DNA of 64,000 nt. Source: Argopecten irradians (Eukaryota > Mollusca > Bivalvia > Pectinida > Pectinidae). Shown here piece by piece: positions 1 through 64,000 of this stretch. The translations under genes were made by a program, and so were the position numbers. Positions within the stretch are counted from its first letter, which is position 1; each line of letters opens with the position of its first letter. The notes beneath the pieces are model-generated. The model ran no database searches and was not told the DNA's origin. It saw only the letters and a list, made by a program, of their open reading frames with translations. The stretch is taken from the NCBI RefSeq assembly GCF_041381155.1, contig NC_091134.1:56059944-56123943 (forward strand), in the 5' to 3' direction.

Positions 1-11
1 GCCCGGGCCCG

Positions 12-3000
12 TAGCGCGTCGTCCAAGGATCTCAAAATCTTGACAGGTTCATCAATGCTGCAAAAAATAGTAACACAAAGGCAGGAGGCAAAGTACCAAT
101 TGTGGAACGATCCCCGCGTTCACCGCCAAATGTAAATGACAGGTCAAAAAAACACAAGGACAAGGACAAAAATATTTAATGGGATATACAATATTTTAGG
201 CTTTTTCGGTAATCGACTCCCTTCTACATATTTTGTCCCTTAATACTCAAGGGATACGAGATAAAGGTAAACGAGAACGTCTTAAACAATGGTTAAAACA
301 ACAAAAAGGTTATATATTGTTTTTACAAGAAACTCATTTTACAACAGAAATAATCAACTTACTTCAATATGAATTTACTGGTGATTTATTTCTTTGTAGT
401 AATGGTACTAGTAATAGCAGAGGTGTAGCTATTTTTATAAAGGATTGAAGAAAAAATGGTTATAACATTATTAGTGAACACACAGATGACGACGGACGCT
501 TTATTTTAATAAATATCAACTATAATAATAACATATATACTTTAGTCAACATATATGCACCGAATGAAGTGCACGCGAGAAATCTTTTCTTCAAAAATGT
601 ACAACAAAATGTTGAACGTTTTTCAGAAGGACACATAATCTTGGGTGGTGATTTTAATGATTCCTTCCAAAGTATTGACAGAAAGACAAAAATTAAATTT
701 ACATATACCAAAAAAACAGTAAATGATTTGATAAAACTGACAAAATCATGCCAATTAATTGACATATGGCGTGAAAAAACCCTACATTTTTATAATTTAC
801 CTTGAAGCGTAAGGCAACAGGTGATGTTAGCCGAATGGATTATTGGCTTATCGATAAAAATATGTCAACACTGATAAAATCTTGTTACATCAGACCAGCT
901 ATGATTCGAGGAGGTATTGGATTAAACAACAATATTATAAACGATGAAAGATATGTGCATGCAATAAAAAATGTTTTAAAAAAACCATAATAATTAACAA
1001 ATCTAATACAACGCTAAACAAAAGACAATTGTGGGACGTGTGTAAAATCGATATTAAAGAAATAACAATAGCTTTTCGTACGGACAAATGCAAAAACCAG
1101 AAACAAGAAATTGTAGAATTAGAAAAGAGATTAAAGAATGGAGAAGATGGTGAGATAGAAAAACAATTAGAGGATTTATATGAAAAACGTGCAGTAGGAG
1201 CACAGGTTAGAGCAAGAGCTAAATGGATAGAACATGGTGAGAAACCAACAAAGCATTTTTTAAATTTAGAAAAAAGTAGACAGTCAAAAAAGGTTATACA
1301 TGCAAACAAACCGTGCGTAAAATGAAATTGAGGAAGAGTCCGGGGATGGACGGTTTAACTGTAGAATTTTACAGAACATTTTGGAGCGATGTAGGCGATT
1401 TACTTGTAAACTCTTTAAATGAAGGCTACGCCGAAAGCGAATTTTCAAATATGCAAAAATGTGGAATTTTATCTTTAATACACAAAAAGGGTGACGAGGA
1501 TCTTTTAAAAAATTGGAGGTAAGTGACACTGCTCAATGTCGATTACAAATTAGCTGCTCAAGCTCTATCATTCAGGTTAAAACAAGTTATCAAAAAAATT
1601 ATTAATACAGACCAAAACGGGTATATAAAAAATAGGTTTATTGGTTTCAATATTTGACAAATTCAGGATGTTATAGACCTTCGGAACATTTTAACATTGA
1701 TGCATCTGTTTTATTTTTAGACTTTACTAAGGCCTTTGACACGATTGAATGGGAGTTTATGTTCGCTTCATTAGAAGTATTTGGCTTGGGGGAATCCTTT
1801 ATCAAATGGGTAAAATCTATGTATAATGATGTCTACGGGTATGTTTCTTATAATAACTGGATTTCAGACAGATTTAATATACATCGTGGTATTCGACAAG
1901 GTTGTCCGTTATCTTGTCTACTTTTTATCATAGCGGCCGAAATTATGGCAATTAGGATAGGCTCCAACAAGAATATATGTGGTGTAACGGTAAGGAACAA
2001 ACATTTAAAAATAAGTCAATTAGCAGATGACACAACTTTGAAATATGCTGATATAGTAACGGCCTTAGAGGAAATTGGAATGTTTGGGGAACTTTCTTGG
2101 TTAAAGGGTATTAAAGACAAATCAGAGGGTATTTGGGTAGGGAGAAACAAATTTAGAAATGATGTATATGAGAAAATAACCTGGAGTAGAGGGCAAGTAA
2201 AATCGTTAGAATACTTTTTTGGACTAGATGAATTTGCCTGTCAGAATCGAAACTGGGAGTTAAAATTAGAGGCTATAGAACGTGACATTAAGAATTGGAA
2301 GAAAAGAAAATTAACTATGCTAGGTAGAATTACTGTCGTAAAAGCCCTACTTTTATCTATAATTACAAATATAGCGTCGACTCAAAACATAAGTAAAGTA
2401 CAGATTAGTGTATTGGAAAAGATACTGTTCACCTATATTGGGGACGGAAAAAATGGAAAAAGTTTAGAGAAAGACACTTATCGGTAAACACGAAGACGGC
2501 GGGCTACAAATGATCGATGTGGAATCTCATATATATATGTTAAAAGTGGCATGGGTTAAAAGATTTTTTGATAATGTTGGTGCTAACTGGACCTCTATTC
2601 CATTTTTCTATTTTGATCAATACGATATAGATGGCCTTATTTTCTTATGCAATAAGAGTCATAACTGACCATGTAGTCAACTTTAAATCAGATTTTTACT
2701 TAGATATAATAAATGCGTGGAAAATAGTGGGTTGGATACAAATACAATCCACGAAATTACCTAGATATAAGAAAAGAAATCATTTGGGGCAACAGACATA
2801 TTAAAAACGAGAAATATTCCTTATTATTTCCAAATTGGGTTAAAGATAAACTATTAACAATTGACAATGTAATCGATGATTCTGGAAAAATCTGTGAGAA
2901 GTATATTTTGCAAGCTGACCTCGCAACAGAACTGGATGTCACAGTTTATTATGTTGAAAAAGTCAATTCCAAAGTGGTGGTTACAGGAACCCCAATCTAA

Positions 3001-3290
3001 TTCTTCTATTAATGCAACAATCGCGCATGACGCTTTGAAATTGCAAATAAATACTAAGAGTAGAGAGTGTATTCCTCTTGAAAAACTTACCAATAAAGTA
3101 ATTTATGACTTATTAGTAAAGAATAAGAAAATTAAAGCACATACATTTAATTTTTGGAAAAACAAATTTGAATTGTCAAACGATACTCAATTAAAAACAA
3201 GTCCCAACCAAAAAGTTGTAAAAAAGGAGACATTTGTACTGTTTAAATTACAAGTTTTCTCCCACTGGGGGAGGGTTATTTGTAAATAAC
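12..3290 (+). mobile_element. Degenerate LINE (L1/Tx1-like) retrotransposon, 5'-truncated by window edge
   Basis: Pieces of a non-LTR ORF2 lie in order on the plus strand. The apurinic endonuclease spans about 233-990, with LQETH near its start, GGDFN at about 643 and SRMDYWLI at about 829. A linker follows at 1029-1325 (GAQVRARAKWIEHGE), then reverse transcriptase at 1313-2487 with SPGMDG, FLDFTKAFD, GIRQGCPLS and LADDTTL, the last being the active-site ADD form. A C-terminal piece is at 2876-3289. A Lys-rich open stretch at 12-178 ending HKDKDKNI may be the end of ORF1. The copy is dead: a stop follows FIKD near 446, the frame changes near 805, a segment is missing between the linker and RT (near 1310-1325), and further breaks lie near 1525-1650 and 2490-2870. 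The order of parts and the RT motifs resemble the L1/Tx1 group; the exact clade is uncertain. Confidence 0.85.
1654..2487 (+). pseudogene. LINE reverse transcriptase fragment (fingers/palm)
   Basis: This is the longest open piece of the LINE, 277 codons. It holds the first catalytic Asp (FLDFTKAFD), the RGIRQGCPLS block and the LADDTTL catalytic pair, then a KSEGIWVG block typical of L1-like RTs. The protein would have copied element RNA at a nicked target. The first ATG here is not a biological start, since RT coding begins upstream at about 1313 in another frame. Confidence 0.85.
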
Positions 3291-3299
3291 AGAACAGGC

Positions 3300-4850
3300 G
3301 ATTAAAATAATGTATAGTTTATTGTCATTGAATTGGAATTAATATTAAGTGGCGTACTCCTCCAATAACTGGTCGAAAAGTGAAATATTTACAGTATGTG
3401 TGACCAAAATAGTATACAACGATAATATTTAATTAGTATGCACATAGTGCACAAAATAACATTTCACTGATCTCACAGTGAATACACAATTTGTACATAG
3501 TTTCTGATTGGAATATGAAATGTTTAGCTTGAATACATTTTTCATCACAGTGTATATGAAAATAAAAACACAAAAAGTGTACTCGCAAAACCACTAAATG
3601 GTTTATACATGACAGTACACTCAAATTTATATGTGATAGCTCCATAAAGTTAAAAATCTTTTCAAATTAATCAATTTAATTGAATTTAAACCTATAGAGT
3701 TTTCAATTTCCTGAAGGAATTGTTTTTTCCTATGAAATAGTTAGCGTGCTGTGTCAGGAGGGGACATTACCAGCTGAGTAGCGCGATAATAAAGTATTTG
3801 TTTCTCGCAAATAAAAATGCTCAATCAACATATCAACCATACCTTATCACTTGTAAAATCACCAGTCATCAGAATTCAATTTTTCAAAAATAATCTTAAA
3901 TCTTTTTGCAAAAAAAACAAGTAAAGTGTAGACATGGATTACTGATATCATTTCAAAACGTTATATTTTTAACAATCATTTTCTCATTTGATAGTGTCCA
4001 ACCGGTCGTTCTGAATCACAATTTATCACCAACGAAACGTAGCTGACAATTAGTGATCATATACTCAGACAAAATATGAAATGTATGTAGGTAATATCTT
4101 CCCACTAAGACATAACGACGCAAGTGTGTCAGTTGAGTATACAATACATTTGATGAAACTGGAGTTCATTAAAACATTTTAATAACATAAAAGAAACAAT
4201 GAACACATTCGATAAATTCGTATTCGTATGATAGAAAAATAAAACCTAATACAAATTCTATGTGACACATCAATACTCAAACAAGTTATGCCTTCATTGG
4301 TTTGTTTTAATACAATTAAGGCTATAAACTATTGTAAATATCAAGCCATTTATAATGAAACATTTTTGAAAAACACTTTTCAATTTAATGCATTTTAGAA
4401 TGCCAATGATATCCTTACTTTGGGATGAATTGTTTCTAAAGTTTATTTCTTATTAAAAGATAAGAAACAACTCTAGAAATTACTCTGGTGAAAATCGAAA
4501 CCATTTATACACTATCAAGTATACTGTTGTTTTATAAAACGTGCTGATAGAGTTAATTGAGTAGAATGTGTAGTATCAGTGAGTGTGATCAATTTGTAAC
4601 TTATCTATTTATTAAATTAGGAATTAAATTAGGAATTATTTCAGGATAATTAGTATAATAATAATTATTATTTACTCAGTGTTGATCAATGTGACCAAAG
4701 AATTTTCTTTACACGGTGAAAATTGTAGTATGGAGACTTTAAGTATATTTAGGACACCTTCAAACACGTGAATAAATAGAACAAAGTAAGTCACCCGGTT
4801 TTCCTATTTACAATGGCGACGCCCTATTAATTGATATATTGTGTCAACAT
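3300..4850. other. AT-rich stretch with no recognised feature
   Basis: No coding exon, recognised repeat end or RNA gene was seen. The longest open frame here (minus strand, about 3433-3645, 70 codons) has no family resemblance and lacks splice context. Confidence 0.5.
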
Positions 4851-4860
4851 ACAATGTATA

Positions 4861-6290
4861 TTATACAAATATTTCATGGGTTACTGTACTCTAGTTCATA
4901 ATATTTAACCCGAGTTGATGGTAATCAACAAAAAATATTGCACGAGGCCGAAGTGATAATACTATTTGTTGATTACCACCACCGAGGGGTTATTATGAAC
5001 TAAAGCACAGTAACCCGTGGAATATTTCTTTATTACATAATCATCAGTTGTTTGCAGTTGAATATTTTTATAAAACGAATACGATAATCACTCACCAAAA
5101 CCATCAATACCATGCCGTACGGAAAAGCTTCAAATCCTATTACAGATTGACGTATAGCCCACGTACGTTACGTTGTAACTCCGGTTTGGATGTCTTTTTG
5201 TCTTCTTTCACTTTGTAGACCTACTTGCAGTCTTTTAATCTAATACGTTCGTCGTGACCGTCCTCTACTGATCCAAAATCTAAAAAGCTAGCGCGAAATT
5301 GAGCGTGAACCTTAATGACGTCATGATAACGAAACTCACTGTTACGCGCGATTCCTCAGAAGTTTTCTACATATCTAGACAACGACAGCGAGGTGTTCCT
5401 AAAGTAAGGAATATAACATCTCGAACCGTGCAATATAACGTTTCCATGGAAGCGTGCAATATAACTTCGAACTGTGCAATATAACAATTTTTTATAGAAC
5501 GGTCGGGATAATAGTTGAAATATTATATTTCCTCATATATTGGTTGGTGTAAACATATTATTTAACAATATACAAATATTTCATGGGTTACTGTGCTCTA
5601 GTTCATAATATTTAACCCGAGGTGATGGTAATCAACACATATTATTGCACGAGGCCAAAGGCCGAGTGCAATAAAACATTTGTTGATTATCATCACCGAG
5701 GGGTAAATATTATGAAGTAGAGCACAGTAACCCATGAAATATTTGTTTTATTACATAATCATTTAATCTCATTTTTTTCAATTGTTTTTTATGAATACCG
5801 AAATCACTGATCAAAATCTTCACCATCGTACCGGACTTCAAATCACATTACAGATTACGTAATCCACGGATGCAACTTAACTTCACTTTTCATGTCAAAT
5901 TGCATTCCTTTGAAATATTAGACTTGTATGCAGCCTTTTAATCCAATGCATTCGTCATGTTCGTCCTCTACTTGATAAAACCAACTGTGAAGCAGAGAGT
6001 GCAACGTCTATAACGTGCTTGATTCGAGATCTATAAAGCTGGTGCGAAATTGAGCGTGAGCCTTTGTGACGTCATAATAACGTAACACACCGTTACGCGC
6101 GATTCTTCGGCGAGGTGTTCCAAAAGCCGTGCAATATAACATCTCGAACCGTGCAATATAACGTTTCCATGGAAGCGTGCAATATGACTTCGAACAGTGC
6201 AATATAACAAGGTTTTATTGAACGTTCGGGATAATAGTTGGAAATATTTTATGTCCTCATATATAGATTGGCGTAAACAAATTATGTAGA
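4861..6290. repeat. Foldback family F1, two tandem hairpin-plus-body units
   Basis: Each unit starts with a long palindrome (4861-5042 and 5570-5761). The arms begin ACAAATATTTCATGGGTTAC and the apex is GC-rich, around TTGCACGAGGCC. A body of about 520-530 bp follows. The right arm runs on into TTTATTACATAAT, and the body ends in the inverse, ATTATGTA or a decayed form, so the body is itself bounded by inverted ends. Both bodies carry a TGACGTCA site, a GTTACGCGCGATTC block and a cluster of GTGCAATATAAC motifs near the right end (about 5430-5485 and 6125-6210). A third hairpin begins at about 6291 but is cut off after 35 bases. Confidence 0.7.
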
Positions 6291-6329
6291 TACAAATATT
6301 TCATGGGTTACTGTGCTCTAGTTCATATT

Positions 6330-6690
6330 ATTATATGACTGTGTGTTTTGCTCGCTCTTGATTGGCTGAAACTACACTTTCCCGCCACGATACAACACGA
6401 TATCCACCAGAAAATTCCGAACTATGCATTGTGACGACATCTCAGGTTGATATAAATTTCCGAAACCCCCAGGTCGTACCCAAACATAGAAATCTTGCAT
6501 TGTTACGTCATGTAAAATGACGTCACAATCACTTCACAGGTTGATATAAGATTCCAATGGGTCCAGGTCGTACCCAAATATAGCGTAAAGGGAATTTCCA
6601 TGACGTCAAATATCTATTGTGACGTCATCATTCAGCGAGATGTGTCGGGGAGCCGCAGGTTTACTGGAATCAATGTGACCCTGTCAATAT
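6330..6690. repeat. Short direct duplication with CRE-like sites
   Basis: A block around CAGGTTGATATAA followed by CCAGGTCGTACCCAAA occurs twice (about 6443-6488 and 6537-6585). Three exact TGACGTCA sites lie at 6518, 6601 and 6620. It sits where the third F1 hairpin is interrupted. No coding signal. Confidence 0.45.
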
Positions 6691-6904
6691 TTGTGTGTAC
6701 ATTTTTGTCAGATTTTTCAAATGATAAGTAAACTCTATTACTTGGTGTATTCTCTACTTTATTGATATTATCAACATTCATTTTTCTCTTCGAAATTATT
6801 CAACAGTCAACTATTGAGTATCGGGGAGGGGATTTGCTCAATATCATGAAGAGGAAATACATGTACATATACATGTACTCAAATGGTTTACATTATGTCA
6901 ATGT

Positions 6905-7060
6905 CATATAACAAAACAGATATCGACCTGTTTTCAGGTGGATACGGTGATTTATCAACTCTCGAAAGTGATATAACCCTCGGCCTTCGGCCTCGGGTAA
7001 TATCACTTCCTCGAGTTGATAAATCACCGTATCGACCTGAAAACAGGTCGATATTTGTAT
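6905..7060. repeat. Palindrome nested in the F1 array
   Basis: The arms read GATATCGACCTGTTTTCAGG outward-in, continue through GATTTATCAACTC, and meet at the apex CCTCGGCCTTCGGCCTCGGG. The sequence differs from the F1 hairpin, but size, AT-rich arms and GC-rich apex are alike. It has replaced the left arm of the third F1 unit. Confidence 0.65.
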
Positions 7061-7061
7061 A

Positions 7062-7790
7062 ATATTTAACCCGAGGTGTTGGTAATCAACAAATGTTATA
7101 TTGCACGAGGCCGACACGAGGCCGAAGGCCGTGTGCAATATAATGTTTGTTGATTACCACCACCGAGGGGTAAATATTATGAACTAGAGCACAGTAACCC
7201 ATGGAATATTTGTTTTATTACATAATTACCAGTTTTTCAGTTGAATATTGTTATAAAACGAATACGACAATCACTTAACAAAATCATCAACACCGTAGAA
7301 TTTCTCCCGTACGGAAATGCTTCAAATCCTATTGAAGACTGACGTATAGCACACGAACGTCAGGTTGTAACTCCGGTTTGGATGTCTTATTGTCTTCTTT
7401 CACATTATTAGACCTACATGCAGCCTTTTAATTTAACTCATTCGTCGTGTCCGTCCTCTACTCGATAAACTTCTACATGACTTGCTTGATTCAAGATCTA
7501 TAAAGTTAGCACGAAATTGAGCGTGAACCTTTGAGACGTCATAATAACGTAACTCACTGTTACGCGCGATTCCTCGGAAGTTTTCTACAAAACTAGACAA
7601 CAAATGCGAGGTGTTCCTAAAGCCGTGCAATATTACATCTCGAACCGTACAATATAACGTTTCCATGAAAGCGTGCAATATAACTTCGAACTGTGCAATA
7701 TAACAAGGTTTTATTGAACGGTCGGGATAATAGCTGAAAATATTACATTTCCTCATATATAGATTGGTGTAAACAAATTATGTAATAAAT
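7062..7790. repeat. Foldback family F1, third unit (left arm damaged)
   Basis: The apex and right arm match the other F1 hairpins (right arm about 7150-7226), followed by TTTATTACATAAT and a body of about 560 bp. Four GTGCAATATAAC-like motifs lie at 7624-7705, and the unit closes with ATTATGTAATAAA, the exact inverse of the sequence after the right arm. The first half of the left arm is missing next to the neighbouring palindrome. Confidence 0.65.
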
Positions 7791-7918
7791 GAAAATATCA
7801 ATATTTCGTAAAGCAAATGCCGATACTATTGAAAAAGACATGTAAACAAGAGAATGCTATTGGGCAAATTTAACAATTTTTGGCAACTGAAACGACATAA
7901 ACAGTTGCCACCATTTCT

Positions 7919-7924
7919 TTTATT
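7919..7924 (-). other. Candidate polyadenylation signal of gene A
   Basis: AATAAA on the minus strand, about 320 bases beyond the gene A stop codon. No transcript evidence; the position is merely reasonable. Confidence 0.3.
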
Positions 7925-8244
7925 GTACACAAACAATAATTAATTGATCCAGGTTTTACACGTTGTGTTCAAATAACATTATTCATTGGTTAATGTACAG
8001 TGTAATAACAAACAGATTCTTTAAAAAAATATAACAAATGCAACAAGACGTAAGCGCATGCAAACGTTTGCACCATTGTGCAAACATGATGCTTGTCATG
8101 AAGATCATAACTAAATAAGATACAGTTTAACAGTAAAATTACGATCCGAACATATATGATATAATAATGATAAGATATATGACTAGCTTATAATGAAACT
8201 TACATCAATATTTAATTGTCAAATAGCTCTGTTTACTTCTCATA

Positions 8245-8546
8245 TTAACTAATTAACACAATTCCTTTTGACGGAGAGTGCATATTTTGTCGAAAGAAAT
8301 TCCCAAACCGCTCATATAAATTGATCCCGTCAGCAAGTAGAGGAAATAACCCTACCAGTGACAGAATGATAATTCCGACTGTAGCCACATACAAGGCCGA
8401 TGGTCTTGGGTCACTTGCACACACAAGACTGCGCTTATAAGAGGTAGTATTCTTCGCATCAACTTCTGTATTTTTCTTCAGCACATCCAATCGTTCCGTA
8501 AGCTCTTCCTGTGTAGTAATGACGGGTGTGTAGGTAGTAGGACAAG
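8245..8546 (-). CDS. Gene A last exon: juxtamembrane, transmembrane and tail
   Basis: The exon opens with ACPTTYTP. A charged stretch EELTERLDVLKKN could form a short helix. Then come SLVCASDPRPSALY and a hydrophobic helix (VATVGIIILSLVGLFPLL), ending in a tail of about 25 residues with the last sense codons VLIS. Cys-x-x-DPR just outside the membrane and P...D..N at its inner edge are shared with gene B. Confidence 0.85.
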
Positions 8547-11500
8547 CTGTGAATACATTAGTGGAGATTATTGTTATACATTACAGAATGGAAAGCAAAG
8601 ACAAATCCAAACACAATCACAACCTAAATTCACCAGAATGCTAAATAGAAAAAAAATATATCATCCTCGCACCTTGGACAAGAAAATCTCCTGTGATGCC
8701 CAGTGCAGATGTTTCTATCTTATCCGATCTGTCTCGAACATTGACGTGATCATTGGCGAAGTTTTACCCCATTCATCTTATAGTCCGCGTATGTGACGTC
8801 ATACCGGAATATGTGACGTCACACACTTATAATAAATATTTTTATTAATTTGCAGTCATTATATTACTATGTATTATTAAATTGAGTATTCGAAGAGCAT
8901 ATGAAGTGGATAACAGGCTTTGAGCTTCTCGGGCTTAGATTTAGCAACATTCCAACCTCGGTTAACGCCTCAGTGGGCATTATGTTACGAAGTCTTAGCT
9001 CTCGATTTCAATCACTGCAATAAATAGATTTCCTTATTTTAAATAAATTAAAATGCATATTGCAATCGTTTATTATCAATGATTAGGATTTTTACTATTT
9101 GACCAAGGGAAGAGAATTTTGGGTAAGCGGAAAAGTTAATATCAACGAACTAAAGTCCACATTATTATTTAGTTTGATTAGTTTAACATCCTAGAAACAT
9201 CTAATGTCATTTATGTCAGGTTGTGATGGTGGAAAAACCGCCGACCATGAAACTGTTTCTCATTCGACTTCGCGATCCAGCAGTGAAAGGCTTAAGGTAA
9301 TATATTGGGACATATTAACCGTTCGGCCACTGCGGCACCTCACATTATTAAATGAAAGCCCGAGTATATATTGATATGTGATTGATTAATTAGAAATTCG
9401 CATAAAAGTGGGATAGTCAAAAACGCATAATCGATGGAAGTAACATTATATGTGTTGTTCATTCTGTCTGATATTGTATTAGTGTATTTAGTCTTCATCT
9501 AGTCCCAACTATCTGTCCACAAATACGTGACTACACTAACCACATATCACTAACGCAATCGGTTAACGAGGAACAGTCAACATATACCGTAAGTAACATA
9601 CGTCTGTAATGGAAAAGTCTTATCGAGTAACTACTTCCTCTCAAGACTTCTGAAACTATGAATGCAGTATCCATTTTGTAATCAACAACTACTGATATAT
9701 TGATTCCTGAGGTAAATGCACTTTCTCAGGAACTTTCACCAAAAAGGAAAAAAGTCATAACTCAAATGTCTTGGTCATAGTTTAGATTTAATAATAAAGG
9801 ATTGCTTAGAAAATGCTACTTATATCTTACCTGCGCATACAGGTAGGGTACCTGTCCACACACTTCCCGAACAGGTATGTATCTGATCCCCTGACGTCAT
9901 CGTGTAGCCGCTGTAACATGAGTAGAGAAGTCTACTCCCGTGGGATGTGTCCTCATACAGGAAGTTTGTGTGTGTTACAGCTGTTGGTTGACCACATACA
10001 CCACCTGTTACAGTAGCCGTAGTCTTCACTGTAAATAGCAAAAACGACTCGGCTGTGACTCAATAACACCCATCCTCGGTACTCTAGGGCTATGTCATAG
10101 TAAAACTGAAGGCAGCTCAGCGCAAAAATCTGAACGATTCAAAGGTCTACAAATATCTCCTTTGAAGACTACAAAAAGAGCGACGCCAAACTTCAAAGCC
10201 ACATAGTCAACTTTTGTGCACCGTTATACCGCCCATTTGATGCACATCAAACAACTAAATTACATGTGCTGTTCTGTTGCCTCAAGTTTTACAATGAGAT
10301 AGTCCATGGGGATAGAGATCGTAAGTGATCGGAACCCCTGAAGTATCGAGGATGAATAAAACCATGCTTTAACTTTTTTTAACAGTTAAGAAAGTAAATT
10401 GTTTGAGCAAAATTAAATAAAAAGAAATTGTTCTTATTTGTAATTGGAAGTGATTTATGAGTTTTGTCGGTAGGTATTCCTATTTTTGATTATTTGTTTC
10501 TAAAACATTACCATTGTTTAAAAAATCGAGTTCAATGTTCTGTTTATTCCATGCATTGCCTATCTTTAAGGACCAAGTATAGTTGTTTGATATTTCGACA
10601 ATTACAATTCCAATAACAAAATGTTACATCCATGCTTTATAGCATTTTCAATTCAAAAGTTAAAAGTTGATATGTTACCTGTAGTGGTTGCGCCTTCAGT
10701 AGTTGTGGTTTGTGTTGTAGCTGACGGAGTGGTAGTGGGATGATGAATTGTAGTAGACGGTGGACTTGTAGTTGTTTGCTCGGTAGTCGTGGTAACTGGT
10801 ACATTGGTTGTTTGCTCGGTAGTCGTGGTAAATGGTACTGTGGTTGTTTGCTCGGTAGTCGTGGTATGTGGTGCCGTGGTTGTTTGCTCGGTAGTCGTGG
10901 TAGGTGGCGCTGTGGTTGCTTGCGTGGTAGTCGTGGTAGGTGTCACTGTGGTTGTTTGCTCGGTAGTCGTGGTAGGTGGCGCTGTGGTTGTTTGCGTGGT
11001 TGTCGTGGTAGCCGGTGCTGTGGTTGTTTGCGTGGTAGTGGTCGTAAGAGGAACGGTAGTTGTTGTCTGAGTGGTTGTTGTAGTTACTTCTGCAAAGATG
11101 GTTTGTTTAAAGAAAGAGATTATAAGATAATGTGGGACTCGCCCATCCACTCCAACATTTTACAGTAAGCTTCTAATTGGTCAATGCATTGGAAACGATT
11201 GATAAAATAAGATATTCTGTTGACTCATCAAAAGTGCAAGCCAGTACGTTTAAGAATTGCATCAAAAGACATATCAATCCAAGATTTCAGAAAAAAATGT
11301 GCGAAGGCCATTTAACACACAATATATAATCCTGATGTTCACGAATGTTGAGAAATGGTACGATACGATTAATTCGATGAGAATGGAGGTTAAAAAAGAT
11401 ATAATTTGAAAATTAATCTATTGATGGTAACAATGTTTACCATCAACTTTGAGATTACTTTATACAATAATCAAAGTACTCAAAGTACTGCAAATACAAC

Positions 11501-14500
11501 GCAACAGAAACAGAAAAATAGAATGTAATCAAATGAATTTCCAAAATCAAAATATATAAACCATATTATAAAGACTTTTATATCAAATATTTCAAGAACA
11601 TTCAACTGATCACAAAAAAATACATATGTTTTGTTTAACATTTTTCTTGATTTTAAAAGTTCCTACATGAAAATTACAAAGAAAACAAAAGTCTTCATTA
11701 AAATGAGTTTTTATCCAATACTCTTGTTTCTTATGTTGCTCATACACTTATTTTGGTAAAACCACGCATACATGAGGGCAGCCTTATAAGTTATTTTGCC
11801 TTTACCGCAGATCTGTTTTTAACATGACATTTAAAACATTATTTTAAAGTACACAAAAAGGGTATATGATTAGTTTACTTTAAAACTCTTATGTCTATAA
11901 GCCTTAGATAGTAAGTGCAATTTGAATCATCATAAACAGAGATTATGTAAGTTGGATAGAGGAGTCTCCAACAGGCACAGTTGGGGAGTACTGGCATAAG
12001 GTACAGTGATGACCTAGATGGGCTGTGTATTATATAGCACTCTGTGTATTTTATACACACTCTGTGTGTTCTACCAATCAGAAAGCGGTCTTCCCATGAC
12101 TACTGATTGCTCCAAAGTAATATTATTCAATGAATAGGAAATTTATGAATGGAAGTTTATGAATGAACTGGTTCAAGAGGTCACCACTAGATGTCATTTT
12201 AGGGCAAGTCCTACTCAGTCCTACACATCAATAGTAAACCGGTTAGCAATAATACAAACGCTAGTCGCGTTGCATTAAAAATGAGTTTTGACGCGTGATT
12301 TTATTATTTCCTTAGAAATGAGTTCAACCAAATTACCACGTAACGTTAATGTCACTAACTTTATCACAATTTATTAAGATTGTGAATAAACATAAATATA
12401 TATACACCATTTCTTTTATCGTGATATGTGTATAAAGCTACTTTGCTATCGTAGATTATTTGGATGTGTTCCACGTCATTATACTAAAGCATGAAAAAGA
12501 AAACTAATCATTACTAAATTGATTTGGCAGAATACATCATTGATGGCGGAATAATTCTGCATTAGGTAATTATTGAACAAAGGCGTATCAAAATGACAAT
12601 AGTCACCTGTTTTACAATCCCTGCCACTCCAGTTAGGGTCACACGTGCATGCAACATCACCGGTGCTCATAGTAGCAACACAACTTCCATGTCCACATGC
12701 ACCGTTAACTGGAATAATTACATATTGCTATAGATCGCTATAGACTACAAAGTTCAAATCAATTATTCACAATATTTGTGGTTGATAGAAAAAAATTAAA
12801 CTCTTAAAGGCCCACGAAATTTCCGAAACGAAAATTTAATGTTTATTACTAAGAAACCAATAATATCTATACAAATATTAAAATCGTCTTACATTCGTAT
12901 TAAAAAATAATTAAATCCTGTTTTATTTAAAAATAGGTACGTACTTTTTAAGACCTTTTTAATTTCAAAGTAGTGATGCAAATCGAACCTAGCTTATAGT
13001 TATTACAGTTCTACACCTATCGCCATCTTCTGAAAACATTAATAATAAAATAAATCATTTTTTAATTTAAACGCGAGTCGTCTTATGTTTCCCATCGTTG
13101 TCCTAATTACTGCGAGTTAGTTTACTTCAGGTATTTCTGCGCAAGACGGCAAAGCAGCGAAGTGAATCTTTTGTGAAGAATATAACTATGGATTCCACCA
13201 GGAATCTATCATTTATTTGATTTTTTAACATCATCCTTTACCGTCGATATTGTTTTTGTGATGCTATTATTGCTTTGCTATTATTGTTTTAAGAAACTTT
13301 TATTTTTTTTTGTTGAAAAAGCAGTGGGTTTTCAAAATATGTACATTTAATAATACTGATGACATAGATTCGTTACAGTTTTAGATAATTGAAAGTAAGC
13401 TTTCATAACCACATCGTTATTAAAATGCATGTTGTTTTCGGATTTATAGTATTGAAAAGAAAATATTTCAGCCTTGAAAAGGCATCGCTGTTAGTGTGTA
13501 AGTAATATTAGCGTTATAGGAACTCTACGGAAAATACAATAATTAAAGTATTGTATTTAGTATTGGAAGCAAATTGTGAAATTACCTGTGTCGATGGCAA
13601 TCATAACTCGTATTGTAACCTCCGCTGTATCAGACATTTGGTTCATATGTCCACCCGCCCACACAGTATTATGGTAGACCATTTTGCCGCTTGATGAGTC
13701 GGATGGTCGCCACAACAATATCTGATTCTCTGTATAGACATATACAACTCCGCCGAACGCAGCAAAACTTCCATCTGTCAAAGCATTGCCCAAACCATAG
13801 AACCGGAATCCGGGATTGTTCCCATCTGATACTGTGATCTTTGAATATAAATTTCTCAATTTAAATCCAATGTCGATCAAGAATTTTTTAGAATCATTTT
13901 CTTTAATTGTTGTTCCAAATATCCGAAATCGCTTTTTCTTTCCGAGTTATTAAAGGCCCATTTGGAAGTATAAGATTATCTGTGCCTATACCTAGGTTTT
14001 AGAACATCATGTTCTGTTTAACTTTCAATCTACCGTTATGATAAAGATATAAAGCTATGTACAATCATCACATTAAAAATGACAAATAGCGCGTGTTCTT
14101 CAGTTCTTCATAGTTTTAGGCAATGAGTTTAAATGCTTTATTAAGAGCAGGTATTAATTCCTTACTTACAGTCACTGTAAAGAGGACATATTGGCTAACA
14201 AAACACAATGATACTCGAGAGACCGTTACTGTGATAATTATATTAGCACATCCCTGCCACAGCAGAGCTTTTAGGAAGATATTTATTACTTCAAACGTAC
14301 CAAAATAAGTCGACTTTTCATGATAATAACGATGAGTTATAGTATTGATAAGTCGACATATCATGATAATTACAGGTAAGTTGACTAAAAGTCGACTTGT
14401 GTATCATGATATGTTGACTTCTTATGAGAAATGTGGCGAGATAATTATCATAAAAACATAATGTTCTTATTTCCGTTATTTCGCTAAATATAAGTTGGTG

Positions 14501-17500
14501 TCAGAAATATTCAACCATGGATATTAAATCTAAATTGTCCAATAAGATTACATGAGTTTTACCTCTGTTGACAACAGTATACCGTCCGTGTCAAAATCAG
14601 TCCCAAAAGGAATTTCATAGGTGCTTGTAACTCCGAGACCCATTTCTAAAGTATACTGAAATAAAATCTCTGACGCAGGAAATATCCAACAAATGATTCT
14701 AAATTTGCCTGAAGAATATCTCCAGTCGTCATTTTCTCCCCAACCATCAAACGCATTGAACACGTATCCTGGAAAATACCACAAATTTCATAAGAGTTAT
14801 TGTTGATGTATCAATGATAATTCTTAATCAACAAACCACGTTTGTTTACCAGAAACGCATGTAAATAATATCTCTAAAACCTTTTCTTTTATATTTAAAA
14901 GTCGAAAACATAATATTATAAATGATTAAAAATAAATGGTTAAAATATTATCTTTTGGGGAGAATTAAAAATATATAAGATAAATTATTATCGATAGTCT
15001 CAATAGTGTGGATATGAAATTATTCGCAAAATGCATAGGCAATTAGGGTATTTACGCATGGCTTTAGTGAAAACAATGATATGCATTAGAAGAGAGATCG
15101 TGTGTTTTCTTCAAGGAAAGTTTTTCAATTTCTCATGAATTGCCATTGTTGCAAAATTTTTAACTCTAAATATTAAATGATAAGTTAGACAAGTATATTT
15201 TGGTTCATATGAAATTTTGATTTCTTTAAGATATAATTTTCTTTAATCATATCAAAATTGAGTCATTTTACCTGCAAAATTACCGACGATACGATATTTG
15301 TAAGTTGGAAAGATCTCAATTCGCAATTTAACACTTTAAACTCACCACCAGATGAAGCCCACAGTCGTATTTTGGTCGTGTCATACCCAAAGATAACACC
15401 TCCAGTCTGGTAATTGGTGCCGGTGTTAGACACTCCAGCACTGCCTACAAGGAAGCAATTAGAACAATAATATTAATATTATACCATATCAATGTATGGA
15501 GGTATTTCGGTCTTTTTTTTCCAATTACATCAAGTTTACCAACGTAGATTAGATGACAAGTAATTGTGAATATACAATGTATGCTATATCAGTTACTGTA
15601 CATTTTCCTTTATGTAATTTGAAATGAAATCAAAAATGCTAGGACATGTATCATACATAATTATGTGTCCATATGAATATTTCTCGACGTTTAAAACCAA
15701 CCAAAGGATATAACCGAACTTTAAAGTTCATGATTCCAATCCCACACGGACGTTATACACAAAGGACTATGCATGATTTAGGCGTTTTTAGGTACCATGA
15801 TAATCATCTTAAATATACATAAATCAAGCTATTTCGGAAATTTTATTGTCATTGTTTGCCTACTTGTGATTATTATTTTACATAGTCTTGAACAGTTTTT
15901 ATTTACTGACAATATGTAGGCACCTCAGACAAAATTGACCAAAATACAAAATGTCCACGTTTTGTCCACGTTTTTCATAATTTTTTTATAAATTGTTGGT
16001 TTGTAAAAATGTTGGTTTGTAAGCCAAAAGGGGCACAAACCATATATAGTCTTTTATATCAAGTTCTCCATCACTGTAAAAAGGAAATTTCTATCATCGG
16101 CCATTCAACTCTCCTCAATCGGTTATTCCTCATTGGTTCACTTGTACTTGGTGCAAAGTCGTTTATAAAATGTGATACTTTAATGAAACAGCAATCTTAG
16201 AGTCATTGAAAAGCATAAATTGTGTAGAGCCTGCTCTATGCAATGCTCATAGTATTAGCTCCTCGACCAATGCGTCACATATAATTAGACTTATTTTACT
16301 AATGCAAAATTGTTTTGAATTACATGTAACTCTCCGGACGATAAACGGTTAATATAAGCAAATCAAAACTATAAGGCAATTTTTAAAACGTGATTCATTA
16401 TATGAAGGTATAATGAATATCGCATTTGTAGCAAAACCCATAATTACATTATCTTTTATAAAAAATGTATATTTAAACATAAAATATGTTTAAAAATTGT
16501 TAAATTAAGTAGACGAACATTTCCTTTCGTGGCCGAAATGCTATAAGTCATATAATATGTAAACATATGTACTTATACATACGTTATACTATAGGACTCT
16601 TTCATATGTGAATATATTTCCATTCTACTTTCAGTTTCCCGTTTAATTTATGTTAAACCAGATGGGCAATATCTGGCTATGAACTCCAATCTGGTCAAGC
16701 GTATGAATATTTGACGTTTCCGCTGCGTCACTGAGAATGTATACACTGTATACTTACGCCTATACATAACGGTCAAATATTTTTAAAAGTGGTTTTAAAG
16801 TTGTGCGGTCTATGAAATCTAATGATATTATCGTATTGACAAAATAACATGTAAAAAAAATATTATCGCATAATTTTCATTTGTTAGCTTGTTTCAAACC
16901 GTTTTGTGTTGAACTATATTCAGAATCTGATGCTATGGCTGTTCCGTTTATTGAACTTGGTGACGTCAACACTAGCGCAAGCGGGAAATTCAAAAGATAT
17001 ACATGTATAGTTTTGAATTTGAATGATCGTAATGGAAATATAAGTAATAAACTGTTACCAGATTGGACATACAGTTGATATGAAGCCCATCCGTCCGAAA
17101 GATAAATATTCATGGCGCCCGTTAGGGCGCCATTCTATTTATCTTCCTTCCGGATGGGCTTCATATCAACTGTATGTCCAATCTGGTAACAGTTTATTGC
17201 TTAAATGAACGATAGTGTTATTCTACCCGAGATAAAATGTTGTTAAACCCGAGGCTTTCCGAGATTTTTACAATATTTTGTGATCCCTTGGGTAGCCGGG
17301 TAGCAATGCAATACTGTTTCAGGCGACATGCGTGTATATTGCCTGAGACCAACCAGTGATACACCTATAACTATAAGAGATAACAGAAATACAAGTATAT
17401 CATTCCACACTAGTATTGCATGATATACATGTATATGAGCAGTTAAATAACGAGCATAGACTACAGTACAGAACATTAACATTATTCTAACTTGATGAAT

Positions 17501-20500
17501 ATAACTAAAAAAAATGTGTCAAGCGATTTTCATTCAAAGTAAACGGAGACGAGATCAATGTACTCCGGTATAGCAAGACAAAATAAATAGCTTATTTAAA
17601 AAAAGCTAAATAGCATACGGATATAGTGATATTTCAAATGAAAATATAGCAATAGATATTAGACAATATATAATACAATGTGAGACATAATTAACATGTC
17701 TTTCCTTAGGTAAAAATAGCGAAAAGGACAATATTTGCCTTTCCAATATAATCACATTGAACGAGGAAGACAGCTGAAAGATCGTGTATAGTCTAATCAG
17801 TGATGAACTCCGTTTACAATACCAAACTTACTAACCTTGTGCGTCCGACATATAGTCTGTGTTATCTAGGTCAATCTGGACGGTAACTAGGTCTGGGTAT
17901 ACGCCTAAGTTGTGGGATATCTCGTGGTAAGCAGATGAACCTGGATCAAAAAATGTAATGATTATGTTCCTCCTTTCCGATTCTCCCTATAAAATTTCTT
18001 TTATGAAAAAAACCATGTAAAACACTTTGCATGATAACGCCCTAGAATACTAAAAACGTTAGTTAATTAAAATGATATTAGGTTTGTGTTCGATAAAACG
18101 ATACATAAAGAAAAAATCGAAAAGTAAGTTGACTTATTCTACGATATACAGTATGAAAAGATTACACATGAAGATAACGTTTTTTTACAGTCCAGTTAGG
18201 TCCATATACTGCGTACCACTGATCGCTGTCCACTGATGGTAAAATGCTGGAGAACCGATTTCACAAAGTTTCCAGGCGCGAACTTTCACCTCACCGGACG
18301 TGTAAGATCCACCAATAAGCGTAGACCCTGTTCTTCTTGTGCCGCCTGTAAAATTGGTAATTCATATGAAACATGGCTTGTCTGGGTTTTTTTTATTTCA
18401 ATAATACAAAATGGAAATACAATGATTGGATACCAAACAAGAGGAGTCCAATACTTGCAATGAAAACTAATTTTGATTTAAAGAGCCCCTAATTCTCTAG
18501 CAAAAACAATCTAAGTATGATAAGTAATTTCGCATCTTAATGTACTTTGGTTGCTCATGATATCTTGTTTCAGGTGTTTTTGCTTTGATAAATGGAAATA
18601 ATTAATTGATACGAACTATTAGCATTAGTAGCATAGACGGGTTTTCAGATTATATAGATTTTGAATACATAAAATTATGAAGGGAAATTTAATAAAATTA
18701 CATAGGAATACTCTTAATATTCTTAATAACCATTCAATTGGTTCAGATTCATTGACGATATTGAAATCAAACGGACCTCCAACCGACAGTCTCTCGATGA
18801 ATTTATTGAGCATGCCAACACATTCCACAATACCATCAAATTCACTGCCGATATATCATCAGATACCAATCTAGATCCACCTTAGTTGAAGGGGCCATCA
18901 GTACTGACTTGTATTCCAAACCTACTGATTCTCATCTATACCTCTGTCCCATCTGTTGTCACCCTTCGCATACCACCGGAAGCATTCCCTATTCACAAGC
19001 TTTACAAATCCGTCGAATAGTGTCCGACAATACCACCTTCGAACACCGGTGCGAAGAGATGAAATGCCACCTTCTCTCTAGAGGATAAAAATCTGATATA
19101 CATCTGATATACCAAGAAATCGACAAAGTCCGCCCTAGATAGAGCCAATCTCCTCATATACCAAACCAGAACTGCCACTCAACGTGTTCCCTGTGTGGAA
19201 ACATTCCATCCTAACTTACCACATCTCGCTTCTATCCTTAGGAACCACTGGGAAATCATTGAGTCAGAAACCAAACTTAGGCGTATTTTCCCAGAGCCTA
19301 CCAGCCTACTGCAGACCAAAAATGTAAAAGACCTTGTAGTGAGCAGCAAACTTCCTCCTCTTGCCCCTGCTGCACAAACGGGTTCATTCCAGACATGCAA
19401 CAATTAACGGTGCATGATGTGTCCATACACAGCATCCACAGACACATTTGAAAGTGTTATCAACAACAGAGCATACAACATCCGACAGAACCTGGCGTGC
19501 AAATTCAGCAATGTCATCTACCTCCTCTCGTGTAGGAAATGCACTATGCAATACGTTGGGGAAACCGGTGGTCCACTCAACGTCAGAATCAACAATCACC
19601 GCTGGTCTATCAAACAGAACAAACCTGACTATCCGGTCGCCAGATATTTCAACTTACCCAGCCATAGTTGGAAAGACATGCAGATAATTGCAATTTAGCA
19701 CTGCTCCTACTGGACACAAACAAGCAGCGTGTTCCATTTAGCGGAACGATCCGGTTTTTCCGGGACGAACCCGAGGTTCCGCTAAATGGTACATGACGTT
19801 CTGCTGGAACGAACCGATTCGTCTGGCACGTCTCATTTTAGGGTTCCAAGTTGGAACCAATATGGCCGATGGTGAAAGATGGAATTCCACTTTAATCAAA
19901 ACTCTGCATATATGTATGAAAACGTATTTTACGGTTTCTTCGCACTTCTGTTCTGTTTGAGAAACCCAGCTACGGTAATCCTATATGTTTTGCAGAAGTT
20001 ACGACTGAACTTTTCATGTCACAACAGAGAAAAGTGTGTCTTTATCAATAAACACAACGAAATTGACAGAGGAAAGTGTAATGATCGTTGTTAGTATTTT
20101 AAATATGCATAGCATTTCCAATATCATTTATTTACTAATCTTAAAATACCAGACTGTTGTCCGCCATGTTGGATTTCGTGTTCTTAGAACGTGAAAGGAC
20201 CGTGAGTGTAACATTTAACGAACCCGTTCCAAGTTTGCACACCCGGAACGTTCCGCTAAATGGAACACGCGGCAAGCGTCGATCGAGAGAGATTCTGGAT
20301 TACCTATCTACAGACCCGCTATCCCAAACGCATTAACGAACGTTAAATATACTAATTGACATCAATTGATCACTCGCTTTTCAATTAATTATCCCTACTT
20401 CCAGCATTTTCCCGTTCTGTTCTACGCGTTTCTGATCCTTTACATACGCTGCCCGCCAAAAGGCGACTAAATCTAGGACTTTGCTTCTTTGCACACACAC

Positions 20501-21359
20501 CGAGGAGATAGGCAACTAAATTTCATTCTATACCAATGGGCACTATATATTAATTTCGCCACACATTTGACGTCACACGTGGCACGCTTTCCAGTCATCG
20601 CTCATATTTTAGCGTTCTGCCGAACAGCATGGATACATTTGAGTAGATTCGGCCTTCGGCTACCACTTGCTGAAGGGTAAATTGCGCTCCATTGTGCTGT
20701 ATAGTTAAATATTTGTCTACTTTGTCCCGCATTACTGTTCTTATCCTATTATGTAATCGTGTTCATTTGGTATGTCTTGATAAAGGGGCAGATCGCCTCG
20801 AAAATTTGACAATTTTTGTGTCCACACGTTTGGAATTACTTCCTTGTCCCATATTTACCATTTGAAGTAATTCGTATCCAACAGACTTACGTTTGATTGG
20901 ATCCCGTGTCATCTGGAAAATCCTGTTGATATTACTTCTTTGGTCCTTACTCTTAATAACACACATAAGACAAGGGCCGGTTATACTTTATATATAAACA
21001 TAGACAATTAGTTTAACGTAATATAAGTAATTCGGACCTACCTGTATATGCAACTAAGCCCTTCGTGGAATAGAAAGATCCTGTCCCGCTTGGCGCATAC
21101 ACCCTTACATCGACAGTATCATAGATATATATTATCCCTCCGTAGTAGGAATCATCGTCATCATCCCGATGTGCCGAACCAGTTCCACTGAAGATGTAGT
21201 AATCACCATTATCTACCACTCTTACTTGGACATCCACCTTAACAGGGTACTCGCCTAAACCGTGAGGAATGACCAGCTGACTTCCCGTATCTGCTTGAGC
21301 ACTTATTGTTAACCATGCACTTTCGAAGGATGGCATATCCAATCCGTCAACCATTAACA
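8245..21359 (-). CDS. Gene A: multidomain type I membrane protein (repeated unknown domains, EGF, mucin stalk, sushi, TM), 5' exon not found
   Basis: Coding exons in transcript order: 21042-21359, 18217-18345, 17836-17940, 15346-15444, 14563-14768, 13586-13838, 12607-12708, 10679-11089, 9831-10028, 8245-8546. All internal junctions are AG/GT and phase 1, except the 14563/13838 junction, which is phase 0. They join in frame for 706 codons plus stop. Domains in order: an unknown domain with PHGLGEYPVKVDVQ and an Asp-rich run before YYGG; two further copies split over exons; a five-Cys EGF-like module; a 137-residue Thr-rich stalk; a four-Cys sushi module; a helix after ASDPRPSALY; and a short tail. 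The likely site is the cell surface. Function is not known: recognition or adhesion is inferred from the architecture. A signal-peptide exon is expected upstream because the first exon found begins in phase 1. An open run through the acceptor to an ATG at 21492 exists but looks intronic. Confidence 0.85.
8794..9780. other. Gene A last intron, no recognised repeat
   Basis: Two TGACGTCA sites 20 bases apart (8794 and 8814) are the only notable motifs. No extra exon with both splice sites and an open phase-1 frame was seen. Confidence 0.4.
9831..10028 (-). CDS. Gene A sushi (CCP) exon
   Basis: 66 codons, phase 1 on both sides. Four cysteines in sushi order: GGVCGQP, LLYSCYSGYTM, IHTCSGSVW and LPVCAG, with the conserved Trp before the last Cys. 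CCP modules mediate protein binding in complement-type and adhesion receptors. One exact TGACGTCA lies inside the coding sequence at 9892. Confidence 0.88.
10679..11089 (-). CDS. Gene A Thr-rich mucin-like stalk exon
   Basis: 137 codons, over half of them Thr, built from about eight units of 12-13 residues of the form TTTTEQTTT plus two to four variable residues (AP, VP, SP). Such stalks are usually heavily O-glycosylated and hold the outer domains away from the membrane. At DNA level it is a minisatellite with a unit near 36-39 bp, so copy number is likely to vary between alleles. Open frames on the plus strand here are shadows of this repeat. Confidence 0.85.
12607..12708 (-). CDS. Gene A EGF-like exon
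   Basis: 34 codons, phase 1 on both sides. The pattern is GAC, HGSC, ACTC, then WSGRDC: five of the six usual EGF cysteines with the first absent. Gene B lacks the same cysteine, so this is an ancestral trait rather than local damage. The exon length of 102 bases is identical in the two genes. Confidence 0.8.
12804..13335. mobile_element. Decayed TTAA-flanked MITE in a gene A intron
   Basis: The left end is TTAA followed by AGGCCCACGAAATTTCCG, matching the intact copy at 59448-59846. The middle block with GTCGTCTTATGTTTCCC also matches that copy. The right end is worn, ending near AGCAGTGGGTTTT. TTAA targets are used by Kolobok and piggyBac transposases, so it was presumably mobilised by one of these. 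Confidence 0.65.
14285..14425. repeat. Short AAGTCGAC/ATCATGATA repeat cluster
   Basis: AAGTCGAC followed by a TCATGATA-type word recurs three times in about 120 bases in a gene A intron, partly inverted. Too short to assign. Confidence 0.4.
17042..17202. mobile_element. 161-bp near-perfect hairpin MITE in a gene A intron
   Basis: Arms of about 77 bases begin AAGTAATAAACTGTTACC and end AACAGTTTATTGCTT. The loop is tiny and centred on GGCGCCCGTTAGGGCGCC. Mismatches are few, so the insertion is young or recently copied. No coding capacity. The flanks do not give a clear target duplication. Confidence 0.75.
18690..20345 (+). mobile_element. Penelope-like element fragment: RT C-terminus plus GIY-YIG endonuclease
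   Basis: The RT thumb region is readable from about 18795 (EFIEHANTFHNTIKFTAD) through STDLYSKPTDSHLYL and IPYSQALQIRRI near 19000. The GIY-YIG nuclease follows at 19490-19698, with NVIYLLSCRKCTMQYVGETG, NVRINNH and VARYFNLPSHS. The final residues RERFWITYLQTRYPKRINER and a stop lie at about 20284-20345, beyond an inserted MITE. PLEs use this nuclease to open the target. Several stops and frame changes make it non-functional, and the upstream RT is gone. It lies antisense inside the first intron found of gene A. Confidence 0.82.
19730..20275. mobile_element. MITE with TGTTCCATTTAGCGG ends, inserted in the Penelope-like element
   Basis: The left end is GCGTGTTCCATTTAGCGGAA and the right end is its inverse, TTCCGCTAAATGGAACACGC. 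About 540 bp separate the two halves of the Penelope coding end. CAAGC with small variation flanks both sides and may be the remains of a target duplication. The inner sequence, including a 71-codon open frame at 19879-20094, shows no transposase. Confidence 0.7.
20346..21041 (+). other. Probable 3' non-coding part of the Penelope-like element and remaining intron
   Basis: No exon was seen before the gene A splice donor at 21041. I looked for a hammerhead-type CTGATGA/GAAA core, known from some Penelope elements, and did not find one. Confidence 0.35.
21042..21359 (-). CDS. Gene A exon: first complete unknown domain (106 codons)
   Basis: A pyrimidine-rich acceptor ends ATCAACAG and the donor is GTAGGT. 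The encoded piece contains W, then HGLGEYPVKVDVQVRV, FSGTGSAHRDDDDD, YYGGIIYIYD and VRVYAPSGTG. It aligns residue for residue with gene B exon 2. The pattern of alternating hydrophobics suggests an all-beta fold. It has a loose likeness to H-type lectin strands (P.V.V), which is not enough to name it. Confidence 0.8.
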
Positions 21360-22084
21360 CTGTTGATGATGGAAATAGAGTTACAAGAAAATAAGAAGGA
21401 AATAATTGCACGAAATAAAAGTAAACGTATTCATGCTCAAAAAGAGTCAGATATAGAAAGGTGGAAAGAGTGCTAGCATGGGGTTTTAACAAAGAGAAAG
21501 TAAAGGATTTAGTTATACGGCCAATGCAAAAATACGAAATAGAGTAGAGTTAATGCTCAATTATTCATAAACAACATTTCCAACTTGCCATACAATCAGT
21601 TTTATTAATAGTTTTTCACTTACTAAAACCAATTTGCTAGTAAAGGCCGTGTGTGACGAAGCCAAATACGAAATATCAAATAAATAAATCGTTATTTTAA
21701 TATAAATACCATCTTTTAAACGTTGTTTTATTTTTTTAATTCTTAATTAAATTTTTGCAGCATTGTCACTAAAATTGCCTTTAAATACATATCTTTACTA
21801 ATGTGCATTTGCTTGACATCCAATGACATCCAATGAACTACTCAGCTTTGGTGAAGATTGTGTTTGTATGTGTATGTGTGCACGTCGAAGCATTACTTTA
21901 ATGTGATCATATCAACAACTATCAATATGCAATCTATAGAAGAAAGTAACAATAGTTGAGTATAGTTGAGAATTGGACAATAGAACGTCAGCGTACTGAG
22001 TCATTGCTGGCCTTTCTCCATACGTTTTAATAAGAAACATAACTATAAGAAATGAATCATATAGTCAAATTAAATGTGTTGTTA

Positions 22085-24870
22085 TAGTGAAGCGGCTAAG
22101 CATAAAAATCGTTCAAAATTTGAAGTAAGCATGAAACTTTGCGAATGTGTTTTTAGGACATAAGGTTTCTGGAAAGAAAAAAAACCCCAAAAAATCACGG
22201 CCTTTGGCGGCCGCCATATTGGTTTTCATAATGGCCGCACCAAAAACCATTTTATGTTGCGACCCATATCCAACGTTCTATGCCAGCTAGATCCAAATTT
22301 TAAACGTCTAAACCCATATTATGAATACTTAGGATTTTTTTAGTCTTTAACTTCATGTAGAAGGACCGTCATTTTGGATTTCAAGATGGCGCCAACTTTG
22401 AGAGTTTTACTGTATATAATACTTCTAATTGACTAAAATGATATTAAGCAAATAAACCTTCAAAAATAATGAGAGAATTTATACTTTTGTAGTGCTTGTT
22501 ACATGAATATTTGATTCTTATTTTAATTCCAAAATGGCCGCCATTTTGAAATCCCAGATCGCCGTTTAAATTAAAGTTGTTTCCATTTGATTTCCAATTT
22601 CAAATGATATTTATGATTATTCTGGCATAGTTTATGCAGAAAGACCGCCATTTGGCATTTCAAGCTGGAAGATGGTCGCCAAATTTACTACTACATATAC
22701 CTATATCTATGTATAATAATAATGATTGACAAAGCTGACTTAAAGCAAATAAAACACATGCAAAAACAGTGAGTATTTATATTTTGTAGCATATAATACA
22801 AAATACTTCGATTCTTAGTTAGTTTTCAAAATGGCTGCCAATCTGAAATTCAAGTTGACCGGCAGCATTAATTTAAAGGTACATGTACATAACCTAACCA
22901 AAACGGCTAATGATTTATGAAACATTACTTTAAAACCAATGTTATGAACTTCTTTAAATATTACACTTAGCATTATTCTCTAAACCAATATGAATAGATG
23001 AAACACATGCAAACGTAAATTTCCATAAAGTGGGTCGTTGATGAACCCCGACGTCGTCCTTACCATTTCATCCTTTTGGACAGGTATTGTACCTTTAACT
23101 CTTTCAGTGTATAGTACATTCATGTTTACATCTATTTCCATGTTTAAAAGAGATAATTATAGTTCTAGAATCAAATTTTGCACAATAGCAATATTTGTCA
23201 TTCTGGAACACTCGTACAAGAACTCGGTGTTTTAACTCTAAATAGAGGCTTTGACAGAGACTTTTTAACATAAAATGTAAGTTCATATTTCATTTGAGAA
23301 ATATCACAAATTGATTTATGAAATCGTCTTTATCATGTAATTCGAAATACCTTTTCTGAAGTAGATCTTCACTACATCAACATAAAAGTCTGTCTACTGA
23401 TAAACTATAGAGAGCAGAGCAGGTGTTTCCGAAAGATATGAATTGTAAATAACAAAAATCAATTAAGGATCATCTCCTTTTTAAAGCGGAATGTAGATAT
23501 TATATGCCAGAAGAATTGTAATATTCATGGCGGCTAACGAATATATTTTGGCTAAAGCAAGAAGGCATTCAAGGCTTCAAATGGCTTATAATGACTGCAG
23601 CTATTTAATGCATGATGGATTATATTATACCTCTATTCCTGACCACAGCAAGGGAATGATCAAAACATATTTAACCGAAATCACTTTTGCAGTCATCCAA
23701 GATATACTTTGTGTTGTGGAGAAATATCAGACCTGCAGGCATAAGTACTAAATGCAAGGATATCTTTTGGGATTCGTCTTCCAAAGGAGGTTTCATGAAT
23801 GAGATGGTCGCATTTACATTGCATTACCACGTTCATGCTGGGCCTTCAACCGCATCTCAGGCAATATGTTGTGGGATCAGGGGAAGATATTCCCTCTATT
23901 GTTTATAATCAGATAAAATGTCAAGGAAATTGTTTCTATGTAATACCGAACGACTCAAACATCAAGAGACTCCACTTAAGGAAGGACTAAGGAGTAAGTT
24001 CATAGCAAGTTTTGTCACCAAAGCTTGGATGTCCACCTCGTCTGACATAATCCCTTGTGGTACGTCTATCAATTTGACAGTAGTGGCACAGAATTAACAA
24101 CAAACAAGTCCTTGCCAAGATAGTCATAGATAGAAGTACCTCTATGTCAAAAGTTTACAAATGTTAGCATAACCCCCTAGCTAGAACTCCAAATCTCATT
24201 AATGGAGATGAAGGTGGCGAAGGCAAGACAGATGATGGTGTTGAATTAAGAATAGATCTGAAGCGCAGTGCAGTATATGCAAAATAAATCCATCTAAAAC
24301 GCATAGCCACCGTCAGTAAAACATGCATACGGCACCAAGGACTGGGTGAAAATATATTACAGCGACGGAGAACAGAATAACAATAAGCCTTTAAGCTAAG
24401 TGCAAGGAATGGAAATGACTTTTTTGCTCGATCACTTATATAGTGACAAACGGAAACAACTTGGATTTCGAAATAAGATTAAAATTATTTATGCTTCAAA
24501 CATTACAAAAATATAAGTGATCTCACTATATTTGCTTAAAGTCAGCTAATCCGTTTAAATGCATTTTATATTAAGGTATAACTCGCAAAGTTGGAAATTT
24601 GAAATACAAATGTTCTTAAATAGATATTATGGTTGTACACGTTTAACATTTGGGTTTAGCTGGTATAAAACGTGAGATATGGGTCATAGGAGATTGTTTT
24701 CGGTGGCCATTTTGAAAACCAATATGGCGGCCGCTAGGGGGTGTGGTTTTTTGGTGTCCATTTTTTCCTGAAACCTTATGTCCCAAAGAAGCCATATGCA
24801 AAGTTTCATACTTTCTTCAAACTTTGAACGATTTTGCCGAAAAATCGGCCTAAGCCTTTCAACTTTTACC
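22085..24870. mobile_element. 2.8-kb element with inverted repeats of about 230 bp
   Basis: The left arm at about 22085-22310 and the right arm at about 24615-24865 match in inverse orientation. Shared words include ATCGTTCAAA, GAAACTTTGC, ACATAAGGTTTC and GCGGCCGCCATATTGGTTTT. Inside the left half a 290-bp block with AAAATGG(C)CGCCATTTTG is duplicated (about 22310-22600 and 22600-22880). The part at about 23520-24000 has short open frames (for example 23527-23751, 74 codons) that look like the remains of a coding segment I cannot identify. It lies upstream of gene A. Confidence 0.65.
23527..23990 (+). pseudogene. Unidentified coding-like remnant inside the inverted-repeat element
   Basis: Successive overlapping frames read MAANEYILAKARRHSRLQMA, then HYHVHAGPSTASQAIC or LQPHLRQYVVGSGEDIPSIV, then NCFYVIPNDSNIKRLHL. 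Composition is more protein-like than the flanks. No transposase motif is visible. It could be a worn transposase or a captured host fragment; I do not recognise it. Confidence 0.25.
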
Positions 24871-27745
24871 TGACTCTCTATATGAATGTGAATAAAGAAT
24901 TTTCGACTGTTTTCACATGGAATTGCTTGAAAATCGTTACAAAAATGTAAATCCCCAGAAACTATTGACCGGTCAATAGTTTTACTATTAACCAGCGAGG
25001 AATTTTTGCATGTGTTTAATTTTGATGTCATAAAATAATGTTGACGTCATAAAATGTTGTTGACGTCATGCGGTTCAGGTAAAAAAACAGTTGTTTCATG
25101 CTATATCAGTCAAGAGTGAAAACTTTCCCCCCTCGTTGTTGAGATCAACCCTATAAACTTTTCCCCTCAGCCTTCGGCCTCGGGATACAGGTCATCGGGT
25201 TGGTCCCAACACCATATCGAAAAGAATTCTAACAGTTGTTGTGTTGTATAAATATTATTCTTTAAGACATGAAGAAATGCATTTCGCTTGAAAAATGGAA
25301 GATATGCTCAAAGAAAATAATAACCTCTCCAATCCCGGTTATCCAACCGCGAGTTAAGAAAACTCTGGCTCCGATGACATAAAAACAAGTCATCTTAGTG
25401 TTCTGGCATCCTAGATCGCGATTGTGAATCTCACGAGCAATAGTCAACCGGTGAATAGCCTAGCCGTAAGTCGGGAATGTTTCCCTTCCAAAACTCTTAA
25501 ATATGATATGTTATCGCTTCCGGTTGTTATTTGGACATTTAACAAAATGTTTAAAGCAGAACATGGAAATGTTGACCAAAGCCTGACGTATTATCCCGAG
25601 AAAACCGAAACAATAACCACTCTAAAGTGGTGTATCGAGGACTACAAAATATCGCTCGAAACCTTGCTATTCAACAACATTTTTAAAGAATTTACTTTGT
25701 TATCATCTGTATGTTAATTACTTGATTACTTTTGAATAATTTGGTGCGTCACAAAAATAAATGAAATCATTAAAATCAACAAAATTTGCAATTAAAATCA
25801 ATCAAAAATTAATAATTAAAACAAAATTGAAAAGGACATTAAAATAGACAAGAAATAAGAAGGCATTTTAATGATTCTTGTTGATATATATAACACTTGT
25901 TAGTAATTAACTTCTGTACTTAAGTGTTTAACATTTTAATTGGTAACATAAGTAAAATATGGATTATTTTAGTAATAAATATAATGACTTACCTTTTAAC
26001 ATTACGAATAAATTAAGAATCAACATAAATAAAGTATACATCTCGGAGAAACAGGGAAAAAATTCTTCCGGTATGTATAATATGTCCAACAGATTAAGAA
26101 GTCGGAGTAACATATGCCATAATTCTCAAACAACCGGGATCGACATGAATTACATTTATTGAGTAAACAACTAAATGATATTGATACTATCAACAAAATA
26201 AGATATATTGATCACTCAAATAAACAAGTCCTTTTGAGCAAATTTATGAATACAGATATGAATTGACCTACATTCTTATATGGTATATCGATAACCTATC
26301 AGGAAGAAACTAAATACATTGCGAACAAGCAGTTTGGCGATTTATGAAAAGATCGTACTTCGGTTTAGTTTTAAGCAAAGTTTCATGTATTGTCTTGTTT
26401 TTTTTATGAATATGTTTAAGTTTTGGTTATGCAACATCAGGTGTCACATGTCAGTTTAACAATATTTATCTTAAATTACAGCGCGTGAAGATAACACATA
26501 TTAATTTAAGGTGTGTACAATGCCGTCCATCTCCCATTTTTCATCAGAAATTGTTGTAAAAAGGACGGTACATGCGACAATGTCTAATAGAATTCGCATA
26601 TTTCTTTTTATCTGAATCAGGTTAAACTTCGTCCTATTTGAAAATTACCTTTTGGGTTGATTTTATCTTTTTTTTTATCTGAATCAGGTGAAAGAGTTCC
26701 ACGGCACTACGTCCTCTTTGAAACTTAGCTTTTGTTACACTTTTATGTCAAACATTTAATAACATGAGATATCCAAACACACGGGTTCATGTTGAGATAA
26801 ATTATCTTGAAAGGAGAAAGTCATGGAGCAAAAATAAAATAATAATAGTAAAACAGAATAAATATATAAAATGAAATGAAATATTCAAAATATTTTATTG
26901 AACATAAAAAAGCAGAATATGTACATTATACATGACGATTGATGATATTTGAGACGAGTACAAAATACTCAACAAATTGATATGATAAAAATATCATCTT
27001 TTTCCAAAAAAACGATAACATTATGATAATTTCTGATAATCAAATAGAAAGCAGACAATAAGATCACTAATTCTTTTTTCTGAATTAAATTCATCATTTT
27101 AGTTAATAAAACTAACTTCATGGCGGTAATATGAAAACTACGTTCGCGTAACTATGGACGCAATGCTATGTTATGGAGATAAGCCAAAAACTGTACAATA
27201 TATTGGAGAGAGAACTGTATCGAGGCCCGTCAGAACCGAGATCTTTTCTCTCTGCAACATATTGTACAGTTTGAGGCTTATCTTTAATTTAAAAAATAAC
27301 AAGTCTTTGTGTTAATAAAGTACATTTTCATTTCTAATGTACGCCAGTTTTTTACATTGAATTCAGAGGATTTAAAATTTCGACTTCTCTAGTGACAATC
27401 TTGGATTTATTTATACCATGTGCAATTTCATTCGACAAGCCAATGGGATTTAGGTGAAATTCTGAAATATTATTGAAACAATATCAAAATAAGTGTAAAA
27501 CTACAGTGTAGATTATTTGGAAATTTAAAATCAAAGGTAGTGTACAAAACCAACAAGGTTTTCAGAAAGCGGAAATTGGAGTTAATCCTGTAGACGAGTG
27601 TTTAATGGTGAATTCATAATAAGGAGGAAAACTCGAACTGGGATATATACAGAAATTCAGTGGATGTGTTTAATTCTGCATCAAAAGAGGATTAATTTCT
27701 CTTCATATTCATTGTGAGGGATTTTTTTTCGTAATTTGGATTAAA
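24871..27745. other. Spacer between genes A and B, little recognised
   Basis: Two TGACGTCA sites lie at 25042 and 25061. A CCTTCGGCCTCGGG apex-like word at 25170 recalls the nearby palindromes. A loose inverted pair around ACTGTACAATATATTGGAGA is at 27180-27285. TTTTTATCTGAATCAGGT is duplicated at 26605 and 26672. The missing first exon of gene A could lie here or between 21360 and 22085, but none was identified. Confidence 0.4.
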
Positions 27746-27929
27746 AAGTTATGGAATATTCCGGTGTAACGTTGAAAATGGACCCCCGTTGAAAACTGAC
27801 CTCGGATCATTTTTCAACGTTGAAAAATGACCCCGAAAACCGTTGAAAACTGAACTTTAAGCGCACTTTTTATACCGACCCGTTGAAATTAGACCCCGTT
27901 GAAAAGTGACCCCATAAGAACTCGTTTTT

Positions 27930-29030
27930 ACAACAACATAACACGACACCACAACACCACGAAACCACACAACATCACACAACACATCAACACACCAACA
28001 ACACACCAACACTACACAACACAACACCACACAACAACAACACATCACACAACACAACAAAACACAACAAAATAACACAACATCACATTACACAACATCA
28101 CACAACATAACATCACACAGCACATCAACACACCAACAACACAACAACACATCACACAACACAACAAAAGATACACAACATCACACAAAATAACATCACA
28201 CAACACAACAACGCATCACACTAAACACAACATCACACAACACAAAACCACACAAAACAAGAATACATTACACAAAAACACGACACAATATCACAACAAA
28301 ACATCACACAACACACAACACAACCACACCACAACACACAACCACGCAACAACAATACAACATCCAACAACAACACTCAACAACACAACATAACACAACA
28401 GCACATCACACAACATAACACAAGAACACATCACACAAACACGCAACAACAACACAACACCACTTAACAACAACACATAACACCACAACAACACAACACT
28501 CCTCAAAACACAACATTAAAACAAAACATCACACAACAACACATAACACAACACAAAACACAACCACAGCACACAACAACGCAGCAACAATACAACACCA
28601 CCCAAAAACAACACAACAAAATAATACACAACAACACAACACACGACAACAACACACTACATAACACAACACAAAATGACACAACAAAACATCACACAAC
28701 AACACATCACACAATACAACAACACACAACACAACCACACCACAACACACAATACAACAACAATACAACACCACCTAACAACCACAACACCCGACAATAA
28801 CACAACATCACACAACATAACGCAACAACACATCACAAAAACATCACACAACACATTACACAAACACGGAAAATTAAACAACACAACACAAACACAGCCA
28901 CACAGCATAACACAACACACCAATATCACACAACACAATAACATAACACATAACAACACAACACACAACAACACAATAACACACAACATCACACAACAAC
29001 ACAACAACACACAACTAATCATTATCATTA
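27930..29030. repeat. Low-complexity (ACACAACA)-type tract, about 1.1 kb
   Basis: Nearly every base on the plus strand is A or C, with interspersed CATCACACAAC words and very few G. This is not a simple fixed-period microsatellite. No protein is credible from it. Confidence 0.9.
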
Positions 29031-29324
29031 ATCATTAAGAAACAAATTAATAATATACCATAATTATAGTTTTGTAACACTATCCACTGGTACTCGGAAG
29101 TGAACACCACATAGTACAATATTTTCAAAAGACCATCCGTTGATAGTTTGCCAAGGTCATTTTTCAACGGTCATTTTTCAACAGACCTGCCGTTGAGAAT
29201 TGACCCTAGACACTGTCAATTTTCAACGGCATGTTCAATTTTCAACGGCATTCGGGGTCCGTTTTCAACGTTGAAAACTGACCCGAGGTCAATTTTCAAC
29301 GGAGGTCCATTTTCAATGTTACAC

Positions 29325-29552
29325 CGGCAAGTTGTGTGTTAACGTAATTATGGGATTATGCCCGGAGACACATACTCACCCGTATTGTGTAACTCTCCCA
29401 TAAGTTACCTTTTACTGTCTTATAAGTGACTGTCTTCTATTAGAGTCACATATAAGACAGTAAAAGGTAACTTATGGTTGAGTTACACAATACGGGTGAG
29501 TATATGTCTCCGGGCATAATCCCATAATTATGTTAACACACAACACACAACC
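29325..29552. repeat. Long palindrome with arms of about 90 bases
   Basis: The arms run from TTGTGTGTTAACGTAATTAT to its inverse. They contain GGATTATGCCCGGAGACA and ACCCGTATTGTGTAACTC, and meet around a loop near 29420-29440. Arms match closely. It interrupts a CCGG at the right edge of the surrounding foldback element, so it came later. Confidence 0.75.
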
Positions 29553-29571
29553 TGCCGGAATATTCCATAAC

Positions 29572-30175
29572 TTATAGGACAGTTATAGGTAATGGTCCCA
29601 TAATCCCGGAGTTAAAGTACAGAAGCAATAATAGATGACATCACAACTATGTTTTCACGACATATACAAACACTATAATATAGTTAAAAATTATTTGACG
29701 GCTATTTTTAAAATTTGTCTTTCGGCGCTTGGAGTAGAGTCATTTTGACCCATATCTTACATCACCACTACGACAACATTAGTACACGTATCGAGCTTAT
29801 GTTTGCTCTACAAAGTTCATTACAATAATATACTGTTATGTTTTGCTTCATGTGTTTGGGGAATGTGAAAGTGAGAGACAGCAACACGTCCATTCATTAT
29901 GGTTTCCTTTTATTCTTCTCAATTCTCTATGTTTTACAACAAAAGAGTTCTAAAGTTCCAAATGTGATTTAGAGTTATTTCCGCTTTGCCCACAACTAGA
30001 TCGTTTCATCACTCATTCCAATACAATACTATAACAATACTGTTTGTCTAACAACAAATTTCTTAAGAAAAGAATACCATGTATGCTACATGTATAAACA
30101 GACAAAAAAGTTTTGAATCATGCTGTTATTGAAACATATTGTTGTGTCTTTTTTCCTCCACCTAGTTTCCAAAAA
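29572..30175. other. Gene B 3' flank
   Basis: Between the foldback element and the gene B stop codon; presumably contains the 3' untranslated region. No other feature seen. Confidence 0.4.
29909..29914 (-). other. Candidate polyadenylation signal of gene B
   Basis: AATAAA on the minus strand, about 260 bases beyond the gene B stop codon. Position only; no transcript evidence. Confidence 0.3.
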
Positions 30176-30480
30176 TTACTTTCCGATATGTATTTTGGTA
30201 CAATTCCTTTTGTTCATTTTTCTCCCTGGTTGACGCCTGTTGTTCCGAGTGTGTACAATGTTAAGTATGTCAATGAAGACAGGAAGGAGCACGAATAAAC
30301 ATATGATGAGTATTCCACCAGATCCGATATAGAGTACGGACATCCTCGGATCGTGCGCACATTCCAAGGTATGCTTGTATAAGGTTGTTGATTTGTAGTT
30401 TATCTTATCAATATGGTAGGAGTGTTGCGGACTTGTCACAGACGTTGAAGGTGTCGAGGGTGGAAATAGAGATGTACACA
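30176..30480 (-). CDS. Gene B last exon: transmembrane helix and cytoplasmic tail
   Basis: A Ser/Thr/Pro-rich start, then LECAHDPRMSVLY and a long hydrophobic span (GGILIICLFVLLPVFI), followed by a tail rich in Arg and Lys. The positive-inside charge supports an extracellular N-terminus. No kinase, ITAM-like or other signalling motif was seen in the tail. Confidence 0.85.
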
Positions 30481-33400
30481 CTGTAAATACACACCACAGC
30501 GAATATGGTAAATGTTTAAATATCCTGGTAACTGATGACTTGAGAGTTAAAAGAGGAATATTATAAAATAACTTTCTGTGCGTCGATATATTTTTAATAT
30601 TTGGGAGAATACGAATTCCAATTAAAATATTATATTCAAATTTTACTTTAAACTTTCAAAGGATGGATACATAATGTATTGTATAAATTATATAATTTGT
30701 TTGTTTCTTTAATTTGATAATACTGTTCGATCGGTAATCTCCCCAGATCAGTTTCGACATTTTGTTCGGAAAAAAACCAAAGCAATACTATATTTAAGAT
30801 TTAGAAGATAACATAATGTTGTACCTGAGCAGACCGGCAATATACCCTGCCACGAGCCATACTGGCAAACGAGTGTCAGATTCCCCGATACCAAGGAATA
30901 GCCACTGGTACAAGCGTACTGAACCACACATCCAGTCGATGTACCGTTGTGTAAAGTATGTGCATTTGTAACTGCCGTGGGTTCATTACAGTCCAATGGC
31001 GCCAACGTAGAAGTGTCGCCTAAAGAGTCAGATGTGTATGCTTGTTGACCTTGAGTTGATGAATATGTGACTGTCGTTATCTCGGTGTTCTTTAGGGGGT
31101 CAAAGGTTGTCGTGGTAGAAGTATTGTATATTGGAGTGATACCTTTGGATACTTGTGTTGTCATTTCTATAAAACCAATTAACTGAGAATGTAGGCAGAG
31201 TAACATTTGGTTGTTTGTATTGTTATGAAATATGTGATAGATAGTTTATATGTTAATAATAACCTTTTTTATATTCTAAGCTGTCAAAACCTCTTTTCAT
31301 ACTCACACTTTCTAATTTTAGTTACAACTGTGCTTGCATTGTACTGTGTTTTCTTCTTAGTGCTACCTTTTTATTTCCATTATCAATTTCTAATAAAAAT
31401 GACTCAACTACAGATCATTAAACCTTTAACTGTTACCTATAGAAAATATTGTGTAATTGAAATTACAGCACGTTCTATATACGTTTGTATCTGACTACTC
31501 TCCTATTCAAATGCTCAAAACAAAAACACGGATGCTGGAAAATCATCCATAATGTCACTTAACACTTATAAATAAGAGATAACTTTACCCGACTGGCAAT
31601 ATAACCCCGTGTGTGTCCCCGGACAGGTACACCGGACTTTGTTGCTATTGATTGGACGGGTACAGACTCCTGTGTAGCATGGTCCGTTGTCTGACAACCA
31701 GACGAGAAGTTATATGATATAGGCCATGGGCTAGGAGGGTCCCACATGCACCCCCCCAAACCTCCGAACCAATATTTTTCTTAACCCTTATGACCCACTG
31801 ACCACAAATCAAAATGTTACCATTGCATAAGTTGGGATGAGCTTCCGGTTATGACGTCATCAAGATGGTCGCCATCTCGAGTTTTACTAAAAAATGAAAA
31901 ATAGTCATAACATTGCCATTTTTCAACCGAAGTAGACAAATGAGGTATCAAAATGACCACAATAGAACAACAAATACATATCAGGACCAAATTATCCAAT
32001 ATATGTAGTGATTTTTACGCAGGAAATGAAAAAGTATGATTTTAAGCTCAAAAATGGTAATTTTTAGTAAATTTTTCATATTTTGCTTGACGCAGCAAAA
32101 ATGTTTTCCAACAGCAAACTATTATTTCTAAACAGTTTTTTTTGTCCACTAATAAATCAGTTTAACCAATAACAACAAAAAAACAATGTTAACATTGTAT
32201 AAGTTCCGGTTATGACGTCATCAAGATGGCCGCCATATCGAATTTCACTAAAAAATGAAAAATAGTCATAACATTGCCATTTTTCAACTGAAGTAGACAA
32301 ATGAGGTATCAAAATGATCACAATAGAACAAAAAATACATATCAGGACCAAATAATCCAAATACATTTAGCGATTTGTACGTAAGAAATGAAAAAATTAA
32401 ATTTTAAGCTCAAAAATGATAATTTTTCAGCAAAATTTTCATATTTGTCTTCACGCAGCAAAAATGTTTCCTAACAATTATTATCAATCGTAATCATTTA
32501 TTTGACCTCAAAGAATCCACCTGTGTCATCTATGGTCACTGAAGGTTCACAAGAATGAGGAATTGTGCTTAATATGAATCCAGGAGAACCAGCCCAACCC
32601 TTTGCAGAATGTAGATCTGGTGATCGGGGAAGTCTGGAACATCATATACGATATGTGAATCACTAGGTTGGAAACGGGAAGAGCTCCCACATCCCTGAAA
32701 CCGATGTTTCTTATGTTAACTCTGGCCATGGACGGTTGACATGTTACAACCACGATGGCAACCCGGTAATATAGTATCCCATCAGCTCGTCAGCTCATCG
32801 CCATCGAAGACAAAGAACCAGTGAAAGAAATATTTGACACTGTTAAGGAGCCATCTGACATTTCCTTACGTTATACACAGGAAATAACACTGGATGTACT
32901 CATTCTAAAAGGCACAAAACGTTTCGGAAGGTGTCATGGTATTTACGGAATGACAGAATTACCTCAGTTTTAATTTGATACCATATTACTATTAGATGGC
33001 GTTTTGCTGTAATAATTCAGTTTGAGACGCTACTAGTCTACAATATTTCAAACATGAAAATGAATTATTTTGAAGTCCCACTTAAATATTCAGCCAACTT
33101 TAAATTCAAATTTGGTAAGATATAAATTTTCAATAGCCGATTCTCTTTTGCATTTCTATATATTTTTGTTTATTTAAAAAATGTTGGGAAACAAATATGA
33201 AAAAGTTGTTGAAAAGTTTTTGAGCTTAAAATCTTTCTTTTTTTCATTTCCTACGTACAAATCGCTACGTGTATTGGATTATTTTGTCCTGATGTGTATT
33301 TGTTGTTCTATTGTGGTCATTTCGATACCTCATTTGTCTGCTTCAGTTGAAAAATGGCAATGTTATGACTATTTTTCATTTTTAGTGAAATTCGATACTG

Positions 33401-36400
33401 CGGCCATTTTGATGACGACATAACCGGAACTTATGTTAACATTGGTTTTTTTGCTGTTGTTGTTTAGACTGATTTATAAGTGGACAAAAAACTGTTTAGC
33501 AATAATAGTTTGCTGTTGGAAAACATTTTTGCTGCGTCAAGCAAAATATGAAAAATTTGCTGAAAAATCACCATTTTTGAGCTTAAAATCCTATTTTTTC
33601 ATTTCTTGCGTAAAAATCACCACATATATTGAATTATTTGGTCCTAATATGTATTTATTGTTCTATTGTGGTCATTTTGATACCTCATTTGTCTACTTCG
33701 GTTGAAAAATGGCAATGTTATGACTATTTTTCATTTTTTAGTAAAATTCGAGATGGCGGCCTTCTTGATGACGTCATAACCGGAAGTTTATCCCAACTTA
33801 TGCAATGTTAACAATTTGATTTGTGATCAGTGGGTCATAAGGGTTAAGAAAAATATTGGTTCGGAGGTTTGGGGGGGTTGGGGGGTGCGTGTGGGACCCT
33901 CCTAGCCCATGGCCTAATATTAATGCTGAATTATTACAACGGCAGGGATGCATATAATTGTGTGTATCACTATCACCATGGTTAATTTAAAACAAGATAC
34001 TAGTATTACTGTACTGATGCAACAGTTTTTTCTTTTAGTTTTTCAATATTCTGAATTTTGATATATTTCCTTTTTAAGTTAATTGTTTTCTCTATGTTAT
34101 TGTTCTTCACGTAATATATACCACAATTAACATACTAGATTTGGACTCTCACCTGTACCGGTGGTGTTATACACACGAATGAGAACTTCTCCAGACGATG
34201 AAGCTTGTGAATATTCACCGCCTCCCCAGATACCGCCAATAAAGACTATTTTACCATTGTACAGGTCTGACGGTCGCCACATCAGAACTGTATCATTGGT
34301 ATAGATATAGATAATGCCACCATATCGAGCACCGGTCCCATCAGTCTGACTGTTTCCTGCTGCCGCAAACCGAAAACCACTGTTGAGACCATCATTAACT
34401 GTGACCTTTAGAAAATGTTGTGTAATTAAATCAATATCCGGAACAAAATAATTGATATGTTATTTAGATATGAATTAATTATCAGCTTTACAATTTTTTC
34501 TTCATATGTTAAAGTTAACTTACTCATAACCCATCTAAGTGACTGTAATCATTAGATTGTAAATAGAATTCGCTTAAATAATTAATTGTAACCACACTAC
34601 GGACTTTTTTCAGCGTTAACGTTTTGGGATTATTTGATAATTAATGTTTCACTTGTAAATGCTTGTATTTGATATAACTTGTTGCCATGTGTACATCTTA
34701 CGTCAACTGTCACCAGGACATCAGTTAGATTATACTGGTGTTGCAGGTCCACTTCATACGTGTTGTCCTGGTTTTGGGCCATGGTCAGCGAGTACTTAAA
34801 CACGATCATTTCAGATGGGAATACCCACGCGAGTATCCGCACACGCCCACTACCCGAGTAGGAATGGGTGTTACTACCCCATCCATCATAGTAGTTACAG
34901 ATGGCAGCTGTAAAAGTAGCAAATCAAAATATGATAGAACTGGTATCTGTGTGTCTAAATACGGAAAATGCCTGTGAATAAATATGAATTACAGTAAAAA
35001 TGTTCGATTCTAAGTCCCTTTCAAGGTTTATTACGTCATCGTATATTACACATGTTATTTGTTCATTTATTATTAGAGCATAATTTCTTAATTTGAAGGG
35101 CTTTAGGAGAGCCTTATTGCATAAGAATATTAATAACTCTGAACAGACTAAATGCATAAGTATTTTCCATATCAGAGCTGGTGGCATGAGCTGAAGATGT
35201 ATTATCTACTCGATTTCAATGAAACTACCATCAATAGTGAGTGCAATTTAACTTTAATTATATAAAGTGTATACACACAATTCTTCCCTGTGTCTTCAGA
35301 AGTTGGTCTGCTTGGCGACCAGAGACGAACAACGGTGTCATTGTACCCGTATATAACACCTCCAATGCTGACGTATAGATCTACCCCAGTCCCGTAATAG
35401 ACTGCACCTAGGATAACAAAAATAAAATCCCGAAATCGAAAGTATGTGTGTAATTCTAACGTTTTTTATTTAATGTTACGTATTATGCTAGAGAAATAGA
35501 TAATTATTATATTGCATTAATCTTATGTCGTTTGTTTTCATAGTAAAAGCACACCAAAAAGTTTCAGTTATATATGACGAAAATGACATTCCTCATTTCC
35601 CTGATTTAAGCCAAAAATCTAACCCTGAGCGTCTGAGTACACCGGTGGTGATGTGCCTACACAATGTGTCTGTACAGTCAGCATGCTTGGATAGGTGCCC
35701 AGGTTATGGGTTACCTCTGTGTAGTAGGTGGTGTCTAATAAAGGGGTAAAAATCGGTATAAGTTCAGGATGTCATTTTTTTTCCATATTGAATGTTTAAA
35801 AAAAATCCAATGATCATTAAACGTGTTTTTAATTGAAGAGAATTAACAACAAGATAAAAATCAGATAAAATAAATAACTGTGTATTTGCATAATAGATTA
35901 ATTGTGAAACGATTTGATAATAAAAAAATACTTGGTTGGACGTATGTGGTGTTTTCATAATCAACGAATATTTTAGAAATAATACCTACCGTCAAGGTCG
36001 ACCCATTCGTACTGGAACACTGGATCACCGAAATCACACATGAGCCAGACTCTAACTCTGACATCCACAGTGTTGTACCGTCCTGAAATGCTGCCAGATC
36101 CTATATATCCATCCATTCCTTATGTAAATTGATATTTAAAAAATACATTACTGAACTTATAAAAATTAAATGATCTTCTTTCCTCTAAACCTCATTTGAT
36201 TTCAATGTAACATGCACAATTTGGAAATGCATGGAATGTAATTTTATGTTTGTACATTCCTGTTAGTTTTTATTATAATTTCTGTTGCTAATTTTGAGTG
36301 TTGTTTTAGTCGCCATCAGTTTTTATACCTTTGTTTCAAACCCTTTTCATTTTAATTTTAATCACCTTAGAATTGAAAACATAGACTTTATGTTTTTATT

Positions 36401-37614
36401 AAGGTTTAGGAGAAGGTAGAAGAAAGGATTGGCTTTAAAATATCTCATAAATATATCATAATCATCCAAGTAAGCCATTGATGTCACGAAGGTTGCTTCA
36501 GCTAAAAGAATTTCTGCCATTGCCATTCTGCAACAAATCCTGCTTTTAATTTTCGGTATCAGTATTGCAGATAATTGTATTATAAATACTTTCAGTAGAC
36601 CAGTATATAAAAAATATTCAAACTGATATCAAAATATCAGTGATATAATGATAACAATGGTGACAATAATGCTGATGACAATAAGGATGATGATGATGAT
36701 GATGATGATATGACGATGACGTTGACGGCGACGATAATAATGATGATGATGATGATCTTTACCTGTGAATGCCGCTGATCCTTTGAAGGTGTAAACTGCC
36801 CCTGGGTACCCTCCATTGAAGCTCGGCACTAGAATTCTAACAAACACTTCATTGTAAGAGTATAGAACACCGCCATAATACGTATCGGTGTCGTCGTCTC
36901 GCTGGGCAGATCCGACGCCCGAAAATACGTAATCATTGCCATTTTCGGTAACCTTAGCCTGAACGTCTACTTTAACAGGAAGTTGATTCAGATTATGGAT
37001 GAAGACTGTTTCTGATTGGTTCGCACCAGTTTGTGCTGTCAAAGTTCTCCATTCACTAGTGAACGTTGGAGAATTAATACTTGATGATTCTGCGATACAT
37101 AGGTAATAAAAACAAATACATATTATGTTTATTATTGAGAAATCAAAAGCAAATTAAAGTAAGGTTGGTTTCCATGTATTGATAAAAATGGATTAATCAT
37201 TTCTATGAAATCATACTTTGTTTCAATAAACTTTCATAAAAAGATACAATGTACAAGGTCAATGTATATTCTCGATGTTTTAAGTTAGGATAGTTTAGAA
37301 TATTCTGATTTCCCTGTATAATCAAATTAAAATAAAATTATCGATCCTTTGTAGAATATAAATACATTTGAAGAGAAATTCATCGAAACATTGGCAAATC
37401 AAAATGCTCCACCCATCGTAGTAGTTATAGTTAATTAATAATGGTACAAAAGTTATCATTCCATCGATTCTATATGGACATCGATATATTATTTACAAAT
37501 GTATAGCAATTGCACTTTCATCAATACAAACCCGTCTTAAAAATACTTACGTTCAAACAAGAAAAGCACGATACAGCAAACAAATAAGTTTAGTTGTTTT
37601 TTCAACCACATCAT
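30176..37614 (-). CDS. Gene B: complete 649-residue type I membrane protein (repeated unknown domains, EGF, sushi, TM)
   Basis: Ten coding exons: 37551-37614, 36763-37089, 35990-36100, 35624-35734, 35279-35407, 34702-34907, 34153-34405, 31589-31690, 30825-31166, 30176-30480. They total 1950 bases and join without a stop. Residues 1-21 are the signal peptide; 22-130 the first unknown domain; 131-400 two further copies spread over five exons; 401-434 a five-Cys EGF-like module; 435-493 a Ser/Thr stalk; 494-547 sushi; about 595-618 the membrane helix; then a basic tail ending KIHIGK. All introns are phase 1 except the one after 34702, which is phase 0, exactly as in gene A. The least certain junction is the donor after 35279 (GTGTGT). 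It is probably a surface receptor or adhesion protein; ligand unknown. Confidence 0.88.
30825..31166 (-). CDS. Gene B stalk plus sushi exon
   Basis: 114 codons. The first half is Ser/Thr-rich without regular repeats; the second half is a sushi module (LDCNEP, VQYACTSGYSL, LVCQYGSW, LPVCSG). An extra Cys (TSTGCVVQY) makes five in the module and may pair elsewhere. Gene A encodes the same two parts in separate exons. Confidence 0.85.
31589..31690 (-). CDS. Gene B EGF-like exon
   Basis: 34 codons: GPC, TGVC, RCTC, GTHTGLYC. It has five cysteines, lacking the first as in gene A. The acceptor lies only 29 bases from the end of an inserted inverted-repeat element, so the branch point must sit in those bases or inside the element. 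Confidence 0.8.
31720..33916. mobile_element. 2.2-kb element with inverted repeats of about 750 bp, in gene B intron 7
   Basis: The ends are TAGGCCATGGGCTAGGAGGG and its inverse. Each arm holds two tandem copies of a block of about 300-450 bp (31800-32165 and 32166-32470 on the left; 33140-33464 and 33465-33850 on the right), each with ATGACGTCATCAAGATGG or its inverse, slightly altered in one copy. The unique middle at 32471-33140 has a 60-codon open frame at 32791-32972 (ITLDVLILKGTKRF) with a weak likeness to a Penelope RT thumb. No transposase seen, so it is non-autonomous or gutted. A target duplication is not clear. Confidence 0.75.
34153..35734 (-). CDS. Gene B second and third unknown-domain copies, split over exons 4-7
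   Basis: Copy two is THNLGTYPSMLTVQ (exon 4) plus GGVIYGYNDTVVRLWSPS (exon 5). Copy three is the end of exon 6 (YNLTDVLVTVD) plus exon 7, with FRFAAAGNSQTDG, GGIIYIYTNDTVLMWRPSD and IWGGGEYS. Before each copy lies a linking strand pair with GxVRxLAW or VRVRVWL followed by F.Y.W or FKYSL (exon 3 and the start of exon 6). Gene A shows the same arrangement, with equal sizes for exons 6 and 7 (206 and 253 bases). Confidence 0.8.
36650..36760. repeat. (GAT)n microsatellite beside the gene B exon 2 donor
   Basis: An imperfect GAT/GAC/GATGAC run on the plus strand, reading ATC on the transcript, begins within about five bases of the splice donor. Confidence 0.85.
36763..37089 (-). CDS. Gene B exon 2: first complete unknown domain (109 codons)
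   Basis: After a Ser-rich linker come WRTLTAQTG, FIHNLNQLPVKVDVQ, YVFSGVGSAQRDDD, YYGGVLYSYNEVFVRI and a closing YTFKGSAAFTG. The Asp-rich run before YGG is the clearest signature and could bind a metal ion (inference). The donor GTAAAG is followed at once by an ATC trinucleotide repeat. Confidence 0.85.
37551..37614 (-). CDS. Gene B exon 1: signal peptide
   Basis: Reads MMWLKKQLNLFVCCIVLFLF then Glu, with a consensus donor GTAAGT. Two basic residues followed by a hydrophobic core make a good secretory signal. The ATG at 37614 was chosen because it gives this peptide in the phase needed by exon 2. Other ATGs just upstream give only short frames and would act as upstream ORFs if transcribed. 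Confidence 0.85.
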
Positions 37615-38065
37615 GACCCATTTGACCTACACCATGAACGAAAAGAGATTTTTCAAACAAAAATACCATGCGTTAATTCAGCTTGTTACATCGTGACGTT
37701 GTGACAACCGTACGACGATGCTGGTAAATAGCATCACTGTTTCCTCACCAAGTCAGTCAGAGCAACCGAGCATACAGATACCACCATACTACTACACCAG
37801 CAAGCAGGACAAACACATTCTGATGATGCCGTGCACATCGATTACTGACACACATACCTGTTCATGTGAATGCCTGACAAACATAGTAATTATAAATATT
37901 TATTATCATTTATTAGAATAAGATAAAAAGAACATTTAACGCCAAAATATGTTATACCCCTGAAGACTGCCAAGGTTGGGTCTTGAGATCAGCCTTCAAA
38001 AAATATCCACATACAAGGGGGACATTACTACGGCGGCGTATTAGGGCCACTACAAAATTTTATTT

Positions 38066-38551
38066 ATCTTGTACGTACAAGTTATTATCTTGTACGTACA
38101 AGTTAGTATCTTGTACGTACAAGTTAGTATCTTGTACGTACAACTTAGTATCTTGTACGTACAACTTAGTATCTTGTACGTACAAGATAGTATCTTGTAC
38201 GTACAACTTAGTATCTTGTACGTACAAGATAGTATCTTGTACGTACAAGATAGTACCTTGTTCGTACAAGTTAGTATCTTGTTCGTACAACTTAGTATCT
38301 TGTACGTACAAGTTATTATCTTGTACGTACAACTTAGTATCTTGTACGTACAAGTTATTATCTTGTACGTACAAGATAGTATCTTGTACGTACAACTTAG
38401 TATCTTGTACGTACAAGTTACTATCTTGTACGTACAAGTTACTATCTTGTACGTACAACTTATAGTATCTTGTACGTACAAGATAGTATCTTGTACGTAC
38501 AAGATAGTATCTTGTACGTACAACTTAGTATCTTGAACATACAAGTTGAGT
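38066..38551. repeat. Left array of the 21-bp unit, about 23 copies
   Basis: The unit is ATCTTGTACGTACAAGTTAGT with variation mainly in the linker (GTTA, CTTA, GATA) and two copies with TTGTTCGTACAA. There is one two-base slip near 38461. Because 21 is divisible by three, four reading frames stay open for 130-160 codons; these are not genes. Confidence 0.92.
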
Positions 38552-39360
38552 TGAACTGCTGTTCATCACCGCAGAATTGAGTCACCCGCCTGATATTTTT
38601 CGTAATTAAAGATAGTCGGTCTACTTTACATTGCTTCAAGCACGATCACAGGTTTATTAACTTATTTGACAATATTAAAAATATGAATATATGTTAATGA
38701 GAACAATATCTTTTTCACAATCGTAATTTGAAATTGCCGGATTATGAGTTGAAACTGTATAGTGACTATAGTCACTTGCATTATTTTGAAACTGACACTG
38801 TATAGTTCCTTTCGAGAAAACTGTATAGTCGCTTGTTTTATAGATAAGATATATTTAGTGATAAAACGGATATGATTCATCTCCGATGAATGATAAGTTT
38901 GATCTATTAAACAAATTCGTAATTTTCTTCAGTAATAAAAGTTAAATACTTCACAATGGTGCTATCATTGGAAATGTTTGAGCATTTATTTTACTTCAGA
39001 ATAGTAGTATTGAAAATAATTAACTGCCTCCGAAAAAAAATCCTAGGCATTATGCCCTAATTCGAATGAGTTACTGATTGCAAAGACAGCAAAAGCAAAA
39101 CAAAATATTTCATGTGTTTTTGTGTTTATTAGACATATGTACACACATCAATTATTGTCCAAATGATGATCATAGTAAATACTCTGTTATAAACATTTAC
39201 ATATAAGTGTTCGGAAACTTATCACAGCATTACAACTCCACAACATATATTCTTTTCTCCCTTTGGCTTAAACAAAGTTTACGTAATATACGTATAGCAT
39301 GCGATGCCATTGTGAGAGTAAACCAGCCAAAGCCTTTAATACCGAGAGTTTCAACATTAT

Positions 39361-39737
39361 ACTATCTTGTACGTACAAGATACTAAGTTGTACGTACAAG
39401 ATACTAAGTTGTACGTACAAGATACTAACTTGTACGTACAAGATACTATCTTGTACGTACAAGATACTAAGTTGTACGTACAAGATACTAAGTTGTACGT
39501 ACAAGATACTAACTTGTACGTACAAGATACTAACTTGTACGTACAAGATACTAACTTGTACGTACAAGATACTAACTTGTACGTACAAGATACTATCTTG
39601 TACGTACAAGATACTAAGTTGTACGTACAAGATACTAACTTGTACGTACAAGATACTAAGTTGTACGTACAAGATACTATCTTGTACGTACAAGATACTA
39701 ACTTGTACGTACAAGATACTAACTTGTACGTACAAGA
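39361..39737. repeat. Right array of the 21-bp unit, about 18 copies
   Basis: The same TTGTACGTACAA core with ACTAAG, ACTAAC or ACTATC linkers, in inverse orientation to the left array and more uniform. Reading frames through it are open only because of the period. Confidence 0.92.
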
Positions 39738-39781
39738 TAAATTAAATTATATAGTGGCCCTAATACGCCGCCGTACATTAC

Positions 39782-41125
39782 AAATTAATACTGCATAAAT
39801 ATTAATTTTTAAAGCATAGCAAAACAGGTACTTATCTAGTGAGTCTATGTAGATATCTTATCACTATACTTCATCTATGTATTATTTTACAACAAATATA
39901 GTTTGTTATAGTAAAGATAATTGATATCTTTTTTTTATACTGAAGGAGTAAAACACGTATTCATCTATGTTTATATTTCATATAGTACTAACGTCACTGT
40001 ACCCCATTTGGTACAAATTTGACATATTTTTTTGCGATAATTTCAATATGCATTCCTTGTGATTCAATGTTTGTCAGTTTCTGAAGAAATGAAGACGTGA
40101 ATGTCTCAGAAAATGGTTTTATTGTAAAATTAAGTATAATAATTTTTAAGAAAAAAAATCTAGTTTATAAGTGGAATTGCCCTTATACTTGTTAATTTTC
40201 AGGAAATACATTTCAGAACTCATAAATATATCAATTTGTTCTTTCTTTAAAGTGAACAGTCGGGCAAGGATGAAGTCGGTAAAAATGGTGTGAATGTATA
40301 CAGTATAATTTCTTATGAAAGGGAAAAATAAAATCTCTCGCCAAAATCTGTCTGCGTACGAAGAAATTAATTTAAAGTATAGGAATCCTAATACGTCCTC
40401 CCGGCTAACTATGTCCGTGGTTACATTTACACGCGGCCTCGCTTTCAATGCTTTCAACTTTCCTTTACTTTAATGGTCAGAACTGGGAAACGTAAGCAGA
40501 ACTTGACCGTCGTATTAATATGTGAGAACTTTTGGAAGGATATTTAACGTAGTTGTGACGCGGCGTCCGATTCAAACCGTCTGTGTCAAGGAGGTATGAT
40601 AGAGAGATTCTTCAATTTTGTGATCACTTGAGTTCTACTTAATCAGTTCACGCTTGAAATTACTTGAATACACGGATGTTTAAAAGTCTAAATATCATTA
40701 TTTCCGGATTTTGGAGATTTTCAAATGTATCGGACATCGTTTCGAGGAACATGTACAAACACAGGTAAGGCCACTACTGTAAACGTTTAGCGCTCTCAAA
40801 ATGTTAGCTTAAATGTATTATGTTGTTTAAAACACTTCAATAAATATTAGAGATACCTATTACAAGTATTGTAAAGCTACAATTGTAGGATTCCGTTTCT
40901 TTGATATTTCGAAACACCCAAACGTACATTGTGTATGTAAAGCCTACTCTCGCCGATTCAAAGTAGATTACTAGATAGACTTGTCTGTCCCCCGAGGTGA
41001 ACAAAAATGCATTGTCGTGCTAGGTCGTTTTGGTTCAACTTATCCAACTCAAAGACTGATGATGTCCAGACATATCTTATCGATTTACGTACAACCAAAG
41101 ATGTTAAAAATACAAATAGGATGTA
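39782..41125. other. Spacer without a firm feature
   Basis: A minus-strand open frame of 103 codons (40146-40457) has no recognised motif. An ATG at 40725 on the plus strand runs 13 codons to a perfect donor (ACACAG then GTAAGG at 40765), so a small first exon of a divergent gene is possible, but no downstream exon was found. Confidence 0.3.
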
Positions 41126-41130
41126 GATCT

Positions 41131-42995
41131 CAGGGGCGGATTTAGGTTTTGAGGTTAGGGGGGGCGTGGGACAAAGCAAATCAGGCGAGGGGTCTGGGGG
41201 CCTAGGCGGTCTGGGGGCCGCCTAGGCCCCCAGAAGCTCTCGAACAAATGGTGCAGAATCCTGCATTCTGAGGATTTCATGAACACATTTTCCAGAAAAT
41301 AATTGAAGCCATTTAAGGATGTTTATTTATGGTTTTCGTGTCAAGTGTCATATTTTTTATTTGAAATTTTTATTTATTTTTTTTACTTACAGAATTGCAA
41401 TATCAAAATCTTAATAATTATATGGACATAAAGCGAAGAAAGGCGGGGGTCTGGGGGCCGCCTAGGCCCCCAGAAGCCCTCGAATAAATGTACACTTTTT
41501 CCAAAAAATAATTGAAGCTATGTAAAATTGTTCGTTTATTATTTTTGACGTCTAATGTCATATTTTGAATATAAAGTTACAGAATTGCACTGCCTAAAAT
41601 CTGAATATCAATTCAAAGAGGCACGAAGCAAAGAAAAGGGTGGGGGTCTGGGGGCCGCCTAGAACGAATATACGTACCCGGCCTACTATGCCTTTAGGCC
41701 GGGTACGAATTGGTCCCTATTTATCGTAGTGGAGCACTGCCTCCGAAAATCACTCGGGCACAGTTTTTCATACTTTTTTGAAGGTTTGGAAATAGGGGAC
41801 AATTGTAGCTCTAAAGAAGACACCATTTTCAGTCTTAAAGTCTTTTGAGCTACAATATTGCAGCTAGGGGTCGCCTATTGAAGGTTTTTATAGGACTAAT
41901 GAAAGTGTATGTGAACTTTTTTAACGATATAAGCTATTACTTTTATACATTATCTGTCAGATTAGATCATTCATTTTCCCTAACTTACACAATCTTCATA
42001 ATTCGTGTATTGGACAATGAAAGAAAAGAAGGCTAGTGGTCTTGTCTATGGCCATACGGTGCCAGGAACCATTGCTATCATCCTGTTTTCTAATAGGGAG
42101 CCTTTTGTCATGTGCATTAATTTTTTAACATCGTTTGCCTATCTTATAACATTATCGTTAAGATATGTTTTTATTGAAACAAAAAAGGAAGGCATCCGGC
42201 CACGGGGTGCACCCAGACCCTAGAAGTTCTCATTTTCTGTCGCATTCCACGTTTTTCTTTACACACATTTTCTTAGGACAAATAAAAGGCTTGTAGAAGC
42301 ATTCGGCGTCAGTAGTGATCTTGTAACTGGCGTTTTGAAAGTACGCACACATTTGTGAATTGATAGTCGGATTTAATACAGGACTTTAATGCTGATTCAA
42401 AAATGTGTAATACATGTGTATATCATTTACAACCTGGAAAACGAAGGGCATGACATATAGTCAACCAGCGAAGACTCATGGCCAGCTACAATTCCTTCCA
42501 CCCACCCCCTCCCCGTTTTCTTTTATTGCTAAGGATATCGAGATATAACCTGTCAATATTGAATATTAATGACAATAAATTATCTAATATATTGGGATTT
42601 TATGGGGTTTTTTTTGGAAAAAGTAAATACTTGAAGGGATTTACATTGTACCTTTTAAGCGATGGAGATAAAACCTTAACTTACACGAATTATTCCATTG
42701 CGCCTGGATACAAGTATGTTCATGCATGTATGTACCACAAAGTCGAATACATTTAGATTTTAAAATGATAACATCAAACGGTAAAGGTAGGAAATGGAGC
42801 TTTCTGTCTAATTCTCACTCTTTATCTAATTCCTTAATTTTTTTCCCATTTCCTTTCTCCCTCTTTTTTTTCTTTCTTCCTTCTTTTCCTTCCTTCCCCT
42901 CTTTCTTTTTCCCTTCTTTTTCCTTTTTCTTTTTTTCTCTCTCCTATTTTAGGGGGGGCGTACGCCGGGTCCGCCCCCCCTTGGATCCGCGCCTG
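41131..42995. mobile_element. 1.87-kb TIR element with CAGGGGCGGAT ends and GATCT duplication
   Basis: The left end CAGGGGCGGATTTAGG and the right end TTGGATCCGCGCCTG are inverse to each other with few changes. GATCT flanks both (41126-41130 and 42996-43000). CAG ends recall hAT-type elements, but those usually give 8-bp duplications, so the family is open. A GC-rich palindromic word CTGGGGGCCGCCTAGGCCCC recurs wholly or in part at about 41190-41240, 41450-41475 and 41645-41660. A C/T-rich tract fills 42840-42950. No transposase recognised. Confidence 0.7.
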
Positions 42996-43466
42996 GATCT
43001 ACGTGTTGTAGCGAACAACACAGACTCGCCGACATACAACATATAAACATTGCGACGTCATCGGAAGTTGCAAAACTGTAACATTGTACAACATTGTTTA
43101 TTTATCATACGCACGGAAGCATTGCTCAAAAAGGTACGGTAGTAACATAAACAATGTAACTTTTCTACATTTGTATTTACACACGTACATGTATATGTGT
43201 TCAAACCTATTTTGATACATGATCATTGAACGTACGTTCGGTACTGAAGACACCAAAAGTTTCTGATTTTGACCATCATAAATTCATCCGCGCGGCTCCA
43301 AATTGCGCGTGACATAATCAATCTATCGAGAAATAAAGTTGAGTAGCCTTTGGTTGACATCAACGGGGTTTATACTATCAATTCACCACCGACTGTGAAT
43401 ATATACATATACATTAGTACTATATCCGGTCGATATATAGTATTATATCGGGTCTATATATATTAT

Positions 43467-44470
43467 ACAAATATAGCATTTTGATGAGGTTGATACATGG
43501 TTATATCGACCAAAGAAAAAATACGGACCGAGGACGTAATCCGAGGTCGATATTTTTTCTGTGGTCGATATAACCATGTATTGACCGAAATCAAAATGCT
43601 ATATTTGTTTTATTATTTTTCTGGATTTTTTGACATTTTGAAATGAGTGCAAATCTAAATAAGCATCGCATCGTAAATTCTGCTTTGCTATGACAGTTAC
43701 AATCTTATGATTTTGAAACATGTTTAATTTAAGATCAACATACGAAAACAGTATCAACTGATGCACTTCACGCTTTTATTACATGCACCCGGTGCATGCG
43801 TTCTTGTAAATTGCATACATGTACATGTACTCGATTATACCTGTAGCTCCATGTCGGACATAGTCAATTAAATGTGTAGTTTGTTCTCCGTTGAAATAAT
43901 CCACTTCAACGCCAAACATATATCAAAAGATTCAGATTGACATGAAGATGCATTCTATTATGCTTAGTTCTCCATTCCGTAAAATAAAAAACATATACAT
44001 ACTGTAGGATTAGCTAAGGCCTAATGTTGTAACTAGTCTAGTGGAAATTTTCAAATAAATATCAAACGTATTCACTATTCAATGGCTCCAGATGCTTAAT
44101 GAATGTTATTCGATTATTTCCTACTCTCCTACCGTGTTTATGTTGAAAATTTAAAAATTTAAACTGTAAGCCTAGTCATCAGCTGGAAGTCATCATCATC
44201 TTTGATAGAAACCGAAACAATCAACGTCGTCTGTCACATTTTGTGGTTACGCTTCAAACTCAGGTCATCAAAGCGTTTATTTCAAAGCGCCAGGAACACG
44301 AAGCATTTTGGTAACGTAGATGATAACGTTATCTAAAAATAACCGTGCAATATACTTTTTCTATAAACTGCTTCCGGGAAAATCGTGCAATATAGTTTTT
44401 TAATCGGTGATCACGTGGCGTGTTTTTGACCAATGAGAAGTGATAAAAAATGCAGAAAAATAATAAATAA
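43467..44470. repeat. Foldback family F3: hairpin plus body, single unit
   Basis: A palindrome at 43467-43608 (ACAAATATAGCATTTTGATG to its inverse, apex near GGACCGAGGACG) is followed by TTTATTATTTTTCTG and a body of about 860 bp ending CAGAAAAATAATAAATAA, the inverse of the body's start. Two CGTGCAATATA words lie near the right end (44344 and 44390), as in family F1. No coding signal. Confidence 0.65.
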
Positions 44471-44489
44471 TACAATATCCGGTCGATAT

Positions 44490-45432
44490 ATATATTTAGT
44501 ACATCACATGATAATTACTAGGAATGCGATTGGTCTATTTTGCGACAGTTCCCTGTCCTTCTTGACTACGGGAGACTATACCTGACTACGGGAACTATAC
44601 CAAAGTTTAGTCCCCCGGAAATGAGCACGTGACCAAATATATGACGTCATAATGAATGTCATGTGACGTACTAAATCTATTATGGCCCTTTCCCTCGGGA
44701 AGAGTTCTCCTATGGTGGCAGTGTACAGTAGATTTGAAAAATTCAGCAAAATTAAGTGCAGGCTTTAATTATGTACACACAGCTTTTTAACCTTAAATGA
44801 CATCTATATCAAAGTATATATATTTTTAATCTACACAACATTTGCAATTGTTATGCAGAGTTTATTTTTGGACAAGTCTGCTTTTTGTGGTGTTGTGAGC
44901 CTGTAAAAACCATGGTAACCAAATTTGTTTTTTTGAAAAAATGCAAAAAACTGGGATTTTCAACCCAAAATTACACCCCCTCTAGGAGAATTTTTTTTCT
45001 TGAACACAGTTTAAAACCAAGCATCACTGCCGTGATAGCGGAACTGAGCCTATTTCGACATAGGTATATCATTAAACTTTTGAGCAATCTTACCTCGTAC
45101 CCCGGCTATCAATTTCTGCTGCTACAGTATTGAGTTTTTCCATCTTAGACGCACATTCGGATATCCTCTAAACCATTAATCTCGAACCCATTTTGGGGAA
45201 TTTCTTTATGCAAATGTGAAGCCTGCATATAATTCTCTAGATTTAATTCACCAATTTTAGGACATATACATTTTTTAATTTTTTATGCATATAATAACAC
45301 ATGGGCTTTCTGCTTAATAAAAATCTCACTGCTACCTATAGTGTTGTCTGGCGAGTCGTCTTCGACTCGGGGACCATACCTCGCCAGACAACACTATAGG
45401 AGAACAGTCCCCTGTGGACAGGGCCATAATAG
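44490..45432. repeat. Foldback family F4, one copy with a terminal hairpin
   Basis: The left part at 44490-44715 is found inverted at 47185-47400 (TTTAGTACRTCACATGA, ATATGACGTCATA, CAGGTATAGT words). The right end carries a perfect 21-bp-arm hairpin at 45337-45398 (arm TATAGTGTTGTCTGGCGAG), then a copy of the left end in inverse (GGGCCATAATAG). The interior at 44720-45330 is not recognised. Confidence 0.6.
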
Positions 45433-45540
45433 AACAATAGTACTATATCGGGTCTATATACAAATAGTACTATATCGGGTCTATATACATATAGTACTAT
45501 ATCGGGTCTATATACATATAGTACTATATCGGGTCTAACG
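45433..45540. repeat. 27-bp tandem repeat, nearly four copies
   Basis: The unit is ATAGTACTATATCGGGTCTA followed by TATACAT. Stray copies of the same word also lie at 43415-43460, 44470-44490 and 47100-47130, always between foldback modules. Confidence 0.8.
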
Positions 45541-45549
45541 TTATATATA

Positions 45550-47105
45550 TAGAGAGAATACACGGTTAGTATCTCACAATACAATGTTTATTTTGGTGCG
45601 AGACTTAGGAAAGCCGAGATGACGAGGCAAAGCCTCGTCATATCGGCTTTCCTAAGTCTCGCACCAAAATAAACCTTTTATTGTAAGATACTAACCATGT
45701 ATTCTCTATTTATCCTGCAACTGTCCCACATACTGACCGATAACTACTGCCGGATAAACTTGTGCTTTATCCGTCAATACGAATGCTTTATCCGTCAGTA
45801 CGATCACGTGAATACGATCACGTGAATTTGTTCCATATCTGACGGAACTTTTTCTAACTTGACCCAGAACTAGAACCTTTCGGTGAATGGAACGTCATTC
45901 AGTCCCGCTAAAACGTGACGTCACATTCACCGGAATGACGTCATTTTTACGCTATCGAAAATCTCGTATGGCGGTGTCGTCTTTTTCTTGGCTCATGGCA
46001 AAGGTATGTATTGCAAAATAATTCTTTAATAGGTATTTATTGTTTTTTTTAGTATTTTATTTTGTTTGAGCGATGTATCATACTGAATAGAATTACGGAT
46101 ACTATTTGTGAATGCGCTTATTTATTTCCCACGGCAGTAAACAGGAGTACACTCTCATTCGGTATAGTGAATGAATCTTTACCTCCGCATCAAAGATCTA
46201 CTGGAAGCTTCTCGCTTCGGGCAAAACCAAGTAAATAACTGTCAATTTGCTTTCGGTTTGAATGCCATAATGGTTGCAGGATAAACAGAATACACGGTTA
46301 GTATCTTACAATACAAGTTTTATTTTGGTGCTCGACACGGAAAGCCGAGATGACTCGGCAAAGCCTCGTCATCTCGGCTTTCCTAAGTCTCGCACCAAAA
46401 TAAACCTTGTATTGTAAGATACTAACCATGTATTCTCTATTTATCCTGCAACTGTCCCACATACTGACCGATAACTACTGCCGGATAAACTTGTGCTTTA
46501 TCCGTCAATACGATATGCTTAATCCGTCAATACGATCACGTGAATTTGTTCCATATCTGACGGAACTTTTTCTAACTTGACCCAGAACTTGAACCTTCCG
46601 GTGAATGAAACGTCATTCAGTCCCGCTAAAACGTGACGTCACATTCATCGAAATGACGTCATTTTTACGATATCGAAAATCTCGTATGGCGGTGTCGTCT
46701 TTTTCTTGGCTCATGACAAAGGTATGTATTGTTAAGTAATTCTTTAATGGGTATTGGTTGTTATTTGAGTATTTTCATTTCCTTTCAGTGATATATCACC
46801 CTGAATAGAATTACGGTTACTGTTTGTGAATGCGCTTATTTATTTCCCACGGCAGTAAAAAGGAGTACACTCTCATTCGGTTAATGAATGAATCTTAACC
46901 TCCGCATCAAAGAAGCGTCTCGCTTCGAGCGAAACAAAGTAAGGAACTGTCAATTTGCTTTTGTTTTGAAAGCCATAATGGTTGCAGGATAAACAGAATA
47001 CACGGTTAGTATCTTACAATACAAGTTTTTATTTTGGTGCTCGACACGGAAAGCCAAAATAAACCTTGTATTGTAAGATACTAACCGTGTATTCTCTATA
47101 TATTC
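45550..47105. repeat. Foldback family F2, two hairpin-plus-body units and a third hairpin
   Basis: Palindromes at about 45553-45715, 46285-46440 and 46993-47100 (the last shortened at the apex) start GAATACACGGTTAGTATCT. The first two have the apex GACGAGGCAAAGCCTCGTC or close to it. Bodies of about 565 bp begin TTTATCCTGCAAC and end GTTGCAGGATAAA, again inverse. Each body has two TGACGTCA sites 19 bases apart (45916/45935 and 46634/46653). The two bodies are very similar, suggesting recent tandem duplication. No coding signal. Confidence 0.72.
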
Positions 47106-47122
47106 GGTCTATATACATATAG

Positions 47123-47415
47123 TACTATATTCGACTCGAGGACTATACCTCGCCAGACAACACTATAGAAGAACAGTTCCCTCTGGAAAGGGCCATAATA
47201 GATTTAGTACGTCACATGACATTCATTATGACGTCATATATTTGGTCGCGTGCTCATTCATGGGGGACTATACTTTGGTATAGTTCCCGTAGTCAGGTAT
47301 AGTCTCAAGTAGTCAAGAAGGACAGGGAACTTTCGCAAAATAGACCATGGCTGTTATCCAATCGCATTCCTAGTAATTATCATGTGATGTACTAAATACA
47401 TATAGTACTATATCG
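47123..47415. repeat. Foldback family F4, inverted partial copy
   Basis: Half of the hairpin (CTCGCCAGACAACACTATAG) followed by the long arm inverse to 44490-44715. It closes the F4-F2-F4 sandwich. Confidence 0.65.
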
Positions 47416-47429
47416 GAGATATACATATA

Positions 47430-48450
47430 TATATATATCTTGTAAAAAACAAATATATTCCTTAATATTAATATTCTCTATTTTGAACGTTAAAAGACTT
47501 GTTGGAAGTCATTCCATGTTAAAAAAAATATGTTTGCCGTCTGCTTTCAATGCAGGTATGTAGTGTAAGTTCATCTTCTTTCTTGACATAGTATTTTGAG
47601 TAACGCATATTGAAATTGATTTGAATAAATTCTTCTTTTATTTCTACATCTGCAAGATAAAAAATATGCCCTTTATATCTAAATTCATAATTCTATGCGA
47701 TGTATCGAAAACTCATTGCGTTATATTATCCCATATTAGTTTTTTGGCAAAAGCATATGTTCATTTGTCTCTATCTCTTCATTACAGACTGCGTGTGTCA
47801 GTGGGTAGTTTGTTCATCATTTTAGGTATAAGTTAGTTGGAAGTTCTGGTCTGAATTTGAACTACTATATATTTGTGTCTTTTGTAACATGGAAAGGAAT
47901 CTTGTAATGATGTTTCCAAACCTTCTGTGTATAGTGTGTCGTATTTTCTGCCTTTATCTCTGCTTTGTTCCTCAATGTAATCACTTTATTAAGCCTATTG
48001 TACATATCTTTTGTTCCTTTTGGGTTTTTTTTAGTATAATCTTCATGTGGTGATGGATAAATGGTTTATAAATTAGAGGATTTGTTAGTTTCTGCCTTAA
48101 ATTTGATAAAAATGTGAACTAAACGTTTAATAAAAAACTAAACAAAAACGAAATGAACACAATAGTCATGTAATATATCTATCAACATTAATCGTCCTCA
48201 TTTTCGTCGTTTTATTCAGGTGCTAATTTCGGTACTGTTAGACTATGAACATCTGTGGAAAGGGTACCGTCGGGAGTCCCAGAATTAGCAACTGTGTGAT
48301 TAGGACTGTTTAAATTCCGATTCTCAGTACAAAAACCACATCTATATCGCAATTGTCGTTTTAATGATTAGTTACTATTACTTTAAACGAGTAATGCTAA
48401 CTAAGTTGTATGAATACTATTATTAATTGTAAATGAAGAATGCATTATGC
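47430..48450. other. Spacer; possible minus-strand terminal exon only
   Basis: On the minus strand an acceptor-like ATATAG at about 48345 is followed by an open run with CGFCTENRNL and HSLTVPKLAPE to a stop at about 48215, with AATAAA overlapping the stop. It could be the last exon of an unseen gene, but no partner exon or family supports it. Nothing else seen. Confidence 0.25.
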
Positions 48451-48772
48451 ATAACTAGTGCCTAAGGGGAAACAACGTATGAAATTTGAGAGAGATCCCT
48501 TCAAGACTTTTTAAAAAATAATGGTAACAATCTTCAACTACCAAAATCCAAGATGGCGGCCTGGCCTTGTTGACCGATCGGTCTCAAAATGCCATATGCA
48601 CAACTAGGGCCCCAGGGGAACCTACAAGTGATATTTGAGAGAGAACCTTCAGCCCTTTTGAGAAATAGCGTTAACAAGAAATATTAACGGACGGAATGAC
48701 GGACGGACGGACCACAGACCACGGACGAAAAGCGATATGAATAGCCCACTATCTGATGATGGTGGACAAAAA
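48450..48772 (+). repeat. Interspersed repeat with GGACGG tail
   Basis: A block with TTTGAGAGAGA is present twice (about 48485 and 48635), with CCAAGATGGCGGCC between the copies. The end is GGACGGACGGACC, then GCGATATGAATAGCCCACTA and a hairpin-like CATCATCAGATAGT/ATCTGATGATGG. This kind of tail recurs at 57715-57790. Probably a common non-autonomous repeat of bivalves (general knowledge). Confidence 0.55.
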
Positions 48773-48774
48773 TA

Positions 48775-49720
48775 ACCCCCCCCCCTCCTAATTTACGTTT
48801 CTTTGGTTTAAATGGATATTGAATATGTTCCAAACCTCCATTCCTCGACTACATATACACGATCATCTCTGTATCTGTGAGTTTGTGTTATAAAGGATAA
48901 TGCTATCTGCTTTCTAAAATATGGAAATGTTTTACAGGATGACGGAACGCTAGTTGAGTATTAACAACAGTGAACAGAACTATGAAGAGACAATGACCTA
49001 GAATGGCACTTCAGTATAACATCCATATACAAAACATCCCATAGATACATATCGACCGGTGTACACTGATTGATTAATCCGGATGTCACCACAGCGACGG
49101 TTATACAAGTATTTTTTATCTAAACCTATCTTTACCTTTGAGATTTACTCCATGATTAGCAAACGCATTTTGTTGTCTATTGTCTGTAGTATTGATAGAA
49201 ATCTGCCATTACCTCCGATGAGGCCTTTGATTTAAGCGGTCACTGAGTAAAATACTTGTTTAATATGGATTATGTGTTGTTTAACGAACAGTAATTCCGC
49301 CTTATATAGACGCAAAACATTGCTTTGAACTTAGCTTGACTACTAGCAGTGTATCGTATTGTGTTCTGATACCTGGGATACGTAACGAGAAGTGTTAAGT
49401 AGTATACATGTATATGAGAATTATAATCAGTAACTGGTCACTAGTCTAGAATCTAAGCTTAGCTACATACGTTCTTAGATCCAATGATTTCAAAATGGAA
49501 ATAATGAACAATATTCGTCAGATTATTAGATTATAGATTTATAATTACATAAAATGAGTTTAAGGAATGTAAAACTAACCCTAAACTGATATATATTGAA
49601 GTCAATATTTTCAAAAGATTCGTTTTATTATTAAGCCTATCAAAGAGTGAACGTCCGTGTTTTCAATGAGTATTTTCGCAAGTTCATGTCTCGAACATTT
49701 TTGTGTGTTACGGTATATAC
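48775..49720. other. No recognised feature
   Basis: AT-rich, no exon, repeat ends or RNA gene seen. Confidence 0.4.
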
Positions 49721-49723
49721 ATG

Positions 49724-50850
49724 TACGGAGCCGCCTGACTTTCGTTTTAACGATATACAATTTCGTTTTATCGAAATGTTATTTTGTTTTAACAATCGAA
49801 ATGTTAATTCGTTTTAACGAAATGCTATTAGTTTTATCGAAATGTTATTTCGTTTTAAAGGAATGCTATTTCGTTTTATCGAAATGTTATTTCTTTTTGT
49901 AGAAATAATTATTTCGTTTTAACGAAATAATATTTCGAATTACCACATAACCTTTTTGATGATTCATTTCTTGTAAGCCCTAATGTTCAGATAATACCCA
50001 GAGGATTAGGAGGTGATGTCTAAATGGATATGCCATTGACATTATATCGTGTTTTTGTCTCTTCTAAAGTAGGCAAATTAATTAAAGTTTTATTTCCATT
50101 GTATACCGCAAATAAATAGAAAAGAATTACAAGTTACATCACTGGCTAATATTCATAGAGTTGCATGATTTACATGAAGTTGTTACAGTAGGTAGCAAGA
50201 AACTAAAGTAAAAAATGGGAACAAATCTTTCTTTAAAATTGTATATTCCTTGTTGGGTAGCTGCCAGGTACTGACCGCTAGTCAGCGGATTTTTTCCAGG
50301 TTTTCCGACTTCAATCCACCCCCTTACCCGTAATGCAAGCGCTATTACATATTGTCTATTGACATTTAAAACCAATTTGTTTATTTATTACAAACAGATC
50401 GAAAACAAAGTCAATGAGTACAGTATCGATTTCTAAGCGGTGCTTTATCATTCAGGGGTGCGTGATATAACCCCTGGCCGGGTATGAACTGGTAGGGGTT
50501 TTGGATTTATCGCATACACAAACTACATTTAATTGTCTGTGGTACACAAACTCTCCGATCACTCCTGAAATTTTGTAATAAACCGTTAGCTTTTGACTCT
50601 CTTGTTTATACCTGAAAATACTAAAATGGTATATAAAACGAAATAATATTTCATTAAAACGAAATAACATTTTAATAAAACTAAATAACATTCGTTAAAA
50701 CGCAATAGTATATTTCGATAAAACGAAAAGAAAAAATCGTTATAACGAAATCACATTTCGATAAAACGAAACAGCATTCGTTAAAACGAAATAATATTTC
50801 GTTAAAACAAATAAAATAAGTGTGTGGCGTGTCAGTCAGGGGGCTCCGTA
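49724..50850. mobile_element. TIR element with subterminal TTTCGTTTTAACGAAA arrays
   Basis: The ends TACGGAGCCGCCTGAC and GTCAGGGGGCTCCGTA are inverse to each other with one change. Just inside each end are arrays of a degenerate unit of about 17-20 bp, TTCGTTTTAACGAAATG (49739-49935 and 50635-50812). If the end is taken at CGGAG, a TA duplication flanks it. Unique middle, no transposase. Same design as the 38029-39775 element but unrelated in sequence. Confidence 0.72.
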
Positions 50851-50854
50851 TTAA

Positions 50855-53800
50855 TCCATCTTTAAATAACTATCTAAATTGGGACGGAATGGCTAGAAAT
50901 TATGAACAAATATATTGCATTTATGAAAATTTTCAGTTTTCCTTTTTTTTCGGTTTTAATTTAGTTTAATGATCTATTAACAGCTTTTATCAAAGGAATA
51001 TTAGTACTTTATCGAGATAAAATGTTAATGTAGGATTAATGGTATATGGTTTACCAAGTGTACTTTAAAAAAGACAGACTGTTAGATATATTCTCGAGCT
51101 AAAGCATAGGGAAAAGTAATTAAACCTGTTGATATAATGATTTGTTATGATTTAAAGTTTACAGTAAAAAAAATAATAACAATAATGCTATCACACAAAT
51201 CCGTTACTACAAACATTTACTCACAGTATTAGATACATAGAAGAAAGTAAAACCCTGTTCTGACAGAGATACATTTGTAAGTAATTGTACAAACTCGAGC
51301 ACCAATACAATATAATTTGTTTAATAAACAGGATGTGTCGCTATAATTAAGGAATTCCTACTTAGGCACTGCACTTCCCATAATGAAAATTTCAAATTAA
51401 TAAAACTGCTTTTAGAAATACGTATGTTCCACATAGTGTAAACCAGACGTCAGTAGATCAATTTCATCCGATAAACAATACCATATATGCAGGATTCTTT
51501 GAGGCAACATCCACTTTTAAATAATCTGTGTTTATTGGAGACATGAGAATTGCGTTATGTTGTACCTGTAATATGACTAAGCACTATCATAACAATCCTT
51601 GTGTATCACTTCTAATATAAGTGCATGGCCAGATGAATACAAGGGAAACATTATAGAAACCAAGAAAACAACCCTTACACCGCTTGTATACATGTGTTAT
51701 AGGTCAAAATAGGTCTCCGTTCCAACGACTATATTAACAGAAGTGTGATCCACACAACCCGCTGGTAAAAGTTTACTATTTATCCAGATGTTGATTTTAC
51801 GAACAATAAGTACCGTAGTACGCATTCACAGTGACTAAGGTTTAATTTATCAACAATAAAACCCTAACATCTAAATGATTATACTTTCCATAATTTGGGG
51901 ACAAAGGTTGTGATTTCGTATATTTATCTGGTTGCTGCAACATAGGCTTTATTTTACCGTAAATGTTCATGATATACATAAAACAAACTATCAGATATAT
52001 GAGGAATGGAAACCCACCGAAGCATGTATATTGACAAAAATCGATTCCAAACACACGTGATTAGTTTGGCGGTTGATAAACAACACTAGTTACCTTCCAA
52101 TTGTTAACCCCTTTATTAATAATAATGTTTATAAATGATAGGGTATCAATATAATATACGTACAAGCTTGTCATACAAATATCTCGGTAGGTTTCCATTA
52201 TTTCTACCTCCGAAATTTTGATTATACATGTAGTATGGAAATTTACGGTTTGATAACGTTTACGTCTTGCAACCAAATAAAATCACTCCTTTTCTGCCCA
52301 AAATTGTTTGTGAAGAGATTAGGAGTATTCGGGGTTTCGTTTTTCATAAATGAAACGTATGGTCACTGTAAACGATTGTAACGTGACGTAACGCTCATGA
52401 AATAAGCACCTGCATGTCTGAGTAGGTAACTTTTACCAGAGTGAGGTACATGTATGAAGCCTCCTCTTAATGGCAACCGCTGTATCGTTATTTATATATA
52501 TATGAGATTATTGAACCTGCAAAGCGAACATAATCATAAACAGGTTGAACAAATTTTGTATTGAGTAGTAATATATCAATTAAGTCGTTTGTCTCAACCT
52601 TTGATAGGACTTTGTATATATACACAATAAGTTTCTATATATATATATATATATTTAGAAAATAAAAAAAGAAGAATATCTTTATCTTTATTCGACTTAC
52701 TAAGGTAAACAGAAGTCGGTGTTTAAAAATGTTATTTAAAAATATTTTAACAAACGACTTCGACGAACTCTTTCATTTTCTAAATGACCGTTATGCACCA
52801 AGATAACTTATCTTATAAATACTGAAGCTGCTGATATGTCGATAAGGCATTAACAGTTTTTCCATGGATTATATCTCATAACAAAGGAATCTAACATTGC
52901 GCTTAATATATAGAATCTGAGCTATTCCAGAACGTGCGTTCTGCTCAAAGATGATATAAATCAAACCTACTTGGGTAGGCTAGGGCTAGTGCTTAAATTA
53001 ATCGATACCAAATTACTAATGATGATTAGGACATATGTTGATGTTGACCTCATTGGGATGCAAGGCATTCTGGACACTCCTCAATCTAGATAAACTAGCA
53101 TGGTCAATATCGGTTGGTTTAATTTGTTGTACAAATTGATATTTTTTTAATTAAATGAGTTAACATTTCGCTGAACTCTACATGTATGTTTGCTAAAGGG
53201 CACAAACAAAACGCGTGAAGCTACATTATGTTCAAAATAGTAACAGGATTCAAAGACGGTTTAGCATTGTTCAATATTGAATTCAATGCTAATTGTGATA
53301 TTATAAGATGTTCTAGTACCCCTATTTCAAACTGAAGTCTGTTTGTTTGATTTCCTTACTTACGGTTCTTTAGTCAATGTATCGACATTCACAATCGGTA
53401 GATCAAAGAAAGACTTTGCGATACACACATTTAATCAATATCTTTTGTAGTTCACTGTTTGCATGTCATAAAATATCTAACGTGGTAAATAAAAATCACA
53501 CAAATAAATGCATATACATATACAAGCATTGTATTTTTTTCATTTGCATTTTGTTTAATGTGAAAATAAAAGTTTGCTTTAGAGTTTTTACATGCTTGAT
53601 GTGAAATTTCATCTAACTTAAGTGTTTCGATGTTTGATTTTTTTTGATTGCTATGTACTTTATCTTTCTTTTGGTAATTCAAATTTCTCATGGTCCTAAA
53701 TAGTCCGTTTTAACACAATTTGGCTTGTGAACAAAGACCACTTGGCTTTGTTTTATATTTTGCCATTTGGGTGGTATTTCTACACTGACAGGTGTGACTC

Positions 53801-55005
53801 TATGTGTTAACGGATGGGAGAAGGAAGTGTTTTCATTTTCAGTACAGTATCTACTTTACTTACTAGCCAAGAACACAGTGCTGAACGACGCAGTGTGTAG
53901 CTATATATAGCAAACCTTGTTTCGTGGATAAGAAATATTGTTATGAATAAGGTTTAATAACAGCACTGGACGATGTTATCATCAATCCACTGTCGCATAA
54001 CGAATATTTCATCTCCTTATCACAACACACAGTGACAATTTACAATGTATTATTGCTGGAATGTATTTTCATCAGGAAAATAATTCAATCACACATAAAA
54101 AATAATACATTTTGTTTTATCTTAAAAGTTTTATTATGACTTTTGAAGTCTCAATATCCATCAAACGACTTGACAATGTAGATAAAATAATCGACTTCAG
54201 GTTTTACACAAATAAATCGCATATATATATATATGTTCTCCTGATATATATAATGGTATTGTTTCTCTTAATACATTACTGGATTTTCATACACCATCTG
54301 AAAAGAGGAATTGATTACGATGATCCGTTATTTTTAGAGAACTGATTTAATTAATAACATTGGTAGCTGTTGTTGAAAAATTCGAATTGCCATAATTAGG
54401 AAGTTCAAAAGCATGTTAATACTAATTGGCTCACAAGGTATTTTCAAAGTAAACCCTTGTTAGAATATTGCAAGCATTAAGCGGTCCTAGTAAATACAAC
54501 TACATATAAAGGCGTAATGACCTATTGACCATGAGAGTCAGAATACCAAGTCACGGTTTCCAAGAGGTAACAGACACGTATTGTGTCAGAGGATATTTCA
54601 CAACACAAATTATGTAACTGGTGCAACATGTTAATCGTGTTAAGCTAAGAAAATATCCATGAACATACGGAAGCTTATAGACGTCGTCACATAAGAGGTT
54701 GACAAAATCAGAAACAATTATTGCACACACATATACAATACATGTACGCTGCATAACTATAAATTACTTAAGAATTGAGAATGTCTTATCAATAGGAAGA
54801 TCAAAATTTTGGTGGCGAAAGTCAAGATTATATCAAATAAAATACCCCTATCAATACCGACGATGAACGAAACTACAGAACACCGCAAGTATAATTAAAG
54901 ACCTACAACGACTGGTTTTTTTTCTGTATATAAAAATGAATATATTTTTCAATTAAACTGAATTTGTATCTTTTGTATAAGTAATGCACATATCTGCCGT
55001 ATAAA
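50855..55005. other. Four kilobases without a recognised gene
   Basis: AT-rich with short AT microsatellites (52638-52660 and 54222-54234). Open frames under 80 codons show no family features or splice context. Confidence 0.4.
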
Positions 55006-55008
55006 AAG

Positions 55009-56416
55009 AACAAGAGGCCCATGGGCCTTAACGGTCACCTGATTTCAGATACAGAATGAAACAAAGACATGCATATAAACACTATATATTGGCCCATCAG
55101 GCCCTTGAAGTCAGTCAGTGATTTTATAAATTTGACTTTTTAATCTATGAAGATTATGTGAATTCAGAAGAAAGATTTTTGAAATGTTATCCATTTTGAC
55201 CCCTTTTGGCCCCGCCCCTCTGGTCCCTGGGGGTCGGCCAAGACCAATATGGATATGATGTTAAAATGCTATCTCAGGCTAATAATTCTAACCCAGATTG
55301 ACTAATTTCCTATGAAAAATAGGCAAATAATGTTCATAAAAGTGTTTTTCCTTTATAAACTATAGTAAATTTGACCCCCTCCCCAGGGGAAAATCTGAGA
55401 CCCCAGGGTCATATAATTCACAATTTTCATAAAACACCTTAAGACCTGTCCATCTATGAAGAGTATTAGATTCTACCATTTCCAGTATTTAAGAAGAAGA
55501 TTTTTAAAGTTTGAGCCTATTTGCCCCTTTTGGCCCCACCCCTCTGCCCCGAGGGGGTTGACCAGGACCAATATAGATATATGATAATAAAATGTTATCT
55601 CAGGCTAATAATTCTAAACAAGTTTCACACATTTTCTAAGAAAATTGAGCTAAATATGCTCATAAATGTGTTTTCCCTATATAAACTATAGTAAACTTGA
55701 CCCCCTCCCCAGGGGGAAACGTGAGACCCCAGGAGCATATAATTCACAATTTTCATAAAACACCTTAAGACCTGTCCATCTATGAAGAGTATGTGATTCT
55801 ACCATTTCCAGTATTTAAGAAGAAGATTTTTAAAGTTTGAGCCTATTTGACCCCTTTTGACCCCGCCCCTAAGGCCCCTGGGGGTCAGTCATGGAAAACT
55901 GGTTAATAGGATTCAATAGCCATCTCATACTGATAATTCTGACAATATTTGACTCATTTCCTATTACAAATGATCAAATAATACTCAAAAATGTGTTTTC
56001 CCTATATAAACTATAGTAAACTTAACCCCCTCCCCAGGGGGAAACCTGAGACCCCAGGGTCATATAATTCACAATTTTTGTAAAGGACCTTAGGACCTTT
56101 CTATCTATGAAGAGTATTTAATTCCATCACATCTGTGAGTGGAGAAGAAGATTTTTGAAATTTTAGTCAATTTTACCCCTTTTGGCCCCTCCCATAGCTC
56201 CCTGGGGGGTGAGGATCATATAATTCACAACTTTGATTGGCCTTATGCCTTAGAAGGTTTGTGCAAAATTTCATTGAAATTGCTTCAGCAGTTTTGGAGA
56301 AGAAGTTGAAAATGTAAATTGTTTACGGACATACGACGGACGACGGACGACGGACGACGACGGACAAAAGGCGATTAGAATAGGTCACTTGAGACTTCGT
56401 CTCAGGTGACCTAAAA
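55009..56416 (+). mobile_element. Hairpin-ended element with tandem core (CAAGAGGCCC family), copy 1
   Basis: The 5' end CAAGAGGCCCATGGGCCTTA runs into ACGGTCACCTGA. The 3' end is the hairpin GGTCACTTGAGAC, TTC, GTCTCAGGTGACC followed by TAA. Between lie about three imperfect units of about 300-330 bp, each with GACCCCCTCCCCAGGGG, and a GACGGACGACGG run at 56335-56365. A 3' hairpin next to CTAA and a tandem-repeat core resemble non-autonomous Helitron/Helentron elements of bivalves (inference). No protein coded. Confidence 0.65.
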
Positions 56417-59400
56417 ATCTAATTACAGAAATTGATGATATTCATTGTTGTTTGAAATAATAAGAAGCTACATCCGGTTTGTGACATAATTCCTAGCTGG
56501 AAAACTTTCAAAACTCTTTTCTCTTGACTCGAAAGTATTTTTCTTTCCTTTTTTACCCACCAAAATTATTGACTTTATTTGATTCTGCACAAATGTGACG
56601 TCTATAAGCCTTCATTTATACATAAGCTATTGTTATTGATACAGTGGCAACAACAATGTGGTGATACAATATCCATTCTATCGTAAACATTTCTACAGTA
56701 ATTCAACTTCCCTTTTAGTAACGATTTTTAAGACAAAAATTGAAGCGTGCTTTCCATAATTGTTTAGAAATAAATAGATACTTGAATTACCATATCAAAG
56801 AATTTAAGTGATTAATTAATAATTGAATCACAACATTTTTTTTCAAACTATTCAACAGGAAAAGGTAACTATTTCACAGTAGTAGGTGATAATAGAAGAC
56901 TTTGTCTAAACTATACCTCAAGTTATAACAATAGATGACATTTCAAGAATTTTGAAAATCCAAGATTTTCCGCACCTACATAAAAATATGCATATTTTGT
57001 TTGGAATAGTGAACTCTATACAAAGATATGAACATTAAACATTTCTCCGTTCAACTATCGTATGATGTTTTTGCAATACATATTGGTATTTTAATACACT
57101 GCAGTACAACAGACACACTGTACACTGCATATATAAGGTAATACACACGTCAAGTAAGACTTGTGTAAAAACCAATGTTTTATGAAATTATGGTAATTGT
57201 TACAAAAAATTATGTAAAAAAAATACATATCACATAAATTACCATTACGTTATATTGTAACCAATAAGGTATCTTGGTGCCCACCATTTTATCAGTCAAT
57301 TATACATTATTTTTTCTGTCAGTCATTTCATTTTCCGATCACTCTTAAAATGCATTGTCGTTTGGCGATCACTTTCAAAATGTATCATGCATGTGGTTTC
57401 TCGAAATGCAATAAGCATCACTAGTGACCGAAAGAAACTGACATAAAAATATAGTCTGAGACGATCACTTCAGTACTGTCCATTATACATATATAACCTA
57501 ATAGCTATGGTAAATAAAACAGTAAATTATCGAAATCGAAGTTATAAGTCACATGTAACTAAGGTGTTCTTGTAACATTCTTAAATGAAATACTGTTACT
57601 TTTAATTGTTGTACATAACTGTGGGGACCATGATGGATATACATGCAGCATTTTAATTCAATTAATCTTATGTTCTCTAAGACACAATAGTGATAATAAA
57701 AATTGTTAATGGACGAGAGGGAGGGGGCAGCAGGATGGACGAAGGACTACGAAGGCGATTTGAATTACCCATCCTCTGGTGGTGGTGGGATTAAAATGCA
57801 ATAAAAGGTCCCTTTTTCAAATATGATAAAACTTGTAATGAAATAAAAGTAGCTGATGAAAAGTAGTATTTATATCCAACTGCATGGTTTGCATGTAGCA
57901 TGATAAACATTATTATAAATCAACAAATTAATTAAAAGGAAAAAATATTCTGCAGATAGAATTTGCATTATACCTAATCCTTTCCATTTTACATGTATTT
58001 TAAATATTGAAAGAAGAAAATAATTTCAATAACCATAAAAAATCAATGATTTGTTTCTAGTTACAGGTAATATTTACATCTTGTTTAACTTGTCCATCTG
58101 TAAGTCTGTCACAAGTTCACTCAAGGTGAATGTGTCCATTTACGCATCCAATTGGGAAACAATGCTTACATGAATATAATTGTCACAAATATAATGTACA
58201 GTACATGTATGTAAGATTAATTTAAAGATATCAATATATCATTATTTAAAAATGCCAAAAAATGAAAATATATTTTTTCAGTTTGTCAAAAAATACAGGC
58301 ATTTACGAATTGTCTGGTATGGATCAGTATGACAATTTTTAACAAAATATTGGCTTTAATGTTATTTAATGATAATTATTTTTGCATCTATTTCAAACTC
58401 AATAAAGTATTATTAAACATTCTTCAGAATACCGAATACATATATATAATGATCAATGTTTTATCCTCTTAGTCTGCATTACTTACCAATTGTGCAACTA
58501 GTTGGTATTACTAGCGTTGGATTAAGTTACCTCATCCATTAAATCTTGTGTCTATAGCAACATCACATTGGTCTACATAATGTATGTAAATGCTTTCTAA
58601 ACTCTGTATATATTATGAATCAGCTTCATGTTTTTTCGTGATATACATAGATTATAACATCTGTCAAACTATGATTCTATTAAAAGCAAAACAACTATAC
58701 ACATATAAACAATAAATGCACCTCTATTATGGCCGACATACTGATCAATATTGCACAACTACATGTTATTATGTAAATATTATCAATTCATAAACTTATC
58801 GTCGTGATGATTTAATTTTAAATTTAAGCGTGTTACAACTCTTCACAGTGCTTACATGTATTAAGCTGCTAACAGTTTAAAATTAAAATGGTTTTACTGA
58901 TAAAAAGCGTGTATCTACACTCTAACTGTGATATAAACAATTCTGTGGCATTAAATTATTGTTTTCATAAAAAAACAACAACAAAAAACATCCCCCATGG
59001 AAATAAATTGATTTACAGTAACCAGGAAAATTGGTGTTCATTTCATTGATTATTGATTAATTTCACAAAATACACATACTGACTAGTTCGCTTCCTGTAT
59101 TTCTCGTATTTCTCAATAACAGAAATATCATTAAAATATGTAAGACATGGTTGTTGGACATCATGGACTTCAATATCCTAACAAAATGACATCCAGGAAA
59201 TTAGAAAAAAAAACCCATTTAGGTAAATATTTGTGTTAGCAAGAAAGTAAACATCAACATTCCAAAATTTCAAAATATCAAATCTAAGACAGTAAATGTC
59301 TATTTGGATGTTGGACAAGTTTAATGTACAACACACTTCAGAAGGCAATTTTATGACATGACCAAAACTGGTCTCCATAAGTCTGGTGATTTCAAATAAA

Positions 59401-59440
59401 TTCTGCATAAAAACTTATAAAATAATATAAAAGCAACTAT
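56417..59440. other. No recognised gene; small repeat tail at 57700-57792
   Basis: At 57715-57790 GGACGAAGGACTACGAAGGCG and CATCCTCTGGTGGTGG match the tail of the 48450 repeat. The rest is AT-rich without visible structure. Confidence 0.4.
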
Positions 59441-59447
59441 GTTTTAA

Positions 59448-59846
59448 AGGCCCACTACCTTTCCGAAACGGCTTTTAATTTTTAAAATGGAAATGTAAAA
59501 CGAGATTGATAATTTTGTAGAGTCGCAAAAGTTATCAACTTACCGGTAATTCTACACTTATCATCACCTTCTGAACAATTTAATTTAAATAAATAAAATG
59601 TTAATTTTCATAACGCGGGTCGTCTTATGTTTCCCGCCGTCGTCCTAAATACCACGCGGTAGTTAATTATCACTGCGCCAGAAGGCAAAACAGTGAAATG
59701 AAACCCAACTGTTACCATATATTACGCAGGATATCTTGCATAAGCTTCATGTTGTAACCTCATCTTAGACCATCGACATATATTTTCTTATGTTATCTAT
59801 GATTTTTAGAAACCTTTAAATTTTGCTCCGGAAAGGTAGTGGGCCT
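59448..59846. mobile_element. TTAA-flanked MITE, 399 bp
   Basis: TTAA precedes AGGCCCACTACCTTTCCG and follows its inverse, CGGAAAGGTAGTGGGCCT. The TTAA duplication fits Kolobok or piggyBac-type transposition. No coding capacity. A second, worn copy lies in a gene A intron at 12808. Confidence 0.8.
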
Positions 59847-59850
59847 TTAA

Positions 59851-60610
59851 CTCTTGAAAATATTATAATCATGTAAAGAAGCATGCAATAAGACATGCAA
59901 AAGCAAACTTTATGTGACTACCAAATGAATATTCTGACTACTAAATACATATATTATCACCAAAAAAATAATGTATTACTTTGATGTTAATATCTTAATT
60001 AAGAAACCTTCAAAATTATAAGACTTACATCTTATATCCAGTGGTAATTAAATTCTAATTGGAATACAACAAACATGTACCACTGAAACTAACATACAAT
60101 CAAACATAAGGTCCAAACCATAATTTTACACAGTATAGTTATGATGACATGCAAATGTGATGAGAAAGAAAATATGAGGCATTATTTGAAAAATTAATGA
60201 CATCGGTTTTATCATATCAAGATATAACACAACTATCAATATCCAGTGACAAAAACAAGGACGGTCTAAATACACAAGATCTGAAACAGCCTTAATAAAA
60301 CTTCAGAGAGATATGAGTTGAATTTTTATTATTCAAGTCTATGTGTAACCTATATACAAAATGTAATACAATTTGTATTTCTTGCTTACTTCCACTTTAA
60401 TCTTGAAAAAGAATCAACAAACATATTGCTTTAGAACCAAAGGTAAGATATAAGGTTTGCGGACCAATTAACATACAAAGCTCATTGCCAACAGGGAAAT
60501 GAAGCTAAAAGCTGGTTGTCACCTTTTGACTAAGACCAAGGCTAAGCAGAGAAAATGCTCACAGGACAAATGAGCCATTAATGAAACTGAGATGAGAACA
60601 CCTGTTATAA
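59851..60610. other. No recognised feature
   Basis: AT-rich spacer between the MITE and the hairpin-ended elements; nothing seen. Confidence 0.4.
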
Positions 60611-60613
60611 CAA

Positions 60614-61195
60614 ACAAGAGGCCCATGAGCCTTAACGGTGATCTGACTATTAGTACAATACAACATAGTCATTTAAAGATTTTAGCCTATTTGACGTCTG
60701 TGACCTTGATTGAAGGTCAAGGTAATTCATTTGAACAAACTTGGTAGCCCTTCATCCCAGCATGCTAAATGCTCAATATCAGTACCCTGGGCCTTCTGGT
60801 TCTTGAGAAGAAGTTATTTAAAGATTTTGGTCTATTTGCCGCCCATGACCTTAAATGAAGATCAATGTCATTCATTTGAATAAACTTGATAGCCCTTCAT
60901 CCAAGCATGCTACATGCCCAATATCGGTACCCTTGGCCTTCTGGTTCTTGAGAAGAAGTCATTTAAAGATTTTAGCCTATTTGACCCCCGTGACCTTGAA
61001 TGAAGGTCAAGGTCATTCATTTGAACAAACTTGGTAGCCCTTCATCCCAGCATGCTACAGGCTCAATATCAGTACCATGTGCCTTCCGGTTATTGAGAAG
61101 AAGTCGTTTGAATGAAAAGTTTACGCACGGCGCACGACGACCGACGGTGCATGATGACAATATGTCATCCTGACCCTTCAGGTCAGATGACCTAA
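60614..61195 (+). mobile_element. Hairpin-ended element, copy 2, with a 145-bp core repeat
   Basis: Starts CAAGAGGCCCATGAGCCTTA and ends GGTCAGATGACCTAA after a hairpin with CCTGACC. The core is three units of about 145 bp with GACCTTGAATGAAGGTCAAGG and GCCCTTCATCCCAGCATGCT. The next element starts directly after its last base. Confidence 0.65.
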
Positions 61196-63369
61196 CAAGA
61201 GGCCCAAAGGGCCTTAACGGTCATCTGACTACCTTGGCAATAGTAAATTTAATTTCATATGGTGTCACTTTGTCAGGACCATGTCAGGATCATTTTCAAT
61301 TTCTTTCAACAAATTTTCTTTCAAACAAGAGGCCAAAGGGCCTTAACATGTAGGAAGTTAATTAGATATAGTGTCATGGTAGCCATCTTCGATTTGGGAT
61401 CAACCAGAGATGTAACAAAACTTTGTCGGGACCATGTCAGGATCATTTCATGCAAGTTTTAGCCAAATCGCACTGGTAGAACTTGAGAAGAAGTTCAAAA
61501 TGTGTTTTAAAGATGGCGGCTGTGGCGGCCATCTTGGTTTTCGGATTGACCCGAAAAATAACAACACTTTGTCGGGACCATGTCAGGATCATTTCATGCA
61601 AGTTTCAGCCAAATCGCACTGGTAGAACTTGAGAAGTTCAAAATGTGTTTTCAAGATGACGGCTTTGGCGGCCATCTTTGATTACGGATCGACCCGAAAA
61701 ATAACAACACTTTGTCGGGACCATATCAGGATCATTTCATGCCAGTTTCAGCCAAACCGCACCGGTAGAACTTTAGAAGAAGTTCAAAATGTGTTTTCAA
61801 GATGGCGGCTGTGGCGGCCATCTTGAATTTCGGATCGACCCGGAAAAATAACAACACTTTGTCGGGACCATGTCAGGATCATTTCATGCAAGTTTCAGCC
61901 AAATCGCACTGGTAGAACTTGAGAAGAAGTTCAAAATGTGTTTTCAAGATGGCGGCTGTGGCGGCCATCTTGGATTTCGGATCGACCCGAAAAATAACAA
62001 CACTTTGTCGGGACCATGTCAGGATCATTTCATGCAAGTTTCAGCCCAATTGCACCGGTAGAACTTGAGAAGAAGTTCAAAATGTATTTTCAAGATGGCG
62101 GCTGTGGCGGCCATCTTGGATTTCGGATCGACCCGAAAAATAACACTTTGTCGAGACCATGTCAGGATCATTTCATGCAAGTTTCAGCCAAATCGCACTG
62201 GTAGAACTTGAGAAGAAGTTCAAAATGTGTTTTCAAGATGGCGGCTGTGGCGGCCATCTTGGATTTCGGATCGACCCGAAAAATAACAACACTTTGTCGG
62301 GACCATGTCAGGATCATTTCATGCAAGTTTCAGCCCAATTGCACCGGTAGAACTTGAGAAGAAGTTCAAAATGTATTTTCAAGATGGCGGCTGTGGCGGC
62401 CATCTTGGATTTCAGATCGACCCAAAAAATAACAACACTTTGTTGGGACCATGTCAGGATCATTTCATGCAAGTTTCAGCCAAATCGCACCAGTAGAACT
62501 TGAGAAGAAGTTCAAAATGTGCTTTCAAGATGGCGGCTTTGGCGGCCATCTTGGATTTCGGATTGACCCAAAAAATAACAACACTTTGTAGGGACCATGT
62601 CAGGATCATTTCATGCAAGTTTCAGCCAAATCGCACTGGTAGAACTTGAGAAGAAGTTCAAAATGTGTTTTCAAGATGGCGGCTGTGGCAGCCATCTTGG
62701 ATTTCGGATCGACCCGAAAAGTAACAACACTTTGTCCGGACCATGTCAGGATCATTTCATGCAAGTTTCAGCCTAATTGCACCGGTAGAATTTGAGAAGA
62801 AGTTCAAAATGTGCTTTCAAGATGGCGGCTTTGGCGGCCATCTTGGTTTTCGGATTGACCCAAAAAATAACAACACTTTGTCGGGACCATGTCAGGATCA
62901 TTTCATGCAAGTTTCAGCCAAATCGCACCGGTAGAACTTGAGAAGAAGTTCAAAATGTGTTTTCAAGATGGTGGCTGTGGCGGCCATCTTGGATTTCGGA
63001 TCGACCCGAAAAGTAACAACACTTTGTCCGGACCATGTCAGGATCATTTCATGCAAGTTTCAGCCTAATTGCACCGGTAGAACTTGAGAAGAAGTTCAAA
63101 ATGTATTTTCAAGATGGCGGCTGTGGCGGCCATCTTGGATTTCGGATCAACCCGAAAAATAACAACACTTTGTCGGGACCATGTCAGGATCATTTCATGC
63201 AAGTTTCAGCCTAATCGCACCGGTAGAACTTGAGAAGAAGTTCAAAATGTGAAAAGTTAACGCACGGAGCACGGCGCACGGCGGACGGCGCATGGCGGAC
63301 GGCGGACGACGACGGACGAAACATGACGACTATAGGTCATCCTGACCCTTCGGGTCAGATGACCTAAAA
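61196..63369 (+). mobile_element. Hairpin-ended element, copy 3, with a 13-copy 146-bp core
   Basis: Starts CAAGAGGCCCAAAGGGCCTT and ends with the hairpin CTGACCCTTCGGGTCAG inside GGTCAT..ATGACC, then TAA. A second head-like piece lies at 61326-61347. Before the end hairpin is a GC-rich run of CGGACGGCG words (63255-63315), as in the other copies. Confidence 0.7.
61400..63250 (+). repeat. 146-bp tandem array, 13 copies
   Basis: Marked by CATGTCAGGATCATTTCATG at 61434, 61580, 61722 (one change), 61868, 62014, 62157, 62303, 62449, 62595, 62741, 62887, 63033 and 63179. The spacing is 146 except one 142 and one 143. Most units carry AAGATGGCGGCTGTGGCGGC followed by CATCTT, an imperfect palindrome. 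The 60-65 codon frames in it are repeat artefacts. Confidence 0.92.
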
Positions 63370-63424
63370 AGTACACAAGATGTACATCAACAGGTGTTGA
63401 CGATTTCATATCAGACATTTAGAA

Positions 63425-64000
63425 AATCTTTAAATAACACCATGTGCCTTCTGGGTCTTGAAAAGAAGTTGTTCAAAGATTTTAGCCTTTTTGACCCCCA
63501 TGACCTTGAATGAAGATCAAGGCCATTCATTTGAACAAATTTGATAGCCCTTTATCCAAGCATGTCAAAGGCCCAATATCAGGTCTCTATGCCTCTTAGT
63601 TATTGACAAGAAGTTGTTTAAATGATTTTAGCCTATTTGACCCCTGTGACCTTATATGAAGGTCAAGGTCCTTCGTTCGAACAAACTTGGTAGCCCTTCA
63701 TCCCAGCATGCTGTAGGCCCAATATGAGTGTCCTGTGCCATTTAGTTCTTGAGAAGAAGTCATTTAAAGATTTTAGCCTAATTGACCCCCTAGACCTTGA
63801 ATGATGATCAAGTTTATTCATTGGAGCAAACTTGAGAGCCCTTCATCCCAGCATGCCACAGGTCTAATATCAGGTCTCTAGGCCTCTTAGTTATTCACAA
63901 GCAGTTGTTTAAAGGATTTAAGCCTATTTGACCCCTGTGACCTTGAATGAAGGTCAAGGTCATTTATTTGAACAAACTTGGTAGCCCTTCATCCCAGCAT
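63425..64000 (+). repeat. 145-147-bp tandem repeat related to copy 2, running off the window
   Basis: GCCCTTCATCCCAGCATG-type words recur at about 63547, 63692, 63839 and 63985. The sequence is the same family as the core at 60614-61195. The element's right end lies beyond the window. Confidence 0.8.

Follow-up and report, generated by a model that had tools for sequence, protein, structure and literature searches.

Tandem genes of Argopecten irradians predicted to encode selectin-shaped surface receptors with an undescribed three-repeat head

What kind of protein is encoded by two neighbouring paralogues that look like surface receptors and carry a repeated domain of no evident family? The genes lie on the minus strand of a 64,000-nucleotide stretch of Argopecten irradians DNA (contig NC_091134.1, positions 56,059,944 to 56,123,943), hereafter the window. 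Predicted splice models place gene A at 26041..8245 (11 exons, 723 aa) and gene B at 37611..30176 (10 exons, 654 aa), with the following exons, all on the minus strand.

Gene A exon 1, 25993..26041, minus: proposed signal peptide, ending in phase 1 (ATG, KD19 ≤2.2, GT donor, phase fitting exon 2)
Gene A exon 2, 21042..21359, minus: most of head repeat D1
Gene A exon 3, 18217..18345, minus: 129 nt, end of D1 and start of D2
Gene A exon 4, 17836..17940, minus: D2
Gene A exon 5, 15346..15444, minus: core of D2, GGVIFGYDTTKIRLW
Gene A exon 6, 14563..14768, minus: 206 nt, end of D2 and start of D3
Gene A exon 7, 13586..13838, minus: 253 nt, D3
Gene A exon 8, 12607..12708, minus: 102 nt, EGF-like with five cysteines (EGF_2 17.9 bits, cut-off 22.1)
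Gene A exon 9, 10679..11089, minus: Thr-rich mucin-like stalk, 81 Thr in 137 residues, 36-nt tandem repeat
Gene A exon 10, 9831..10028, minus: sushi (PF00084, 29.2 bits, above the cut-off of 20.7)
Gene A exon 11, 8245..8546, minus: anchor cassette, comprising a coil-like stretch, DPRPS, TM helix, D, short tail and stop
Gene B exon 1, 37551..37611, minus: signal peptide-like (KD19 ≤1.74)
Gene B exon 2, 36763..37089, minus: most of D1
Gene B exon 3, 35990..36118, minus: 129 nt
Gene B exon 4, 35624..35734, minus: D2
Gene B exon 5, 35279..35407, minus: core of D2
Gene B exon 6, 34702..34907, minus: 206 nt, end of D2 and start of D3
Gene B exon 7, 34153..34405, minus: 253 nt, D3
Gene B exon 8, 31589..31690, minus: 102 nt, EGF-like with five cysteines
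Gene B exon 9, 30825..31166, minus: short Thr/Ser stalk and sushi in one exon (PF00084, 34.6 bits, above the cut-off of 20.7)
Gene B last exon, 30176..30480, minus: anchor cassette (CAHDPR), TM helix, tail and stop

All introns of both genes are GT-AG and both spliced frames are open. Exons 3, 6, 7 and 8 have the same length in A and B (129, 206, 253 and 102 nt), intron phases are identical at all shared junctions, and the alignment of the two proteins spans their whole length (391 bits, E 5e-131). The least certain exon is exon 1 of gene A, a proposal made from an ATG, hydrophobicity, phase and splice site. Both proteins run from a signal-like start through three repeats of about 115 aa, an EGF-like module, a Thr/Ser stalk, a sushi domain and a membrane helix to a tail of about 30 aa. 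Hydropathy predicts a hydrophobic start and a single TM helix in each, followed in the translation by the short tail; the helix comes after C-A-x-D-P-R at the end of both. The first-pass annotation had described a tandem minus-strand pair with shared exon order, shared phases, equal exons of 206, 253 and 102 nt and a membrane helix after C..DPR, and the splice models, motif and hydropathy confirm it on each point. The paralogy of the two genes also stands, yet the locus holds a trio rather than a pair. A third tandem copy, gene C, lies 36 kb beyond A and outside the window; as far as its exons were recovered, it is laid out like A and B. Its placed exons are open in phase with GT-AG sites, as in A and B; its exon 1 was not found.

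Profile comparison showed the three repeats of the head to be homologous to each other (D1 and D2, probability 97%, E 4e-11; D1 and D3, 97.5%, E 8e-12; D2 and D3, 95%, E 3e-8), and searches of Pfam, NCBIfam, PHROGs and the sequences of PDB gave no credible match. The earlier description of a three-copy unknown domain is thus borne out, and the profile search that it had named as a possible refutation placed the head in no described family. Scans for prokaryotic or viral relatives with one and with two short D1 patterns gave 302 and 76 pattern matches respectively, none a relative by tblastn, and comparison of one D1 exon with phage records confirmed no relative there. None of the paper titles surveyed, a part of the literature, describes the head, the anchor or the receptor.

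Could the head nevertheless have a known fold in strongly diverged form, a beta-sandwich of lectins or adhesion proteins such as H-type lectin, C1q/TNF, cadherin-like or similar? A shared fold can escape sequence searches, strands appear in the structure models, and a loose W .. H-x-L .. P-x-x-V-x-V motif is reminiscent of H-type lectins. These models are poor: two single-exon predictions from small window-only alignments reached mean pLDDT of 43.6 and 48.5. Against PDB, by sequence and by profile, nothing fell below E 0.1, the best profile match being cadherin-23 at E 0.13, far from significant. Moreover, Pfam scans of nine head repeats, taken to E 5, offered no plausible family, and the H_lectin model, listed genome-wide to E 10, hit six places, none of them at these genes. 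Kinship with a known fold is a real possibility that we nonetheless lean against.

Sequence divergence between the copies was compared for A and C. Over 552 codons (exons 2-8, 10 and 11, leaving out exon 1 and stalk exon 9) dN/dS was 0.226, and purifying selection was seen in every exon compared. In pairs with B exon 10 is also absent, since it is fused to the stalk in that gene, and no A-B or C-B dN/dS is claimed because synonymous divergence is saturated overall. Fourfold differences between A and C ranged from 2 of 22 sites in exon 3 up to 18 of 25 in exon 11; a single one of 20,000 permutations was equally uneven, in a test chosen after the per-exon values had been seen. Synonymous divergence was low in exons 3, 4, 7 and 10. 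In a comparison of the C locus with window DNA, eight of the 11 matches listed (from 14) lay in gene A and three upstream, at 27.2-27.6 kb.

Such sharply different synonymous divergence between exons suggests exon-wise gene conversion; sequence probably passes between A and C in this way. Alternatively, the low values of exons 3, 4, 7 and 10 might reflect synonymous-site constraint or exon-specific mutation. Alignment of the flanking introns breaks off within about 10 bases of these exons, so that no converted tract extends into introns, which fits this alternative; conversion too, however, would end where homology ends. Given also how far apart exons 3 and 11 stand within one gene pair, and how rarely permutation reproduced that unevenness, we consider constraint or local mutation unlikely to be the cause.

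Relatives of the head occur elsewhere. At least 11 first-repeat (D1) exons were found genome-wide. On one strand at C2:6.289-6.305 Mb, pieces of D1, D2 and D3 accompany at least two sushi exons over the cut-off and an anchor cassette. For two other relatives, at C10:24.73-24.74 and C2:47.33 Mb, the 6-7 kb that follow D3 yielded no EGF, sushi or anchor exon, and head-bearing genes therefore need not all be receptors. The set had been called expanded and variable. Three tandem copies, the D1 exons and a varying stalk length and sushi number agree with this, but the family is modest in size and A and C are under purifying selection.

Between head and membrane an EGF-like exon is indeed present, with five cysteines rather than six in A and B, and under Pfam cut-offs in both: for B, one Pfam scan, taken to E 1, named no EGF family and another gave one under its cut-off. 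Only the module of C passed a cut-off (EGF_Teneurin, 27.3 bits against 24.3). The five-cysteine module may fold unlike a normal EGF domain. A sushi domain (PF00084) was over the cut-off in all three genes, one found in each. The stalk and the sushi module of the first-pass annotation both exist in A and B; B joins them in one exon with a short stalk. Stalk size varies, from the short stretch of B to the 137-aa Thr-rich repeat of A; that of C lies inside an open frame of 435 aa, of which 173 are Thr and 69 are Ser.

The last exon of A and B belongs to an anchor cassette found at 79 places genome-wide (one locus, L079, dropped out of the anchor alignment as not fitting the search pattern). Gene C also ends, by translation, in a TM helix and short tail. 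Other cassettes in the genome come after long Thr-rich open frames, the longest of which reads 1118 aa, part of it perhaps non-coding.

With somewhat more confidence than doubt, we read A, B and C as selectin-shaped surface receptors for adhesion or recognition, bearing an undescribed head; their binding and role are deduced from the predicted proteins. They would be type I membrane glycoproteins, selectin-like in action. The three homologous domains of about 115 aa, probably all-beta, would stand farthest from the membrane and bind an extracellular ligand (a glycan, the matrix or a microbial surface). The EGF-like module would link them to a mucin-like stalk of varying length, with the sushi domain close to the membrane. 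Since the reused anchor exon would provide a short tail with no recognised signalling domain, the protein would be expected to work through adhesion or capture, and uptake by endocytosis may follow. Tandem duplication would have enlarged the locus, with A and C probably swapping sequence exon by exon. The earlier label of undescribed-looking surface receptor genes is upheld by the head and by the signal-like start, Thr-rich stalk and membrane helix. A fuller claim, in which a new ligand-binding domain forms the head, the receptor became selectin-like independently of C-type lectins, the shared anchor exon serves dozens of different stalked surface proteins in this animal lineage and the tandem copies diversify by swapping single exons through gene conversion, is one that we hold with considerable doubt.

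Proteins of the extracellular matrix and of the egg coat, too, often carry EGF domains, sushi domains and Thr-rich stalks. A, B and C might accordingly be membrane-anchored matrix or gamete-recognition proteins (of egg coat, shell or byssus matrix) rather than receptors of immune or blood cells, and the occurrence of the anchor cassette after long Thr-rich frames points the same way. The TM helix and short tail of all three genes argue mildly against it, as does Pfam, which shows in A and B no matrix-typical domain besides sushi and a weak EGF; we regard such a role as improbable. That the models are artefacts or pseudogenes is very improbable: exon 1 is uncertain in A and was not found in C, and the models are predicted from sequence, but all placed exons are open in phase with GT-AG, A and C are under purifying selection, and in a control for gene A that drew random minus-strand segments of the window, matched to its exons in length and phase, none of 20,000 draws was open throughout.

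If the receptor reading is right, the catalogue of animal surface receptors gains a domain and a membrane-anchor module, neither of them named so far, and the exon-wise mosaic of tandem copies would offer a testable way to receptor diversity without somatic rearrangement. The anchor motif also provides a simple handle to list stalked surface proteins in this lineage.

How do these genes compare with known systems? The expanded recognition families of bivalves include C1q-domain proteins, FREPs, C-type lectins and SRCR (see also PMC10140915, PMC10855680). A, B and C are likewise multi-copy, multi-domain and extracellular. They differ in that the defining domains of those families are absent from the Pfam matches of A and B and of the repeats (neither A and B, to E 1, nor the nine repeats, to E 5, matched a C1q or fibrinogen-related domain), and in the modest size of the head family. 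With H-type lectins (PF09458) the head shares, by eye only, a W and H-x-L .. P-x-x-V; this identity is not supported, PF09458 giving no match at these genes either in the genome-wide search listed to E 10 or in Pfam scans of the repeats.

The closest likeness is to the selectins. In vertebrate L-, E- and P-selectin a membrane-distal head, an EGF module, sushi, one TM helix and a short tail make up a cell-surface adhesion layout. A, B and C have the same order, with an EGF-like module in second place, over a Pfam cut-off in C and below it in A and B, with a sushi domain over the cut-off before the TM helix and, in A and B, a predicted single helix and short tail. Unlike selectins, A and B carry no C-type lectin domain (no Lectin_C match in Pfam up to E 1), the head being three copies of another domain; all three genes place a mucin-like stalk between the EGF-like module and sushi, a single sushi was found in each, and the EGF-like module is one cysteine short. 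The first-pass view that the architecture matches no named family thus survives for the head, unmatched in the libraries, while the order of domains is that of selectins. If our reading is correct, these genes would have converged on the selectin layout.

The first-pass annotation had proposed two tandem, paralogous minus-strand genes with matched phases and shared exons of 206, 253 and 102 bases. The window spans C1:56059944-56123943. The gene models obtained, with a third tandem copy found outside the window, are as follows.

Gene A: 26041 to 8245, minus strand, 11 exons, 723 aa.
Gene B: 37611 to 30176, minus strand, 10 exons, 654 aa.
Gene C: C1:56032041-56025901 (exon 2 to last exon; C1 is NC_091134.1), minus strand, some 36 kb past gene A.

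All introns of A and B are GT-AG, both spliced frames are open, exon lengths of 129, 206, 253 and 102 are common to the two genes, and phases are equal at every shared junction. The two proteins align over their full length (391 bits, E 5e-131). In a random control carried out with the exon lengths and phases of gene A alone, none of 20,000 draws of window segments was open throughout. The least certain part of the A model is exon 1, placed 4.6 kb upstream of exon 2. A and B look like real genes, and the initial observation was sound. Nine exons of gene C could be located, each with splice signals where it meets an intron; a search for exon 1 did not find it, and the stalk exon was seen as an open frame only.

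Repeats are found in and around these genes. Just upstream of B, the stretch 38029-39775 resembles a foldback element or one with terminal inverted repeats. Units of 21 bp, palindromic at their core (TTGTACGTACAA), make up two arrays (38065-38547 and 39359-39739), which form 422-nt inverted arms, 94% complementary, flanking some 900 bp. The large intron of B, between exons 7 and 8, holds an inverted repeat at 31750-33878 (327-nt arms, 93% complementary), and the last intron of A holds a dispersed repeat at about 8650-8880 (bases about 368-595 when the minus-strand stretch 8245-9245 is the query), with at least 39 further copies at 75-79% identity. Between A and B, a long stretch at 27930-29015 is of low complexity, built from units of the ACAAC/ACAACACA type, and GC skew is -0.256 in the 4-kb block 28001-32000. 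Towards the window ends, open frames at 1636-2487 and neighbouring plus-strand frames (449-3289) look, on a by-eye reading of the translation alone, like retrotransposon reverse transcriptase, and 60667-64000 carries tandem arrays of ~145-146-bp units, one of which has 12.8 copies at 61382-63251.

The head of the A, B and C proteins consists of three repeats, D1, D2 and D3, of about 115 residues each, with the rough pattern 'YGGVxYxY....VRxWxPS ... W/DGWG ... VxVRxW'. Because their profiles match one another at 95-97.5% probability (E 3e-8 to 8e-12), the head is one domain in triplicate, as first suspected. Judged on sequence, this domain is undescribed, no credible family having emerged from the libraries searched. 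Pfam, scanned with nine repeats (three genes, three positions) and listed to E 5, returned two families only, Lsr2 DNA-binding and YpeB PepSY, with best E values of 0.016 and 0.1 between them and two members matched by each; both are implausible. NCBIfam gave no family, and PHROGs five nameless ones, matched by one repeat each at E 0.11 or worse. The PDB gave no match up to E 1 by sequence, and 11 sequences up to E 5 by profile, the best being cadherin-23 (E 0.13). Short D1 patterns run against viral and prokaryote contigs, and one D1 exon run against phage records, led to no confirmed relative.

Behind the head, the sushi module exceeded the Pfam cut-off in all three genes. The EGF-like exon has five cysteines; the EGF_Teneurin cut-off was passed in C (27.3 vs 24.3 bits), and A and B stayed under Pfam cut-offs. 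The proposed Thr/Ser stalk is a 36-nt tandem repeat in A (81 Thr in 137 residues), and is short in B, where it shares one exon with the sushi module; at the stalk position in C lies an open frame of 435 aa that includes 173 Thr and 69 Ser.

Across 552 aligned codons, 75% of residues are the same in A and C, with dN 0.16, dS 0.71 and a ratio of 0.226; per exon, dN/dS was at most 0.36 throughout. Each of the eight within-gene DNA matches between them covers one exon and no more than 17 flanking bases, and exon 11 gave no match. Synonymous divergence is very uneven between exons.

Fourfold-site differences between A and C.
Exons 2, 3, 4 and 5: 17/38, 2/22, 4/14 and 6/14.
Exons 6, 7, 8, 10 and 11: 10/16, 7/38, 5/12, 6/30 and 18/25.

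Equal unevenness arose in one of 20,000 permutations, and in none of 20,000 restricted to same-residue codons, in a test picked post hoc with the per-exon values already seen. Constraint on synonymous sites is a rival explanation for this unevenness; the simplest reading is exon-wise gene conversion between the A and C copies.

The first-pass annotation had also proposed counting paralogues near the locus. Besides C, one D1 exon found at least 11 places in the 845.8-Mb genome (three on C1, five on C2, two on C10, one on C11), and one D3 exon at least 13, two of them only partial, at C2:44.2 Mb, and another a cross-match to a D1 exon; both counts are lower bounds.

C2:6.289-6.305 Mb, one strand: D1, D2 and D3 pieces, then three sushi-like frames and an anchor cassette.

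Two of its three sushi-like frames exceeded the Pfam cut-off, several head pieces are weak alone, and no EGF exon was seen. At C10:24.73-24.74 and C2:47.33 Mb, the stretches read also hold head exons, and no EGF, sushi or anchor exon was detected within the 6-7 kb that follow D3.

In A, B and C alike, the last exon is an anchor cassette (DPR motif, membrane helix, short tail).

8245-8546: anchor cassette of A.
30176-30480: anchor cassette of B.

With the last exon of A, 66 places were found at E <= 0.01, A itself counted. A blended query, a hand-typed mix of neighbouring C12 anchors for which 150 of 196 candidates were scored, gave 79 places at E <= 0.001 on 15 of the large contigs and one small contig, 12 of the places being clustered at C12:31.83-31.99 Mb. 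The anchors of A and C are among the 79; B was matched only by the query from A. An alignment of 22 sequences (A, B and C, with 19 others taken from 18 loci; one non-fitting locus was left out) gives an approximate core of 'lSStiRkktsA-x-DpRPSaa-x-vGy-x-G ... L ... D'. Upstream of it, C-x-C-x-C occurs in 13 of the 19 others and C-C-x-C in five, a cysteine cluster missing in A, B and C; 13 of the 19 have a stretch of at least 12 Thr per 40 residues. Some anchor-bearing open frames extend into repeats and may be coding only in part. The cassette is reused genome-wide, often behind Thr-rich stretches. The DPR-helix end noted initially is indeed present in A and B; since it matches genome-wide, it is a general module and not the mark of this receptor family. 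None of four cassettes scanned, A and B among them, reached a Pfam cut-off, nor did that of the C2:6.29 locus; at the sequence level the anchor is undescribed in the libraries searched.

Selectins are laid out as head, EGF, sushi, helix and short tail. A, B and C come close to this layout, their order being head, EGF-like, stalk, sushi, helix and short tail, although the head is of another kind. Y-x-x-F, a motif of the type used for uptake, occurs in the tail of A (NLYERF) and in that of C (NLYKQF), and is missing in B. From the selectin-like order and these two tails we infer that the proteins may be adhesion or capture receptors, and a candidate immune role is plausible. A selectin-shaped membrane receptor is a known kind of system; here its head and anchor are the parts that the searched libraries do not describe.
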